This document shows, one piece after another, positions 1 to 64,000 of a DNA stretch of 64,000 nt. The DNA comes from Psococerastis gibbosa (Eukaryota > Arthropoda > Insecta > Psocodea > Psocidae). Position numbers and translations under genes: made by a program. Each line of letters begins with the position of its first letter. Within the stretch, counting starts at the first letter, position 1. Location of the stretch: the NCBI GenBank assembly GCA_963971405.1, contig OZ020490.1, positions 22,097,464-22,161,463 on the forward strand. The letters run 5' to 3'. The notes below the pieces were generated by a model. That model was not told where the DNA came from, did no database searches, and worked only from the letters and a program-made list of their open reading frames with translations.

Positions 1-330
1 TGCGAGTTACATTGGACAGAGTGGACGCAATTTTAAGTTTCGCTTACGTGAGCATAAAATGGGATCGGTAAAAATGACTGTACCTCAGCATTTGCGGACC
101 ACCTCTCAAGTAACTCGCACTCATGTAATTTTGAAGATTTTAAAATTCTGCATTGTTATAATAAAGGTAGACTATTAGACAGGTTAGAAAGCTTAGAGAT
201 TGGAAAGGCTATTAGGAAAAATGAGGTTCTCACGAACGATATAATGTTTCAAACTGTATCCCCACTACTCGATTTATGTACTCAACCCCCGCCTCCATCT
301 CCCACTCCCATCCCGTAGTATATAAGCTGG
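1..330 (+). mobile_element. Penelope-like element fragment (GIY-YIG endonuclease end)
   Basis: The first bases translate to SYIGQSGRNFKFRLREHK, matching the YIG half and the conserved Arg/Glu-His region of the GIY-YIG endonuclease at the C-terminus of Penelope-like retroelements. The four copies at 10.8-15.3 kb carry the related [16 protein letters not shown]. Frames are broken downstream. A proline-rich stretch (about 280-315) resembles the C-terminal tail of the other copies. It is cut by the window edge, diverged and dead, and lies in the RINT1 intron before the exon at 569. Confidence 0.62.
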
Positions 331-568
331 CGTTTTTTCATGTGTTGTTAGTTTGATGATGGATTTTATCCGAAACCGGTCACTAATAAAGTATTTTACT
401 GTGGATCATTGCGTTCTTCTTCCTCTACTCATGATGTTCTCCAAGTTCCACGAAGTCACCAAGGAAACTCTCACAAGGATTGCCCATAAAGTAAACCTTT
501 TATGGCTTCATTGAGTGTTGTGCACGTAGCGTACTTAGGTAATGCTAAGATGTTGTATTTTATTGCAG

Positions 569-3500
569 GTTCTCAAAAGAATTTGATGATATTTTAAAAA
601 GCTTGAAATGGCCATTCCTTGGTACCAACGTGACTCCGACACCATCAGTGGATCTATTAGCTAAATTTCAAAGCCTGGTGGAAACTTTAATTAACATTCA
701 GGTACCAGAGCGGTTAACATCTGCGGAAGAAAGTTTGCCACCTGATCCAGCGATAAACGTACCTGCACTGAGCCTTCCTGTAGCGCTGCTGGTCAGGCCC
801 CTAAAGAAACGGTTTGTCTTTCACTTCTCAGGAAACAGGCAGACGAACCAAGCGGATAAACCAGAGTGGTATTTTACCCAAATTTTGACTTGGGTACGCG
901 ATCATCAAGAATTCGTTGAAAAGCATGCCCAACCTGTTTATAATCGACTCCAAATGGGACACATTTCCGCAAAAGTAAGTGTAGCACTTATAGGAGATCC
1001 ACGGTGTTCGATGATCGCCTTGTGAAATCGTCTAGATCTGGTATCAGGGACGCCGAGTTTTAAAAATTCTGGGGGGGGGGGGCAAGAATTCGGTACTCTG
1101 GAAAGTATTAAGAAAATGCATTGGTAAATGGTTACTTAAAATAACTATAATGCAGAAAACGTTGACCGACGTACACTCGCTCTTTCTATAAAATTATTGA
1201 CTACAGCCTTTATATCAAAAATCATTCGAAAGTTGGCTATACGAACAAAATTGGTGCGAAAAAGTTTCTAAAAGTTGGTGCGGTGCAAATGCCAAATTTT
1301 TTGATTTACTTTTATCTTAATGTTTGAAATATTAAGGGAGACAAATAAATAAACGCTGCCCCCCAGAAACTAGTCTGCGGGGGCAAGATGGACCGTGCCC
1401 CCCCCCCCCCCCAAGTCGGCGTCCCTGTCTGGTATACGTATTCTGTTGCGATATCCAAGTCCAAAGTAAAATTATCCACATGTGTATTATACAATAATAA
1501 AATGACAGGAATTTCGTCGCTGCTCTGGCAAAATACGGATGTCGAGAAAAATAATTTTTAAATCTCGACTAATTCTTTTCTTTTTTTTTGCACTAAATCA
1601 AATTTCTCATGACATTTCAATCGTTGAGTCAAAATGAGATGCTATAAAGTATAAGAAATGTTCCTCTTCATTTTGATACGTAGTATGTGACCATGACTAA
1701 TACCAATTAGCCGCAATTGTGGAACTCATTTGACCTGACATCCTCAGGGACAGTGTTTTAAAGAAATTAACTATATAACTGTGGCCGATAGGTATTAGTA
1801 ACGCCACCATATTGTACATCATCTTCGGAAGTGCGCTCAGAAATTGACTGTTTTTTGTCAATGTTTCCTGCAGGTTGAGCTGACCCGAGGTCTAGTCCAA
1901 CTGGCCATGGAAAAACTGCACTGGGATCTTCCTCAGCTAGCTTACGACGATTTACTTTTCTCACACACTGTGGACGAGGCATTAGGCTTCGACCGAGAAC
2001 TAAGGGATGGCTATGGGTACACTGACAAACAGGCGAGCGTCTTAGCTGTTCTCACTAAGGCCCAAAACTTCGTTAAGTGGATAAACTTGGAGAAGAAATG
2101 TGAGTATCTGATTTTTTTTAAAGGCATGTAACGAGTGCTTTCAAATTGAAATACAATTTTAATTTTTAAATTGAAAAAATTGGTATGTGTGCTTGGCTTG
2201 TGACCACACGGTAGGAATGAAAGAAAATCAATAGGCGATTTGACAATTTTCGAACGCATATTTTAATGCAATAGTACTGTAGCTTTATTTTATACCCCGT
2301 AAAATGATTTATTTTTTCATAAAAAACGTAATATTTAGTAGGGAAAAAAATTCTCCATAAATTTAAAATGCTAATCGTGTGACTGCAAAATGTGACATGG
2401 CGGGGTAGCCGCCAGTACTAATTCTCTAACACAGTTAAAACACCAATATTTATTTATTAAGATTTACATTTTTTTAATGCAAAAACATATTGTATTATTA
2501 TTATAACCTACAAGCTACCTTATCAAACATATTTTATGATTTGTTGTTACAACTGTCAAGTAGCCTAATGAAACCCCCTGAAATTGAGCTAGCCCAAAAC
2601 AAAAACTAAGACCCCGAGACATGGTTTTTACAAACCTATATACATGCCGAAATTGCATCGAAATCCATTCATGGATCCAGTACTTTGTCCACAAAACAGT
2701 AAAACTGTATTAGTGCACTATAAAACATAAGGTATAGTTAAAGAATCCAACTAAAATTCCGGAAAGCAAGATTAGTGGCGCAGCCGAGACACCTACAGGG
2801 TTTGTCCGGAAAGTAATGTCAGTGAATTTTTTTACAGAGACTGTACGCGAAAGCGCGCGCTTTACCGGCTCAGATTTTGGAGGGGGGATCTGGCAACAAA
2901 TTCCAACAAGCGTCAGCTGGCTACAGATCGTTGTAGTGGTCACATCAGTTGTTCTATGTGAGTCGGTACAGTAACCCGGAGCAAGAAGAAAAAATGCGTT
3001 TGCTTGAGCGTATGGCGATCTCGTTTTGTGTAGAACTGGAGAATAGTGCTGCGGAAACCATTATAATGTTGAACAAGGGTTTCGACGAAGAAGGCCTTGT
3101 GCCACCGGAAAATTTGCCTACCCGAAAGGCAATCTTTGTCGAAAGCCTTCTTCAACATTATAATGGTTTCCGCAGCACTCTTCTACAGTGGAGATCCCCC
3201 CACCACAATCTGAGCCAGTAAATCGGGCGCTTGCGCGTAGTTTCGGTAAAAAAAAATCACTGACACTACTTTCCGGACAAACCCTGTACATAGCTGCAAC
3301 ACTGCTCCGTTTCTTCCAATGCGACTAAATGACCTACAATGTCTTCCTAATAGGTGGGATTAATGTTTTCGTTTTAGCAGCTTAACTCAATTTTGACTTC
3401 ATACCTACTAACCTGCCATTGTTGTTGTTTCTAACGCCTGCTTTCAGCATTTCTGCTTTAAGCAACCTTGTCAGCCTGGCGGGGGGAGTGAGTCTGTTTG

Positions 3501-6500
3501 TTAACTTGAGGCACCCTAAGGGCCGACTCTTTCACCTCGGGGAAAGGGGAGTTGACTGACAGGGTGCACCTCCTAATTATAGTGGATTCCGAACCACTTG
3601 GGGAGCATGGGAAAGTCACACGATTAAATCGGAGATGACCAGGACTCGACACGTACTTATACTGCCTAAGCGTGTTATCATGTCCCACCATGTTCCCCTG
3701 CCAACGCTGTAAACACTACCAAGTTTGCCGCAGCTTGAAACATTCTCTGCTCTAATGGATTCAACATGGTAAGGCTATACCTACTAACCTGCCAATATTA
3801 TCTTTCTCTGCTCTTGTATCACATCAAATAGGAAACAGCCCAGCTTCCAAGAGCTCGCCATAAGAAGTTCCACTTCAAAAGTTTTTAAACCGATAAGCAG
3901 TAATACAGTATTTTACCCTGAGATCTGCTGTTGTCGATAATCAAGACTTCCTGACATGTTTCGTCACCCTAAAGTCAGAAGGGCGTAACCAATATTTTTG
4001 GAGAGGAAATTAAGTTATGATCAGATTTAGTGACCATGTCGTACAATACCTTTGCATGTGCCGAAAAAAAATCATACATGTAAAAACTTTTTGATTAAGA
4101 GGGCGTGCCTGTTTGTTATGAGCAAAAGTATCTTTAAACACTATTATGTCGAAATTTTTTATTTAATGGTACGCCCTTCTGACTTTAGGGTGACGATATT
4201 ACGGGCTTATCCACATCCTTTTTTTTTTAATTTTCTGGTTTTCTTTTTTCCAGATAGCCTAGAAAAATTAGACAACATAATGAGATCGTCATCTGCATTC
4301 CGTCCAAATAATCCCGTGGATGAAGGTGAAATTACAACTGAATGTGCGGATGGTTTTTTGACTCTTCTATCTACACTAACCGATCGATATACTTCCTTAC
4401 CGGAACCCGGCCATAAGTTGCAGTTCTTCCAATTGCAATTAGATCTGTTAGATGATTTTAGGTTAACAATTTTTGCCTATTTTTTATATTTAGTATCCAA
4501 TTATTGTGAACGAATCACCGAATTTGTTAAGAGGCAATCGGAGAGGGAAAAGCTTTGTAGGTGTAAATATCAAATATTTCATGAAATATCAATCGTAGAG
4601 CAGTCAAAAATATCAGGGGACTAGAATAAATTTTTTTTCCGAGATTTTTGAGACATGATAATGTACTCCTTTCTAACACAGATTGGCCACAATTATTGAC
4701 AATTATAAACCGGGCCAATGGGCGGCGTTCCACCTGAAAGCGTACCTTCAAACGTTTCGCCAACATCATCAGTGGCTCAAAGGAGACTTCAAAGATTTTT
4801 TCTCGGTCCATTGGCCGGATTCTCCTGTCCCATCGAAATAAATAAATTTGAAAACTCGGAATCTGATAGTTACGTCTTATGCAAATGCCTCTTCTATTAA
4901 AGATTGGCGATCATCATGGCAATTGTAGTCATGATGATTAATGACTATACTAGAGAATTGTAATGAAGTGGCTTCCCGTTGTCTTCTGCATCCTTCTGTC
5001 GTTGGCTCTTCATTGGTTTTCTCTGCCTTCAGGGCCAGTTTCCCAGCCCCAGGACGAAAGAGTGCCCTACACAGAAAAGACCATGTTTTACGCTTATCCC
5101 CTCTTAAACTCGGTCTGTTGAGCCGCCACTATGCGCTTCCATCTTCCCCACTAGGAGATACGGATCAGGGATTTTCGCGTCTACGCTTCTGAGACCATAA
5201 GACATTACTCAGAATCTCAACTATTTTGAAGAATCATATAGGAGGCTTATTTTTTCACGCACTCTTAAGGCTCCTATAAACTGTCAAGCAAGCTAGATGG
5301 CAGTTTCAGAGTTGCAAAATTAAATCACAGCCACGTTGTCGTCAACTCGGAGTTTGCGAATTGGCTTTCCTTAGTTTAATTTTTCTTTTTTAATAATTCT
5401 TAATTTTCAGGGTACGCTTGCTTCAGTTATTACGAGTTGAAGAAAGCTGTGACCTTCTGACAAGTTCAGCACCTTGCATCCTGAATACCATTCGGAGTCT
5501 TATTAATGTGTTAGAAGAATGGTCTATCACTCCAGTAAGTAAAACGTTGCTTCTCACACATGGTACACATGGACGATTCGACACGAGCGAGATGCCGACG
5601 GGTTTTTATGAATGGGCTTGGTGAATGATGAGTGCAAAACAACAGAGTCTTTTCTGAAGATTTATATGATTATAGAGGGGAAAACTCGGCTTCGCGTCGG
5701 GTTCCCGTCAGTGTCAAAAATTTCTGAAATTGACTCTGGGGTTTTCGAACTACCCATTTCCTACATTGAGAAAAGAAAAACGCCAGAAACTCGCGCATGT
5801 CGAATCGTTCGTGTTTACCGGGTCTTTTATTTGAGTCATTAGTATCCATACTTGATGTCTATCGCAGAACGTCTTAATTAGCCGTTAAAAGGGCCCTTCG
5901 AATAAAATCATATCAACCATGATGCAAATGTAACAAGCAGTTTCCGGGTTGCAAAACACAATCCTTGGTAGGGTGTCCCCAACTTCAATTATCCTGAAGG
6001 AATCATTATAAGTTCGTGAAACCGTGGTAAAAGTTGGAAGAAATATTAATTAACATGTAACTTGTTGACTTACGATAATTCTTTAGACCATGATATACAG
6101 TTTTAATGGGTGCCAAGAGGACAGGTAGTGTTGGGCCCTTTTTTTAATGTAAAATAACCCGACACACAAATAAAGTTGTATATATATCTCCACTTTGAGC
6201 AATAGAGGTCAGTGGACACGACCGGGTGGTAAAACTAGCGTCGATACAAGCACGTTGTAGCAGTGCATTTAAATGTTTGACATTCAAACTGTCATACAAT
6301 ACACACCAGGCATTATAACTGTCACGGTTTTATATGTAACGTTTGATTTTAGCATTTTCTGCATCTTTCATATTTCAAAAGCCGGACTGAAAATCTCGAA
6401 GGAAAAACTGATAACAGCGACGCAGGCGAGTCTTCTGTGTTCAGTGAAATTTTAGCCCTCTTCAAGCGAATGGAAGACAATCTAATGGACAAACTGACGG

Positions 6501-8455
6501 ACGACATTATAATTGAAATTAAAGCAAGGAGCCGCGCATACCGCAAAGACAAGTGAGTAGAAGTCAGCCATATTTATTCATGGAGGTCAAAGTTGGGAAA
6601 GTAGAGGGAAAAAATTGTTTAAACCGTTTTCGAGAAAGACGTTTTTAGTGTTTTTTTTTAGTTATTGGAGGGTAAAAACCCCCCAAAATTGAGTTAGCAC
6701 AAAATAATAAAAAATGGTTCCGAGATATGATTTCTTTGAACCGATATGAAAAGCCACAGAATAGTTTGAATATGAATGAATAGTATGAATAGGAAAGCAA
6801 AAATGGGACTCCGGCAGTGACCGGCGGTGCACAAAGGCAGATTTCTAGGGAGATCTGTCATTAGAGAAAATAGTTTGTTACCAGACTAGCAAGATGGCTA
6901 TCCTCGGCTCAGTCAATCAACGATTCTGCTGTTGTGACCGAGCGTAAGCGGGTGGTTCTCGCCATAAGTCATTTAGAATGCCACCCAATTCAGATGTGGC
7001 ATCTACGAGGGCTATCCACAAAGTACATTAAGTTTTCGTCTGTGTCCGTAAGGGGCGGGGCTAGCGCGGCCATCTTGGTGTCGCGGCATTCCGCCGCTCA
7101 GTCGGCATCCAGCGACCAGCCGTGCTAGTGAGAGGTTCGCGCTGTACTCCGTTGAGTTACTGTGACAGTTTGAAATGTCAGCGTTAATTGAAAATGCCGC
7201 GAACTGTGAAGTGCGTGCTGTAATAAGGTTTCTGACTGCAAAAAACTGTAAACCGATAGAAATCTATCGGCAGCTTTGTGAAATTTAAGGGGACAACATA
7301 ATCACTGAAGGTGGAGTGCGTCAATGGGTCATAAAATATTATCTATTATTAATTATATTATAATATCGTATTACCTTAGTTGTGGGCGGAACTTTGGCGT
7401 CTGCGATTTTATTGTCAGCCCTGCCTGTTGAATTGTTAATTTGTTATTCATTTTCCGATGTTTTCTTCCTTTCATGTATGCAACGCCTCCCTGTCCCCGC
7501 TACCGGCAACACATAGCTTATGGTTAGGCGCGATTTACTCTATTTTATTGTCGTTGGTTGGTGCAAGATTTTGGTAAAACCGAGCTCCAGCAGAAGCTCA
7601 GCCGCTGCGTAGAATCTGCCTTTGTGTACCGGGTCTTTTTATATCTTGCAGATGGCATGCTATGGAGTCGTTTGACAGCCTTACACCTTCAAGCATACCT
7701 ATGTTCCAAAAACTAACAGAACAACTGCGTATTCTTCACGAAGTGTTAACACCCAGTCTGCAGTCAGCTGCGATTCTTCATTTTGTTCGGGAAATGGATT
7801 TATTTTTATTTGAAGAAATTGTTGAAGAATCATACTTCTCACCCATTGGGGCGCGCCAATTTGCATTTGATGTCCAAAGGAATTTGATTCCTTTGTTTGG
7901 CCAGTATTTGAATAAGCCCAAAGTTCACTTTCGATTGTAAGTTTAATCTCCACTATTATTTTTTTTAATGCTTTTTAGAAACTACACATTTTTCTATCCT
8001 AGATCAGAGAAGGTTTGCCCACTTAAAGGTAAAGGTTGTCGCTCTGCAGCCGTAGCTGTACCAAGTTAGCTTGTTGCCGGGGTAAAAATGTTACCTATCT
8101 ATTGGTATAGGACTTAGGTTTGTCGGCAAAGGGCGATGAGGTCTACAAAGTAATGTAAAACATATTTTTCACAAGCTCAATGGAGTGTTCTATTTAAGAG
8201 AGATACGTTATATTTCGAGCCACGCTATGCATTTCAATTTATTGTTACCTCTTCATTTCCAGGTTAATGGATTCCTGTGCCCTGCTGACACTACCACAAG
8301 GAACAGCTTTACTGCTGCGATCCAGGCTAGCCGACCCCAAGGACGATGACCTTCCAACAGCTGAAGTGCTGGCAGATATAAAAGTCTATACACTAAAGAC
8401 GCAGCAAGTGAAAAATATATTACAGCGACGGACAGACCTAGCCGCTATTAAATAA
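569..8455 (+). CDS. RINT1: RINT1 (RAD50-interacting protein 1), C-terminal part, 7 exons
   Basis: RINT1/Tip20-family protein, a subunit of the NRZ (Dsl1-type) tether with ZW10 and NBAS, which acts at the ER in Golgi-to-ER retrograde traffic and in checkpoint control. Exons: 569-974, 1874-2099, 4254-4461, 5411-5534, 6353-6552, 7652-7936, 8263-8455 (TAA stop). All have AG acceptors and GT donors, and phases join throughout to give 546 residues. Family landmarks are FHFSGNRQTNQADKPEWYF in the first exon, YDDLLFSHTVDEALGFDREL in the second, the LTDRYTSLPEPGHKLQFFQL segment in the third, SSVFSEILALFKRM in the fifth and FAFDVQRNLIPLFGQY in the sixth, in the same order as vertebrate RINT1. The family is about 790 aa, so roughly the first 240 residues are encoded left of base 569. 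It converges with the SLC37 gene. Introns hold a hAT-type MITE, mariner relics and dispersed repeats. Confidence 0.93.
1045..1427. mobile_element. hAT-type MITE with G/C tracts and exact 8-bp TSD
   Basis: Inverted ends CAGGGACGCCGA and TCGGCGTCCCTG are followed inward by a long G tract (about 1070-1082) and a matching C tract (about 1399-1412). The 8-bp direct repeat TCTGGTAT flanks it exactly at 1037-1044 and 1428-1435, the target-site length of hAT elements. There is no transposase, so it is non-autonomous. It sits in a RINT1 intron. Confidence 0.8.
2565..2710 (+). repeat. Dispersed repeat family D copy
   Basis: The stretch reading ccccgagacatggtttttac, then cgaaatccat and tttgtccacaaaa, recurs in diverged form at about 6650-6790, 27960-28130 and 44505-44760. 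In all copies it follows a line like ttgagctagcccaaaa. It is probably the tail of an old retroelement; no coding capacity was seen. Confidence 0.45.
2796..3286. mobile_element. Mariner-type foldback element with TA target duplication
   Basis: Ends CAGGGTTTGTCCGGAAAGTA and its inverse (3267-3286) are flanked by TA (2794-2795 and 3287-3288), as in Tc1/mariner. Inside, both strands encode a degenerate mariner transposase N-terminus: + strand AISFCVELENSAAETIIML (from about 3018) and - strand MLKKAFDKDCLSGRQIFRWH (from 3158). The interior is thus two inverted copies of the same helix-turn-helix segment, giving a hairpin rather than a transposase gene. Confidence 0.72.
3425..3790 (+). repeat. Dispersed repeat family A, copy 1
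   Basis: About 350 bp containing attatagtggattccgaacc followed by cacttggg, recurring at 33871-34890 (interrupted), 37040-37400 (reverse) and 37944-38228. The reverse complement has a box-B-like GGTTCGGAATCC, so a tRNA-related SINE is possible but unproven. This copy and the 37.1 kb copy share an extended end (cagcctggcggggggagtga). Confidence 0.6.
4965..5205 (+). repeat. Dispersed repeat family B, copy 1
   Basis: About 230 bp, from cttctgcatccttctgtcg to attttcgcgtctacgcttctgagacc-like sequence, is repeated in reverse orientation at 21768-21992. Both carry a reading frame with FSAFRASFPAPGRKSALHRK-like residues (seen here near 5023-5085), probably left from a retroelement. The frame is not conserved enough to call a gene. 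Confidence 0.55.
6650..6790 (+). repeat. Dispersed repeat family D copy
   Basis: This holds a gttattggagggtaaaaacc line, then ccaaaattgagttagcaca and a ccgagatatgatttctttga segment, matching the repeat at 27960-28130 and more distantly 2565-2710 and 44505-44760. No coding potential was seen. Confidence 0.4.
7008..7340 (+). mobile_element. Mariner-like transposon fragment (5' end and transposase N-terminus)
   Basis: A terminal-like gggctatccacaaagtacat is followed by an ATG at 7175 and a frame reading MSALIENAANCEVRAVIRFL, then KNCKPIEIYRQLCE, a stop and GGVRQW. This is the N-terminal DNA-binding region of SETMAR/mariner-type transposases common in arthropods. The rest of the transposase is missing. 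It lies in a RINT1 intron. Confidence 0.6.
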
Positions 8456-8584
8456 CTTTCATTTACAATGCAGGTTGAAGGCTGTCACGCTATAATCAAA
8501 TACGCAACATTCCATAATATAATTATTATGGAGGATCCTCTTGCAATTTAAGGAAACAGGAAACAAAATGATTAATCGCATACA

Positions 8585-8725
8585 AGGAATTAAAGGTATG
8601 TATACGAATAACCTCTTTAGTCGCCTCTGTAGGTACAAGTAGTACCTGTGTTGAGTTACGACAGGTCTCCGATTGCACGGTGTTTAGACACTCATACAAC
8701 TACGAGCTAGCTCCAACTATGCCAA
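8585..8725 (-). repeat. SINE family 2 copy, diverged
   Basis: On the - strand it holds the diagnostic string seen at 31258-31408: a box-A-like region, a gtcggagacgtgtcg-like arm, then a gaggttaatcggatacattc-like tail. It lies between the convergent RINT1 and SLC37 stop codons and may form part of one or both 3' UTRs. Confidence 0.45.
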
Positions 8726-8815
8726 CGAAGACCTCACTAAACTAGTCACGATTCAATACATACAGTATGTAAAACATTTAAATATAAAATAGTTAAAATG
8801 AAATGTCGCCACTGT

Positions 8816-11800
8816 TCACAAAGAATGATGGTTCCGCCGCCTCCACTTGCTTATTTCCCAGAACATGAGTCTAAGCAGGAGAATCATGGCTAAAACATCG
8901 GCACCAATTAATAGGAAGAATACATTGTCCCAACCTGCAGGGGAGACTAGACCAGCCAAAAGAGGTCCAACGGCGGCACCTGAAAGCAACGGAAATGAAG
9001 TTAATAAACTGACATCGATCTTATATAAATCTTTTTTTTAATTAACATGAAGTATATCCGCATGCTCCATTGCAACTTTTTGCTGTCCTATTTATACATT
9101 AGTATAAGGAAAGCTTTATTATTTAGCCCAGGCAATGAACTGAATTTGAAGGTACTGTTTTTTGGTTTTTCGCTTATATCTCGGGAACTATGCGCCCCAG
9201 CGATATTTATGCCCCATACAAAATTAATGCTGATTAAAATTTGCTACAATTCATATGAAGTAAAGTTTTTCGATGTCTAGCATAGTTTTCGAGATATCTG
9301 CTCGGAAAAATCAGTAATTTTGGAAAAATCCATTTTTCCTGACTTTTTTTTTTTAAATTTTTGACAGGATAACTCTTCAAAGATGCAACCAAAAAATAAA
9401 TGCAGGCCATAGGGCTGCAGAACATTGAATTCCCTTCAATAATTTATATTACTATATTGTTTGATATACTTTCCTTCCAAAGTTAAACCTATTCTAGTGT
9501 TCAGAGGCATCAAACGTATTGGCCAAAATATACACCATTACCGGTATGAACACATAATGAGTATTGGACGGACGTCTAAATAGCTCCCAACAACATGCAT
9601 CCGTTGCTATGAACATATTGATGGTTTGTGCATGTGGCAAAAGATCGAAAAGAAAAGAAGAAAAAACATCAAATGAAAATGAGGTTTATTGGTACCTATT
9701 GAAAAGTCAACAAAAGTCAGCCCACAACAACCCCCCCCCCCCCCCCCTTTGGGGAAATGGGCTAGGTCCGTCCCTGACCAGGGGTCCCAAGAGGTCCCTC
9801 GTTTTCATTTGATTTTTTTTCTTTTCTTTTTGCCCTTTTGCCACATGCACAAACAATATGTTCATAGCAACGGATGCATGATGTAGGGAGCTATTTAGAC
9901 GTCCGTCCAATACTCATTATGTGTACATACCGGTAATGGTGTATATTTTAGCCAATACGTTTGACGCCTCTGAACACTAGAATAGGTTTAACTTTGGAAG
10001 GAAAGTATATCAAACAGTAAAGCAATATAACATTTTGAAGGGAATTCAATGTTCTGCAGCCCTATGGCCTGCATTTATTTTTTGGTTGCATCTTTGAAAT
10101 CCTGTTAAAAAGTTAAAAAAAAAAAGTCAGGAAAAATGGATTTTTTCAAAATTACTGATTTTTCCGAGCAGATATCTCGAAAACTATGCTAGATATCGAA
10201 AAGCTTTTTACTTCATATGAATTGTAGCAAATTTTAATCAGCATTAATTTTATATGGAGCATAAATATCGCTGGGGCGCATAGTTCCCGAGATATAAGCG
10301 AAAACCAAAAAACAGTACCTTCAAAGCCCCCCTCCCCCCGGCTCAAGGGCTACGAGTGAGGACTCTTGATATGTTCACCTCCTAATTAGTGTAAACAAAG
10401 TTACAAAGTCAAAAATTGTGTTCCCTATAACACCATCTATACCTTTTCGTTGACTGGGCTAATTGTCGAAATGATAGTTTTGACTTTTGAGGTCCCATAA
10501 ACCAAAAAAGTGAGATTCTTACGAAATGTCGGCCTGTAACTCGATTTCGGGCTAAACTACTCGATAGAATTTGATGAAATTCGGCAATTGGTTGTTGGGT
10601 ATGGTTGTTGGGTATGGTCTGGTATATAATAAACAAAAAATAACAAAAACTTAAGAGTTTTAGAAAAACTTGTTATAACAACCCGAATTAGTAAAACCCA
10701 AATAATCATTAAGAAATTAACTTTGTCTAAGAAACCCACTTGTGTTAGTATGAAACCCTGAGCGCTTTCGGCAAGAACTGCCAACTACAGAGGGAAACCC
10801 ACTAGCACAGTTACACCTTATCTGCGATTTGAGACTTGCTCAACTCGAGGAGAAGATGCAAATGTGACTAGGGAAGGAAAATTTGGTTTATATAGGACTG
10901 GGAGCGGGGGTGGGAGGGGGCGTGGCTGGTTACCTATTCCTAACCTACTAGCTAGATCTATTAGAGGGGACGATTGTGTGAATGTTATGTCGTTTGTTAA
11001 TTTTTCCCTATTGTGTAAAGCTCTTATGATTTCAACATTTTCAAAAAAATTTAAAGTGCAACTTTTATTTATTTTGTGTAGGGCTGTCCAATTGTGAGGA
11101 TCGAATGTGTGATTTTCCGAGTTAAGGTGTTTCGCGAATGTGCTGTTGGTGTCTCCTATACCTGTTATATGTTCTCTGACCCTAGTTTTAAAGCTTCTGC
11201 CTGTTTGGCCTATGTAAATTGCGTTACTATCGTTACAATTTAGACGATAAACTCCATTGACTTTTTTCTTTTCTGGTTTGGTTTTGCAGTTCATGAGTTT
11301 ATTGGCCAAATTGTTGCGGTTGTACGGGGCCGGTGTTTCGTCTGTTGTAGAAGAAATGAGGTTACTTATTTTTCTGTGATTTTTTCTATGTATTGTATCC
11401 TGAAATATGATTTATTGGTTTCCGAGTTTGAGCTCTCTGGGGGGTAAATTAGTTTGAGGTTGTGTTTGATTTTGTGATGTCGTAGGATTCTGTCTATTAG
11501 ATTGAGATTGAAATTGTTATTTTGGGAAATTTGTTTTATTGTATTTAATTCATTATTATAGTTGGTTTCATTCATAGGGATGTTAAGGAGTCGAAAAATC
11601 ATACTATGGAATGCTGCGTGTTTGTGCTGGAATGGGTGAGAAGAATCAGCAGGGATTATATTATGGCTATGTGTTTCTTTACGAAATATCTTAAAAAATC
11701 TAGGGTACTATTATTTTTGGTGATGGTGAGGTCTAAGAAGTTCAGGGAGTTGTTTTCTTCTACTTCCATGGTAAATTGGATTTTTGGGTGAATTGTGTTG

Positions 11801-14800
11801 ATGAAACTTAAGAAATTATCTAGTTGTCTGTTACTTCCTGTCCAAATGCAGAAGATATCATCCACATACCTTGTCCAGAAAGATGTACATTTAACTAGGG
11901 GAGTTTTATTAATGAATGGATGATATCTTCTGCATTTGCACAGGAAGTAACAGACAACTAGACAATTTCTTAAGTTTCATCAACACAATTCACCCAAAAA
12001 TCCAATTTACCATGGAAGTAGAAGAAAACAACTCCCTGAACTTCATAGACCTCACCATCACCAAAAATAATAGTACCCTAGATTTCAAGATATTTCGTAA
12101 AGAAACCCATAGCCATAATATAATCCCTGTTGATTCTTCTCACCCATTCCAGCACAAACACGCAGCATTCCATAGTATGATTTTTCGACTCCTTGACATC
12201 CCTGTGAATGAAACCAACTATAATAATGAATTAAAAACAATAAAACAAATTGCCCAAAATAACAATTTCAATCTCAATCTAATAGACAGAATCCTACGAC
12301 ATCACAAAATCAAACACAACCTCAAACTAATTTACCCCCCAGAGAGCTTAAACCCGGAAACCAATAAATGATATTTCAGGATACAATACATAGAAAAAAT
12401 CACAGAAAAAATAAGTAACCTCACTTCTTCCACAGCAGACAAAACACTAGCCCCGTACAACCGCAACAATTTGGCCAATAAACTCCTGAACTGCAAAACC
12501 AAACCAGAAAAGGGAAAAGGCAATGGAGTTTGTCGTCTAAATTGTAACGATTGTAACGCAATTTACATGGGCCGAACAGGCAGGAGCTTTAAAACTAGGG
12601 TCAGAGAACATATAACAGGTATAGGAGACACCAACACCAACAGCAAAACACCTTAACTCGGAAAATCACACATTCGATCCTCACAATTGGACAGCCCTAC
12701 ACAAAATAAAGAAAAGTTGCACTTTAAATTCATTTGAAAATGTTGAAATCATAAGAGCTTTACACAATAGGGAAAAATTAACAAACGACATAACATTCAC
12801 ACAATCATCCCCTCTAATAGATCTAGCTAGTAGGTTAGGAATAGGTAACCAGCCACGCCCCCTCCCACCCCCGCTCCCAGTCCTATATAAACCATGGTTT
12901 CCTCTCCCTAGTCACATTTGCATCTTCTCCTCGAGTTGAGCATGTCTCAATCGCAGATAAGGTGTAACTGTGCTAGTGGGTTTCCCTCTGTAGTTGGCAG
13001 TTCTTGCCGAAAGCGCTCAGGGTTTTATACTAACACAACCCGAATTAGTAAAACCCAAATAAACATTAAGAAATTAACTTTGTCTAAGAAACCCACTTGT
13101 GTTAGTATAAAACCCTGAGCGCTTTCGGCAAGACCTGCCAACTACAGAGGGAAACCCACTAGCACAGTTACACCTTATCTGCGATTTGAGACTTGCTCAA
13201 CTCGAGGAGAAGATGCAAATGTGACTAGGGAAGGAAACTTTGGTTTATATAGGACTGGGAGCGGGGGTGGGAGGGGGCGTGGCTGGTTACCAATTCCTAA
13301 CCTACTAGCTAGATCTATTAGAGGGGACGATTGTGTGAATGTTATGTCGTTTGTTAATTTTTCCCTATTGTGTGAAGCTCTTATGATTTCAACATTTTCA
13401 AAAAAATTTAAAGTGCAACTTTTATTTATTTTGTGTAGGGCTGTCCAATTGTGAGGATCGAATGTGTGATTTTCCGAGTTAAGTTGTTTCGCGAGTGTGC
13501 TGTTGGTGTTGGTGTCTCCTATACCTGTTATATGTTCTCTGACCCTAGTTTTAAAGCTTCTGCCTGTTCGGCCCATGTAAATTGCGTTACAATCGTTACA
13601 ATTTAGACGATAAACTCCATTGCCTTTTCCCTTTTGTGGTTTGGTTTTGCAGTTCATGAGTTTATTGGCCAAATTGTTGCGGTTGTACGGGGCTGGTGTT
13701 TTGTCTGTTGTAGAAGAAATGAGGTTACTTATTTTTTCAGTGATTTTTTCTATGTATTGTATCCTGAAATATCATTTATTGGTTTTAGGGTTTAAGCTCT
13801 CTGGGGGGTAAATTAGTTTGAGGTTGTGTTTGATTTTGTGATGTCGTAGGATTCTGTCTATTAGATTGAGATTGAAATTGTTATTTTGGGAAATTTGTTT
13901 TAATGTATTTAATTCATTATTATAGTTGGTTTCATTCACAGGGATGTTAAGGAGTCGAAAAATCATACTATGGAATGCTGCGTGTTTGTGCTGGAATGGG
14001 TGAGAAGAATCAACAGGGATTATATTATGGCTATGGGTTTCTTTACGAAATATCTTGAAATCTAGGGTACTATTATTTTTGGTGATGGTGAGGTCTATGA
14101 AGTTCAGGGAGTTGTTTTCTTCTACTTCCATGGTAAATTGGATTTTTGGGTGAATTGTGTTGATGAAACTTAAGAAATTGTCTAGTTGTCTGTTACTTCC
14201 TGTGCAAATGCAGAAGATATCATCCATTTATTAATAAAACTCCCCTAGTTAAATGTACATCTTTCTAGACAAGGTATGTGGATGATATCTTCTGCATTTG
14301 GACAGGAAGTAACAGACAACTAGACAATTTCTTAAGTTTCATCAACACAATTCACCCAAAAGTCCAATTTACCATGGAAGTAGAAGAAAACAACTCCCTG
14401 AACTTCTTTAGACCTCACCATCACCAAAAACAATAGTACCCTAGACTTCAAGATATTTCGTAAAGAAACCCATAGCGATAATATAATCCCTGTTGATTCT
14501 TCTCACCCATTCCAGCACAAAGACGCAGCGTTCCATAGTATGATTTTTCGACTCCTTAACATCCCTATGAATGAAACCAACTATAATAATGAATTAAATA
14601 CAATAAAACAAATTGCCCGAAATAACAATTTCAATCTCAATCTAATAGACAGAATCCTACGACATCACAAAATCAAACACAACCTCAAACTAATTTACCC
14701 CCCAGAGAGCTCAAACTCGGAAACCAATAAATCATATTTCAGGATACAATACATAGAAAAATCACAGAAAAAATAAGTAACCTCATTTCGTCTACAACAG

Positions 14801-17800
14801 AGAAAACACCAGCCCCGTACAACCGCAACAATTTGGCCAATAAACTCATGAACTGCAAAACCAAACCAGAAAAGGAAAAAGTCAATGGAGTTTATCGTCG
14901 AAATTGTAACGATTGTAACGCAATTTACATAGGCCAAACAGGCAGAAGCTTTAAAACTAGGGTCAGAGAACATATAACAGGTATAGGAGACACCAACACC
15001 AACTGCACACTCGCGAAACACCTTAACTCGGAAAATCACACATTCGACCCTCACAATTGGACAGCCCTGCACAAAATAAAGAAAAGTTGCACTTTAAATT
15101 TTTTTGAAAATGTTGAAATCATAAGAGCTTTACACAATAGGGAAAAATTAACAAACAACCAACATTCACACAATCATCCCCTCTAATAGATCTAGCTAGT
15201 AGGTTAGGAATAGGTAACCAGCCACGCCCCCTCCCACCCCCGCTCCCAGTCCTATATAAACCATGGTTTCCTCTCCCTAGTCACATTTGCATCTTCTCCT
15301 CGAGTAGAGCAAGTCTCAAATCGCAGATAAGGTGTAACTGTGCTAGTGGGTTTCCCTCGGTAGATGGCAGTTCTTGTCGATAGCGCTCAGGGTTTTATAT
15401 TAACACAAGTGGGTTTCTTAGACAAAGTTAATTTCTTAATGATTATTTGGGTTTTACTAATTCGGGTTGTTATAACATGTTTTTCTAAAACTCTAAGTTT
15501 TTGTTATTTTTTGTTTATTAAAATGAAATACCACGAAGTCACGTGTAATCTAATTATTTATGGTCTGGTATAATCCAACTTCGGTGTTAATTAAGCAACC
15601 CTAGCGTTCTATGTAGGAAAGATCGGACATTCGCTCTCGCCAAGGATATTTTTCTGGTGCCACGTCTTCTTCGACCAATCCAAGCCCAAAATATTGAGTA
15701 AGCGGGCGGTTCTCGCTATATACAGTAAAAACCAAGCTATTAAGATGATCACACGAGACTCAGGGACCCAAAGTCAAGTGCGCAGAACATAGTGCGCCTG
15801 AATTATGTTGTCTACCCTACCTGTTGCATTGGTTTATATATATATATTTTCTTCATGTTTGCAACCCTACTACTTGGACACATTTCCTCTCCATGACGAT
15901 TTGACTAATGCCTTCTACGTTTGCCCGCTATCGACCATATGTATACAAAGCACGTCTAAGGTTATATTTAGACGCAATCTACTCGATTTTAAATAAATAA
16001 ATTTTAAAAAAGGACTTCTTATTGTTTCTATTACTAAGCCAACCTAGCGGAGTTAGGGCTATAAAGCCCTCTCTTACACTCAACTAGGATGACCCGGGAC
16101 CGCCTGCTTTACATGCCCTCCGAAGCATGGCGAGAAAATGTAGCCATTGTGGGACTCAAACCAACAACCTTTCGGGTGAAAGTCAGAGCCCGTACCACTA
16201 CGCTACATGTCCTGACTTTAATTTATTATCGTTATAAGGCGGCTATTCCACCGACGTCGCTTTTCATTGTGCATGTGCATGACGTGGTTAATAAGTCTCT
16301 ACCATATTATAAGTTAATTTATAATAGATAAGTATCTACAAGTCTCCTTAAAATATGGCAGAGACTTATTAATGATGTCTGCTACCACGTCATGCACAAA
16401 AAACGACGTCGGTGGAATAGCCGCCTAATCAGAGCCTGCCAGCCGCAACGGGATTTGTTTTTGTTAAAGTACCCAAGGTGGACTCTGATTGGTCGCATGG
16501 CGCAAGCGAAAGCCCCACTTCTCCTATTTCTAAGTCTCCGCAAGCCTGTCAACGGGCATAGTATCGTGCAAGAAGGCTTACCAATAGATCCGGTGCCATC
16601 AATAATAGCAGTCACAGTTGCCAAGGCTTTAGCGTTTCCATTTAAACTCTCGTGGGTGCCGAGCTCCGCTGATACCGCGGTTGTAATTAGAGAGTATGGG
16701 CCGTTCACAAACGCTCCCCCAATCAACAATAAAACTATGTTCAGTTCCAGTTTAGTAGCTCCATACTCCTGGTAAAGCACCAGCTGTAAACAATGACATA
16801 ACAATAGTTATTTAACCTGAATTATAAAGGAAACAACGGAAATATATACATATTATGAGACCCTCACTAAAACAGGTTGGCCACGGTTATAGAACTTATT
16901 TCACCCGAGGACCTCACCTGTTTTTTATTTATTTATTTAATTTTTTTTTAAAATTTAATTCAAAGTTTTCACGAAACATTGATGGTACTTAGTCTTTAAT
17001 TTATTCTTAAAATTATTTATATTTATAAAAGGTTCACAGCATACAGTCATCAGACCCCCACCCCCCTTTAACTTAACCTTAAATTAATAGGAAAAATAAT
17101 TATTTTCCCGTACTAAATACCTTTTATGGAAAAAAAAATTTAAGGGCTAATAAATCAACGCATTAAAATGGGTTTTTAACAATTGTCAAGTAGCCTATTG
17201 TATTATCGTTCGAAATTTTTCAATTCAGTGAAATTAATTAATTGTAATAACTTTGGCAAAATCATTCTTTGAACAGCTCTTAAACAAGATTTACCTAACT
17301 GAACTATTATAATCTATAAATAAGATAATCTCCACAATAACTGGAAAGACCGAAACAAATCATGGAGTGGGCTTACCGATGGTATGGAAGCAAGCAACAT
17401 GGAAACACACGTGGACGCAGGCATATTGGATGCGTCAGAAATCAGTCCAGCCACAATGGCACCAACAATGCCTCCTACGTCGAATATTGTTGACAAATCG
17501 GCACTCAGCGTCGGCGACAACGAAGTCGAGTCCTTAATGTATCGTGGAAGCCAGAACAGGAATGTGTACGACACTAGTTTCGCAAAGAATAGCGATAACG
17601 AGAATTCCACAACGCCCTAAAATGAAAAGCAGTATTTTTCACTAAAAGAAATTAATTAAAATAGGCTATACTATGACAATATGAGAACAAATAAGTACCT
17701 ATATAATTACAAATAAAATTGCACTTCATTCCACAACATACATTTTTTTAAATAATGACAGCTGTTTCGGTGTGAGGCGCCCATTCCACCGACCGGCTAG

Positions 17801-20800
17801 GGCTATTTACAAAATCAGTGACGTGGTAGCAGACATTCAAGACTTAGGCGGGGTTTCCACCGACCTCGCATTGCAGAATTGACGGAAATGTTTATTTTCC
17901 TCTATGCCATAGTTGAAATTGATCAATGCTAAATCACAAACAAACAAACTAAAATTAAAAAAAGGCTTCATGGGATATGTTAAGTACAAACATTTTAATA
18001 GATTTCTATAAAAAGAAAAATTCAAATTTCCGTCAATGTAATTAGCATTCTGCAATGCGAGGTCGGTGGAAACGCCACCTAAGTCTTGAATGTCTGCTAC
18101 CACGTCACCGTTTTTGTAAATAGCCCTAGCCGGTCGGTGGAATGGGCGCCTGACGCCATCTTCAGAGGCAAAATTTTACGTTGTGGAATTAAGTGCAATT
18201 TTATTTATAATTATATAGGCGGCGTTTCCATTGACCTCGTATTGCAGAATGCACATGACGTTGACGTGGTTGTAGACATCATTAATAAGTCTTTAATGTC
18301 TGCTACCACGTCAACGTCATGTGCATTCTGCAATAAGAGGTCAATGGAAACGCCGCTTTACTTATTTGTCATCTATCACTTCCACGAAGTCACCGAAGAA
18401 ACTCTCACAATATGAGAAAAACAAATGAGGAAAAAACAACAACAAAACGGTGGTAATATAACAAGAATTTTCGGAGTGAATTGTAGGAGGGAAATTGTGA
18501 TGTTACCGTCATTCATCAGTGCAAGTGAATTACAATTCTTAACTTAATTCATAATCTTATGCTCAGTTAAGGTCAGAAAGACCTCGTACAGCCACGTCTT
18601 TTCTCCCAGTGAGAGTAAGGCATCCATTAGGTTGGGCTAGAGCCAACGCCTTTTTCCTTTTACGTCAGATGTCAGATTTCGAACTCAGTTCAGTCCAGGA
18701 TATATGGCAGTTCAATTTAGTGGAAACATTGGCAACGCCTGTTAATATGGTACTTATATGATTTAATAACAAGCCACTGACATTAGTTTCTATTTTCTAC
18801 CCTAAATGAGAAGCCTGTACCACCCATCTAAAATACTCACAGGAATTCTCAATGCTCCAATGAAACCGATCGCTTGGTCAGGTTCGGAATTCAGAATTGG
18901 ACTAGATTCGGTTAAGCCAGGCGATTCCTGAAACACCATCGACAATGAATTAAACCGAAAAAAATACAGTAAACTATAAAAAAAAAGGCACAAAAATCAA
19001 AGCAACAGTGTCAACACAAAAAACGACACATTACAAAAATGAAAAAGCAGCTCAGTTAAGCAAAACAAATGTGCATGCAAAAAACCAAAACGGAATGATG
19101 CTTAATGCAGTGGCGAGTGGTGGATTACCATACAGCTCAAGCTATATTTCTTTTACAAGTCTCTTTTAAAAACCCCGCTTGGTGCTATTACTCTATTGTG
19201 CAACTGAAACATGCATGACATTGGAAAGGTACATCAGAAAAATTATATTTTAGCAGGCTATTTTTTTTAAATGAAAATGGATCCTTTTTTATTTTGAAAA
19301 TGAAATGAAATTAAACACCACTGGGGGACGAGGCCTAATAGGTTGGTTCACACTAACTTACACTAAGGACTACAATATTTGTGAATTTAAAAGAAATCTT
19401 TTTTAAGAAAATATTCTTAATGGTTTTATTGTGGTTGTGGGGGATGAAACCCCCAAAAATGATGTTATCCAAAAAGTAAAAAAAGACACCTCTGCATAAT
19501 AATTTTACATGCAGAATTTCGTCAAATTACAGAAAGCGCGTTTGGAGTGCGGTCCGGGGAATTCACGATGCCTCTTCGTCATACGACGGGTATTGATTGT
19601 CAGCTGCCTTCAATACAATTTTGCAGGTACTGCGACAACTATAACCTCGCAAGTTAAATTGTGTTTTGAAAACTGGAAAGTCGTTCCTTGGTTTATAACA
19701 TGGGCCGCTCACCTATGCTTGACTGCATGCAATCAAGCCTCAGCTTGTCCCTTGCTTGGGTTGACATTGAGGACATGTGCTAGCATGCTAATAGTCGCAA
19801 TTAATGGGTCGTTGTGCTGACAGGTTAGGTTCAAACTAGACCCACATTCATAAAAAGACCTTCAAACACGAATAATTAAACATGGCAATCCTTGAATGTT
19901 CTATTAATTATCCATAAAGCACTCGGAGGCTTCTTCGTCATTAAATAGCATATAAAATTATTAATTTAAACGTACACGGGCATGCCGGGCTGTTAGAGAA
20001 TCGTACACAGACGGTTGGTAACTCACGGCAGCTTCGTCGCCAGATTCAGATGGCGTGGCTTCACACTGTGGAATGGCGGCGTATCCCGCAACACTCATCC
20101 CCTACAACACATAACACGTAAACAAATCCACAGACAAAAATACCCACTACACTTCTACAAAGAGAGAAGAGCGTTAATAGCTGTCGTGTGGAACGGTACA
20201 CACGAATATTCACAACGCGGCAAGCGCTTTGGTAAGTTTGTAATAAAAGCAAATGGGTTGGAGCAAAACCCCAGAGTCTACTTCAGATGATTTCTGTCGC
20301 TGGCTCGCCGCTGATACCTCGCGCCGGTTTTACCCGTGACGCGGCAGCGAACCATAGATTTTCAGAAGTGCCCTCAGAATAAGACTGCGTTTTGCACCAA
20401 CCATTTGCCCCCATGACTAATTTCTCAGCGTTCGAATTGTCCATATGTATCCATGTATCTCAGGGACGCTAAAATGCCTTCACCGTTTTCCAAGTTTTAG
20501 CCACCCTTTGATACTAAAACATAAGATAAACATTCGCAATAAATGGTGTCTCTAACAAGGCGTATCCCTTAGCACCTAATGAGCATCGAGTTTTAGATAT
20601 ATGGTTTTTATCATCAAATAAGTGATCAATTAAGCTATAAAAGACATCTTCACAGAGGTCTGCATGTAGTCAATTTATATTTTTAAGTATTAACTTTTAA
20701 TGTGAGCTCTATGTACTAGGAGCAAAATGGACACCCCACAATCCGTTTTTTGAACAAGAACTTATTTCACAGAAAATATCCACTGTAGGGCCAACAAAGA

Positions 20801-23800
20801 TGTTAGATCCCTTGTAAGAAATATTGATTTTATTACTACGTGATAATATAATATGTGGCCTCTCCTTCCTCCCGTGACTTTCACCAAGTTTAATAATTGT
20901 GGCAGAAAATTATTTTAGGCTTTAGAAAAAGGCACACATCAAATCAATATGCCTAGAGACATTTCTTCTAAGAAACAACAAAACTACGTTCAATTTTTTG
21001 GTTATATTTCGATATTTGATTTTGTTACACCTGAAGGGTTTTTCCCACTCCGAATTTCACTCAAACAACAAATTAACTCCACTCCACTGGTGTGACTATT
21101 GTCTCCTAAGTATTTGTAGCTCCAATTGTAATCTAATCCTAAATTTGCAGCCAGACTTGTCAATATACTATTCATTATTACTAAGTTAGGTTTCTAAATC
21201 TACTGTTAAAACTACGCTAGTCTGTTATTTTGTTCCACCTTTAGACACACCAAACGTAAAACCAGCAACTTACAGACAGTGACAGACATTCACACTTACC
21301 CGTATGGGCGCCTCAATGACTGGGGGACACCCTACATCTTCAGGATGCACCACCAGGAATAGGAACAGAACAATGCCAATGATGACCATAATGACACCAG
21401 GTACAATAAAACTGAGAGACCAATCACCTTCAACGAAAACTCCCGCCAAAAGGGAACCCAGGATGTTTCCGATTGAAGTGTGCGAGTTCCAAACTCCAAA
21501 GATTAAACCTACGAGTACAACAAAATTAATTACATGTTTTGGTACGAATCATTAAGGACATTTTTTTTTAAGAGGAAACCATTAATACCATTAATAACAA
21601 CCTATACGAGTGAATCAGTACATGCTTTCCTATTTTCCTATTAGTATAAGGTGCCGTATTATAGATAGAGATCCACGGACCAAATATAATTGCCCTGGGG
21701 TTAAATTTCGGCTGCGTTTCCTTATTCTACATGTGACTATTACCAAGTCTAGAATTGGCTGAGCTTTTTATGGTCTCAGGAGCGAAGACGCGAAAATCCC
21801 TGATCTCTATCTCCTCGTGGTGAAGATGGAAGCGGGTAATGGCGACTGAACAGATAGGGGACCGAGTTGGAATCGGAATATGCGAAAACACCGTCTTTTC
21901 TGTGCAGGGCACTCTTTTTCCCTGGGGTTGGGAAACTGACCCCGAAGGTGGAGGAACTCAATCAAGAGCCAACGGCATAAGGATGCAGAAATCACTGCAT
22001 TACAATTCCCTAGTTTGATTATCAAAGCGCCCAGTAGCCTTAGCGTAATAATATGGGAAGGGATTTCTTGAGCAATCAAGTATAGTCACGGTTCAAAAGA
22101 AATTGTAGGAAAAATGTGTCGATTCGGTGTTATGTTGTGACAGCCACCGAGATTGTGACGTGTTATCAAAATGCAGATGAAAATGTCTTCTATTACGTGA
22201 GTCTTCAAAAATTTAATTTGGCAAAAATTCAGTTTTGTGGCGGTCTGTTAGTTTCTTGTACCCGTCGTAAAGCTGCGTCCAGACTATGTATTAACGCAAT
22301 GCATTATGGCAATGTCGTAGTGCTTTTTCGTAGTGTGGACTCAACAAAAGCCGAAACACAATGCATTAGAGACAGGGATTACAGGATCCGAAAGTTTGCG
22401 GTCTCTGTCAAAGGAAAGCCGATGGGCATGCTGTAGTCTTGGACGGTGCGCGATCCCTATTCCCGATGCATTCGTCATTGCGCATGCTCTCAGTACCCGT
22501 GTGGTCAGGCTCAGCAGTCATCTGCTGTCGTTTTGAGTCTTGTTTCTATCTGCTTTTGGGAATATATAATATTATTTTGAAAGTTATGGCGGATCAGGAA
22601 GTGGAGTAGTCAGATGACCAATGTTTAATACTCATAGGTAAGTATCGTGAGACCCCCGCTTTGTGGAATCCTTAGTTGAAAGTATATAAAAACCGCAATA
22701 AACGGCGAGACTCGTGGCAAGAACTAGGAGAAATTTTCGGATCTTTCATTAAATCACTGGCGCTGTAGGTAGTCCTGCTTTTTAGACTCGGTCGAACCCA
22801 AAATCTTTTCCTTGCGCATAGGTGCACAAGACAAAATCACGGCAGCAGCGGCGGCCAACACTACATCCTCTTCCTCAAGCATTGCGAGCGAAACTGACCC
22901 TGCTATCACACGTCCACACTGCAACTGTAGTGAGGACGGAGGCCTTAATGCAAAGCACTATGGCTTTTCCGTAATGCATTGCGTTACTGCACCAGTCTGA
23001 ACGCAGCTTAAGAAACACATACAAATAAATTGCCATTAGGTGCCCATTCCATCGACCGGCTAGGGCTATTTACAAAAACGGTGACGTGGTAGCAGACATT
23101 CAAGTCTTAGGTGGCGATTCCACCGACTTCGCATTGCAGAATTGACGTAAATGTTTATTTTTCTCTATGTCATAGTTAAAATTGATCAATGATCATACAG
23201 TAAAATCACAAACAAACAAACTAAAATTAAAAAATGGCGTCATGGGATATGTTAAGTACAAACATTTTAATAGATTTCTATAAAAAGAAAAATTCTAATT
23301 TCCGTCAATGTCATTTGCATTCTGCAATGCGAGGTCGGTGGAAACGCCACCTAAGTCTTGAATGTCTGCTACCACGTCACCGTTTTTGTAAATAGCCCTA
23401 GCCGGTCGATGGAATGGGCGCCTTAATTGTGCCTCCACGCATGCGGCTGCCTCAAAGTGGCGTGTACTTCGCTTTATACTCTCGTCAATAAACAATATAT
23501 ATCTAAGTATCTTTACCTCTTTTGGATTTGCCAAACCAATGGCCACAGACGGCAACTACAGCAGGCCAGCCAGTGGTCTGCGTAATGCCGAACAAAATTT
23601 GAATGATGATGAAATAAGTCAATGAATGAATTTGGAAGGTGTAGGCCAAGCCGAGCAAGCAGCAAAATATTCCAGACGAGATCATGCCGAATGAAAGGAA
23701 GTAGCGAAGGTTCACGCGCTCCGCTACGAACCCACTGCAACCATAGAAATATATTAACTGGAATGGCCGGAGCCATAATATACCTTACGGGGCTCCCGTT

Positions 23801-26712
23801 AGTCATAAACCAAATATCAGAGATAAGTACCAATGTAAAAAAATAACCAAGTCTTGCAACGTTGCAGCATAGCAGAACGGATACTTGGACCCGGTGAAAA
23901 CCCTGTACTTAACTTGTACAGGATACTCACCAAGCGAAATTGCGTACTTATCTTGTGCAGGCCCACTAGCCGCCACATTGATAACGGTTTACAGGCTCGG
24001 GATGACTACAACCGATCAAATCATCATAATATCATCATCAAATATACATAATAGTCTTATTAACTTTGTAAAACTTACTGTTACTCATGGTAAAATTTAA
24101 AATAAATAATAGTTACTACAGTTTTACATTACATCGCATAATCTTAATATATATATTTCGACTGTGCGTGTGTATGAATCCAAACGCCTCTCAAACGACT
24201 GGACCGATTATGATGAATATTGTTGTGTGTGTTCAAGGAGACTCGAGGATGGCTTAGATTAACACTTTTGTCCACTGGAGAATGTTTTTATAATCTCGCG
24301 GCAGACTGCGCTACCATTAATTTTCGTTTATACCGACAGTTGGTGCTGCGTGTGTGTTGTGTGTGACCACAATTAATTTACATGAGCAGTGACCGCGAGG
24401 CCGAAGGCCGAGCTGCCGCCCGCGTGGTGGAGGCAGCAGCCGAAGGCTGTGTCGGGAACCGCTTGTAAAATATAAAAATTCAATTTTTTTCTCCAATTTC
24501 TTTCCTGCCTATGTTCCTCAAAGTGTGCATTATATATAATACAGGACTAATGGTAATTTCAAAGTTACTCACCAAATAAACATGGATATGGCATAAGAAA
24601 ATAAAAACGCTGAATCCAAGCCACTAAGCAACGCATCGTGGTCGCTCTGGTCTGCAAAAGATAATGAGATAGATATAAAATGAAAAGATAATTAGAAACT
24701 GAACGACATCCAAACAAGGGGCTATAAACCTACACAGTATGTGTACAAAGTAATTCATACAATACCAACAATATATTTTCCACACGCTAAACATAGGGGG
24801 TCTATTTAGCCATTTAGGAGACAACATATTTCCCGCCAAGCCATAAAATTTGAATTTGGGGAAGCAAATTATTAGCGAGTGGAACGATTTACACTAAAAC
24901 GTTTGTGAACTCATTTGAACCAAAAAAACCCGTATGTAAACACTGAGCAAACCACCTGCCTTCTAGTTTTTACAATTGATAAATATGTTTGGAAATTGGA
25001 CATGGACATTCACAACACCACGCCAACGGATCCTGTCCTTCGCCAGACCACGCCACTCATCGGTCCGAAGACAAACTTCCTGCAAGTCTTCCTTTAGCTG
25101 GTCGCCATAGCGTCGTCTCGGACGGCCCAAAAGTCTTCTTCTGTTGGGACATGCCATCCATACTGCTTGGCTAGGGCTTAACTGCGAGCCACTAGCGGGG
25201 TCACAGGTGGCGGATAGTGATACGGCCACTAGATATAGTGGTTAGCTGCGAATATACTGAATAAGCAGTCCCCGACCATGCAGTGGCGATGGTGGAGGTT
25301 GAGGTGGTAAGTGCACTGGGCAATGCACTTACTAACAAATCCCGCACAGACCTTAGAAACCATCGTGACGTGGCGAGTAACACCGCCACTAAATAGGTGT
25401 TGCCCCCCCCGCGCTGCGCGAAGAGATGGACAATGGATACAACGGCGTTGGAGGAGATGCAACTTCAACGGCTGAGTATGCAGAAGATCCTCTCGGAACA
25501 CAGCATAGCCTAAGGGGAAGAGAAGTGAGAGTGTCTTGAAGGCGATGTCAGTCGGCAGCAGGGCTGTCATCCAACTCAGTGGCGGAAGAGCCCTAAAGGG
25601 CCAACGGCAATGAGGAACACACGAATGGTGTACTGCGAAGGGGCGGGTGAGACTCCCAGCCGAAGAGAAGGCGATCACCTAGGGGCTGGGTACCCCGAAA
25701 TCAACACCCCCATCCTCTGGCAGAGGTTGGGCGTAAGGCCGACGACCTAACACCGTAAAAAAAACCAAGTTGCGATGACTCAAGACACGCCTCGGAACAA
25801 CTATACCGGAACTAGACGACGACCCCCGCAAAACAAACGAGCTTCCTTGGAATTAAAACTGGCTACGTGGAACGTAAGGACAATGCTAATGCCAGGGAAG
25901 ATGCAAGAAAAAATGTACAAAGCAAGCATGACGGGAAGACGACTGCCAGGACGGCCAAGAAACCGCTGGAAGGACGAGTTAGAGAATGACCTTCGCGAGT
26001 TGGGAGTCTCCAGATGGTGGAGCGTTGTGCAAAACCGAGAAGAATGGAGGAGTGTTGTCGAGCAGGCCAAAGCCCACCAAGGGCTGTAGAGCCGGAAGAA
26101 GAAGAAGAAGATCCATACTGCTTGTGCTGTTCTTTCTGCTGGCATACGAACGACGTGTCCCATCCACTGGAGCCTTCTGCTTCGTAGTATTTGTGTGACG
26201 TCTGGCGAGCCGATGAGTTGGTGGATTTCTTCGTTCGTTCGGATTCTCCAACTGTTGTTTTCAAAAACTCTTCCGAATATTCTCCGTAACATCTTGTTCT
26301 CGAAAACAGCCAGCGCTCTTGATTCATTCTTTGTCAGGGCCTATGCTTCACCACCATATATAAGGACAGGCAGGATTAGCGTCTTGTAAAGCCTGACCTT
26401 TGTTGGCCCAGGCGCATACGCGACAACTGAATTTCCGCTGTAGGTTTCCCTATTTTACTCACCAAAAGGCGCCCAGTCACACCACGTCGTGGAATTCTGT
26501 ACAATTGGCGTAGGAATATCTGAGCAATTTCTGTACAATACTGTCTTGACGACACTGAGCGATTTCCTTGTCATATGGTAACACGTGTAGGACAGGAACG
26601 TGAGGATGAGGATGATAGAACGGTGAAGTAGAGTTGCCTTATCGGGGTCCTGCGGAGTTATGTACGGGGCGACTACCCGCATGCCTAGTGGTAAGTCTTT
26701 TCTTCTCGGCAT
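8816..26712 (-). CDS. SLC37A2: SLC37-family sugar-phosphate/phosphate exchanger, complete, 8 coding exons
   Basis: Major-facilitator protein of the SLC37A1/A2 type. Characterised members exchange glucose-6-phosphate for phosphate across the ER membrane. Exons on - (5' to 3'): 26712-26463, 24651-24573, 23734-23517, 21508-21300, 18927-18841, 17616-17377, 16783-16582, 8979-8816 (TGA). All junctions are GT-AG, and the 1449-nt sum is in frame, giving 482 aa (vertebrate SLC37A2 about 500). Signatures: [19 protein letters not shown] (residues about 37-55), the [21 protein letters not shown] loop, [47 protein letters not shown] and [19 protein letters not shown]. The start ATG follows an AG acceptor directly, so an untranslated first exon lies upstream (candidate near 36.4 kb). 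The A1 or A2 label is uncertain. The last intron, 7.6 kb, contains two large palindromes. Confidence 0.93.
9146..10325. repeat. 1.2 kb snapback palindrome
   Basis: The left arm (about 9146-9690) returns as its reverse complement at about 9790-10325. For example ttgaaggtactgttttttgg at 9146 mirrors aacagtaccttcaa at the right end, and tattggacggacgtctaaat mirrors at about 9890. The loop (about 9690-9790) contains a C tract of about 18. Near-identical ORFs read from both strands are a by-product of the symmetry. No transposase or TSD was recognised. It lies in the SLC37 last intron. Confidence 0.8.
10400..10640. repeat. Dispersed repeat family E copy
   Basis: The segment with ttttgaggtcccataaacc, then ggctaaactactcgatagaa and gatgaaattcggca, is related to 48110-48270. 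It abuts the outer end of the Penelope-like palindrome and may be part of the same ancient insertion. Confidence 0.4.
10818..11895 (-). pseudogene. Penelope-like element copy A (RT C-terminus and GIY-YIG endonuclease)
   Basis: Reads from 11,895 down to 10,818. The reverse transcriptase end has the [20 protein letters not shown] catalytic region (Asp-Asp) and the following thumb. The endonuclease frame (11309-10818, 163 aa) has GVYRLNCND and [19 protein letters not shown], the GIY-YIG core. A frameshift near 11,700 splits the RT, and a stop with frame change near 11,370 separates RT from endonuclease. The N-terminal RT is absent. It belongs to the Penelope class of TERT-related retroelements and cannot work as it stands. 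Confidence 0.82.
11895..13040 (+). pseudogene. Penelope-like element copy B
   Basis: Head to head with copy A. The RT C-terminus runs 11916-12371 and ends at a TGA where copies A and D keep a serine codon. The endonuclease frame from 12471 reads [19 protein letters not shown], then is cut by a small deletion near 12,645 that removes a few codons and shifts the frame. A terminal sequence (12,930-13,040) matches that outside copy A. It shares the stop and the GKGNG variant with copy C. Confidence 0.8.
13085..14245 (-). pseudogene. Penelope-like element copy C
   Basis: The RT C-terminus (14227-13772) ends at the same TGA as copy B. The endonuclease (13672-13175, 165 aa) is intact as a frame, with [16 protein letters not shown] and a basic, proline-rich tail ending in EQVSNRR. 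This is the best preserved endonuclease of the four, but it lacks an RT N-terminus. Confidence 0.8.
14245..15530 (+). pseudogene. Penelope-like element copy D
   Basis: The RT segment begins near 14,278 with the same [13 protein letters not shown] variant as copy A. It has a frameshift near 14,405 and resumes at 14540-14776. The endonuclease frame 14833-15186 has [19 protein letters not shown] and then breaks after a small deletion near 15,160. The terminal module continues to about 15,530. It pairs with copy A by shared variants. Confidence 0.8.
16011..16218 (-). repeat. tRNA-derived SINE family 1, copy 1
   Basis: Read on -, it starts near gacatgtagcgtagtggtac (box A TAGCGTAGTGG) and has a GGTTTGAGTCCC box B (GGTTCGAGTCC in sister copies at 37485-37690 and 56765-56985). 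The other end is a shared 3' body (ctattactaagccaaccta on +). The spacing of A and B boxes fits a polymerase III promoter from a tRNA. It is not a functional tRNA gene: the body runs on past the T arm. Confidence 0.68.
16238..16425. mobile_element. Foldback element F1 (188 bp)
   Basis: Ends GGCGGCTATTCCACCGACGT and inverse, flanked by TAA on both sides (16235-16237 and 16426-16428). The arms run almost to the centre, with a gacgtgg...gtctctaccatatta apex related to the gtagcagacatt motif of the other copies. It abuts SINE family 1 copy 1 and lies next to SLC37 exon 7. Confidence 0.75.
17776..18150. mobile_element. Foldback element F2 (375 bp, composite type)
   Basis: Outer ends GGCGCCCATTCCACCGACCG and inverse, flanked by TGA (17773-17775, 18151-18153). 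Inside come gacgtggtagcagacattca, then a second internal terminus ggcggggtttccaccgacct, then a central AT-rich loop containing aattgatcaatg. Same build as F4, F7, F9 and F12. Confidence 0.78.
18218..18357. mobile_element. Foldback element F3 (about 140 bp)
   Basis: Ends GGCGGCGTTTCCATTGACCT and inverse; the arms meet at a short tip around gtagacatcattaataagtc. The terminus is the one found inside the composite elements, here standing alone. Flanks are degenerate (ata / tta). Confidence 0.72.
18370..18830. other. Intron DNA without recognised features
   Basis: SLC37 intron. A short ttccacgaagtcaccgaaga string near 18380 also occurs near 449 and may be a remnant of a repeat end. No exon, RNA or element could be identified. 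Confidence 0.4.
19000..21290. other. Long intron stretch without recognised genes
   Basis: SLC37 intron between the exons at 18.9 and 21.3 kb. It is AT-rich apart from a more GC-balanced block at about 19,980-20,340. Reading frames in that block have no recognisable domain and no splice sites compatible with the neighbouring exon phases. Confidence 0.4.
21768..21992 (-). repeat. Dispersed repeat family B, copy 2
   Basis: Reverse-orientation match to 4965-5205: ggtctcaggagcgaagacgc through gccaacggcataaggatgca. Two old copies of one element within 17 kb. Confidence 0.55.
22271..23008 (+). mobile_element. PIF/Harbinger-type element relic with MADF/Myb-like ORF remnant
   Basis: Inverted ends AGCTGCGTCCAGACT and AGTCTGAACGCAGCT are flanked by TAA (22268-22270, 23009-23011). 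The interior at about 22655-22770 translates to PALWNP, a stop, then [20 protein letters not shown]. This matches the MADF/Myb-SANT accessory protein that accompanies Harbinger transposases. The transposase itself is missing. It lies in an SLC37 intron, 28 bp from foldback F4. Confidence 0.62.
23039..23422. mobile_element. Foldback element F4 (384 bp, composite type)
   Basis: Ends GGTGCCCATTCCATCGACCG / inverse with TTA on both sides (23036-23038, 23423-23425). Same nested internal plan as F2. It lies about 95 bp downstream of the donor of SLC37 exon 3. Confidence 0.8.
24150..24475. mobile_element. Helitron-like non-autonomous fragment
   Basis: Begins with atatatatttcgactgtgcg and the phrase cgactggaccgattatgatg, typical of the 5' region of arthropod Helitrons and of related dispersed elements. 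It ends with a GC-rich cagcagccgaaggctgtgtc segment. No Rep/helicase coding was seen, and the 3' CTRR hairpin end was not found. Confidence 0.4.
24985..26410 (-). mobile_element. LINE reverse-transcriptase C-terminal remnant, interrupted
   Basis: Read on - from 26410: [18 protein letters not shown], a stop, then [26 protein letters not shown] and AQAVW. It resumes at 25168 with [20 protein letters not shown] and DRIRWRGVV. This is the usual C-terminal end of arthropod non-LTR retrotransposons. It is split exactly at the AVW codons by the insertion at 25170-26110. Confidence 0.72.
25170..26110 (+). mobile_element. Internally deleted LINE inserted in another LINE, 14-bp TSD
   Basis: The flanks carry the identical 14-mer ATCCATACTGCTTG at 25156-25169 and 26111-26124, a target duplication. 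The frame at 25775-26089 begins with an endonuclease start ([18 protein letters not shown]) and jumps straight to a LINE C-terminus ([39 protein letters not shown]), so the reverse transcriptase core is deleted. It ends in a GAAGAAG tail. It would need a full-length partner to move. A 3'-end copy of the same family lies at 50714-50845. Confidence 0.78.
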
Positions 26713-27530
26713 CTGAAAATAAAAATGCCCCGCAATTATTAATTACATTAAAATTAACGTCCGCCATTTGTATAACAGCAGTCACTGGGTGGACATTTAC
26801 TCACACTCAAGGCCATTGGATCGAATTTTTCAGCATGAGGCAAGGATCAATTGCGAACGACAGAGATTGCGATATAAGTGAATTGAGAGTCCCTTGACGC
26901 CCTGACGGAGGCACTAACAAGATAAAGAAGAAGAGGCAAGGCTTGAAAATGGCATAAACAAAAATTAGAGGATATAACGAGGTTCTTTAACCAAAGTTAA
27001 TTTTTTTTATTTAGGCAATGAACTCGTACGGAATGGGCGCGAGAACAATAGGTGCTTCCTTAACTCGAACAAGATGTGCAGGTCGAGGTTGGGCAGGTTG
27101 CCTCTTCAGATTTAATGTCAGTGTTATGTATACCATATAATTCTACAATATATGGCATAAACACTTGAAAATTACATCAAAATACATACATACATACAAT
27201 ACACATACATGAAGGCCATATATTATACATACTATACTTAAGATTTTTCAAAGAAAATACTATTATTTATTAACCAAAATTTTATTCTGCTATCCTTACA
27301 ACCTTCATAACACGACATTTTTGGGTGGTATTTCGATTTGAGAGTAGAATTCTTTCGATCCTTGGCCTGCATTTTTTCTTCTTCACAAAACTTGTAAATC
27401 CGTTGGAAACTCGAAACCGATTATTTCGACCATCCCAAAGCATTCCTTATACTATCTGTACTTAATGAAATCAAAAAGAGTATTGCTTAACAAAGGGTTA
27501 GTTGGCCTCATTTCTTATTTTCTTAATAAA
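26713..27530. other. Upstream of SLC37 start, no gene recognised
   Basis: The SLC37 start codon is preceded at once by TTATTTTCAG, so this is intron of the same gene. It contains a catacatacatacaatacaca microsatellite near 27,185 and AT-rich unique DNA. No exon was seen. Confidence 0.4.
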
Positions 27531-27534
27531 AGGT

Positions 27535-27715
27535 TAAATCGCATACAAACAATTTAATGAATGTATCCGATCAACCTCTTCAATCGCATCACTAAGGTGA
27601 CTTGTGTCGAATTACGACATGTCTCCGACCGCAAGGTGTGTAGATACTCACACAAGTAGGTACAAGCACGTTACCACCTTGCCACCGAAGTCGCAAACCT
27701 ACATTGTCTGTTGTG
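27535..27715 (-). repeat. SINE family 2 copy (reverse)
   Basis: The reverse complement reads ggtggcaaggtggtaacgtg, a gtcggagacatgtcgtaatt arm and a tail with ttgaagaggttgatcggata and cattcattaaattgtttgta. Its unbroken tail is the empty-site counterpart of the copy that F6 interrupts at 31.4 kb. Confidence 0.6.
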
Positions 27716-27794
27716 TTAGTAGCCGTTAGAGGCAGGGAGTCTTACTATCATTATTAAGCAGACAATGCCTAGACTGATCAAATGGGACAGGAAA

Positions 27795-27960
27795 AGTCGT
27801 GACTTCGTGGTATTTCATTTAATGAACAAACAAAAAATAGTGTTTTAATAAAATAATAAATAAATAATCGTTGAGACGTTAACTTTGTCAAAGAAACCCA
27901 CTAGTGTTACTGTGTTAGTTTTAAACCCTAGGCACTCTCGGCGACCGAACCAACCCTAAC
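27795..27960 (-). repeat. Penelope-associated terminal module fragment
   Basis: Contains gtgacttcgtggtatttcat, aacaaacaaaaaatagtg and tttgtcaaagaaacccacta, matching in reverse the end of the Penelope-like palindrome (15,380-15,545) and the palindrome at 41,105-41,310. It is a solo terminal fragment. Confidence 0.5.
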
Positions 27961-28130
27961 TTCATTTGAGGTTTTTGGAGGGTAAAACCCCCAAAATCGA
28001 GTTAGCCCTAAAAACATTGCTTGAGAGGTATGATTTTTGTGTACCCACATGACACATTCATCAAAATCCACTGAGTAGTTTGTCCACAAAGACGGTCTGT
28101 CTTTTTTTAGTTAGCAATTATAGGAAAGCA
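27960..28130 (+). repeat. Dispersed repeat family D copy
   Basis: Holds gaggtttttggagggtaaaa, then aaaatcgagttagcccta, atcaaaatccactgagtagt and ttgtccacaaagacggtctg. Matches 6650-6790 and, more loosely, 2565-2710 and 44505-44760. Confidence 0.45.
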
Positions 28131-28327
28131 AAAACATGGCCGTCATTGTATAAAGTAATGACATTAAAGGCAATCGAGTATTTGCGTGGAAAATGTTCTG
28201 TACACGGACAGCCGATGAAGTTGAAGGCCAATTACGAGAAATGTTCTAACTAGGCTTGACACATGACATTCAAAGTTGCGCTCTGTTGCGTTTAGCCATC
28301 ATTCAACACCAAAAACATAACATGTGA

Positions 28328-28721
28328 GGCGCGGTTTCCACCGACCTGCAAGTGAAAATACAAAGACGGTGACGTGGTAGCAGACATTCAAGACTTAGGC
28401 GGGGTTTCCGACGACCTCTCATTGCAGATTGCAAATGACATTGACGGAAATGTTTGTTTTACTCTATGGCATAGTTAAAATTGATCAATGATCATAGAGT
28501 AAAATCACAAACAAACAAACTAAAATTATAAAATGGCTTCATGGGATATGTTAAGTACAAACATTTTAATAGATATCTATATAAAGAAAAATTCAAATTT
28601 CCGTCAATTTCATTTGCATTCTGTAATGCGAGGTCGGTGGAAACACCGCCCAAGTCTTGAATGTCTGTTACCACGTCACCGTATTTGTATTTTGCACTTG
28701 CTGGTCGGTGGAAACCGCGCC
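28328..28721. mobile_element. Foldback element F5 (394 bp, composite with a different outer end)
   Basis: The outer terminus GGCGCGGTTTCCACCGACCT differs from F2, F4, F7, F9 and F12, but the apex motif gacgtggtagcagacattca, the inner ggcggggtttcc terminus and the central loop are the same. Flanks are TGA and TAA. Confidence 0.75.
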
Positions 28722-28739
28722 TAATGAAATAGCTCACAC

Positions 28740-29865
28740 GATACGGCAGGCAGGCGTGCGGGGAACTTTTATAAAGGATAAACTTTATCTTGTATTACAA
28801 TAAATAGCACATAGGGCCTACCTTGAATATATAATCCGTGTCTTATATGTAGTCACCAGAAATGAATTCGCAAATTAAGTACAGTAGGTCGTGGTTGGAA
28901 TGCTGGTACGTAGTTGTGTTACGTAGAGTCGCTAGTCATTTTGGTTCCTAATTTCGCTTCTGCAACAAAGAATAATTAGCATTAAATTAGATAGCAAGAA
29001 AACAATCAAAAAACATTATAATCTAGGCTACGTACTAACGATCTATGATGCGGAGGTGAACTTCAATAAAAGGAATACTTACTAGCTGGGGTGAGTTAGC
29101 ACAAGATCAAATTTCGGATTAGAAAATCTCGGCTAGTTCACACAAATTGAAACGTAATTACAGAGATATGAAAGGATTTCCATAATCACAAGTCAAATTT
29201 AATGAAGTAATTAATATATGATTATGTGAGCCAGGCATCAGACCAAGAATTTGTGCCCGAATGATCCCTTCTACTTAATTGACTAAAATCTGTTCAAGTG
29301 GGTCACAATAAAGCAATAAAGAGAACTAATAGGGGTGTAGTTAAATTTTAATGAGCGGATAGAGGGTTTTCAAGACATAAATTTGATGACTGATAGCTGA
29401 CAATCATCATGTTAGCAACTTTGAGGATTTTTGTGAATTATTTTCACAGTACGGTATAGTGCGCAACTTACTGTACCAATTTGCCGTTACCAACACAGCT
29501 TAACAGATTAATCTGCTTTAATAAGTTTGTAGGCAAGGCTATGTGGTTTTTATTAATTTGTACCTTAGGACAGTGTTTATAGTATGAATAGGACAAAGCG
29601 TTTGCTCCTAGCTGTCTTTGTCCGATCAAGTCTATGAAACCCTAATTTATACTGAACTAGGATCGAGCCTTGAGGCAAAGAACATAACTGTTCAAAAGCG
29701 TCACTATCTACAAAACAAATTTTTCAATTTTTTTTTTGTAGACACCAAACAATTTTCAATCTTTTCCCCCTCCCCCTCGAGTTCACTAACCTTGCCCCTG
29801 TACTCGATCAAAATATATTGCGAAACAATAACATATAAAACTGATAATTTATTCATTCATGAATC
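28740..29865. other. Intergenic/intronic stretch without recognised features
   Basis: AT-rich. No exon-like frame, RNA or repeat relation to the rest of the window was found. A pyrimidine-rich ttttccccctccccctcg tract lies near 29,762. Confidence 0.4.
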
Positions 29866-29867
29866 AT

Positions 29868-30032
29868 GACGGCTCAAGACCGAGCTCCAAACTCCGTAGA
29901 TAGAGCGAAAATGGAGGACAAAAGGCCGCAAGGCAGGCCACGAAGAGATGACCTGCAGTGTCGGAAGGGAGGTGTTGCAAGAGGCCAAAGCTCACCCCGA
30001 GCTGTAGCGCTCGAAGAAGAAGAAAAAGAAGC
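29868..30032 (+). repeat. LINE 3'-end remnant
   Basis: The frame reads DRAKMEDKRPQGRPRRDD and then GGVARGQSSPRAVALEEEEK, resembling the degenerate ends of the 25-26 kb LINEs (GRPR motif, then a GAAGAAGAA tail). Short and decayed. Confidence 0.38.
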
Positions 30033-30039
30033 TTACCAC

Positions 30040-30850
30040 CCTCATTTTGATAACCCAGAGACAAACTGAAAATACTATGTTATTGTCAGGTTCCACGGTC
30101 TCTTTCGGCCACCATTCCCTCCATATTTTGAAGTAGACAAAGGAAAGGACTCTTTACTCCATTTATTTGAGTCAAAGTAGGACGAGTACAGTACAGTACA
30201 ATAAATTGAACAATGAATAAAAAAGAAACATAGCAGAAGGTGACTAAACAGTAATGGTCAATAGAAACAATGGAGTAAGGAAAGAAATGTATTGCTGATA
30301 AACGATAAGCAATATTGATTGTAAAAAATAAAGATAGTAAGGCAACCCCCACTTTACATGATGATACAACTTATCGCAAATCGTCTCTAGATTCTATCTT
30401 TAACTGATAACGGGGTTTGCGTTCAAAGGGTACTATGATGTGATCTAGGATATGATAAGACTAACAATCCTTTCTATAAATAGGCCTATCCAATGACTAA
30501 TGGCAGTAGGGAGTCCAAAGCCGTTGTCATGACACTGAAGGTGGCTCCGCCCACCTCGGGCAAGCCATATTTTCCAAAGGATAATAGTCAGCAACCACTA
30601 TTCACCTTTACATAAAGAATCAAACACGGTGAATTTCAGCGTTTTTTATAAAGGAATTATTTTAAAGTGGGAACGAACAATACTGCTCCTTAAACTTTGC
30701 AATTTATTACAGCAGTTCAGGATATAATAAAATATGCATACTAATACATGCTCAAGCTGTCGTCAAGATTCTGCTCGGTGCCCTCACACATAGGTATACC
30801 AGGCACGCGGCAGCTGACACCACACCACACCAGTGGTCCATCACATAATC
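30040..30850. other. Stretch without recognised features
   Basis: No convincing frame, RNA or repeat was found. From about 30,905 a worn SINE family 2-like string (acaccttgcggtagcaggcg, then tcgtaactcgacacaatta) is present. Confidence 0.35.
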
Positions 30851-31257
30851 ACAAAAAGCTACGCGTAATTAAGCCCCATCCGGGCTGGTGGGCAACAGCT
30901 TTCCGCTCTCACAGACGGTTGGAAATCTACACACCTTGCGGTAGCAGGCGTGTCGTAACTCGACACAATTACAAAAAATTAGGTTACTTAATACATGTCC
31001 GCGATTAACCTTTAAATTTGAAATAAGAAATGGTGTAGCGTATGCGTATGGCCCTCTCCAGACTGACACACGGTAATCTTATGTCAAACAACCCGCCACT
31101 GAGTTTTTATAACTATCTCATTGACTGACTGACAGTGGCGCATGTCTTGCTGATTTGCCTGATCTCAGAGCCCTTTTGCCACTTCTGTGCCCACTGCAAC
31201 GGCAATGGTTTGCCCTGGAACTAGCCTACATAGATTATCTATCTCAGTACCTATAAT

Positions 31258-31705
31258 AATAATAGCGACTTCGGTGGCAAGGTGGTAGCGGGCTTGTACT
31301 TGTACGAGTCTCTACACACCTTGCGGTCGGAAACGTGTCGCAACTCGACACAAGTACCTATTAGGTGACTTAGTGAGGCGATTGAAGAGGTTAATCGGAT
31401 ACATTCATTAGGCGGCCATTCCACCGGCGAATTAACTTCAAAAATTGACTTTGTCATTGAAGTTTGTTTTGTTTTAAGGAGACTATTATGTAGATACTTA
31501 ACTTATCTATTATACATTAAGTTATAATATGGTAGAGACTTATTAATGACGTCTGCTACCATATCATAACTTTATTTTTATAGATAAGTTAAGTATCTAA
31601 ATAATAGTCTCCTTAAAACAAAACAAACGTCAATGAAAAAGTCAATTTTTCAAGTTAATTCGCCGGTGGAATGGCCGCCTTAAATTGTTTGTATGCGATT
31701 TAACT
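31258..31705 (+). repeat. SINE family 2 copy, split by foldback F6
   Basis: tRNA-like 5' part ggtggcaaggtggtagcggg (box A region), then ccttgcggtcggaaacgtgt and cgcaactcgacacaagtacc, then a tail gaagaggttaatcggataca and ttca. The tail resumes after F6 at 31,680 as ttaaattgtttgtatgcgat. Other copies: 8.6, 27.6, 32.3 and 51.1 kb. Confidence 0.62.
31411..31679. mobile_element. Foldback element F6 (269 bp) inside a SINE
   Basis: Ends GGCGGCCATTCCACCGGCGA / inverse, arms about 125 bp, tip around gagacttattaatgacgtct. TTA lies at 31408-31410 and again at 31680-31682. The paralogous SINE tail at 27.5 kb has a single TTA at that place, so the boundaries and 3-bp duplication are shown by an empty site. 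Confidence 0.85.
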
Positions 31706-31818
31706 TAAAAAAAATCATAAATAGGAAAGCAAGTACGGGGTCGCTCGTATTGGTTCCTTTTTATAGTATTGAGTGATAAGTTCATCCTTCCTCACTCCCA
31801 CAATGTACCTCAAACCTA

Positions 31819-31843
31819 TTTTTTTTTTTTTTTTTTTTTTTTT
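31819..31843. repeat. T25 homopolymer
   Basis: An uninterrupted run of 25 T, possibly the poly(A) tail of a - strand retroposon whose body is not recognised. It lies next to the repeat at 31,850-32,060. Confidence 0.6.
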
Positions 31844-31849
31844 GTGTGA

Positions 31850-32060
31850 ACCAATCTCTGTGACGCGCCCATTATGATACGTAACCACATCGGTATTCGG
31901 ACAAGTACTGGTTCCATTATAATTAAAAAGGCTTTCGTTTCGTCAACATATGCTGTTAACATCTTCAGTGGAACTGCGTAGACTTTTAAGATTGTACCTC
32001 GGAGGCTCAGCAGTAACTGAAGTACGATTTCAGAACAACCACAGCCTATCATCCCGGATT
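31850..32060. repeat. Dispersed repeat family G copy
   Basis: Contains atcttcagtggaactgcgta, then gattgtacctcggaggctca, related on the same strand to 63,640-63,740 (atcttcagtggcactggttg; in the 63.7 kb copy gcctccaaggtacaatctta). Retroelement-derived terminal sequence is likely. Confidence 0.4.
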
Positions 32061-32299
32061 CTCTTGCTTAATCACTGGATCCATTGTTCCGCTGCATTTA
32101 CTACAACCTGCCGGCTAATTAAGCGTTTAGCTAGACTTAGACATGGAGGCATAGTGGAGCTGTTGTGTTTGTTAAGTCTTCAGACAAATAACAGGATGTT
32201 TGAGTAGTAATCTAATCGCCGCTTTAATTTAAAGTTTAGTGTTGACAAACAATGTCTTTATTAAGTTAAATATGACTGAAGCCTGCCGTGAGTCCGTGA

Positions 32300-32430
32300 C
32301 GTACTCAGTGGCATGGTGGTAGCATGCTTGTAATTATGAGAGTCTCGGAGGCCTGTAGTAACTCAACACAAGTATTAAGTTACTTAGTGAGGTGACTGAC
32401 CAGGTTATTCGGATACATTCATTAAAATGT
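32300..32430 (+). repeat. SINE family 2 copy, diverged
   Basis: gtggcatggtggtagcatgc, then gtagtaactcaacacaagta and ccaggttattcggatacatt. It keeps the box-A-like start and the tail of the family. Confidence 0.5.
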
Positions 32431-32930
32431 TTGTACAAGATGAACGTTTCATAAGAAAAACAATATTATGAGACAATAATGACAATAGCCATCGGATTGC
32501 TTGTGGAAACACAACAGTTCTTCTTGCGAAATCTAGAACTTGCAGCAAAGTGAACAATAGAGCACGATTACAAGCAGAAGACATTTCAGAATCCGGGAAA
32601 TACTTCACGGGAAAGTGACCGATCTACCAAGAGCGACCTCCAGACCGACAGCAAGACACATGGCAACGTTATCAAAGCATGTCAAATAGCTCTCTGCAGT
32701 CTGTTGTCTCGTGGTTCGGCAGTTAGCGACTAGCGTTGCTGTCACAATTCACGATGGTCTCATAAATATACCAGGGTCACTAGGGCCGCAGGTATAACTA
32801 TCAATATAATAACGCATATGGCTGATACTTTTCAGACTCTATTTTAATTAGAAGAGGCATTTAGGAGTATGCAGCTAGTAAGTGGCAATTAGAAATTAAT
32901 AAGGCACCGGCAGCATGGCCTTATAGGATA

Positions 32931-33343
32931 TATGGGTCAAACCCACGGGAAGGGCAATTTTAGTGTCCGGGTGCCTACTTTTGCCAAAAAGCTGTTTTCT
33001 GTGTTTTTTACTACTGTAATGCGAGGATAAGCATCTAAAAATCACGAAGAAGAAATAAATTAAAGCAAAGTTATGTATTATTAAATGGTCAAAATGAAAC
33101 GTCGCGTATGCATGTTGTGGCAGTTGTTTTCGAAACGTTTGCCCCATGAAACGACGGTCCATTTCCATACGGAAGGTTGTATGTATTTCTAAAAACATTG
33201 CACATTTTGGAAATTAAGCTCAAAGACAGACTGCACGCCCATAATTGAAGTGTGTTGAAGGAGAAAAAACATTATTTTTTGGATATCCAAACTTTTAATT
33301 TGAAGATAAAAAAAAGTTGAAAAGTCTCGTGGGTTTGACCCAT
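32931..33343. mobile_element. TIR element, ends ATGGGTCAAACCCACG
   Basis: tatgggtcaaacccacggga near 32,930 is mirrored by tcgtgggtttgacccatatt near 33,328. TA lies on both sides, suggesting a mariner-type MITE of about 410 bp. No protein was recognised in the interior. Confidence 0.6.
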
Positions 33344-33344
33344 A

Positions 33345-33865
33345 TTTAGTACATTTAAGAATGGTCAACAGACCAGGCGAACCAGCTCTAAATTCAGCTC
33401 GCCACTTATAACGCTATCATTTGTTCAGCCATGTTTCATTGTCTCTTATAGAAAGTAAGGTGTTACGCTACCTTATTTTGGGATGATTCGAGGGATTGAA
33501 TGCTGTACCTCCGAGATTATAATTCATTTTCGAACAACCAATCCATATCCGTAACAAGAGAAATTGTAATTTGGGCCGTGGCTACCAGTGGCAAAAGGTT
33601 AGCCTAACTATAGGCCCTAAGCCCATAATGCCTATGCCATTCCACTCAATTAAATAACGGTAAAACATATTTTCATTCTGGGACGACCCATGTTTTCCCA
33701 CTAACGCATAACAAGCGTTATAATGTCGTCATTACCATTTGACGTGGGGGTTAGTATTTATTCAGAGACAACCAGAGGGGGGGGGGGGATTTTACAGGAT
33801 ACATTGATTGTAGAGCTCTCATAAATGCAAACCCCTTGGAAGCGTCGTTCCTCTACATTTTCAAG
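33345..33865. other. Stretch without recognised features
   Basis: Unique AT-rich DNA with a G tract near 33,778. No gene or repeat was identified. Confidence 0.35.
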
Positions 33866-33870
33866 AACTG

Positions 33871-34890
33871 TCACTAGCAGTAGCAGTGTTCGTCGGGTTA
33901 ATAACGACTTAGGCCTCATATTTGGGCCCATAGGGCATAGAGCGACCCCGACTTTACTGTCCTACGCCAGCCCATAGGACAGTGAATTGGACTGCCCACT
34001 CTGAGCAGCTTTGTAAAAAATTCTCTAAAGTAATATTCCTGTTAAGAAAACTAAAGAACTTGGTCACCAAACAATATTTGCTAATGACATACTATGCTCT
34101 TTTCCACAGCCACATCAACTACGGCATACTCTTATGGGGTCACTCTGCAGGTGTGGCCGATGTTCTTTTGTTACAGAAAAAGGCTGTCAGGATTGTGGCT
34201 TCCAGCGGGTGGAGAGACCACTGCCGACCTCTGTTTGCATCTATGGGCATTCCAACGGTTTACAGCCAGTATATTCTTTCATGCTTACTGCACATTAAAG
34301 CCAACATAGAACTGTTCCCTGAAAGAAATACTGTCCATCTGCATAACACAAGAAATGCTCACCGTTTGGATCTGCCCGGATGCAGGCTGAGTAGGTCCAT
34401 CGCATCATTCCCAAACTCGGCAATGAGATACTACAACGCCCTACCCAACAGCCTTACTAATAAGGATTTTTCAGGATACAAGGCCGTGGTGACAAGGAAA
34501 ATTAAAGAATGTCCACTGTACAGCTTGGACGAGTTCAGGGAAATAAGCTGGGATGCTCAAACATAACCCCCCCCCCCCTCCCTCCATCTAACGTATGCTT
34601 CCGCATGAAATTTTTTGTTTGTTTTTGTTTCTGTTCTAGATTTCTTTTGTTTTGGACGCCGTCTATCCCACCTTGGTGGGTCATGGACAAAGACTAATTG
34701 ATTGATTGAGTGGACCTCCTGATTATAGTGGATTCCGAACCACTTGGGAAACACAGTGAAGTCACACGATTAGTTCGGAGGTGACCAGGACAAGTCCTAC
34801 CACTGTGCACACGACCAAGTTATCTGCAGCTTTGAACCTGCTCTGGTCCGCTGGATTCAACTTGGTATGGCGGCCGGTTAAGAACAGTCA
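33871..34890 (+). repeat. Dispersed repeat family A, copy 2, interrupted by a LINE
   Basis: The left part (gtgttcgtcgggttaataac through gcccataggacagtg) and right part (tggacctcctgattatagtg through tggtatggcggccggtt) are contiguous in the copy at 37944-38228. Here they are separated by about 720 bp of LINE. Confidence 0.75.
33985..34706 (+). pseudogene. 5'-truncated LINE reverse transcriptase C-terminus
   Basis: An open frame of about 190 residues (to 34566, TAA) has the features of the region after the RT catalytic core in jockey/CR1-type non-LTR elements: ALFHSHINYGILLWGHS, LQKKAVRIVASS and NSAMRYYNALPNSL. There is no catalytic core and no endonuclease, so it is 5' truncated. The 3' end has a short ATTG repeat (gattgattgattgag-like). 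The flanking repeat gives an AGTG-type short duplication at the junctions. Confidence 0.8.
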
Positions 34891-34894
34891 CTAG

Positions 34895-36190
34895 TACAGC
34901 TACTGAAATTGATTTGTAAAAAAAAACGGACACTGAGGATATCTGGTCGAATGAGTACAAAAACTGCGGCCTCTTGGTATTAGTGATGCCTACATAATGT
35001 AGACGCTACAAGAAAATGTAGAAGAGGATTTGACATTTTATTATGGGCCTACCTCCTCTACGATAAATATTTTCTGTGATATTGGATTTAATTTAAAAAC
35101 GGACAGTGGGTAGGGTGTCCAATTGTCTCTTAATAACGTATTCATTTACGGACAGGGCCATCTAGTTACTTAGTTCGAATAGAACCTAGTACCTAATTGC
35201 TCTCAAATAATTTCCATATGCTCCTACTAGGAGATTAAATGAATATCTATATTCCTAAGGGCGCAATAGAGACAAAGACTCAAGACTGTCAAATGACAAT
35301 GAGGTAATCTCGAGCCTCAAGGCTTCATAGATCTAGGCTTACTTACTTACTAGGTAGCACTAATAATAGAACAAAGGCATGCCCAACATAGCAACCCCAA
35401 AACTAAGACGTGGATTGAGAAGCGAATTCTCATTCACACTTAATTGCAACTATACTCTACATAGTAGAATAACTTCTTTCCTCATTGATAAATTGAGGAT
35501 ATCACTAATATGATAAAAAAATACTACCCTTACCTGTAAAACCAATAAAGAAATACAAGCAAAATTCTCACTTGGACGCCATGATGTCAACAATGTTGTG
35601 ATCTTGTGAATGTTTAAAAAACTAGCCGATAGGTGGCAGGTCGAACTGAAATTAATTTTGGCGGGAGTTTTTGAAAGTTTTGCAGATTATTAAAAAATGA
35701 TTAATTTTCATAATAATAATAAACTTCTTCTATTTACTTGAATTAAGTAACCATTGCTCTTTGATATTATCTAGTTTTAGCACAAAAACTTAATATAGAG
35801 GCAATGTGCGAGAGATGTAAAATAGAAAAATCATTTAAATGCTTGTTTTATACAACTTTTCGTACTGTAGGAAATTGGCAGCTCGAAATTTAATACTTAA
35901 TTTTATTTTATTTAATTAACTAAGCTATTAAAATAAGTTATTAAAATTTTGGTGCATTTAAGTTGTAGCAGACTACTTCAAATGCATCTTAGAATACTAA
36001 TAATAACTGTTTGTTCCTATTCTATGTGCCGCGCTTTAAGTCGTATCACGCTTGTTGTTAAATAGGATAGGTATCATACGATATTAAAATATCTTTTAGC
36101 GTGAATAGTGTGATATGGTTTAAAAAGTAGCCCGCAAACTTGCAACTTGACATTCGTTGGTAAAACCTCCATCAACCCCTATAGCTAGAG
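34895..36190. other. Stretch without recognised genes
   Basis: AT-rich and mostly unique. No coding frame with exon signals was found. Confidence 0.35.
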
Positions 36191-36385
36191 CAGTAATCTA
36201 CGAGTAAGTACGGGAAGATGTGGAGACTTGGGTGGCGACGGATTTGGTGCGTATCATCACTGCAAAATGACGACTCGGGTTCAAATTCCGTTCATCATCA
36301 ATCAAATTTCCATAATATGATCCTTTCTCAAAATTAAAGAGCTTTAATAAAGAACGTTTCTGACATTGAAGTTGGGTTATCGTAC

Positions 36386-36485
36386 TTACGCAAGCAGTGA
36401 AAACGAGGACGCGTCGCCTTGCCGGCGATTGCCGATTATAACAAATCTGCGCGCGCGGACTGAGACTGAGTTCGCAGTATAAACA
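36386..36485 (-). promoter_or_regulatory. Candidate SLC37 promoter and untranslated first exon
   Basis: On - there is a GC-rich island in AT-rich DNA with two TCAGT initiator-like pentamers (aactcagtctcagtccgcgc, about 36,450-36,470), then CGCGCGCAG and a clean donor gcttgc|gtaagt ending at 36,386. It is the only such block found upstream of the SLC37 start, which needs an upstream exon because its ATG follows an acceptor. The assignment is inference. Transcript data would be needed to link it over a 9.7 kb intron. Confidence 0.33.
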
Positions 36486-37039
36486 GTTATATTGAATCAG
36501 TTGTGTTGCCATTATCAGTAAACTGCGGGGTTATAGATATGCGAAATTTAACCTTAGCAGCCTTATCTATTGGTCAGGAGGGCGATTGGTGTTACCCCCC
36601 AAAATTAATATAAATGGGGCGAAAGTTCTTTATCATCTAGAAAATTTGTTGATTTAGGCAAGATCCTATCATTGCATGAAAAGAATCCGTAAGACCGTAA
36701 CCGGCAACAAGGCACTGTCATGTATAAAAAAAGGAACCAAGGAAACTCTCACAACGAAAGTGACTTACGTCAAGTTATAGTTGTAAAGAAAAGAAGGAGC
36801 ATGGCCACAAGAATTTCAAAGTCCAATTAAGATCTTAACGGTATCGTATAACAAAATAGGAGCAAAAGCCATCCAAGACACCAGATTTTTTATGTCTTTC
36901 CTCATAAATATATAGTACGGTATTAAAAATGTGTCAGATATTTAGCGGTATTTTACTTATGCAATTGCAAGTGTCGACTCAAGTGCCTTAGCCTACGGCC
37001 TGTTATATATTATCTAGGTCTAGGTACCTATAGGCTTAT

Positions 37040-37400
37040 TACCAACGGCCTTACCAAGTTGAATCCACGAGAGCAGAGCGTGTTTCAAACTGCGGCAAAC
37101 TTGGTAGTGTGCACAGCGTTGGCAGGGGAACATGGTGGGACATGATAACGCGCTGAAACTATACCAGTCAGTCTACGTGCGTGTCGTCCTAGTCACCTCC
37201 GAATTAATCCTGTGACTTTACTATATGTTCCCCAAGTGGTTTGGAATCCACTATAATCAGGAGGTCCACCCTGTCAGTCAACTCCCTTTCTCCCGAAGTG
37301 AAGGATTCTGCCCTTAGGGTGCCTCAAGTTAATAAACCGACTCACTCCCCCCGCCAGGCTGACAGGGCTGCTTAATGCAAAAATGCTGAAAGCAGGCGTT
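37040..37400 (-). repeat. Dispersed repeat family A, copy 3 (reverse)
   Basis: Reverse complement of the family, sharing with copy 1 the extended cagcctggcggggggagtga end. It has an additional caggcgttagaaaaaa flank. Confidence 0.6.
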
Positions 37401-37484
37401 AGAAAAAACATTTAGGCTTGATTAACGGATAAAAATATTGGCACAAGGCCGTCCCTTGGGGAGGAGGAGGGGGGTATTATAAAT

Positions 37485-37690
37485 AAAGACTTTCTTTGTT
37501 CTATTACTAAGCCAACCTTGGGGAGTTAGGGCTATAAAGCCCTCTCTTACACTTAACTAGGAAGACCCGGGACTGCCTACTTTACATGGGCATGGCCAGA
37601 AAATGTAGCAAGTGTGGGACTCGAACCAACAACCTTTCGGGTGAAAGTCGGAGTCTGTACCACTACTCTACATGTCCTGCGTATTCACAT
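37485..37690 (-). repeat. tRNA-derived SINE family 1, copy 2
   Basis: On - it reads gacatgtagagtagtggtac (box A) and GGTTCGAGTCCCACACTT (box B), followed by the common body ending at ttggcttagtaatagaac. Best-preserved promoter boxes of the family, with the copy at 56.8 kb. Confidence 0.72.
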
Positions 37691-37943
37691 CCCGAAGCGG
37701 CCCAGAAGTTTACTCAATAGTACTTCCACGTCGTTTCATGAAGTTAAACAATTGACAATCATTTTTATTGATTGGGCGATTCCAACACTTTCTTCCGCAC
37801 TGTGGGTTTTTAAGTGACGAATTATTCTATCTGATTTTTAACCAGTACCGTACTGATAATGATCTTATAATAATGATAAGTAAGGGCGGATGTTGTAGAA
37901 TTGTAAGTAATGATGTAATTCTATGAATGTGCCTTGGCATAGT

Positions 37944-38228
37944 AGTAGTAGTAGTGTTCGTCGGGTTAATAACGACTTAGGCCTCATATTTGGGCCCATA
38001 GAGCGACCCCGACTTAACTGTCCTACGCCAGCCCATAGGACAGTGGACCTCCTGATTATAGTGGATTCCGAACCACTTGGGAAACACAGTGAAGTCACAC
38101 GATTAGTTCGGAGGTGACCAGGACAAGTCCTAGCATGTTTCCCTACCGGCACTCTGCACACGACCAAGTTATCTGCAGCTTTGAACCTGCTCAGTTCCGC
38201 TGGATTCAACTTTGTATGGCGGCCGGTT
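37944..38228 (+). repeat. Dispersed repeat family A, copy 4 (uninterrupted)
   Basis: Contiguous form, with cataggacagtggacctcct joining the two halves that a LINE separates at 34.0-34.7 kb. Confidence 0.65.
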
Positions 38229-38434
38229 GTGCCTTGGCATAAGGCGAATATCTGATATGATTTGGCCTAGCTAGAGTTCTACTTGTCCATTGTCACTTTT
38301 AACTGGTGGGAGGTTGACATCGAGAAAGTTATTACCATTAACAATATATACCAACAATGTCCGAAAAATCGTCGAAATCGGTTCAATGTAGGTCAGGCGC
38401 CCATAAAAAGCCATTCAAATAACATTAATTATAA

Positions 38435-38565
38435 ATAAATAATGACTTTTTGTTCTGTTACTAAGCCAACCTAACGGAGATAGACAATAAAGCCCTCTCT
38501 CACATTCAACTAGGCAGGCGCGGGACCGCCCCCTGAAGCATGACGAGAAACTGTTGCAAATCCAT
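38435..38565 (-). repeat. SINE family 1 fragment
   Basis: The body segment only (ttctgttactaagccaacct, aaagccctctctcaca). The tRNA-like end is lost. Confidence 0.5.
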
Positions 38566-38780
38566 ACAAATGCGTATATAATGCCATTTCATTTTACCTG
38601 CAATAAATGGAGTCCATGGATTCAGCTCTACCTCGTCATATACATTATTTACTGTAAAGAAAAAATTAAATAAATACGTCACAAATTAAAAACTAAGCAA
38701 CCAAATAGTTAAGCATTCAAAAATATTAACTTAACAGTGGCCCTGCAGGTTACCCAGGACCATGGTGCATGGATTCTTTA

Positions 38781-39164
38781 GGTGCCCATTCCATTGACCG
38801 GCTAGGGCTATTTCCAACAACGGTGACGTGGTAGCAGACATTCAAGACTTAGGTAGCGTTTCCACCGACCTCGCATTGCAGAATTGACGGAAATGTTTAT
38901 TTTCCTCTATGCCATAGTTAAAATTGATCAATGATCATACAGTAAAATCACAAACAAATAAACTAATATTAAAAAATGGCGTCATGGGATATGTTAAGTA
39001 CAAACATTTTAATAGATTTCTATAAAAAGAAAAATTCTAATTTCCGTCAATGTCATTTGCATTCTGCAATGCGAGGTCGTTGGAAACGCCACCTAAGTCT
39101 TGAATGTCTGCTACCACGTCACCGTTGTTGGAAATAGCCCTAGCCGGTCAATGGAATGGGCGCC
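38781..39164. mobile_element. Foldback element F7 (384 bp, composite type)
   Basis: Ends GGTGCCCATTCCATTGACCG / inverse, TTA at 38778-38780 and 39165-39167, and the same nested interior as F2 and F4. The two arms share private variants (for example ttggaaatagccc opposite gggctatttccaa). Confidence 0.8.
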
Positions 39165-39334
39165 TTAAAGGAATAGGGACTGAGATTAACATTTCCTTTT
39201 AATTTATACTTAAAGGCCTTATGAGGTAAGCTCACCATTCAGATGGAGCTTATTTAGTACTCTAGAGCCTAGATGTATCGGTCGGTTAGCTGTTGCCTCT
39301 ATCCTTTTTTTTTTCAAGCAAGTGTGGCCGACTC

Positions 39335-39645
39335 GTGCTGAGAACCTTTCGGCTGAAATTCACAGTCCGTAGTAGGGGCGTAAAGTTGGGGGGGGGGGGA
39401 ACGGTCCCCATGGTCCCCTTTGCGGCAATATGAATGCAAGCATTCCTTTTTTAGCTTTGTAAAATCTACAGCTATACTTTACAACTATTAAAATGCCTAA
39501 AACCCCACTATTTTGCTCTTATATTTTCAATTTTCCCTTATCCTGCCTGATGACGTCATAAGGTCTACTTAGTTTTGCCCCCGCCATCATTCTAAAACTT
39601 TACGCTTCTGGTCCGTACCACTACTACATGTCCTGACATTATACG
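39335..39645 (-). repeat. SINE family 1 fragment interrupted by a MITE
   Basis: The segment gaacctttcggctgaaattc then acagtccgta, and after the insertion gtccgtaccactactacatg and tcctgac, is the tRNA-like end of the SINE. It is split by the element at 39373-39610. Confidence 0.6.
39373..39610. mobile_element. hAT-type MITE with G tract inside a SINE
   Basis: Ends TAGGGGCGTAAAGTTG and, inverted, CAGAAGCGTAAAGTTT, with a G tract at about 39,387-39,399. Flanks GTCCGTAG (39365-39372) and GTCCGTAC (39611-39618) agree at 7 of 8 bases. The uninterrupted sequence in sister SINEs (gtccgtaccactac) confirms the insertion. Confidence 0.7.
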
Positions 39646-39657
39646 TTATGACTTATG

Positions 39658-40047
39658 AGGATATGCTACGTAGAAAATTGGCGCCCCAAAATGTAATCTT
39701 TTTTTTCCATTAACTCAGCAAATTATTAAAAATTTGACTCATTAAAGTTGTTGAAGACTACTTCGTATAGCCTATCATGTAATTGGGTATTTTTACTTTT
39801 CGGGGTTTTAGTTTTTCCAAAAATTCAAGTTACGCGAAATTTTAGTAACCACTGGTTTTTATGAGCTAGAGAACTAAAGGTACCAAAAATGTAATATTCC
39901 TATTATATTATGATGCATGAAGTAGTCTTATACATCTTACATGAGCCAAATCTTTAATAACATGCTTTACTAATAGATCAAAAAACAAAAAGTCAATAAA
40001 AACAACAAATGTTGGGGTGCTAATTTTCTACGTAGCATATCCTCTTA
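39658..40047. mobile_element. TIR element, ends GAGGATATGCTACGTAGAAA
   Basis: gaggatatgctacgtagaaa with attggcgccccaa at the left is mirrored by ttggggtgctaattttctac and gtagcatatcctc at the right, about 390 bp. The interior is AT-rich and non-coding. The superfamily is not clear: both flanks have TTA near the ends. Confidence 0.62.
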
Positions 40048-40059
40048 AAGTATTCATAT

Positions 40060-41095
40060 TCATTTATTTCCGTTGCTATGGGTAAATTTTTGCATAAAAA
40101 ACTTTAATGAAATATTCAAGTAAGATAGTCCTGCAGCTTCAGCATTTGACTATTCGATTCGGGATTCAGTGGCAAATGAGATGACCCCGTCCCCAGAGCG
40201 TGAGCAGCGCTATATAGTTTTAGAAATTCAATTAAGGAAGCAAAGATATCCGAGAATCCCATGACTAGCATATCATTTTCCGAACTTTCCTGTCCCAAAA
40301 AAGCACATATTTAACTTATGAAATACAATTTTTGGAGGTAGAAAGCGCTTCCCGTGATATCTCCACTTGAAATCGATTCACTTACGCAGTCAGTATTCAG
40401 AAATAAGGTGAGTGAGCAAGTTTAGGCCTACAGAATACTGACACACATTTTTTTATTAGCCTATATTATATATATTTTTAAATTACTTAGTAAAGTAGGC
40501 CGCTATGTTTTGGAAGGCTTTTGACGGGTAGCCTAAGTTGGCTAGGTAGTCATTATAGCATTCTGAAGCACATAAAATGCAATAAAAAGTTACGGTATCT
40601 ATAATAGGTACCTAACTACTGCACCAGCACTATTTAGGATATAATTTTTTACACTGTAATCAATGGGGGATTTAAGAAGGAAGGTAGGTTAATACCTACT
40701 GTATGCAATCTAACTGTATTAGGTCTAAATCTCTGTATTGCTAAAGCGATATGGATCATACTGGGATCTGAATTGATGAATGCAAAGTGTCTTTAGCGGA
40801 TACGCATTCGCCTTTTATATAAGGTAGGTATAGTCTATGAGAACACGATGAAGTTAGGCTAAGAAGTGTGTCAAGTGGGGTGAGATACCAGTTGAGAGTC
40901 TGATAGTGATTATAGGGACCACTTCTACGCGACAATCGTCACAATAGCGGCAATAAAAATAATTATTATACTTAATGGATTATTGTGAAATAATATATAC
41001 GCAGTGCCGCACATTAATTCTTTTTTGGTACCTAACTCTACTCTGTTGTCCGTATACGGGTAGGTCTAACGTTCCAAACCTATATGATAATGTCC
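40060..41095. other. Stretch without recognised genes
   Basis: A donor-like aataag|gtgagtgag occurs at about 40,407 after a tcagtattcag. It could be an untranslated first exon of the CCDC169-like gene, whose first coding exon has an acceptor, but this is speculative. Otherwise AT-rich and featureless. Confidence 0.3.
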
Positions 41096-41104
41096 TGAAG
41101 GGCT

Positions 41105-41310
41105 GTCATGGATATAAACAAAAAATAACAAAAACTTAGAGTTTTAGAAAAACTTTTTATAACAACCCGAATTAGTAAAACCCAAAGTGGGTTTCTTAGA
41201 CAAAGTTAATTTCTTAACGATTATTTGGGTTTTACTAATTCGGGTTGTTATAACAAGTTTTTCTAGAACTCTAAGTTTTTGTTATTTTTTGTTTATTAAA
41301 ATGAAATACC
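41105..41310. repeat. Palindrome of Penelope-associated terminal module
   Basis: aaacaaaaaataacaaaaac, cttagagttttagaaaaact and cccgaattagtaaaacccaa are followed by their reverse complements, with tgggtttcttagacaaagtt in between. It matches the ends of the 10.6-15.5 kb palindrome (15,400-15,530). It is a solo terminal hairpin without coding DNA. Confidence 0.68.
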
Positions 41311-41460
41311 ACGAAGTCGCGAGTAATCTAATCATTTATGCTTTCATGGATACACTTATATAGTGTCTTCTTATTGGTCCTTACCCAATATTTATATTGT
41401 TTCCACATAAGTTCTTGGTCATTGATATATGTCCTCGATGTCAATCTACACGGGCTACAA

Positions 41461-41703
41461 ACATGGGCGTAGCCAGAGAGGTGCGGGGGGGGGGGGGCGT
41501 ATTGACGAGTTAACACTAGATTTTCTTTGATGAATTTATACACAATATAAAAAAGTGCGGGGAATTTTAATTAGATGTAATGAATAAGATTTTAATGTTT
41601 ATATTCCAAAAAATTTCAAATAAGCTCGCGAAAATCAACATTTTAATTGAACTTTTGCAGCTGCCTGTCCCCCCCCCCTGGATCCAATCCTGGCTACGCC
41701 CAT
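41461..41703. mobile_element. hAT-type MITE with G/C tracts and exact 8-bp TSD
   Basis: Ends ATGGGCGTAGCCAG and CTGGCTACGCCCAT, G tract near 41,485-41,498 and C tract near 41,670-41,680. The duplication GGCTACAA is exact at 41453-41460 and 41704-41711. Confidence 0.8.
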
Positions 41704-41920
41704 GGCTACAATGCGATAGTGGATAAGCTGAGACAAGCTCAGCATTGACACAATGTGACAGGCGTAATACGTGCGCACTTATAACTTGTCTTGTAGCATG
41801 GTCTTTAACCAGTGGCGGATTGGGACTGAGAATCGGCCCTGACATTTTCGCCTCAGGTCCGAATACAAATTTTAATTTATTTTATCTTGCAATATGCTAC
41901 GATTTTTTTCCTTTGGACGT

Positions 41921-42019
41921 CCGGCCCCAAACAACTATTTTTGGTCCAGCCTACCGGCCCCAAACAACTATTTTTGGTCCAGCCTACCGGCCCCAAACAA
42001 CTATTTTTGGTCCAGCCTA
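41921..42019 (+). repeat. 33-bp tandem repeat, three units
   Basis: Units start at 41921, 41954 and 41987 and appear identical (ccggccccaaacaactattt, ttggtccagccta). Each is 11 codons long, but this is 5' of the CCDC169-like exon and not part of its frame. Confidence 0.85.
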
Positions 42020-42112
42020 CCGGGCAAATGCCTGCAGCCCGCCGGTCCAGTCCGCCATTGCATTTAACTAAACTTGATTCGTTTCTTTTTATAGCCCAGG
42101 GAGATCACAGTG

Positions 42113-45100
42113 ATGAAAAAACTAGAAGATTATGAGGCGGTACCAGGGACTCCACCTCCAGTCGAAAAAGAAAAAAACACAGCAAATCTAGAAAATGAGC
42201 TAAATCAAGAAAAACTCTACTTGTAAGTGGTATGCCTATTTAATTAAGCCAATTTCATTATATAGAACCACAATATTGTATGTATAAATCTACTTATTAC
42301 ATTTGTAAAGGAGCAATTCTTAATAAATATCATATTCTAAAGGTGGATCCGCAGATCCTATACGCTTTCTCTTTCTGATTCAAGCTATTAGTGGGCCCAA
42401 GGCCATAGCCAGAGGGGGGTTCAGGGGGTCTGGACCCCCCCCCCAACGAAATATTTGAAGCGTATACCAGATAGATTGGAGTTTTAAATATTTTGAGGTA
42501 ACTTCACCTCCGATGACGTCAGATGTATCCCCCAAAAAATTTCTGGCTACGGCCTTGAGTGAGCCCGAGCGAACATTCGCAGAATTCACAGCCCAGCACA
42601 AAACGGAAAGCCTCTGCCATCTAGCGGTCGGCATAGAAACGACTGTGTCACCAAACGAGCGCCAAGAGTTTATTTACAAATGACGTTTCATTGCGGAGAC
42701 CCTGTCAAACTCGTAGTTTATTTAAGTATAGTATAAGTATTTATGTATAAGTATTTAAGTATGTTTGGAATATTCCTGGGGTTATAAGGAAAAAAAGTCA
42801 CATATCCTGCGTGCGCATGCAGGACCAAATATTTCAGACCCCCTCTGGCAGTCTGGCTATACGTCCTTGCCTTCCTCCCAAACCTGGCAGCCGCCTTAGC
42901 AGATAATAGAGAAGGGAAATATGATTTAACTTCACGTTTTATTATAGACCTCGAATATAATTGTTTGTTGGAATTAAAAGATTAAAATAAAAGTTAATGC
43001 TACCTACTGTACTGTCGTACTTTTAGAGAGACACTTTATATGGAAAATAAGGAAATAGAAAAAATCATCAGCAACTTTGACAAAGAGTTGAATATCATAA
43101 AGAGTAACTTTCCTCAGAATATGGGTAAGCATATTAAATATTTATTGTAGGTAAATAGGCATTAGGTATCATCCAACAGTATATATGTTAGGGAGATTTC
43201 ATCTATCTATTGAGACGGCGACCAACGTTTTCATTTTTTCATTTCGATCATGACCCCCTGAGCCTACTCGTAAAACCTAAACATTATGTTCACAACACAG
43301 GTTTTTTGGCACACATAACTAACATTAACCTCCATCCCCTTCCCCGATTATTACTTCATTTCAGCATTGATTGAATTTTCAACTTTTCAGAGTTGCATTA
43401 GATTTATACTGTCAAAACCATCCAATAGTTTTCGGGTCGAGAGGCTGGCAACCTACAGGACCCTAGCCTACCCAGACCATTCAGCCCAGACAGGACTTTT
43501 GGCCCTATAGCCTCCACCGTTAGCCGCAGGGGCGCCCCCCCCCCCCCCCGCACACAAGCCAAACCTAGGCAAGTGATTGGAGCGACGTACCCCCTACGCC
43601 CGCGGGAGCGCGACGAAGGACGAGGTGGTATGGGCGCTTCTATAGACTCCTTAACCCCGCTCATTCGCTTAATGCCGGGTGCCTGGAATCCCCGAGGGTT
43701 TGACTAGATGAGAGAGTCATACTTCATACTGGGCTACAATATCATAATACGTATATCAAATACGGAAACTTTCGTAATTATACAATAAATCGTTATTATA
43801 ATATTTTCAGAAGAGGGAGTGATTCACGCCGATAATGATTTCTGGTTCAAATATCAGGCACAGAAGGAAGTTAACAAGAAATTGGAAAAAGAGAGAAGGC
43901 ACTTAGAACTCGACATCAAACAAATAGAAGAACAAGGAGTTGTCAATCTCGACTCTCTCACCCAAGCTGAACTCATACTCTACGTCAAACAGTTGGAAAG
44001 AAACAAAACGGACTTCACTAGTGAACTCCGAGCCTCAGAATGGAGTTTAGACAAACATGCCAAGGTACAGCATATCAATACCCTAATCAGCAAACCGCTT
44101 AACTCCAAAATAATGAATTTTCAGGAGACAAAAACGGTTTTAAAAAATCAATGGTCCTTTTGAAATTATACTACGATGGTGGCAAGTTCATTTCCTGCCA
44201 TGCCTGACTCCATAGGTAGCAGTTTTGCTGTAGTTACTGCTGGAGTTAATGCTAATTTCTGTGCCATATCAAACACCTCGGAGTTAGGTTCTTCTCTATT
44301 TCAACGATAGAGGCTTTCATATTTTTTTCGGAATTTAAGAGTTTTCCCAGTCGGTAGACGATTTTTTCCCGAACACGAGGATGCCATCAACTCATATTCG
44401 ATGTATTTGGAGTTAAGTGGTTTGCTATTTAGTGTCTCGATATATACAGTATATTGTACTACTTTATATATATGAAAACATAGAGGTAAGGGGGAGAGAT
44501 AGCCGGTTTGGAGATTTTTTTTTTGCAGTTTTTTGAATTTATGGAGACAAATTGCCCCAAAAAATAGTCCCGAGACATGTTTTTTTTAAACCTGCATCCG
44601 AAATTTCACCAAAAATCCATCTAGTAGCTTGCCCACAAATCAACGTACAGAGAGACAGACAGACCGACATTTCGCCAAAACCACAGCAAAACGTGTAAAT
44701 CCATTGAAGTCTCGAAATCGAAAATTTCGACCCACAAACCTTTCCTTCTAAAGGGTACTTACGTATAGCCAACATAATGAAGCAAATAGCACGTCACCAT
44801 CTAACAAAGAGACAATTATGGACCCTCTATCTGTTCATAGTCAATTCTCTGTCCACTGAAATACACCGAGCCACTTGCGATGTACACTTACAATTTACAA
44901 AGGACTATTGTACGAAAATCTGATACAAATAAGTCACCTGATAAATAATAAATAAATATAATACATAGCCAACGAGCAACAACCTAAAAAACCTAAAACA
45001 CGGGAAGAACAGCACGCAACGTAGCCTCTTAGTTTGTACTGAATTTAAAGTTGCCTCAAGACCCCAATAGTTACGTTGCCACTTAAATTCCAGGAAAGTC

Positions 45101-46278
45101 ATCACCTGGTGCAAGTACGCCGAGCTCTGGATGCAGAAATCCGTCATTATGACGAAGAACTGGCTATGTTTCGACACTACAACAAGACATCTTGTCCATC
45201 AGCTACCACAGCAAGAAGCTCGCTCCAAACAAACACCCTTAAAAACAGTAACATCCGCTTCTCCAGCCTGGATGGTTCCAGCACAATACGAAGACAGACA
45301 ACTGAGTCCCCCACACCAGGTTTCCAGAAAAGGACGTAAGGCTCTACTGATCAATATACATAATGTATAATGTTTCCATTACCATGGCATTTGATAGTGG
45401 GGGATACTTTTCTTTAAAATTATGTCATTGAATGACGTTCTGAGTAAGATAGAAACGCCGACTGATAAAATTCCTAAGTTATCACACCTATAAAGGTTAT
45501 TCAGCAAGCAAATTCTATAGGTCTTGCATTACCTATTGAACCATTATGTTTTACTAGCCAGTTGTAGATTAAATAGGTGACATTGAAGAAAATTTAGTCC
45601 GTGATAAAAAAGTCAAGGTTGTACACGCAGAGCTGAAGAAATTCAGATTTTAAGAGCAGTTCTGAATACATTTGGGTAATTGCAACTATTTCCCTGCTAT
45701 GATATAGGGGGAACGTTGATGATCCAATTACACTGTCAGGAACTTGGTCTGAATCACCCTAAGACACAAACAAAGAACAGAAATATCATGGATCATTTAA
45801 TTAATTAATTTTAAAGCTACACGATAACAATTCCCCTGATGCGACCACTGTACTACTCGTATTGAGTGAAATTCAATCTGTAACTATTTTATTTCTGATA
45901 CAACGCAGAACAAAAGGAGTCATACCTGAAAATCAGCGTATTCTAGACCCTAAGAAAGGACCAATCAGCAGACGAGCCGCAGCAGGAAGGCTGCCAAGCA
46001 TCAAAGTACCCGCGAAGCTTCGGCCTTCGTCCGGGACACCAGAGATCGTGGTTACAGACACAAGCCGTGGTAAAAAACAAGAGCCCGCAAGGTTGCCACT
46101 CAAAACAGAAGGACCACTGGAGTTGCAAAGTGCCAGGAATTTCGAGAATAGTCCACCCCCTCGCATGCAGGGCGGTTTCACCTTCGACGAAGATGTAGTG
46201 AGGGCGCCAGTGGCAGAGGTAAAGCCTCTTAATTGGGGAGGGTACGTGGAGGATAGTGACAGTGGCAGGGATTCTTGA
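42113..46278 (+). CDS. CCDC169: CCDC169-like coiled-coil protein, 5 coding exons
   Basis: Exons: 42113-42222 (continuous with an acceptor at 42099), 43027-43124, 43811-44064, 45094-45335, 45909-46278 (TGA), totalling 357 aa in frame. It resembles coiled-coil domain protein 169, whose role is not established. The match is a heptad-rich middle part with FWFKYQAQKEVNKKLEKERR (cf. the family's ETQTELNKQLER-type region), LDSLTQAELILYVKQLERNK, then RRALDAEI, and near the C-terminus LDPKKGPISRRAAAGRLPSI, the KKGP...LP motif of the family. The vertebrate protein is about 214 aa; this one is longer owing to inserts and an acidic tail. The true start may lie in an upstream exon, since the frame is open through EITV before the ATG. 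An AATAAA follows at 46447. Confidence 0.72.
42398..42557. mobile_element. hAT-type MITE with G/C tracts
   Basis: Ends CAAGGCCATAGCCAGAG and, inverted, CAAGGCCGTAGCCAGAA, with G and C tracts near 42,414-42,444. Flanks AGTGGGCC (42390-42397) and AGTGAGCC (42558-42565) agree at 7 of 8. It lies in the first coding intron of the CCDC169-like gene. Confidence 0.7.
44505..44760 (+). repeat. Dispersed repeat family D copy
   Basis: Holds tagtcccgagacatgttttt, tttcaccaaaaatccatcta, agtagcttgcccacaaatca and a gagagacagacagaccgaca run. Best copy of the family in the window. It lies in a CCDC169-like intron. Confidence 0.5.
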
Positions 46279-46446
46279 AGTTTGAAAGCTGTGAAAAACA
46301 TGGCGTAGGAAGTTAATGTATCAAGTACGGTATCAAGTATGCATGAAGAGTAATTCTGGTTGTTGTAAAACATTTAAAAAGTTACGTAGTTTCTCTGTTT
46401 ACTACCGAGACTAAGGGATAAATTTTAATATATTTTCTAAACAAGG

Positions 46447-46452
46447 AATAAA
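46447..46452 (+). terminator. Poly(A) signal of the CCDC169-like gene
   Basis: AATAAA 169 bp after the stop codon, the first canonical signal downstream. Confidence 0.5.
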
Positions 46453-46479
46453 ATACACGTGACGTGTACTTTATTTTGA

Positions 46480-47530
46480 ACGAAATCCATTATTTTTTCG
46501 ATCCAGAGCCGCAAAGATATGAAAGTGGTAAGATGAAAAATGCACAAAAAATTCAGTTTTTCTCTAAAAGGTGTCTATTTTCCCTACTAATCTACTACAA
46601 TAGTATTCGGTAAATTCTGGTTAATGCACTAAATCGGATATTTCCGACATAATAATATTTCAGATGCGAAAGTGTGCATTACCTCCAAAAGCTTTTTTTA
46701 TGATATTCCATCCGGCCACTTATTTATCTTCGCAGCTGGGGAACGAGAAATTAATTAATTTCGTGAAAAATACAAAAAAAATGTTTACAAAGTATTTTAA
46801 AATCTGTTCCTTACGATTACTGCTATACCGTCTTGTATGGGAGTAAATTTACTGCTGGAGCTTATAACGTTTGAGAATGTGGGTACATTCTTTCTCATGA
46901 AATACAAATAAACTAGAAATTCATACCTATAAGTAATGAAGTAAGGGATTCAAATGAATCCGGTTAACCCTAGATAGTATTTTAGTAATAAAAAATAGTA
47001 TTTTTCACTGTTCGGCGGCATTCTATACTGTGTAACATAAAACATAACATACAGTATACAGTAGGCATGTAGGATAACGCAATGACACTGCCATTTAAAA
47101 GTAGCTATATCACTCGATTGGTACAATGTAGAAGTAGCCTACCAGTTTTATGATGCAATATTAAATATAGGTACCTACTGCAGCATAATGGAAGAATAAC
47201 GAAAAATAACATAGAAATCTACCTGTCGCATAAAAAAAGAATGATAATTTTCCACACTTGATACTTACAACATTCATAACCTTCCTCAAGCCTACATATG
47301 CTTCAAATTTGTAGTACACTATCCCCATAAACATTAATTATTATCAATAAAACAAAGGAATGGGGACCAGATTGAATAAGCTGTATTGCATTATGAATTT
47401 ACATTAAAATTCTAATGAGTTACATAAACATTTTACGCTATCGCCACAGACTTTTGTTTGAGCCTACCAAGTTTTCCCCATTACTCGCAGGGTTAACTCA
47501 GGGGGCACTAGTGCATTTTATTTTGGCTAA
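46480..47530. other. Stretch without recognised features
   Basis: AT-rich, with no frame, RNA or repeat link to other parts of the window. Confidence 0.35.
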
Positions 47531-47537
47531 GGCCTTT

Positions 47538-47611
47538 GGCGCTTATTCCACCTACGTCAATAGTCAATACCACATTTACTATTTACTATTGACGTAGATG
47601 GAATAAGCGCC
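47538..47611. mobile_element. Foldback element F8 (74 bp, minimal form)
   Basis: 27-bp arms with one mismatch (GGCGCTTATTCCACCTACGT start) around a 20-nt loop containing accacatttact. TTT lies on both sides. It looks like an internally deleted relative of F11, whose arms contain the same loop string. Confidence 0.72.
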
Positions 47612-47911
47612 TTTATGAATAAAGCCCAATAATAATTGGTCTGTTACGATCCCGAGAGAGTTTCATGGATGTATGTAGTGTTGGTCCAAAAGCTAAGTAC
47701 TGGTTTGTAAGGAAGTGTTTTGATTATAATTTGGCTAATGAAGTAAGGTCAGTCCCCACAGTTAAGCTTTTATTAAAAGATTGAAACGTAAATATGTAAT
47801 TTTTTTGATTTACCTGGAGGTGACCCACTTCTTTCTTTGCTTTAACCCATCTTCGACATTCATGCACCTAGTTTATAGACGTAGAACACCTGAGATGTAG
47901 CTATTTTTCAG

Positions 47912-48031
47912 GTGACGGAAGACGAAGGGACGGTTTCGGTCCGGCTGGGAAGTGGCCGAAGAATAACAATTCAAATACGCTTCCACGAGGACGAACACCT
48001 TTGTGACACCTGCCGAACCAAATTAAAGTAG
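47912..48031 (+). other. Possible alternative last exon of the CCDC169-like gene
   Basis: An acceptor ctatttttcag is followed by 39 open codons (VTEDEGTVSVRLGSGRRITI, then IRFHEDEHLCDTCRTKLK) and TAG. The phase fits an in-frame donor gcagag|gtaaag at 46219 inside the last exon, so an alternative C-terminus is possible. A separate unknown gene is the other option. Confidence 0.3.
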
Positions 48032-48109
48032 ACCACAACGACCCAGCGCTGATGATTATTATAATTTTTTTGCTTTCTTATCTATACTTTAGTATAAGGA
48101 AAGCTTTGT

Positions 48110-48270
48110 TGTAGTCGAAATTATCGTCGATTTCGAGATTCCGACAGATTTTCACGTTTTGAGGTCCCAGAAATCAAGAGTCTTTTTTACGATATGTTTG
48201 TCTGACTGTCTGTAACAAATCACTAGATTTGGGGCCAAACTACTCGATAGAATTTATATGAAATTCGGCA
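48110..48270. repeat. Dispersed repeat family E copy
   Basis: ttttgaggtcccagaaatca, then ggccaaactactcgatagaa and atgaaattcggca, related to 10,400-10,640. Confidence 0.42.
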
Positions 48271-48724
48271 TGTAGCTTCACAAAAAAATTGTCCAATTAT
48301 ATAGATTTTATATTTTATAGATTTTACGTACGTACGTATAACATCATTTTGGTAGAATTTCTACCACAAAACCCCCACAAAAAATGTTTTCTAAGAAACG
48401 GCTCCGACGATTTCTTTTATAGTCACATACATTGTAGTGCTTAATAATAAAAAAAAAACCACTAGGTCACGTCAGGGTACAATAAGGCTTAAAAAAGAGG
48501 CTCAATTTTAATTTAAAAAAAAAAATCACTAAAAAAATAATTTTCCCGAGGAACCTTTCCAACTATGCTTTTTAACCTCAGTTATGTTTTAGGTGTTAAA
48601 CAGAGTAACACAGAATAGGTTTTGAAGAAAAACATTTTTTTTAAAGATACGATAATCCAAAATTGTGAAGTATTACAATATGGTCTGCCCATTATATAAT
48701 ATTCAATTGTCGCACAATACAGTG

Positions 48725-48960
48725 CTTTAGGATGAGGAAACTAGTTTCTTTAATAAGTCGTTACCCAGAAACCGTCTAAAACAGTTTAGCTTTATTTGTC
48801 TTATTAATAAAGTAGCGGTGAGTGGGATTGTGTGCTTTGGCAAACTGCTATCAGGGTCGCACTGGGCCTTGCTATGGTATCCTGTGCACTCGACAACGAG
48901 GTTGCCCAGGGACTGTCTAAAACAGTTTGACTTTATATGTCTTGGTGTGGGTTGGCTTAT
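48725..48960. repeat. Region with a duplicated tctaaaacagttt motif
   Basis: ccgtctaaaacagtttagct at 48,771 and ctgtctaaaacagtttgact at 48,914 are followed by similar ttta(t)tgtctt sequence, a direct repeat about 140 bp apart. The element type is unknown. Confidence 0.35.
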
Positions 48961-49530
48961 TAATGACAATTCCACAAATGTATGTTTGATGAGTTGAGAT
49001 GATGAGGCGGTATATTTTACATTATTTACTACATTACACCGTACAGAAAATACGAATACTATTATTACATCAAATAAAAAGTCTCAGTATTACTAAAATA
49101 TGGGTTTTAATAATTATACTTGTAATCTACTTCATTCTTACTACATTATCTACAGCTCATCCTAGGGGTTATTATCGTATAAAAAATATGTACAACTAAG
49201 GTTCAAAAGAACGTCATAATAAATAGGAGGTTAGTGCATTGTTAGTCTATAAACAATAACTTAAATGAGTTAGTAATGTCTCAGGTTAGTAAATTGTAGG
49301 TGTGCATATTAAAGAGGTAACATCATATATCAGATAACTACTGAAAAGAACGGGTCCAGATTAATGGAAATCTTTCCAAATTTCTGAAAAACAACGTGGC
49401 GTGAGAGCTAATGAATTAATTTCTCGTTCCAGGTATTAAGTATCTTCTTCGATACATAAACTATGTACAATAGATTTTGTTAAGTGACCTATCGCTCTGA
49501 CACTGATATTCGTAAGTCAATGTGCCCTTA

Positions 49531-49915
49531 GGCGCCCATTCCACCGACCGGCTAGGGCTATTTACAAAAACGGTGACGTGGAAGGAGACATTCAAGACTT
49601 AGGTGGCGTTTCCACCGACCTCGCATTGCAGAATGCAAATGACATTGACGGAAATTAGAATTTTTCTTTTTATAGAAATCTATTAAAATGTTTGTACTTA
49701 ACATATCCCATGACGCCATTTTTTAATTTTAGTTTGTTTGTTTGTGATTTTACTGTATGATCCATTGATCAATTTTAACTATGGCATAGAGGAAAATAAA
49801 CATTTCCGTCAATTCTGCAATGCGAGGTCGGAGGAAACCCCGCCTAAGTCTTGAATGTCTGCTACCATGTCACTGTTTTTGTAAATAGACCTAGCCGGTC
49901 GGTGGAATGGGCGCC
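49531..49915. mobile_element. Foldback element F9 (385 bp, composite type, inverted interior)
   Basis: Ends GGCGCCCATTCCACCGACCG / inverse, TTA at 49528-49530 and 49916-49918. The asymmetric central loop lies in the opposite orientation to F2, F4, F7 and F12, as expected for insertion in either direction. Confidence 0.82.
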
Positions 49916-50013
49916 TTAAGATGTTCCACGACGCTTCATGCAGTGTCCGTTTTTTTCGGCACAGTAACGAGAACCGCAGTCTACCTGACAAATTTAAAAT
50001 GCACACCTGTTAC

Positions 50014-50019
50014 TTTATT
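50014..50019 (-). terminator. Candidate PEPCK poly(A) signal
   Basis: TTTATT on +, that is AATAAA on -, about 150 bp past the PEPCK stop codon and about 100 bp before foldback F9. Confidence 0.4.
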
Positions 50020-50170
50020 CCATCTATGTCATGAATAAAAAATTTGAAGCAAAATGAAAAGCATGTATCACAATAATATATTAGCGACGACAAAAATGGA
50101 ATAAATGTAAAATAATCATGCATGAAAATGAAAATGATACCTTGATTGGATAATACTACAGATTGAGCAT

Positions 50171-53100
50171 TCACACATTTCCCTGCAGTCTCAGCTTTTC
50201 ATCCGTTACACCGAGTCTAGCAGACAGCTGTTGCAACTGGTTAGAGATTTCCTTTGGCAAATCTTCCCCTACTTGCTGCTCAAAATATTTCTCGATATCG
50301 TCCACCTGAAAAAAGGGAGGGAAACTGGTTAGCGCAGTCTTTTGTAGTGTATAATAGCCTTTAAAAATTTAATATTAATCTGTTGGCATGAACTGTACAC
50401 CAATGGTAGCAATACCCCTCTGGTTGGTGTGCCCAACGATATTAAATAGAATAGATGGCAACTAACCATAAGTTAAGTATTGCCGATAGCGGGGAAACGT
50501 ATAGGGGATAGAAAAAAAAGTGTTTCCTGGTTGCAAGGTGCCAACATGAAAAAGGAAATAGCGGCAAATGAATAACAAATTATCAATTCAACAGGCAGGG
50601 TTGACAACAGAACTCCAGCGCAGTAAGTTGACTTGACTCGCAATCGAAATAACTTGATGTTGAAATGTTGAATGTATTAAGTTTATGGCGAGAACCACCC
50701 GCTTACATTAGGACAAACTAGAAACCATCCTCCGCGAATTGGGAGTCCGTAGATGGTGGAGCGTTGTACAAAACCGAGTTTATTGGAGGAGTGTTGTTGA
50801 GCAGACAAAGTCCATCAAGGACCGTTGAGTCAGAAGAAGAAGTACAGGGTCTAAATACGGTTGCAACCTATATTTCCTTCCAACTGCGGAAATAGTCTCC
50901 AACAGAATATGATTGTATTCATTTCACAATTAGGTCGATATGACAATCCGCATCCATTTGAAAGTTGAAATGCGGTGAAGTGAAGTGTGAAGGCGGTACA
51001 TGTATAAGAGAAAACGTGGTACCAGCCAATTTCCAAGAGATATTTCAGCGTCGTACCTGAAGAATGTGGGTACATCGAATTCGATGGCCAGGTGGTAGCG
51101 TGCTTGTACTTGTGCAATTCTCTACATGCCATGCGATCGGAGACGTGTCGTAACTCAACACGGGTACTAACCAACAGAGCCGACTAAAGAGGTCAATCGG
51201 ATACATCCATTAAATTGTTTTTTGGCGATTAACCTTTTTTTATTTATTTTATTTTTTTAAATATGCTTACTGCTTACCTCTTTATGCCAGAAATCTCTAG
51301 GGACGTGAAACAGTCGCTCGTAGTCGATAACTCCGAGGCCTTTGAAATTAATGGCATCAGTAGTGGGAAGATACCCAAGAGGCGAGTCCACGGCAATACT
51401 GTCGTCTCCACCAACCCTGCGAAGGACCCAGTCAAGAACCCGGATATTTTCTCCAAAGCCAGGCCAGAGGAACTTGCCCTGAACAAAGGAATAGATACCG
51501 TAAATTATAGCCAGTGCCGTGTAATAACATATTTTAGGTACCTAGCCACTCTCCTACGGGACAGTAAAAAAATAGAGAAACTCAGTAAAATTATAAATTA
51601 AAAGTAAATAAATAAAAACATTTCTTGTAACTCTTTGTTTATTTATCTTGAATACTAATTGCAATATTCGCTGAGTTTTCCCCCTTTCCCATATGATAAG
51701 GGGTATCGCAGAACGTTACAGTAAGAAAAGGAAAGAGTACAGCCATGGACATTTAAACACTAAAATTTGATATTCAAAATGTCTTTCTTTCTAAATTAGA
51801 TATACTGCAATGACAACAGATTATATTTTGATCAATTTGCAGAAGAAGATTTTTTACTAGAATCCTCTTGTCTAACAGATATCAGCCCTTTGACTCACCT
51901 GATCTTTACGGAACCAGTTGACGTGAAATACTTTAGGCATGTGGCGGCCAGGTTGCTCCATGGACAGCCAGTGCTGGAGGTAGTGACCAAAGTTGTACCC
52001 GAAAAATGGCCTCATCGCGAACGGATCGTGCATGATTACTTTCCCCTGAAACGAAACAGCAGCATAGAAATATTTAAGTCAAGATTGCACATTACAATAT
52101 GACCATTGTCCAACAACCCGCTGGAAATAAGCGCTCGCTAAGCTGACTGCCAGGATTCGAGTCGATGAAATTAGATTCAGCCAGCTAGAAACTGCAACAA
52201 AGTTAGCTTACTTGAATGTTTGTGTTCGTATTCCGAGAAAGTAAAGTTATCAGTTGATGGTAGAACTTTGGGAGGTCCTTGGGCCAGTTCGAATAGTCTT
52301 CGATAAACGTGCAAGTAGGCTAATTGCATAGTTCTGAATTCCACCAACTCTGTATCTGGCAATAACACTATGCCAACTACTGTAGCTACCTCACTTTTAG
52401 GCGTTCAGTTGGCAATCAGTCCAGTATTCGTCATGCATAGCACGGCTTTTTCCTTACTTATTGTTGTTTTTCTCGTTTCTGTTTTGTTTTTATTGAATTA
52501 GGGAAACATTAGGACAATACTAACAACACTAGTCTTAAGAATTTTGATTATTGTAATACTAACCATTCCTTGCCTTACCTGGGTTAGCCCATAGAAGACT
52601 TTCTAGTCTTATGGTTCGCCCAGGTAAAAATAAAGTCGTTATTTATTTATTTTACTTTTGTTCGTACACGGGTAATCCCATTGGACGTTCAACTCCAATC
52701 AAGCGACCAATAGTTAAGGCAATGCCTGCTTAAAATTCCGACCCTTCCACAGGGTTTCGCAGTTTTGCACCAGCTACGAGTGCGAATTGATATGGAGATA
52801 CTCATGACTCGGAAGAACGAGGGTTTTTAAAATTTAAAAAGCAACTTTTCCGTCAGCCCTAACTATTTCATGCCTTTTTAGGCCTACCTGGTGCTCGGCA
52901 GCGGCAGTGGCTTCACTCCTCATGGACGCGCCCATAAACACACCGTGGGCCCAATTCTTAGCCTCGTATACTAGAGGTACGCCTTCCGGCCTTCTCCCGC
53001 CAAACAGAATAGCCGAGATGGGAACTCCTTTAGGGTCTTCCCACAGTGGGTCCATGGTAGGGCATTGCACAGCTGGACTGCAGAATCTGTCAGTTATACA

Positions 53101-56100
53101 GATTTAAATTAGTAACAGCATTCGGATTGTAAGAAACAACACAATAGCAACGGCAACGTGTGAAGCCAATCCATAAGTGTATGTAGCATTTATAAGCTAC
53201 CAATTTTATTTCACTTTTGTACTCGTTAAAAAAAAATTAATATTGCCAAGAAGCATAAAAGTACTAAACGAAGGATATAGTGAAAATGAGGTGTAAGTGT
53301 GAATTAACCAAGTCGGAAGCGATTCCCAGAGGATGTGTAACAATAGAAACTGAGTAACAAACCTAGAGTTAGGGTGAGCCGCAGGTTCCTTGCAATTCTG
53401 GTTCCACGGCCGGCCTTTCCAATCGACGATATGTGACGTGGGAGCAGGCAGTCCATCCCAGTACACGCCACCATCCCCAGTGGTGGCAACATTCGTAAAT
53501 AACGTATTCTTTTGGATAGTATGCATTGCGTTCGGGTTCGTGGCATTAGACGTCCCTGAAAATATTTTATTGCCAATTATTAATTTAAAAAAAATAAAGA
53601 TAAAGATCTAACAAAAAGGGTCTAGGCCTGAGCACAGGTAGAGGATACTATCTCATGACCACAATTATTCATAAAGTATTGTCAAATTTTTAATAGCGCT
53701 GAATACAAAATTATCTTAGAAGACGAGAAATCTAGCCCATAGATTATAGGGAGCATCCATAAATTACGCAACGCTTTTGGGGGAGAGGGGGGGGGGGGGG
53801 GTTTCCATCAGCGTTGCGCTTCGTTACGATAGGGGAAGGGTATAGACCGGCGTTACGTAACGTAAAGATTCAATTTTAATTTCATAAAGTTAACAATAGA
53901 TAAAATTATTTTTTCAAAGTAAAGATAAAACCGAACAAATATTGCAATATTCATCACTTCGTAGAACAAAACGTTGATGCCTTATTTATAGCTATACCAA
54001 TGCCCCTGGTAGGAGTGGATTTAATCGCGTAGAAGGGAGGATGGCCCCTCTGAGCAAAGAATTGGCAGGAGAATGATGAAAGGGGGGGGGGGGGTGAGGT
54101 AGCGTTACGTAATTATTGGGGGGTGGCTACTATCGTTACGGTCCCGTTACAAGGGTTGAGGGAGGGGTTTAAAATCCCCAATTTTTGCGTTACGTAATTT
54201 ATGGATGGCCCCATAGTATTCTGTGATCTAGCCTTGCCAAATTCACGCAGCTATGTTTGATAATAAAACTAGATCTTGCCATAAATATATTCAGCAATAT
54301 ATAGTAGGTACCGGCAATAAAAAAATTAGCCAATAATAATTATTAATCTAATACAGAACGATTTCCTTAGGTACCAACCATATGTCAACAGAAAATATTT
54401 AATTATTATCTGAATTGGCAACGGCGTTAATATTACTCAACTTTTTTCTACACAGCCCATCCTATAGCTTATCTTTAAGAACAAAAAAGTAATTTATCAC
54501 TACCTCGCCCTGCCAAACACCCCATCGGTTTGGGACATTATTATTGGTATTGTTTCCGAATGAATTTCTATTCATTGGCAAACTGGTTCACTCCGTTATG
54601 TCAACCCACACCGACTATAAAGTGTCAATAACAAACATGTCAAACAAGATGAGGGCATTGACATTGCAACAGGTATTAATTAGCTCTACTTAGCCTAGTA
54701 TGGAAATGAGTCCAGGCCTACCCGCCCTAAGAAACTACGGTACCTGGGGCAACTCCAAAGAAGCCATTCTCGGGGTTAATGGCTCTGAGCACGCCGTTGG
54801 AGTCGAAGCGCATCCAGGCAATGTCATCACCGACACACTCGACCTTGTAGCCCACCAGGCTGGACTTCAACATGGCCAAATTGGTCTTGCCGCAGGCACT
54901 GGGGAACGCGGCAGCTATGTACTTCTTCTCTCCTGCGGGATTCGTCACACCAAGAATCTGTGTACAACATATACAATATTTGTGTAATGATAAAATAAAT
55001 GAAAATACAACTTTCTATCTCACGCCCAATATACTGCAGACCAATGAACAGGGTCAACATCTATATTTGACAAGTACAATACAACTTTTTGCACGACGTA
55101 GGATTGTTAGGAACTGCCTGTTTTTACACGAAATGTTTTGATTAGAAGGTAGCCATTGTTGAGGCGATTAACCGTTCTCTGTAGGTCGAATCTCAATATA
55201 TTATTGAGCTGCCAGTCTTCAGTAAATATAAGTTTTCTTTCCTGTCGCGTGACGGATCCGGGCCCGGGTCCTCCTTTTCCACGGTGAATGCCTCTCAAAT
55301 ATAGTTCAGTTGATTTTTCGCACCAAGGTTTTCACTCTTGCACTTTATGTATTACTAGAAAATTCTACAGAATATGCTGTGGGTGACAATGGAGTTAAGA
55401 CTATCTAAACAGTTTACTATGTAAGGCGCTTATTCCACCTACGTCAATAGTGATAATAAATATAGTATTGACGGAAATTTGAATTTTACTCTATGCCATA
55501 GTTAAAATTGATCAATGATCATAGAGTAAAATCACGCGCTGCAAACAATAACATACTAAAATGGCGTCATGGAATATGTGTATGTACAAACATTTTAATA
55601 GATTGTTTATAAAACAGTTTTTATGCATTAAACAGGTCGGTGAAGGTCGATCTTACTTCGATCTTATTAAAAATAATAAGTGTACGAAGAAAACAAATAC
55701 AAACAAAATTAAAAAAAACAAATGCAAACAAATTTCAAAAATTTGGCGCATACGTGTCATTAGAAGAAAAGTGATCCATAGTTGAAAAAACCAGTGGAAT
55801 GGCATGTATCAATGAAAAATTCAAATTCCCGTCAATAGTACATTTACTATCACTATTGACGTAGGTGGAATAAGCGCCTTATCGTGATCAGCATACTGAC
55901 CAGCATATGTTCAGCAAGCCAGCCTTCTTTACGAGCAAGCGTGCTGCCAATCCTAAGAGCGAACCCTTTTTTCCCCAGTAACGAATTACCACCATAGCCG
56001 CTGCCATATGATATGATTTCATTGTGGTCCGGCCTGTAACAAAACAAATAAAGTAAGATAACCACCTACTCACTCTTATGAAATGAAATAAAATGAAATT

Positions 56101-59100
56101 AAAAACGACTTTATTGCAAATAAAACAAAAGGCGAACAACAAGACTTGTATATAGTCTTGTTTTCAGGCTAAGCTTAAAAACCAAAACATTGCGTAATAG
56201 ATGAATTAAAATTAAGTGGAGAAGAAAAAAAAGTAGAAGAGAGGAATAGTGAAAAAAAGAAAAATGTATAGGGGGGGGGGGGTGATCCATTGTCATCACC
56301 ATTACAGGACCGGAGACTGGAGAGTCTCAAGCTTTATCAAAGAAATAGGCTAGTGTTTAATTATTTTCTTAAAGCTACTATTGACTATATTGACATATTT
56401 TTTTTCGTCGTGGCAAAATATATTTTGCGAAATACATTGCTTTGAAAATAAGTTAGGTAATTCCTGTTACGCTGTTTTATGTAGTGCTTTTGAGGAAGGG
56501 TTTCTTTTCTGCCTTACTTGGTATATTTGGACATTTTCAATAAATTGATAAAACACCAAAAAATTATAAGTGACCATTATTAAAATAAAAGTAGGCCTAC
56601 TGTGATTTATTAATTAATTTATTAAAAATATAATTTATAATGTTTTTACATCACCGCGCAGGCAAAGGTAACTATAGAAATGTAGTAAATGGAGCAGCCT
56701 TCAATCTTTCAAACTTCGATCAATACACTCAGGAAGAACAACCCACAACTTTCACCGAGTAAATAAATAAATAAGGACTTTTTGTTCTATTACTAAGCCA
56801 ACCTAGCGCAGTTAGGGCTATAAAGCCCACTCTAACACTCAACTAGGAAGGCCCGGGACCGCCTGCTTTATATGCCCTCCGAAGCATGGCCAGAAAATGT
56901 AGCAAGTGTAGGACTCGAACCAACAACCTTTCGGGTGAAAGTCAGAGTCCGTACCACTACTCTGCATCTCTTGACGAGTATCAATCAAAGCGAAATAAAA
57001 AATCCCTTTCGGCTCTGGCCGATCAGGTGTAGGGAGATTCCGCAGACCCAGCTTTTCCTCTACGCCTCCTACGCTATGTAATATAAAAAAAAAAATACTT
57101 CATTATTTTCCCAACCACAACATCAACTCACAAATCACTCTTGTGTTCCAAATTTCGAACCACAATGACGACTATGAACTTTTACTTATAAAATTATTTT
57201 CACATTGACTGGACGCCGTCTTAAAATGGTTGATTTGTTCTAAAAAGTGTCGATAACCATTATCGTAGAAAATAATACGGGTTTTCAGTCAAATTTTATT
57301 TCATTCCTCTGCGACCAATATTAACTGAGATATGAATTATATGAAATTTCAATCGGCCGCCATCTTGTAACTAAATAGTGGATCTAGCTGGTTAACGAAC
57401 TTGATCAAGACATTTGTATGATCAATGTTTGTGGCAAGTTTCAACAAAATCAGATAATATTTAGGGAAGTTAGGGTGTTTCCTAAAATCGATATATATAT
57501 ACATATATATATATAAGTAATTATAAAGGTACATACATGTATATAGTATGTACTGTATATATAACATTTTGAACGGAGGTTGGTTTTAGACTCAGGGGGT
57601 CATGAAATGAAAAGTTGTGAAGCAATTTTCCGGAAGTCGAACATTGGTCGCCATCTCAATAGGTAGATAGGTAGGGTACAAGAAAGGAGCCACCTCGAAG
57701 ATTGGTTTTATGCTCGCGGGCGTAAAACCGATCGGGCGTACCCCGGGCAACGCTAAGAGGAATCATCTAGCGGCTAATCCTTTCACCACCGAGAAGAGGC
57801 CATAAGCTTCCACTACTTTCGTGCATAAACTATGGCGTCAGGATAGTTGGCTGAGCACAGAAACAAGGAGTCTCTACCTCAGACACGAAAAAGTAAAGTA
57901 AGTAATAGGTAGATGAATCTCCATAAAAATAAAATACGACTTACCTATGCATAATAACAGTTCTCTCTGGGTCACAGGGCCAGGAAGGAACATCATGGCG
58001 GCCGCAGGCAGGGGTGCCAACAGAATGAAGGCACTTGACCACACCCTCAGCATTTGGTAACACGTCGAGCACCGAGTTGCCCATCCTGGTCATTATCCTC
58101 ATGGAGGCGACAACATACGGCGAGTCAGTGATTTCGACCCCAATCTTTGAGAGGGGACTTCCCACAGGTCCCATTGAGAATGGAATAATATACATGGTCC
58201 GTCCTAGCACAGGAAAAATTATATCAATTAGATAAAATTTAGTTGCGTCCAACCGGGGTGAGTTTAGGAAATGGGTTCGGGGCGACTCCCTCACGCTGCG
58301 CACGCGGCACTAAGAGGAATGAAGAAGAAAAAATTTGGTTCAACAGAGTTCATGCAACACATTCTCCTAGATTACGAACGAAAAGTAGGAAGAGGGGAAC
58401 CATCCTAATGAAATCGAAAAACCGGATGAGTTTAGGGTATTGAACGAAACTACACCGGGGTCACTGGAGACGTTTGCTCCATGAAGTGAGTGCAAAAGCA
58501 ATATAGCGACTTGAGCTCTCTTAATAAACCATTAAAATATTTATATTATTCAAATCAAATCAAATGTATTTAATTCCATCTCAAGAGTACAAGAAACAAA
58601 TGAACAATTCCCAACCCGAAATGGTCCTATGAATGTGCTTGGGGAGGGAACATACCATACTAGACTAAATTATAACAATGACATGTGTGCCTCAAATGGA
58701 TAGCTATGCTATTGAAAAAGGAGAAGATATATTAATACAAATGGATAAATAGTTAATAAAAAGATTACATTATATATATTTTCTGATATTTGGATTTGAG
58801 TGAATTAATTAGCATCGGAAAAGGAATATTGCTGGTTTGTATTGGGGTGAGTGGGAGGTGAGAGCTTTAGTAATAAATGGAAGTCTGATCTGAGGATTTC
58901 CTGTGGGGTAGTTAGGTAACGACTGATGTTGGTCAACTCTTATTTTAAGATCATATACGGCTTTGAGTATACTTGCTTTATATATATCGAAAGGAACATT
59001 GAGAAGTTTGTACAGTGAGACTGCCGAGAAGTAGTAAGGTTTATTGAAGGACACTCTGAGGATATTATTTAGCGCTACATTAATTCTATTATATTATTAT

Positions 59101-61320
59101 ACTATCGATTGTATATGCATAGTACTAGATATTTACACTTATAAGACTTTTCCCTTTCCGATTGCCTCTGAATGAGAATCATGGATGGTACCTTTCATAC
59201 AGCCAGGAAATCTTTCTTGGGTAGCTTTGACGTAATCTTGTGGAGATATCCAATTGCCCAATGTGCTCTTCCCTGACCCACGGGGCACGGTATCATGCTT
59301 GTTTTCTGAACACATAAACGTTTTGCTTTCGACCCGAGCGACATCTTTGGGATTAGTTCTAGCAATCCAACTGAAAACGAAAAAAATAGAGTTGTACAAT
59401 AAATGCCATTTATACCCCAATCATTTGGTAGGGAAAAGGGGGGGGGGGGTAGCTGGATCATGTTCCGGAACTTTGAAAATATGTGATGCTATATTGTACT
59501 AGTAGTTTTCGGGGTGCTCTTTCTGTCTTTCTGAATTTCAACTTTGCCACTTCGTATCTTTGCCGCTAGCACCGCCATCTTGGAAAAAACATTTTTTGTT
59601 TTCCCAGACACTATTGATCTGACGGAAAGAAGTGTGAAAAAGGCATATTTTTATCTTCAATAAAATACCTAAATAAGGCTACTTGAAATATACATAAAAA
59701 TGAAATATACATGGGTAACATGAAAATGACGTCACATTCCGGCTTCTCCTGAGGATAATACTACTGGCGGCTACTCTGAGGCCATCGTAGATGACGTCGC
59801 ATTCCACAGTCCATCAAAATTAAATTGAAAAATATTTTTTCCCTACGAAATAGGCCTAACGTATTTTATGAAGAAAAAAATCTACTAATGCATTAAAATA
59901 GATTTTCAAAAATTGTCAAGTACTGGTAGTGGCTTTTAATAGAAGTAGACATAGGCCTAATAAAGTATTAAACTGCGGATATTTTTGTTGCGACCAATTT
60001 GTTGAATTTTTTCTTAACAAGCTTTATAGGCCTACAGCCTATAGGAATAGTAATAAAGACATCCTTCGGTATACATTTTCCACGGCATTGCCAACCATGT
60101 TATTGGCGGCCAACCTATCTGAGCACTTTAACCAAGGTTTTATAAATTGCAATATTATTCAACTGAAGGGCGTGGGGTCCTCAGGTCTATTTCTTATCCT
60201 CCACTTAAGACTTGGGCCTTGAGCTCGGCCATAGTTTTCCCCCTTTTCTCGGCCAGGCTTTTATGGAGTAGAGTCCTCAGTCTCTGAATTCTTGTGGCCT
60301 CGGCCAGACTCTATTTTCCGTGGCCTGGGACTGTGACCAACCATACTACTAGGTAAACTCACCAGTTGTCATATTTTCGCAAATTTCTGATGGCTCCCTG
60401 CGACGCCATAAGATGGAGCAACTGCTCATTTTCGAATTGAGAGCCAGAGCATACATGTACTTCTTTCGGCTTGCACAGGGCGATTTTGTCTTCAACATAC
60501 TCCCGGATTTCCTTACCAAGGCGGCTCAATGGGAAGGAAGAACCTCGTTTCAGCTGAACTGGGGGAATTTTGACAGATTGCACCACGGATACGGCCGCGT
60601 TGTACCTGAAATTAGGCGAATCGTATAATTATATCAAGCCCTGAGTTTCTATCATACGGTTGGTGGGATGACCAAGTGCGGACTTTAGGGGGGGGGCGTA
60701 GGGTCCGGACCCCCCCCCCCCCAAATATATTAACTTACACTAGATAACAATAGGTTTACAGTGGGAATTAAAAATTATTATGTTTTTTAAAGTTATAATG
60801 CACTGAACCTGCTCGCTGACCCCCCCCCCCCTAAATTGGAGGCTAAAATCCGCCCTTGTAGACTGCCTTACTGCAGGCTATATTTTATGATAAAGCGTGA
60901 CGAGAAGTCTTATAAAGTAAACTAAAAATTTGCGATGAGCTTTAACGATCGAGGTCAAGAAATAGGTTCAGAAGTATTTTTAAACGTTTGTAGGAAATCA
61001 AGAAAAAAATATACAGCCCCAATTGTATCAAATAGCAGTTTGAAATCTACATAATAATAAAAAATGCAAAATACAAAAAATATATTAGGTCAGGATATTC
61101 TTCTGCCAAGAGCCCCCTGTCCTTCTATCTTCCCTATGATTATTACATGCAGAAGGAGATATACTTTTCGTTCCTAATCACATTGCCGAAGAATATCAGT
61201 TTTCGTTTCTTAACCATATATCCTCATATAGGAGTAAAAATCCCAGAGCTAATTAAAATAGGACTGCATGAAAATTTAATAAAATACTTACAATTTGACA
61301 TCATTGACGAGTCCGGGCAT
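50171..61320 (-). CDS. PEPCK: Phosphoenolpyruvate carboxykinase (GTP), complete, 11 coding exons
   Basis: Converts oxaloacetate and GTP to phosphoenolpyruvate, CO2 and GDP, the committed step of gluconeogenesis. Exons on -: 61320-61292, 60605-60363, 59370-59192, 58203-57945, 56033-55901, 54957-54744, 53555-53363, 53086-52888, 52045-51899, 51478-51278, 50305-50171 (TGA). The sum is 1932 nt, 643 aa, with no frame break (family about 620-650). Motifs: substrate region [20 protein letters not shown] (about residues 158-177), ACGKTN P-loop with the reactive Cys at about 302-307, CVGDDIAW metal-binding motif at about 322-329, [12 protein letters not shown] at about 342-353, FGGRRPEG at about 445-452. 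The N-terminus [10 protein letters not shown] is short and lacks an obvious mitochondrial presequence, suggesting a cytosolic enzyme. The start was chosen because ATG at 61320 gives nine codons plus two bases that match the next exon's phase. Confidence 0.95.
50714..50845 (+). repeat. LINE 3'-end fragment, same family as 25.2-26.1 kb
   Basis: The frame reads [20 protein letters not shown] then [12 protein letters not shown], with a gaagaagaag tail. It matches the C-terminus of the internally deleted LINE. It lies in the PEPCK last intron, antisense. Confidence 0.7.
51075..51215 (+). repeat. SINE family 2 copy
   Basis: atggccaggtggtagcgtgc, then gcgatcggagacgtgtcgta and actcaacacgggtact, then gaggtcaatcggatacatcc. 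It lies in the PEPCK last intron, sense to + strand. Confidence 0.6.
53749..54212. mobile_element. TIR element with CATCCATAAATTACG ends
   Basis: gggagcatccataaattacg at the left and cgtaatttatggatggcccc at the right, about 464 bp, with poly-G tracts inside and cgttacgtaa strings near both ends. It resembles a common insect MITE type; the superfamily is not certain. It lies in a PEPCK intron. Confidence 0.65.
55435..55878. mobile_element. Foldback element F10 (444 bp)
   Basis: Terminus GGCGCTTATTCCACCTACGT (as in F8), but the interior carries the aattgatcaatgatcat loop of the composite elements, followed by a unique AT-rich insert. Flanks TAA / TTA. It ends 22 bp from the PEPCK exon at 55901. 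Confidence 0.75.
56765..56985 (-). repeat. tRNA-derived SINE family 1, copy 3
   Basis: On -, box A within agagtagtggtacggactct and box B GGTTCGAGTCCTACACTT, with the family body to ttggcttagtaatagaacaa. It lies in a PEPCK intron. Confidence 0.7.
57485..57560. repeat. TA-rich microsatellite
   Basis: atatatatatacatatatat followed by tgtatatagtatgtactgta, simple-sequence DNA in a PEPCK intron. Confidence 0.6.
58560..59100 (-). mobile_element. LINE remnant (C-terminal RT-like frame)
   Basis: The - strand frame 59054-58809, open further upstream, reads [40 protein letters not shown] and a tail with [13 protein letters not shown]. The pattern resembles the post-catalytic region of arthropod LINEs. 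It is short, with no catalytic motif, and lies in a PEPCK intron in the same orientation. Confidence 0.42.
60672..60858. mobile_element. Short G/C-tract inverted-repeat element
   Basis: caagtgcggactttaggggg at the left and taaaatccgcccttg at the right, with G and C tracts inside. It resembles the 8-bp-TSD elements at 1.0, 39.4, 41.5 and 42.4 kb, but no target duplication could be found. It lies just upstream of PEPCK exon 2 in the intron. Confidence 0.5.
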
Positions 61321-61509
61321 TTCGAAAAGTGCACTACTACAGACTTAAGTGACATGAGAGGAGGTTGTAGTTTTAATGCCCACAACTCCGCGTGGACATT
61401 GTTTTATATGAAAGTCCTTCAAGCTCTCCATGTCAACAACAGTCAGCAAATACGTCATTGTTCAAAGGTTCACAGCAACAGCCGGCGAGCCTTTCCTAAT
61501 GCGTTTCCA
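61292..61509 (-). other. PEPCK: PEPCK exon with 5' UTR and start codon
   Basis: Acceptor tttactttcag|tgg at 61509 and donor aaatt|gtaagt at 61292. The first 189 nt are untranslated leader, then ATG at 61320. An upstream untranslated exon and the promoter lie at higher coordinates and were not identified. Confidence 0.75.
61345..61458 (-). promoter_or_regulatory. 37-codon upstream ORF in the PEPCK leader
   Basis: ATG at 61458 opens MTYLLTVVDMESLKDFHIKQ and ends at TAA 61347-61345, 24 bases before the PEPCK ATG at 61320. Upstream ORFs of this kind can lower or condition translation of the main frame. That this one is translated is inference. Confidence 0.5.
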
Positions 61510-61821
61510 CTGAAAGTAAATACCGATTTAGACATATTTATCATGGTCAATTAAATGCTTGATTACAAAATAGGTACCTATTGCTCTGTCTGTAATTTTT
61601 ATGTCCAAAACTTAGAAAGCTGTGTTTTCCAATTTTCCGTGGCTTGTGTCTATCACATTATTTTTCGCCACATATCCAGATCTTTCTCTATCTCTGCCAT
61701 GCCGCCGAAGCCATCACCAACCTTACAGTCGTTTCCGTGTGAATTTCGGCCGCGCGCACAGCAAGAAAAAAAATTGGTTTACAGTATGAGAGGCTATTCT
61801 GCAAAATATAAGGACTTCAAA

Positions 61822-61868
61822 GAACAGTTTCGTCATATTACAGACTCTGTAATATGACGAAACTGTTC
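61822..61868. repeat. Perfect 22-bp inverted repeat, 3-nt loop
   Basis: gaacagtttcgtcatattac+ag pairs exactly with ctgtaatatgacgaaactgt+tc around act. No terminal signature of the foldback families is present. Confidence 0.8.
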
Positions 61869-61954
61869 AGTAATACAGAGGACGGCTACATCATGTGATT
61901 CATGTGTCAAAAATTTTACTGACATCATCTTCAATGGATCGCCTTTGGCCTTTA

Positions 61955-62099
61955 GGCGCATATTATTCCACCTACGTTAATAGCCAATAGTAAATGTGGT
62001 ATTGACGTGGTAGCAGACATTTTTAGACTGTCTTTAATGTCTGCTAAAACGTCAATACCACATTTACTATTGACTATTGACGTAGGTGGAGAAAGCGCC
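61955..62099. mobile_element. Foldback element F11 (145 bp)
   Basis: Ends GGCGCATATTATTCCACCTA / GGCGCTTTCTCCACCTACGT (inverted), TTA at 61952-61954 and 62100-62102. The arms contain accacatttactatt and the gtggtagcagacatt apex. This joins the F8/F10 terminus to the apex found in the F2-type elements. Confidence 0.8.
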
Positions 62100-62109
62100 T
62101 TAGGATTAG

Positions 62110-63140
62110 ATAACATTTGATAGCAGGCGAATTGCCAGGCAACATTTTCTAAATACTCGTAAGCCCTCATTTGGACAACTTGCACATAGCCATGATTGGG
62201 TTGTGATCTTGCAATTATTGTGCCATTATTTACTTCGGGATACTCCTCGCTCAGATTATTGATTTGTTGCCTTGGGCGGAGATTCTTTCGGCCATAAATA
62301 ATTTTTGAATTTACAGCAACTTAATTGTTAATCTACAACCAAATTATAGACTAATATAGTCCAATAACAGTTAGTTAATTTTAAATATTGCTTTTTTACA
62401 ATTCAAATAATAAACAGATCCAACTGCTTTGTATATCGACGTAAATGAATGAAATAAAATAAAAAGTGATACGGTACGATATGCCTATGGAGGTAATTTT
62501 TAGGAATTGACCACTCAATCAGAGGAGGGCATTTTGTCACATTGTTTTTATTTTATTTCTATATGCAAGTTGTCAATTAATTATAATAACAGTCATATAA
62601 CACTAACCACAAGTCGTCCGCACTAATCCAGATTAAGAATTGGTGGAGCGCAGTTTATAAATTTTCCTAGTGAAAGACCTCGGCATTTTATCTGACGTAA
62701 TAAATCCGTGTACGACAATACAGCCCAACAAAAACAAATTATTTGCAGGGGGCCTTTCCGGGGGAGCCATTAGAGCGAAAGGTTAGTAAAATTACAGTTC
62801 GATGCATGGGGTAACAGCGGGACAGCCTTTAAGGCAATGCACTCCATGTGTAAACTCACAGGTCAATGCACACAAGATATGTTATAGTAGAATTCTGTGA
62901 TGAAAACTATCAGGTAAACTTTCTGGGCGCCCGGATCATCATTACAATTAGGCGCCAACTGCAATTTAATTGATTGATTGATTCCGGTAAATCATTCCAT
63001 TAGCCTATCTTTCTTACCCTTTCTTAAGCTTAGCTAAAGAGACCCCCATAGAGCCATCAAAGTGATGACACACAGCAGAAGAAATGTTTCTCCACAATTT
63101 GGTTGACTGGACAGTATACAGCATACATATATTACAGTAT
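62110..63140. other. Stretch without recognised features
   Basis: Upstream of PEPCK. No first exon or promoter of that gene could be assigned. AT-rich, unique. Confidence 0.35.
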
Positions 63141-63151
63141 TCTGTGGTTTA

Positions 63152-63527
63152 GGTGCCCATTCCACCGACCGGCTAGGGCTATTTACAAAAACGGTGACGT
63201 GGTAGCAGACATTCAAGACTTAGGCGGGGTTTCCACCGACCTCGCATTGCAAAATTGACGGAAATGTTTATTTTCCTCTATGCCATAGTTAAAATTGATC
63301 AATGATCATACAGTAAAATCACAAACTAAAATTAAAAAATGGCGTCATGGGATATGTTAAGTACAAACATTTAAATAGATTTCTATAAAAAGAAAAATTC
63401 TAATTTCCGTCAATGTCATTTGCATTCTGCAATGCGAGGTCGGTGGAAACCCCGCCTAAGTCTTGAATGTCTGCTACCACGTCACCGTTTTTGTAAATAG
63501 CCCTAGCCGGTCGGTGGAATGGGCGCC
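63152..63527. mobile_element. Foldback element F12 (376 bp, composite type)
   Basis: Ends GGTGCCCATTCCACCGACCG / inverse, TTA before and ATA after. The interior is nearly identical to F2 and F4, with the ggcggggtttccaccgacct inner terminus. Confidence 0.8.
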
Positions 63528-63559
63528 ATACAGGAAGGCTTGGACCCTACATGACATTA

Positions 63560-63845
63560 CGTTATAATGATAATGGCTTTCACGGTCTGTGGCTGTGACA
63601 CGGCCGGAGTTATACACGATGAAGCTGTACAGTCAGGGCTTGATCCAACTCATAGCATACTTCCAAACGTTTCATCACATATCTTCAGTGGCACTGGTTG
63701 CAGAATTTCTACTGAGCCTCCAAGGTACAATCTTAGCAGTGTACGTACTCGCATTATCTATACTACTATTTGTTCACTACTGAAGATGTCGACAGCAGAT
63801 GATGCCGAAACGTATGGAAGAACGTTATGAGATCGACCAAGGCAC
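63560..63845 (+). repeat. Dispersed repeat family G copy
   Basis: Contains atcttcagtggcactggttg and, later, ctgaagatgtcgacagcaga and gatgccgaaacgtatgg. A ctgaagatg...cgaaacgt string is common at the ends of arthropod retroelements. It partly matches 31,850-32,060. Confidence 0.42.
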
Positions 63846-64000
63846 ATCGGCCCGGATTCGACAGCTTCATTGTTTCACGCTTCCCATATTTGAGGCCAAG
63901 TGTGGTTAGTGGTGGTTACATATGCCTACTACTCAGGCGTAGCGCTTTAATAGTTTTTTGGTAATTCAAATTTTTTGTGATTTTACTATTAATTTACTGC

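Follow-up and report, generated by a model that had tools for sequence, protein, structure and literature searches.

Matched arms in twelve foldback elements of Psococerastis gibbosa: a probable Tourist-like MITE family shaped by nesting and arm homogenisation

How can short palindromic elements that share little beyond their tips differ so much in their arms, and still keep the two arms of each copy alike? The question is raised by a 64,000-nucleotide stretch of Psococerastis gibbosa DNA (contig OZ020490.1, positions 22,097,464 to 22,161,463; hereafter the window), for which a first-pass annotation had described twelve foldback elements and proposed that their arms and apices recombine while palindromy is kept. 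All twelve elements were recovered, mapping one to one (F1-F12, 74-454 bp; Table 1), and the six terminal arm types claimed were found in the window, i.e., alpha (GGCGCCCATT), beta (GGCGCGGTTT), zeta (GGCGGNGTTT), gamma (GGCGCTTATT), and the separate arms of F1 and F6.

Table 1 Foldback elements of the window, in window coordinates
Feature	Position	Strand	Structure	Flanks
F1	16238..16425	.	arm GGCGGCTATT, A outer, segment C inner	TSD TAA/TAA
F2	17776..18150	+	two-layer: alpha arm + A outside, zeta arm + B inside	TSD TGA/TGA
F2 inner layer	17847..18079	+	second terminal signature	TTA/TAA (+ strand)
F3	18218..18357	+	solo zeta arm + A apex	ATA/TTA
F4	23039..23422	+	two-layer alpha-A / zeta-B	TSD TTA/TTA
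F5	28328..28721	+	two-layer beta-A / zeta-B	TGA/TAA
F6	31411..31679	.	arm GGCGGCCATT, C outer, A central	TSD TTA/TTA
F7	38781..39164	+	two-layer alpha-A / zeta-B	TSD TTA/TTA
F8	47538..47611	.	gamma arm only	TSD TTT/TTT
F9	49531..49915	-	two-layer alpha-A / zeta-B	TSD TTA/TTA
F10	55425..55878	+	gamma arm, long B interior	TAA/TTA
F11	61955..62099	.	gamma arm + A apex	TSD TTA/TTA
F12	63152..63527	+	two-layer alpha-A / zeta-B	TTA/ATA
F12 inner layer	63223..63456	+	zeta arm + B	TTA/TAA (+ strand)

All twelve elements have a 15-bp inverted end in common, GGCG-N3-W-TTCCACC, with small variants. The spacing of 6-9 bases annotated between GGCG and TTCCACC needs correction: TTCCACC begins 4 bases after GGCG, the left end of F11 carries 3 extra bases, and a scan with one pattern of 9-base spacing returned a single match where 1.14 would be expected. 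Left ends read GGCG in 9/12 elements and GGTG in 3/12, hence all twelve start with GG. A perfect 3-bp target duplication, for which the chance is 1.9% per pair of flanks, bounds eight of the twelve (TTA five times, TAA, TGA, and TTT; six of the eight are TWA, leaving one TGA and one TTT), and the flanks of the remaining four agree at 2 of 3 bases. Flanks of TTA, TAA, or TGA, as first described, are found for most elements but not for F8.

The terminal inverted repeats of PIF/Harbinger begin with GG, and the target duplication of piggyBac is TTAA. A GG terminal rule is also reported for ISL2EU, which belongs to the same superfamily as PIF/Harbinger (PMC4482050). The elements combine the Tourist-like features of a 3-bp TWA duplication, GG-starting terminal inverted repeats, and short size with high copy number; the “apex A” 19-mer has 23,616 exact occurrences in the host genome (409 Mb), against 0 for the control. 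We consider it probable, as one joint reading, that these are non-autonomous Tourist-like (PIF/Harbinger-type) MITEs of one very large family, with tens of thousands of motif copies, and that this family diversified by arms changing together and by one copy nesting in another’s center, with limited exchange of parts. Two other assignments were rejected: a piggyBac-type MITE, as the coral CMITE with its CC[C/T]T ends (PMC2872659), on the GGCG/GGTG ends and 3-bp duplications, and ISL2EU, with its 2-bp AT duplication, on the 3-bp identity in 8/12 elements and on comparison with uninterrupted copies. As for the NuwaII feature (C-TNA-G), TGA occurs once and the window flanks have no constant C or G, while the search pattern behind our list of solo zeta copies forbids C at the position where NuwaII has it. 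In a small sample of six DDE_Tnp_4 loci read at 3.6 kb (one widened to about 7.6 kb) out of 150 matches scored, no such ends bracketed a transposase; a short related MITE adjoins one of these loci (L015, 2635-2798). No viral contig contained the 27-base A-containing word, no bacterial or archaeal genome contig contained the 19-base A motif, and phage matches (E 0.4 at best) were treated as chance.

Both modules A and B are present, but A is an outer layer rather than an apex in F2, F4, F5, F7, F9, and F12, where it is found some 42 bp in from either end, with TTA (TTG in F5), a second terminal signature, and then B coming after it. F9 is the same long element as the other alpha-A / zeta-B copies in the opposite orientation. 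That these six long elements are nested pairs, with A as the outer layer and a second element inserted at TAA in its center, is well supported. Whole solo zeta-A elements were read in F3 and L034-L037, and the apices of F3 and L034-L036 run uninterrupted through ...ATTAATAAGTCTTTAATG..., whereas two-layer L010 and the second, likewise two-layer, element of L054 have one inner end preceded by a ATTAATAA-like half and the other by a GACTTA half. The F3 apex is the uninterrupted form of the apex found split in two-layer elements. The long form would thus have arisen by insertion of a zeta-B element at TAA in the center of a zeta-A element. At L027, an alpha element lies inside a gamma-B copy, with a TAA on each side, at a point where other B copies carry a single one. 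Two details count against this reading: most ATTAATAA flanks have one A in excess of what a clean TAA duplication would leave, and the right half of solo copies is ATTAAAGACTTA where layered copies show ATTCAAGACTTA. Layers could instead stem from tandem duplication of a 71-bp half unit, and L052 and L060 do repeat an identical zeta-A unit at 71-bp spacing, but in mixed copies the halves of one uninterrupted apex stand on opposite sides of the inner element, a state that speaks against tandem duplication for the first nesting and makes it an improbable origin, although duplication may have added further layers later.

The flanks around the inner element fall into three classes, being unlike, alike in one direction, or alike in the other. 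Among the places listed within roughly the first 42 Mb of contig C1, exact patterns gave 12 copies with both flanks of the ATTAATAA type, 6 with both GACTTA, and 5 mixed, while 125 of the 171 places remained without a pair. Reading eight of these loci (L063-L070) showed five to be both-ATTAATAA and three mixed; in two of the mixed loci (L068 and L069) the inner arm of one side is disrupted. In the genome as a whole, the ATTAATAA-type flank precedes an inner end 864 times and the GACTTA-type flank with the TTGACG hinge 592 times (control 0 for each). Since the flanks of a nested insertion must have begun different, copies alike in either direction point to homogenisation of the inverted arms, though some of the mixed copies could have arisen by recombination between the two homogenised classes.

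Arms are also matched along their length. Across 21 hand-chosen two-arm outer A layers (inner B layers, gamma-B copies, and copies with a single parsed arm being excluded), the left-right edit distance averaged 2.48 against 9.58 between copies, and none of 20,000 permutations was as low; an earlier automatic set of 44 paired arms, uncleaned and including three mispaired ones (L027 146/605, L058 84/580, L060 153/547), pointed in the same direction. Four variants are matched across both outer arms of F7. Homogenisation is incomplete: ten alpha copies hold 14 variants in both arms and 25 in one arm only, GGTG at the extreme end is one-sided in five of the ten, and an 11-bp deletion in the inner arm keeps to one side in all 14 short arms. 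Some of the matched changes sit at CpG, where they could recur.

The process behind this matching can be read in more than one way. Arms may have been made alike by exchange between different copies in opposite orientation rather than by copying within a hairpin. L053, whose outer arms differ from each other and whose flanks are mixed, is expected from such exchange, as is the occurrence of beta arms with mixed, both-ATTAATAA, and both-GACTTA flanks, and exchange between copies could also yield both-alike forms. We nevertheless regard this as a possibility on the unlikely side, because a copy’s own opposite arm was nearest or tied nearest in 14/21 A layers (2.2 expected), the non-CpG change A34C is common to both arms in F7 and L009, and the 11-bp deletion of the inner arm is confined to the same side in 14/14 short arms. 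No spacer inversion, looked for as a sign of template switching, was found, all 14 of these short arms lying on one and the same side of B. Alternatively, selection for matching ends could fix separate changes in the second arm without any copying. Both ends of a transposon must serve one transposase, and what all arms have in common is limited to the terminal 15 bp, which is in keeping with such selection. A double change restoring a palindrome is mentioned for mariner-like elements in PMC2955051. Entire flank segments, roughly ten bases long (ATCATTAATAAA or ATTCAAGACTTA), are, however, identical on both arms within a copy, which would be hard to achieve through separate point changes, and this explanation appears highly improbable.

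Homogenisation of arms would consist of one arm being copied from the other, by template switching in the hairpin or a similar inverted-repeat conversion. Each round of copying would cover a short tract, rounds would recur through many generations of the element, and the requirement that one transposase recognise both ends would act as a filter. We tentatively propose, at somewhat less than even confidence, that recurrent short-tract conversion between an element’s own arms maintains and remodels MITE palindromes, so that any asymmetry, even a nested insertion, may be symmetrised either way, new matched-arm “families” may arise within one lineage without a new transposon, and a nested copy may become the core of a larger mobile palindrome.

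Three of the six arm types form a stepwise series. Among 27 arm strings hand-picked from the 100 matches listed, intermediates join alpha, beta, and zeta with no step larger than 5 edits, which makes the three look like divergent versions of a single arm; alpha reaches zeta in 8 steps, the largest 5, against a direct distance of 13, and zeta and kappa arms are likewise bridged in steps of at most 5. The median edge of the arm spanning tree was 2, against 12 for shuffled arms. Counting against a continuous series, the largest edges were 9-14, and linking kappa to gamma or zeta to delta takes a step of 8. Gamma and the arms of F1 and F6 were not joined to the alpha-beta-zeta series and possibly originated by swapping.

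Some exchange of parts did take place. As first described, the gamma arm is combined with A in F11 and with B in F10 but has neither in F8, which looks like an internally deleted gamma-A copy, and the zeta arm occurs both with apex A (F3) and as an inner arm with B. The gamma arm matches behind F8, F10, and F11 have E-values of 4e-11 to 2e-15, and the A part of F11 matches F3 (E 1e-11) and the B part of F10 matches F7 (E 3e-38). Gamma was found 457 times with A and 47 times with B, and zeta-type arms 10,296 times with B. In comparisons resting on 1, 4, 5, and 28 sequences, gamma-A and gamma-B are identical at 36/40 positions outside the TTGACG hinge and 9/34 inside, zeta-A and zeta-B at 37/40 and 8/34. 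All four combinations are not easily produced by descent and internal deletion alone; arms and interiors have changed partners at least once, and the changeover is sharp at TTGACG, which would be a site of recombination, or of deletion between layers.

Whether arms and apices are independent modules, freely exchanged with palindromy kept, is a different matter. Such exchange would fit the gamma and zeta combinations, the sharp hinge, and the reversed order of A and C between F1 and F6, but we judge it unlikely. Exact-pattern scans, which miss diverged copies, found alpha joined directly to B 0 times genome-wide and alpha with a solo A hairpin twice, both looking like deletion derivatives; arms ending GTGATA were joined to B only 2 times, and the flank from A to the inner layer is identical in 28/28 alpha arms read. 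The refuting outcome named in the first-pass annotation, an arm linked to one interior, thus holds in these scans for alpha, the commonest arm in the window, while gamma and zeta are not so linked, and the stepwise bridges from alpha to zeta and kappa speak against separate modules. The initial proposal of recombining parts is partly supported; true swapping looks occasional, and free arm exchange does not look like the main process.

Foldback4 is another type of transposon than PIF/Harbinger. The Drosophila Foldback4 elements (PMC2955051) are likewise palindromic and described as module combinations, but measure 627-2266 bp, with termini mostly over 400 bp, in ten copies. Also similar are the Tourist-like MITEs of PIF/Harbinger transposons, such as silkworm BmMITE-4 and -6 (PMC2997013) and those of the PHIS survey (PMC4482050): as far as the available parts of these accounts go, the elements are short and non-coding with TWA duplications, and the BmMITE-4 end GGGTCAATTCCCAC resembles the Psococerastis ends, but those parts describe no layered palindromes, stepwise matched arms, or two-way homogenised flanks, as seen here. 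Coral CMITEs, in the excerpts of PMC2872659 available, share an interior that varies less from family to family than the ends do, retention of a short terminal motif, and a new element created by MITE insertion; they differ in being piggyBac-like, with CC[C/T]T ends and tandem rather than concentric arrays, and in these excerpts arm homogenisation is not described. In yeast, template switching similarly turns one inverted-repeat arm into a copy of the other (PMC8604942), but in genes rather than transposons and with an inverted spacer, of which there is none here (14/14).

These elements bear on how MITEs acquire and keep long, nearly perfect inverted arms. Here, one family in one genome presents the intact apex, a nested insertion with unlike flanks, and two opposite homogenised outcomes, and having the whole series in one family makes arm-to-arm conversion in transposons measurable. 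It also carries a warning, as a classification of MITEs based on arms can divide one lineage into many families.

The twelve foldback elements (F1–F12) reported by the first-pass annotation were borne out, each being mapped exactly in the window. All have inverted ends of 15 bp, GGCG-N3-W-TTCCACC (GGTG is a frequent variant), and eight of the twelve are flanked by a perfect 3-bp duplication (TTA in five, then TAA, TGA, and TTT; chance per pair 1.9%), while the flanks of the remaining four agree at two of three bases. In an all-against-all comparison (matches listed to E 1e-4), the long elements had segments in common with E-values down to <1e-100. A 19-mer of interior segment A matched the 409-Mb genome (68 contigs) 11,763 + 11,853 times, and the same pattern read backwards 0 times. 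Segment A had been described as an apex, which fails for F2, F4, F5, F7, F9, and F12, where it sits within the arm. These elements are concentric, with two layers: from outside to inside, a 15-bp end, an arm of ~27 bp, the hinge GTGACG (TTGACG in related copies), an A half-site (TGGTAGCAGACATTCAAGAC), and TTA are followed by a second 15-bp end, the zeta arm, the hinge TTGACG, and interior segment B. F1 and F6 have A and a third segment, C, in common, with A outside C in F1 and C outside A in F6.

Features in the window and in further loci (L) and contigs (C) of the same genome
Feature	Coordinates	Observation
F1	window 16238-16425	A/C order opposite to F6, resembling a palindrome turned inside out
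F6	window 31411-31679	see F1
F3		solo zeta-A form
F8		gamma copy, arm only; 92% over 49 bp against F11
F9		long form, opposite orientation
F10		gamma-B, B longer
F11		gamma-A
Other palindrome	window 17698-18219	arms CCTATATAATTACAAATAAAATTGC...; encloses F2; right edge is the F3 start
Palindrome cluster	window 9376-14761	very long, the longest arms reaching 353 nt, at 95-99% complementarity; overlaps GIY-YIG (a frame type known from Penelope elements, which points to an animal genome) and near-identical frames on both strands; probably Penelope-like
Imperfect palindrome	window 39653-40048	ends TTATGAGGATATGCTACGTAG; apparently outside the F1-F12 family
L053	83-480	outer arms of two different subtypes; candidate exchange between copies
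L052, L060	80-240, 82-300	three-layer copies, 71-bp half unit repeated; suggests that layers can also multiply
Tandem-repeat arms	C12:21159867, C12:21159938	examples among the places listed; short ATAGTG units as arm, unit number differing left and right
DDE_Tnp_4 families	e.g. C1:11899884-11900378	many open frames with tied scores (384, 382, 375 aa); activity perhaps recent; ends not found

Genome-wide exact one-arm patterns joined gamma arms to A in 457 cases and to B in 47, and zeta-type arms to A in 133 (GCAGAATGC in 7 of the 100 listed) and to B in 10,296 (5,120 + 5,176), with all controls at 0. Among the gamma-B arms, 10 of the 47 have a GTGGTA-like end, which is usual in the gamma-A arms listed. 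Retrieval of all ten showed that seven belong to whole elements with B inside and this gamma arm type on both sides, point differences allowed (L022–L026, L028, L029). The switch between arm and interior at TTGACG is sharp: gamma-A and gamma-B are identical at 36/40 positions outside the hinge and 9/34 inside, and zeta-A and zeta-B at 37/40 and 8/34, with gamma-A, gamma-B, zeta-A, and zeta-B represented by one, four, five, and 28 sequences, respectively. The pattern behind the proposed free exchange of arms and apices is real for gamma and zeta-type arms, each of which occurs with A and with B. Against general exchange, however, count the absence of any genome-wide match to an exact alpha-to-B junction, the two solo alpha-A copies, and the two arms ending GTGATA joined to B, and on this evidence exchange is wrong as the main process. 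Layering could give rise to exchange in a simple way, if a layered copy lost the stretch between the two TTGACG hinges within one arm.

The arms were compared as a set of 118 distinct sequences (84 distinct from the loci and window, plus 39 strings hand-copied from pattern lists). Alpha is connected to zeta in 8 steps of at most 5 edits (direct distance 13), a path for which locus and window arms suffice; beta is connected to zeta in 5 steps (largest 4), and zeta to kappa in 7 (largest 5); one step of 8 is required from kappa to gamma and from zeta to delta, the F1 arm. The spanning tree of arms from the loci and window had a median edge of 2 (largest 9–14), against 12 (largest 14–15) for shuffled arms. 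Because of these stepwise paths and small edges, the GGCGCCCATT, GGCGCGGTTT, and GGCGGNGTTT arms, previously listed as distinct types, look like one lineage joined by intermediates. Gamma and delta are still loosely linked to this series, with the F6 arm outside the arm set.

Left and right arms are matched within copies. Across 21 outer A layers with both arms parsed, hand-picked once mispairings had been removed, left–right edit distance averaged 2.48 within a copy and 9.58 for arms taken from different copies. In 20,000 permutations the left–right distance sum was never as low as observed, and the own arm was nearest or tied nearest in 14/21 layers (2.2 expected) and not in the other 7; the uncleaned arm-pair set pointed in the same direction. 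Among ten alpha copies, departures from the common form affected both arms in 14 cases and one arm only in 25. Both arms of F7 and of one L009 copy have A-to-C at position 34, and those of F7 have another at position 38; neither is a CpG change. Against complete homogenisation, GGTG at the extreme end is one-sided in 5/10 alpha copies, and an 11-bp inner-arm deletion lies on one constant side of B in 14/14 short arms. Homogenised tracts must be short.

Two flank types precede the inner end genome-wide by exact pattern: GACTTA with the TTGACG hinge (294 + 298) and ATTAATAA (437 + 427), each with a control of 0. On contig C1 below ~42 Mb, where both place lists are complete, paired flanks were ATTAATAA on both arms (n = 12), GACTTA on both (n = 6), or mixed (n = 5), and 125/171 places were left without a partner because exact patterns miss diverged ones. 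Eight paired loci, fetched and read, agreed with their pattern class (five both-ATTAATAA, three mixed), and two of the three mixed loci (L068, L069) have the inner arm disrupted on one side. In the alpha copies read, all 28 arms carry the GACTTA type. Beta-like arms occur with mixed (L010), both-ATTAATAA (L063–L067), and both-GACTTA flanks (F5, first element of L054), and zeta arms with mixed (L068–L070) and both-GACTTA flanks; this implies either repeated conversion or arm exchange between classes. Mixed copies could partly be recombinants of the two homogenised classes.

Solo zeta-A copies (F3, L034, L035, L036) have an asymmetric apex without interruption, GACATCATTAATAAGTCTTTAATGTC or near it. 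In the two-layer L010 and second L054 elements, one of the inner ends is preceded by ATTATTAATAAA or ATCATTCATAAA and the opposite one by the GACTTA half, which is the remnant expected had the inner element inserted at TAA in a solo zeta-A apex, although one side has an additional A and the other differs at one base. Since the intact solo apex holds both halves, the earliest layered copy necessarily had mixed flanks. L027, an alpha element within a gamma-B copy with TAA on both sides versus a single TAA in other B copies, is a separate insertion event of the same MITE family. Zeta ends outside the layered context numbered 60 + 51 genome-wide (pattern excluding the layered flank at three positions), among which those listed reading AGATTA may in fact be layered and have lost one base.

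The foldback family agrees with Tourist-like MITEs of PIF/Harbinger (PMC4482050, PMC2997013) in its ends, duplication, size, and copy number; the assignment is structural and does not rely on a partner element. DDE_Tnp_4 matched the genome at least 150 times, in many cases with open frames spanning 300–390 codons, and foldback-family ends were not found around the transposase at six loci read, one of them widened. In coral CMITEs, the ends are less conserved than the interiors, and a new element was created by MITE insertion (PMC2872659); in yeast, template switching homogenises inverted-repeat arms (PMC8604942). Among the open-licence papers listed in literature searches, judged by titles and abstract openings, none dealt with two-way arm homogenisation in MITEs or with concentric MITE layers. 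Izsvak and colleagues reportedly proposed in 1999 an amplification model based on hairpins for such elements. Overall, the kind of element is ordinary, while its record of arm evolution is unusual and well preserved.
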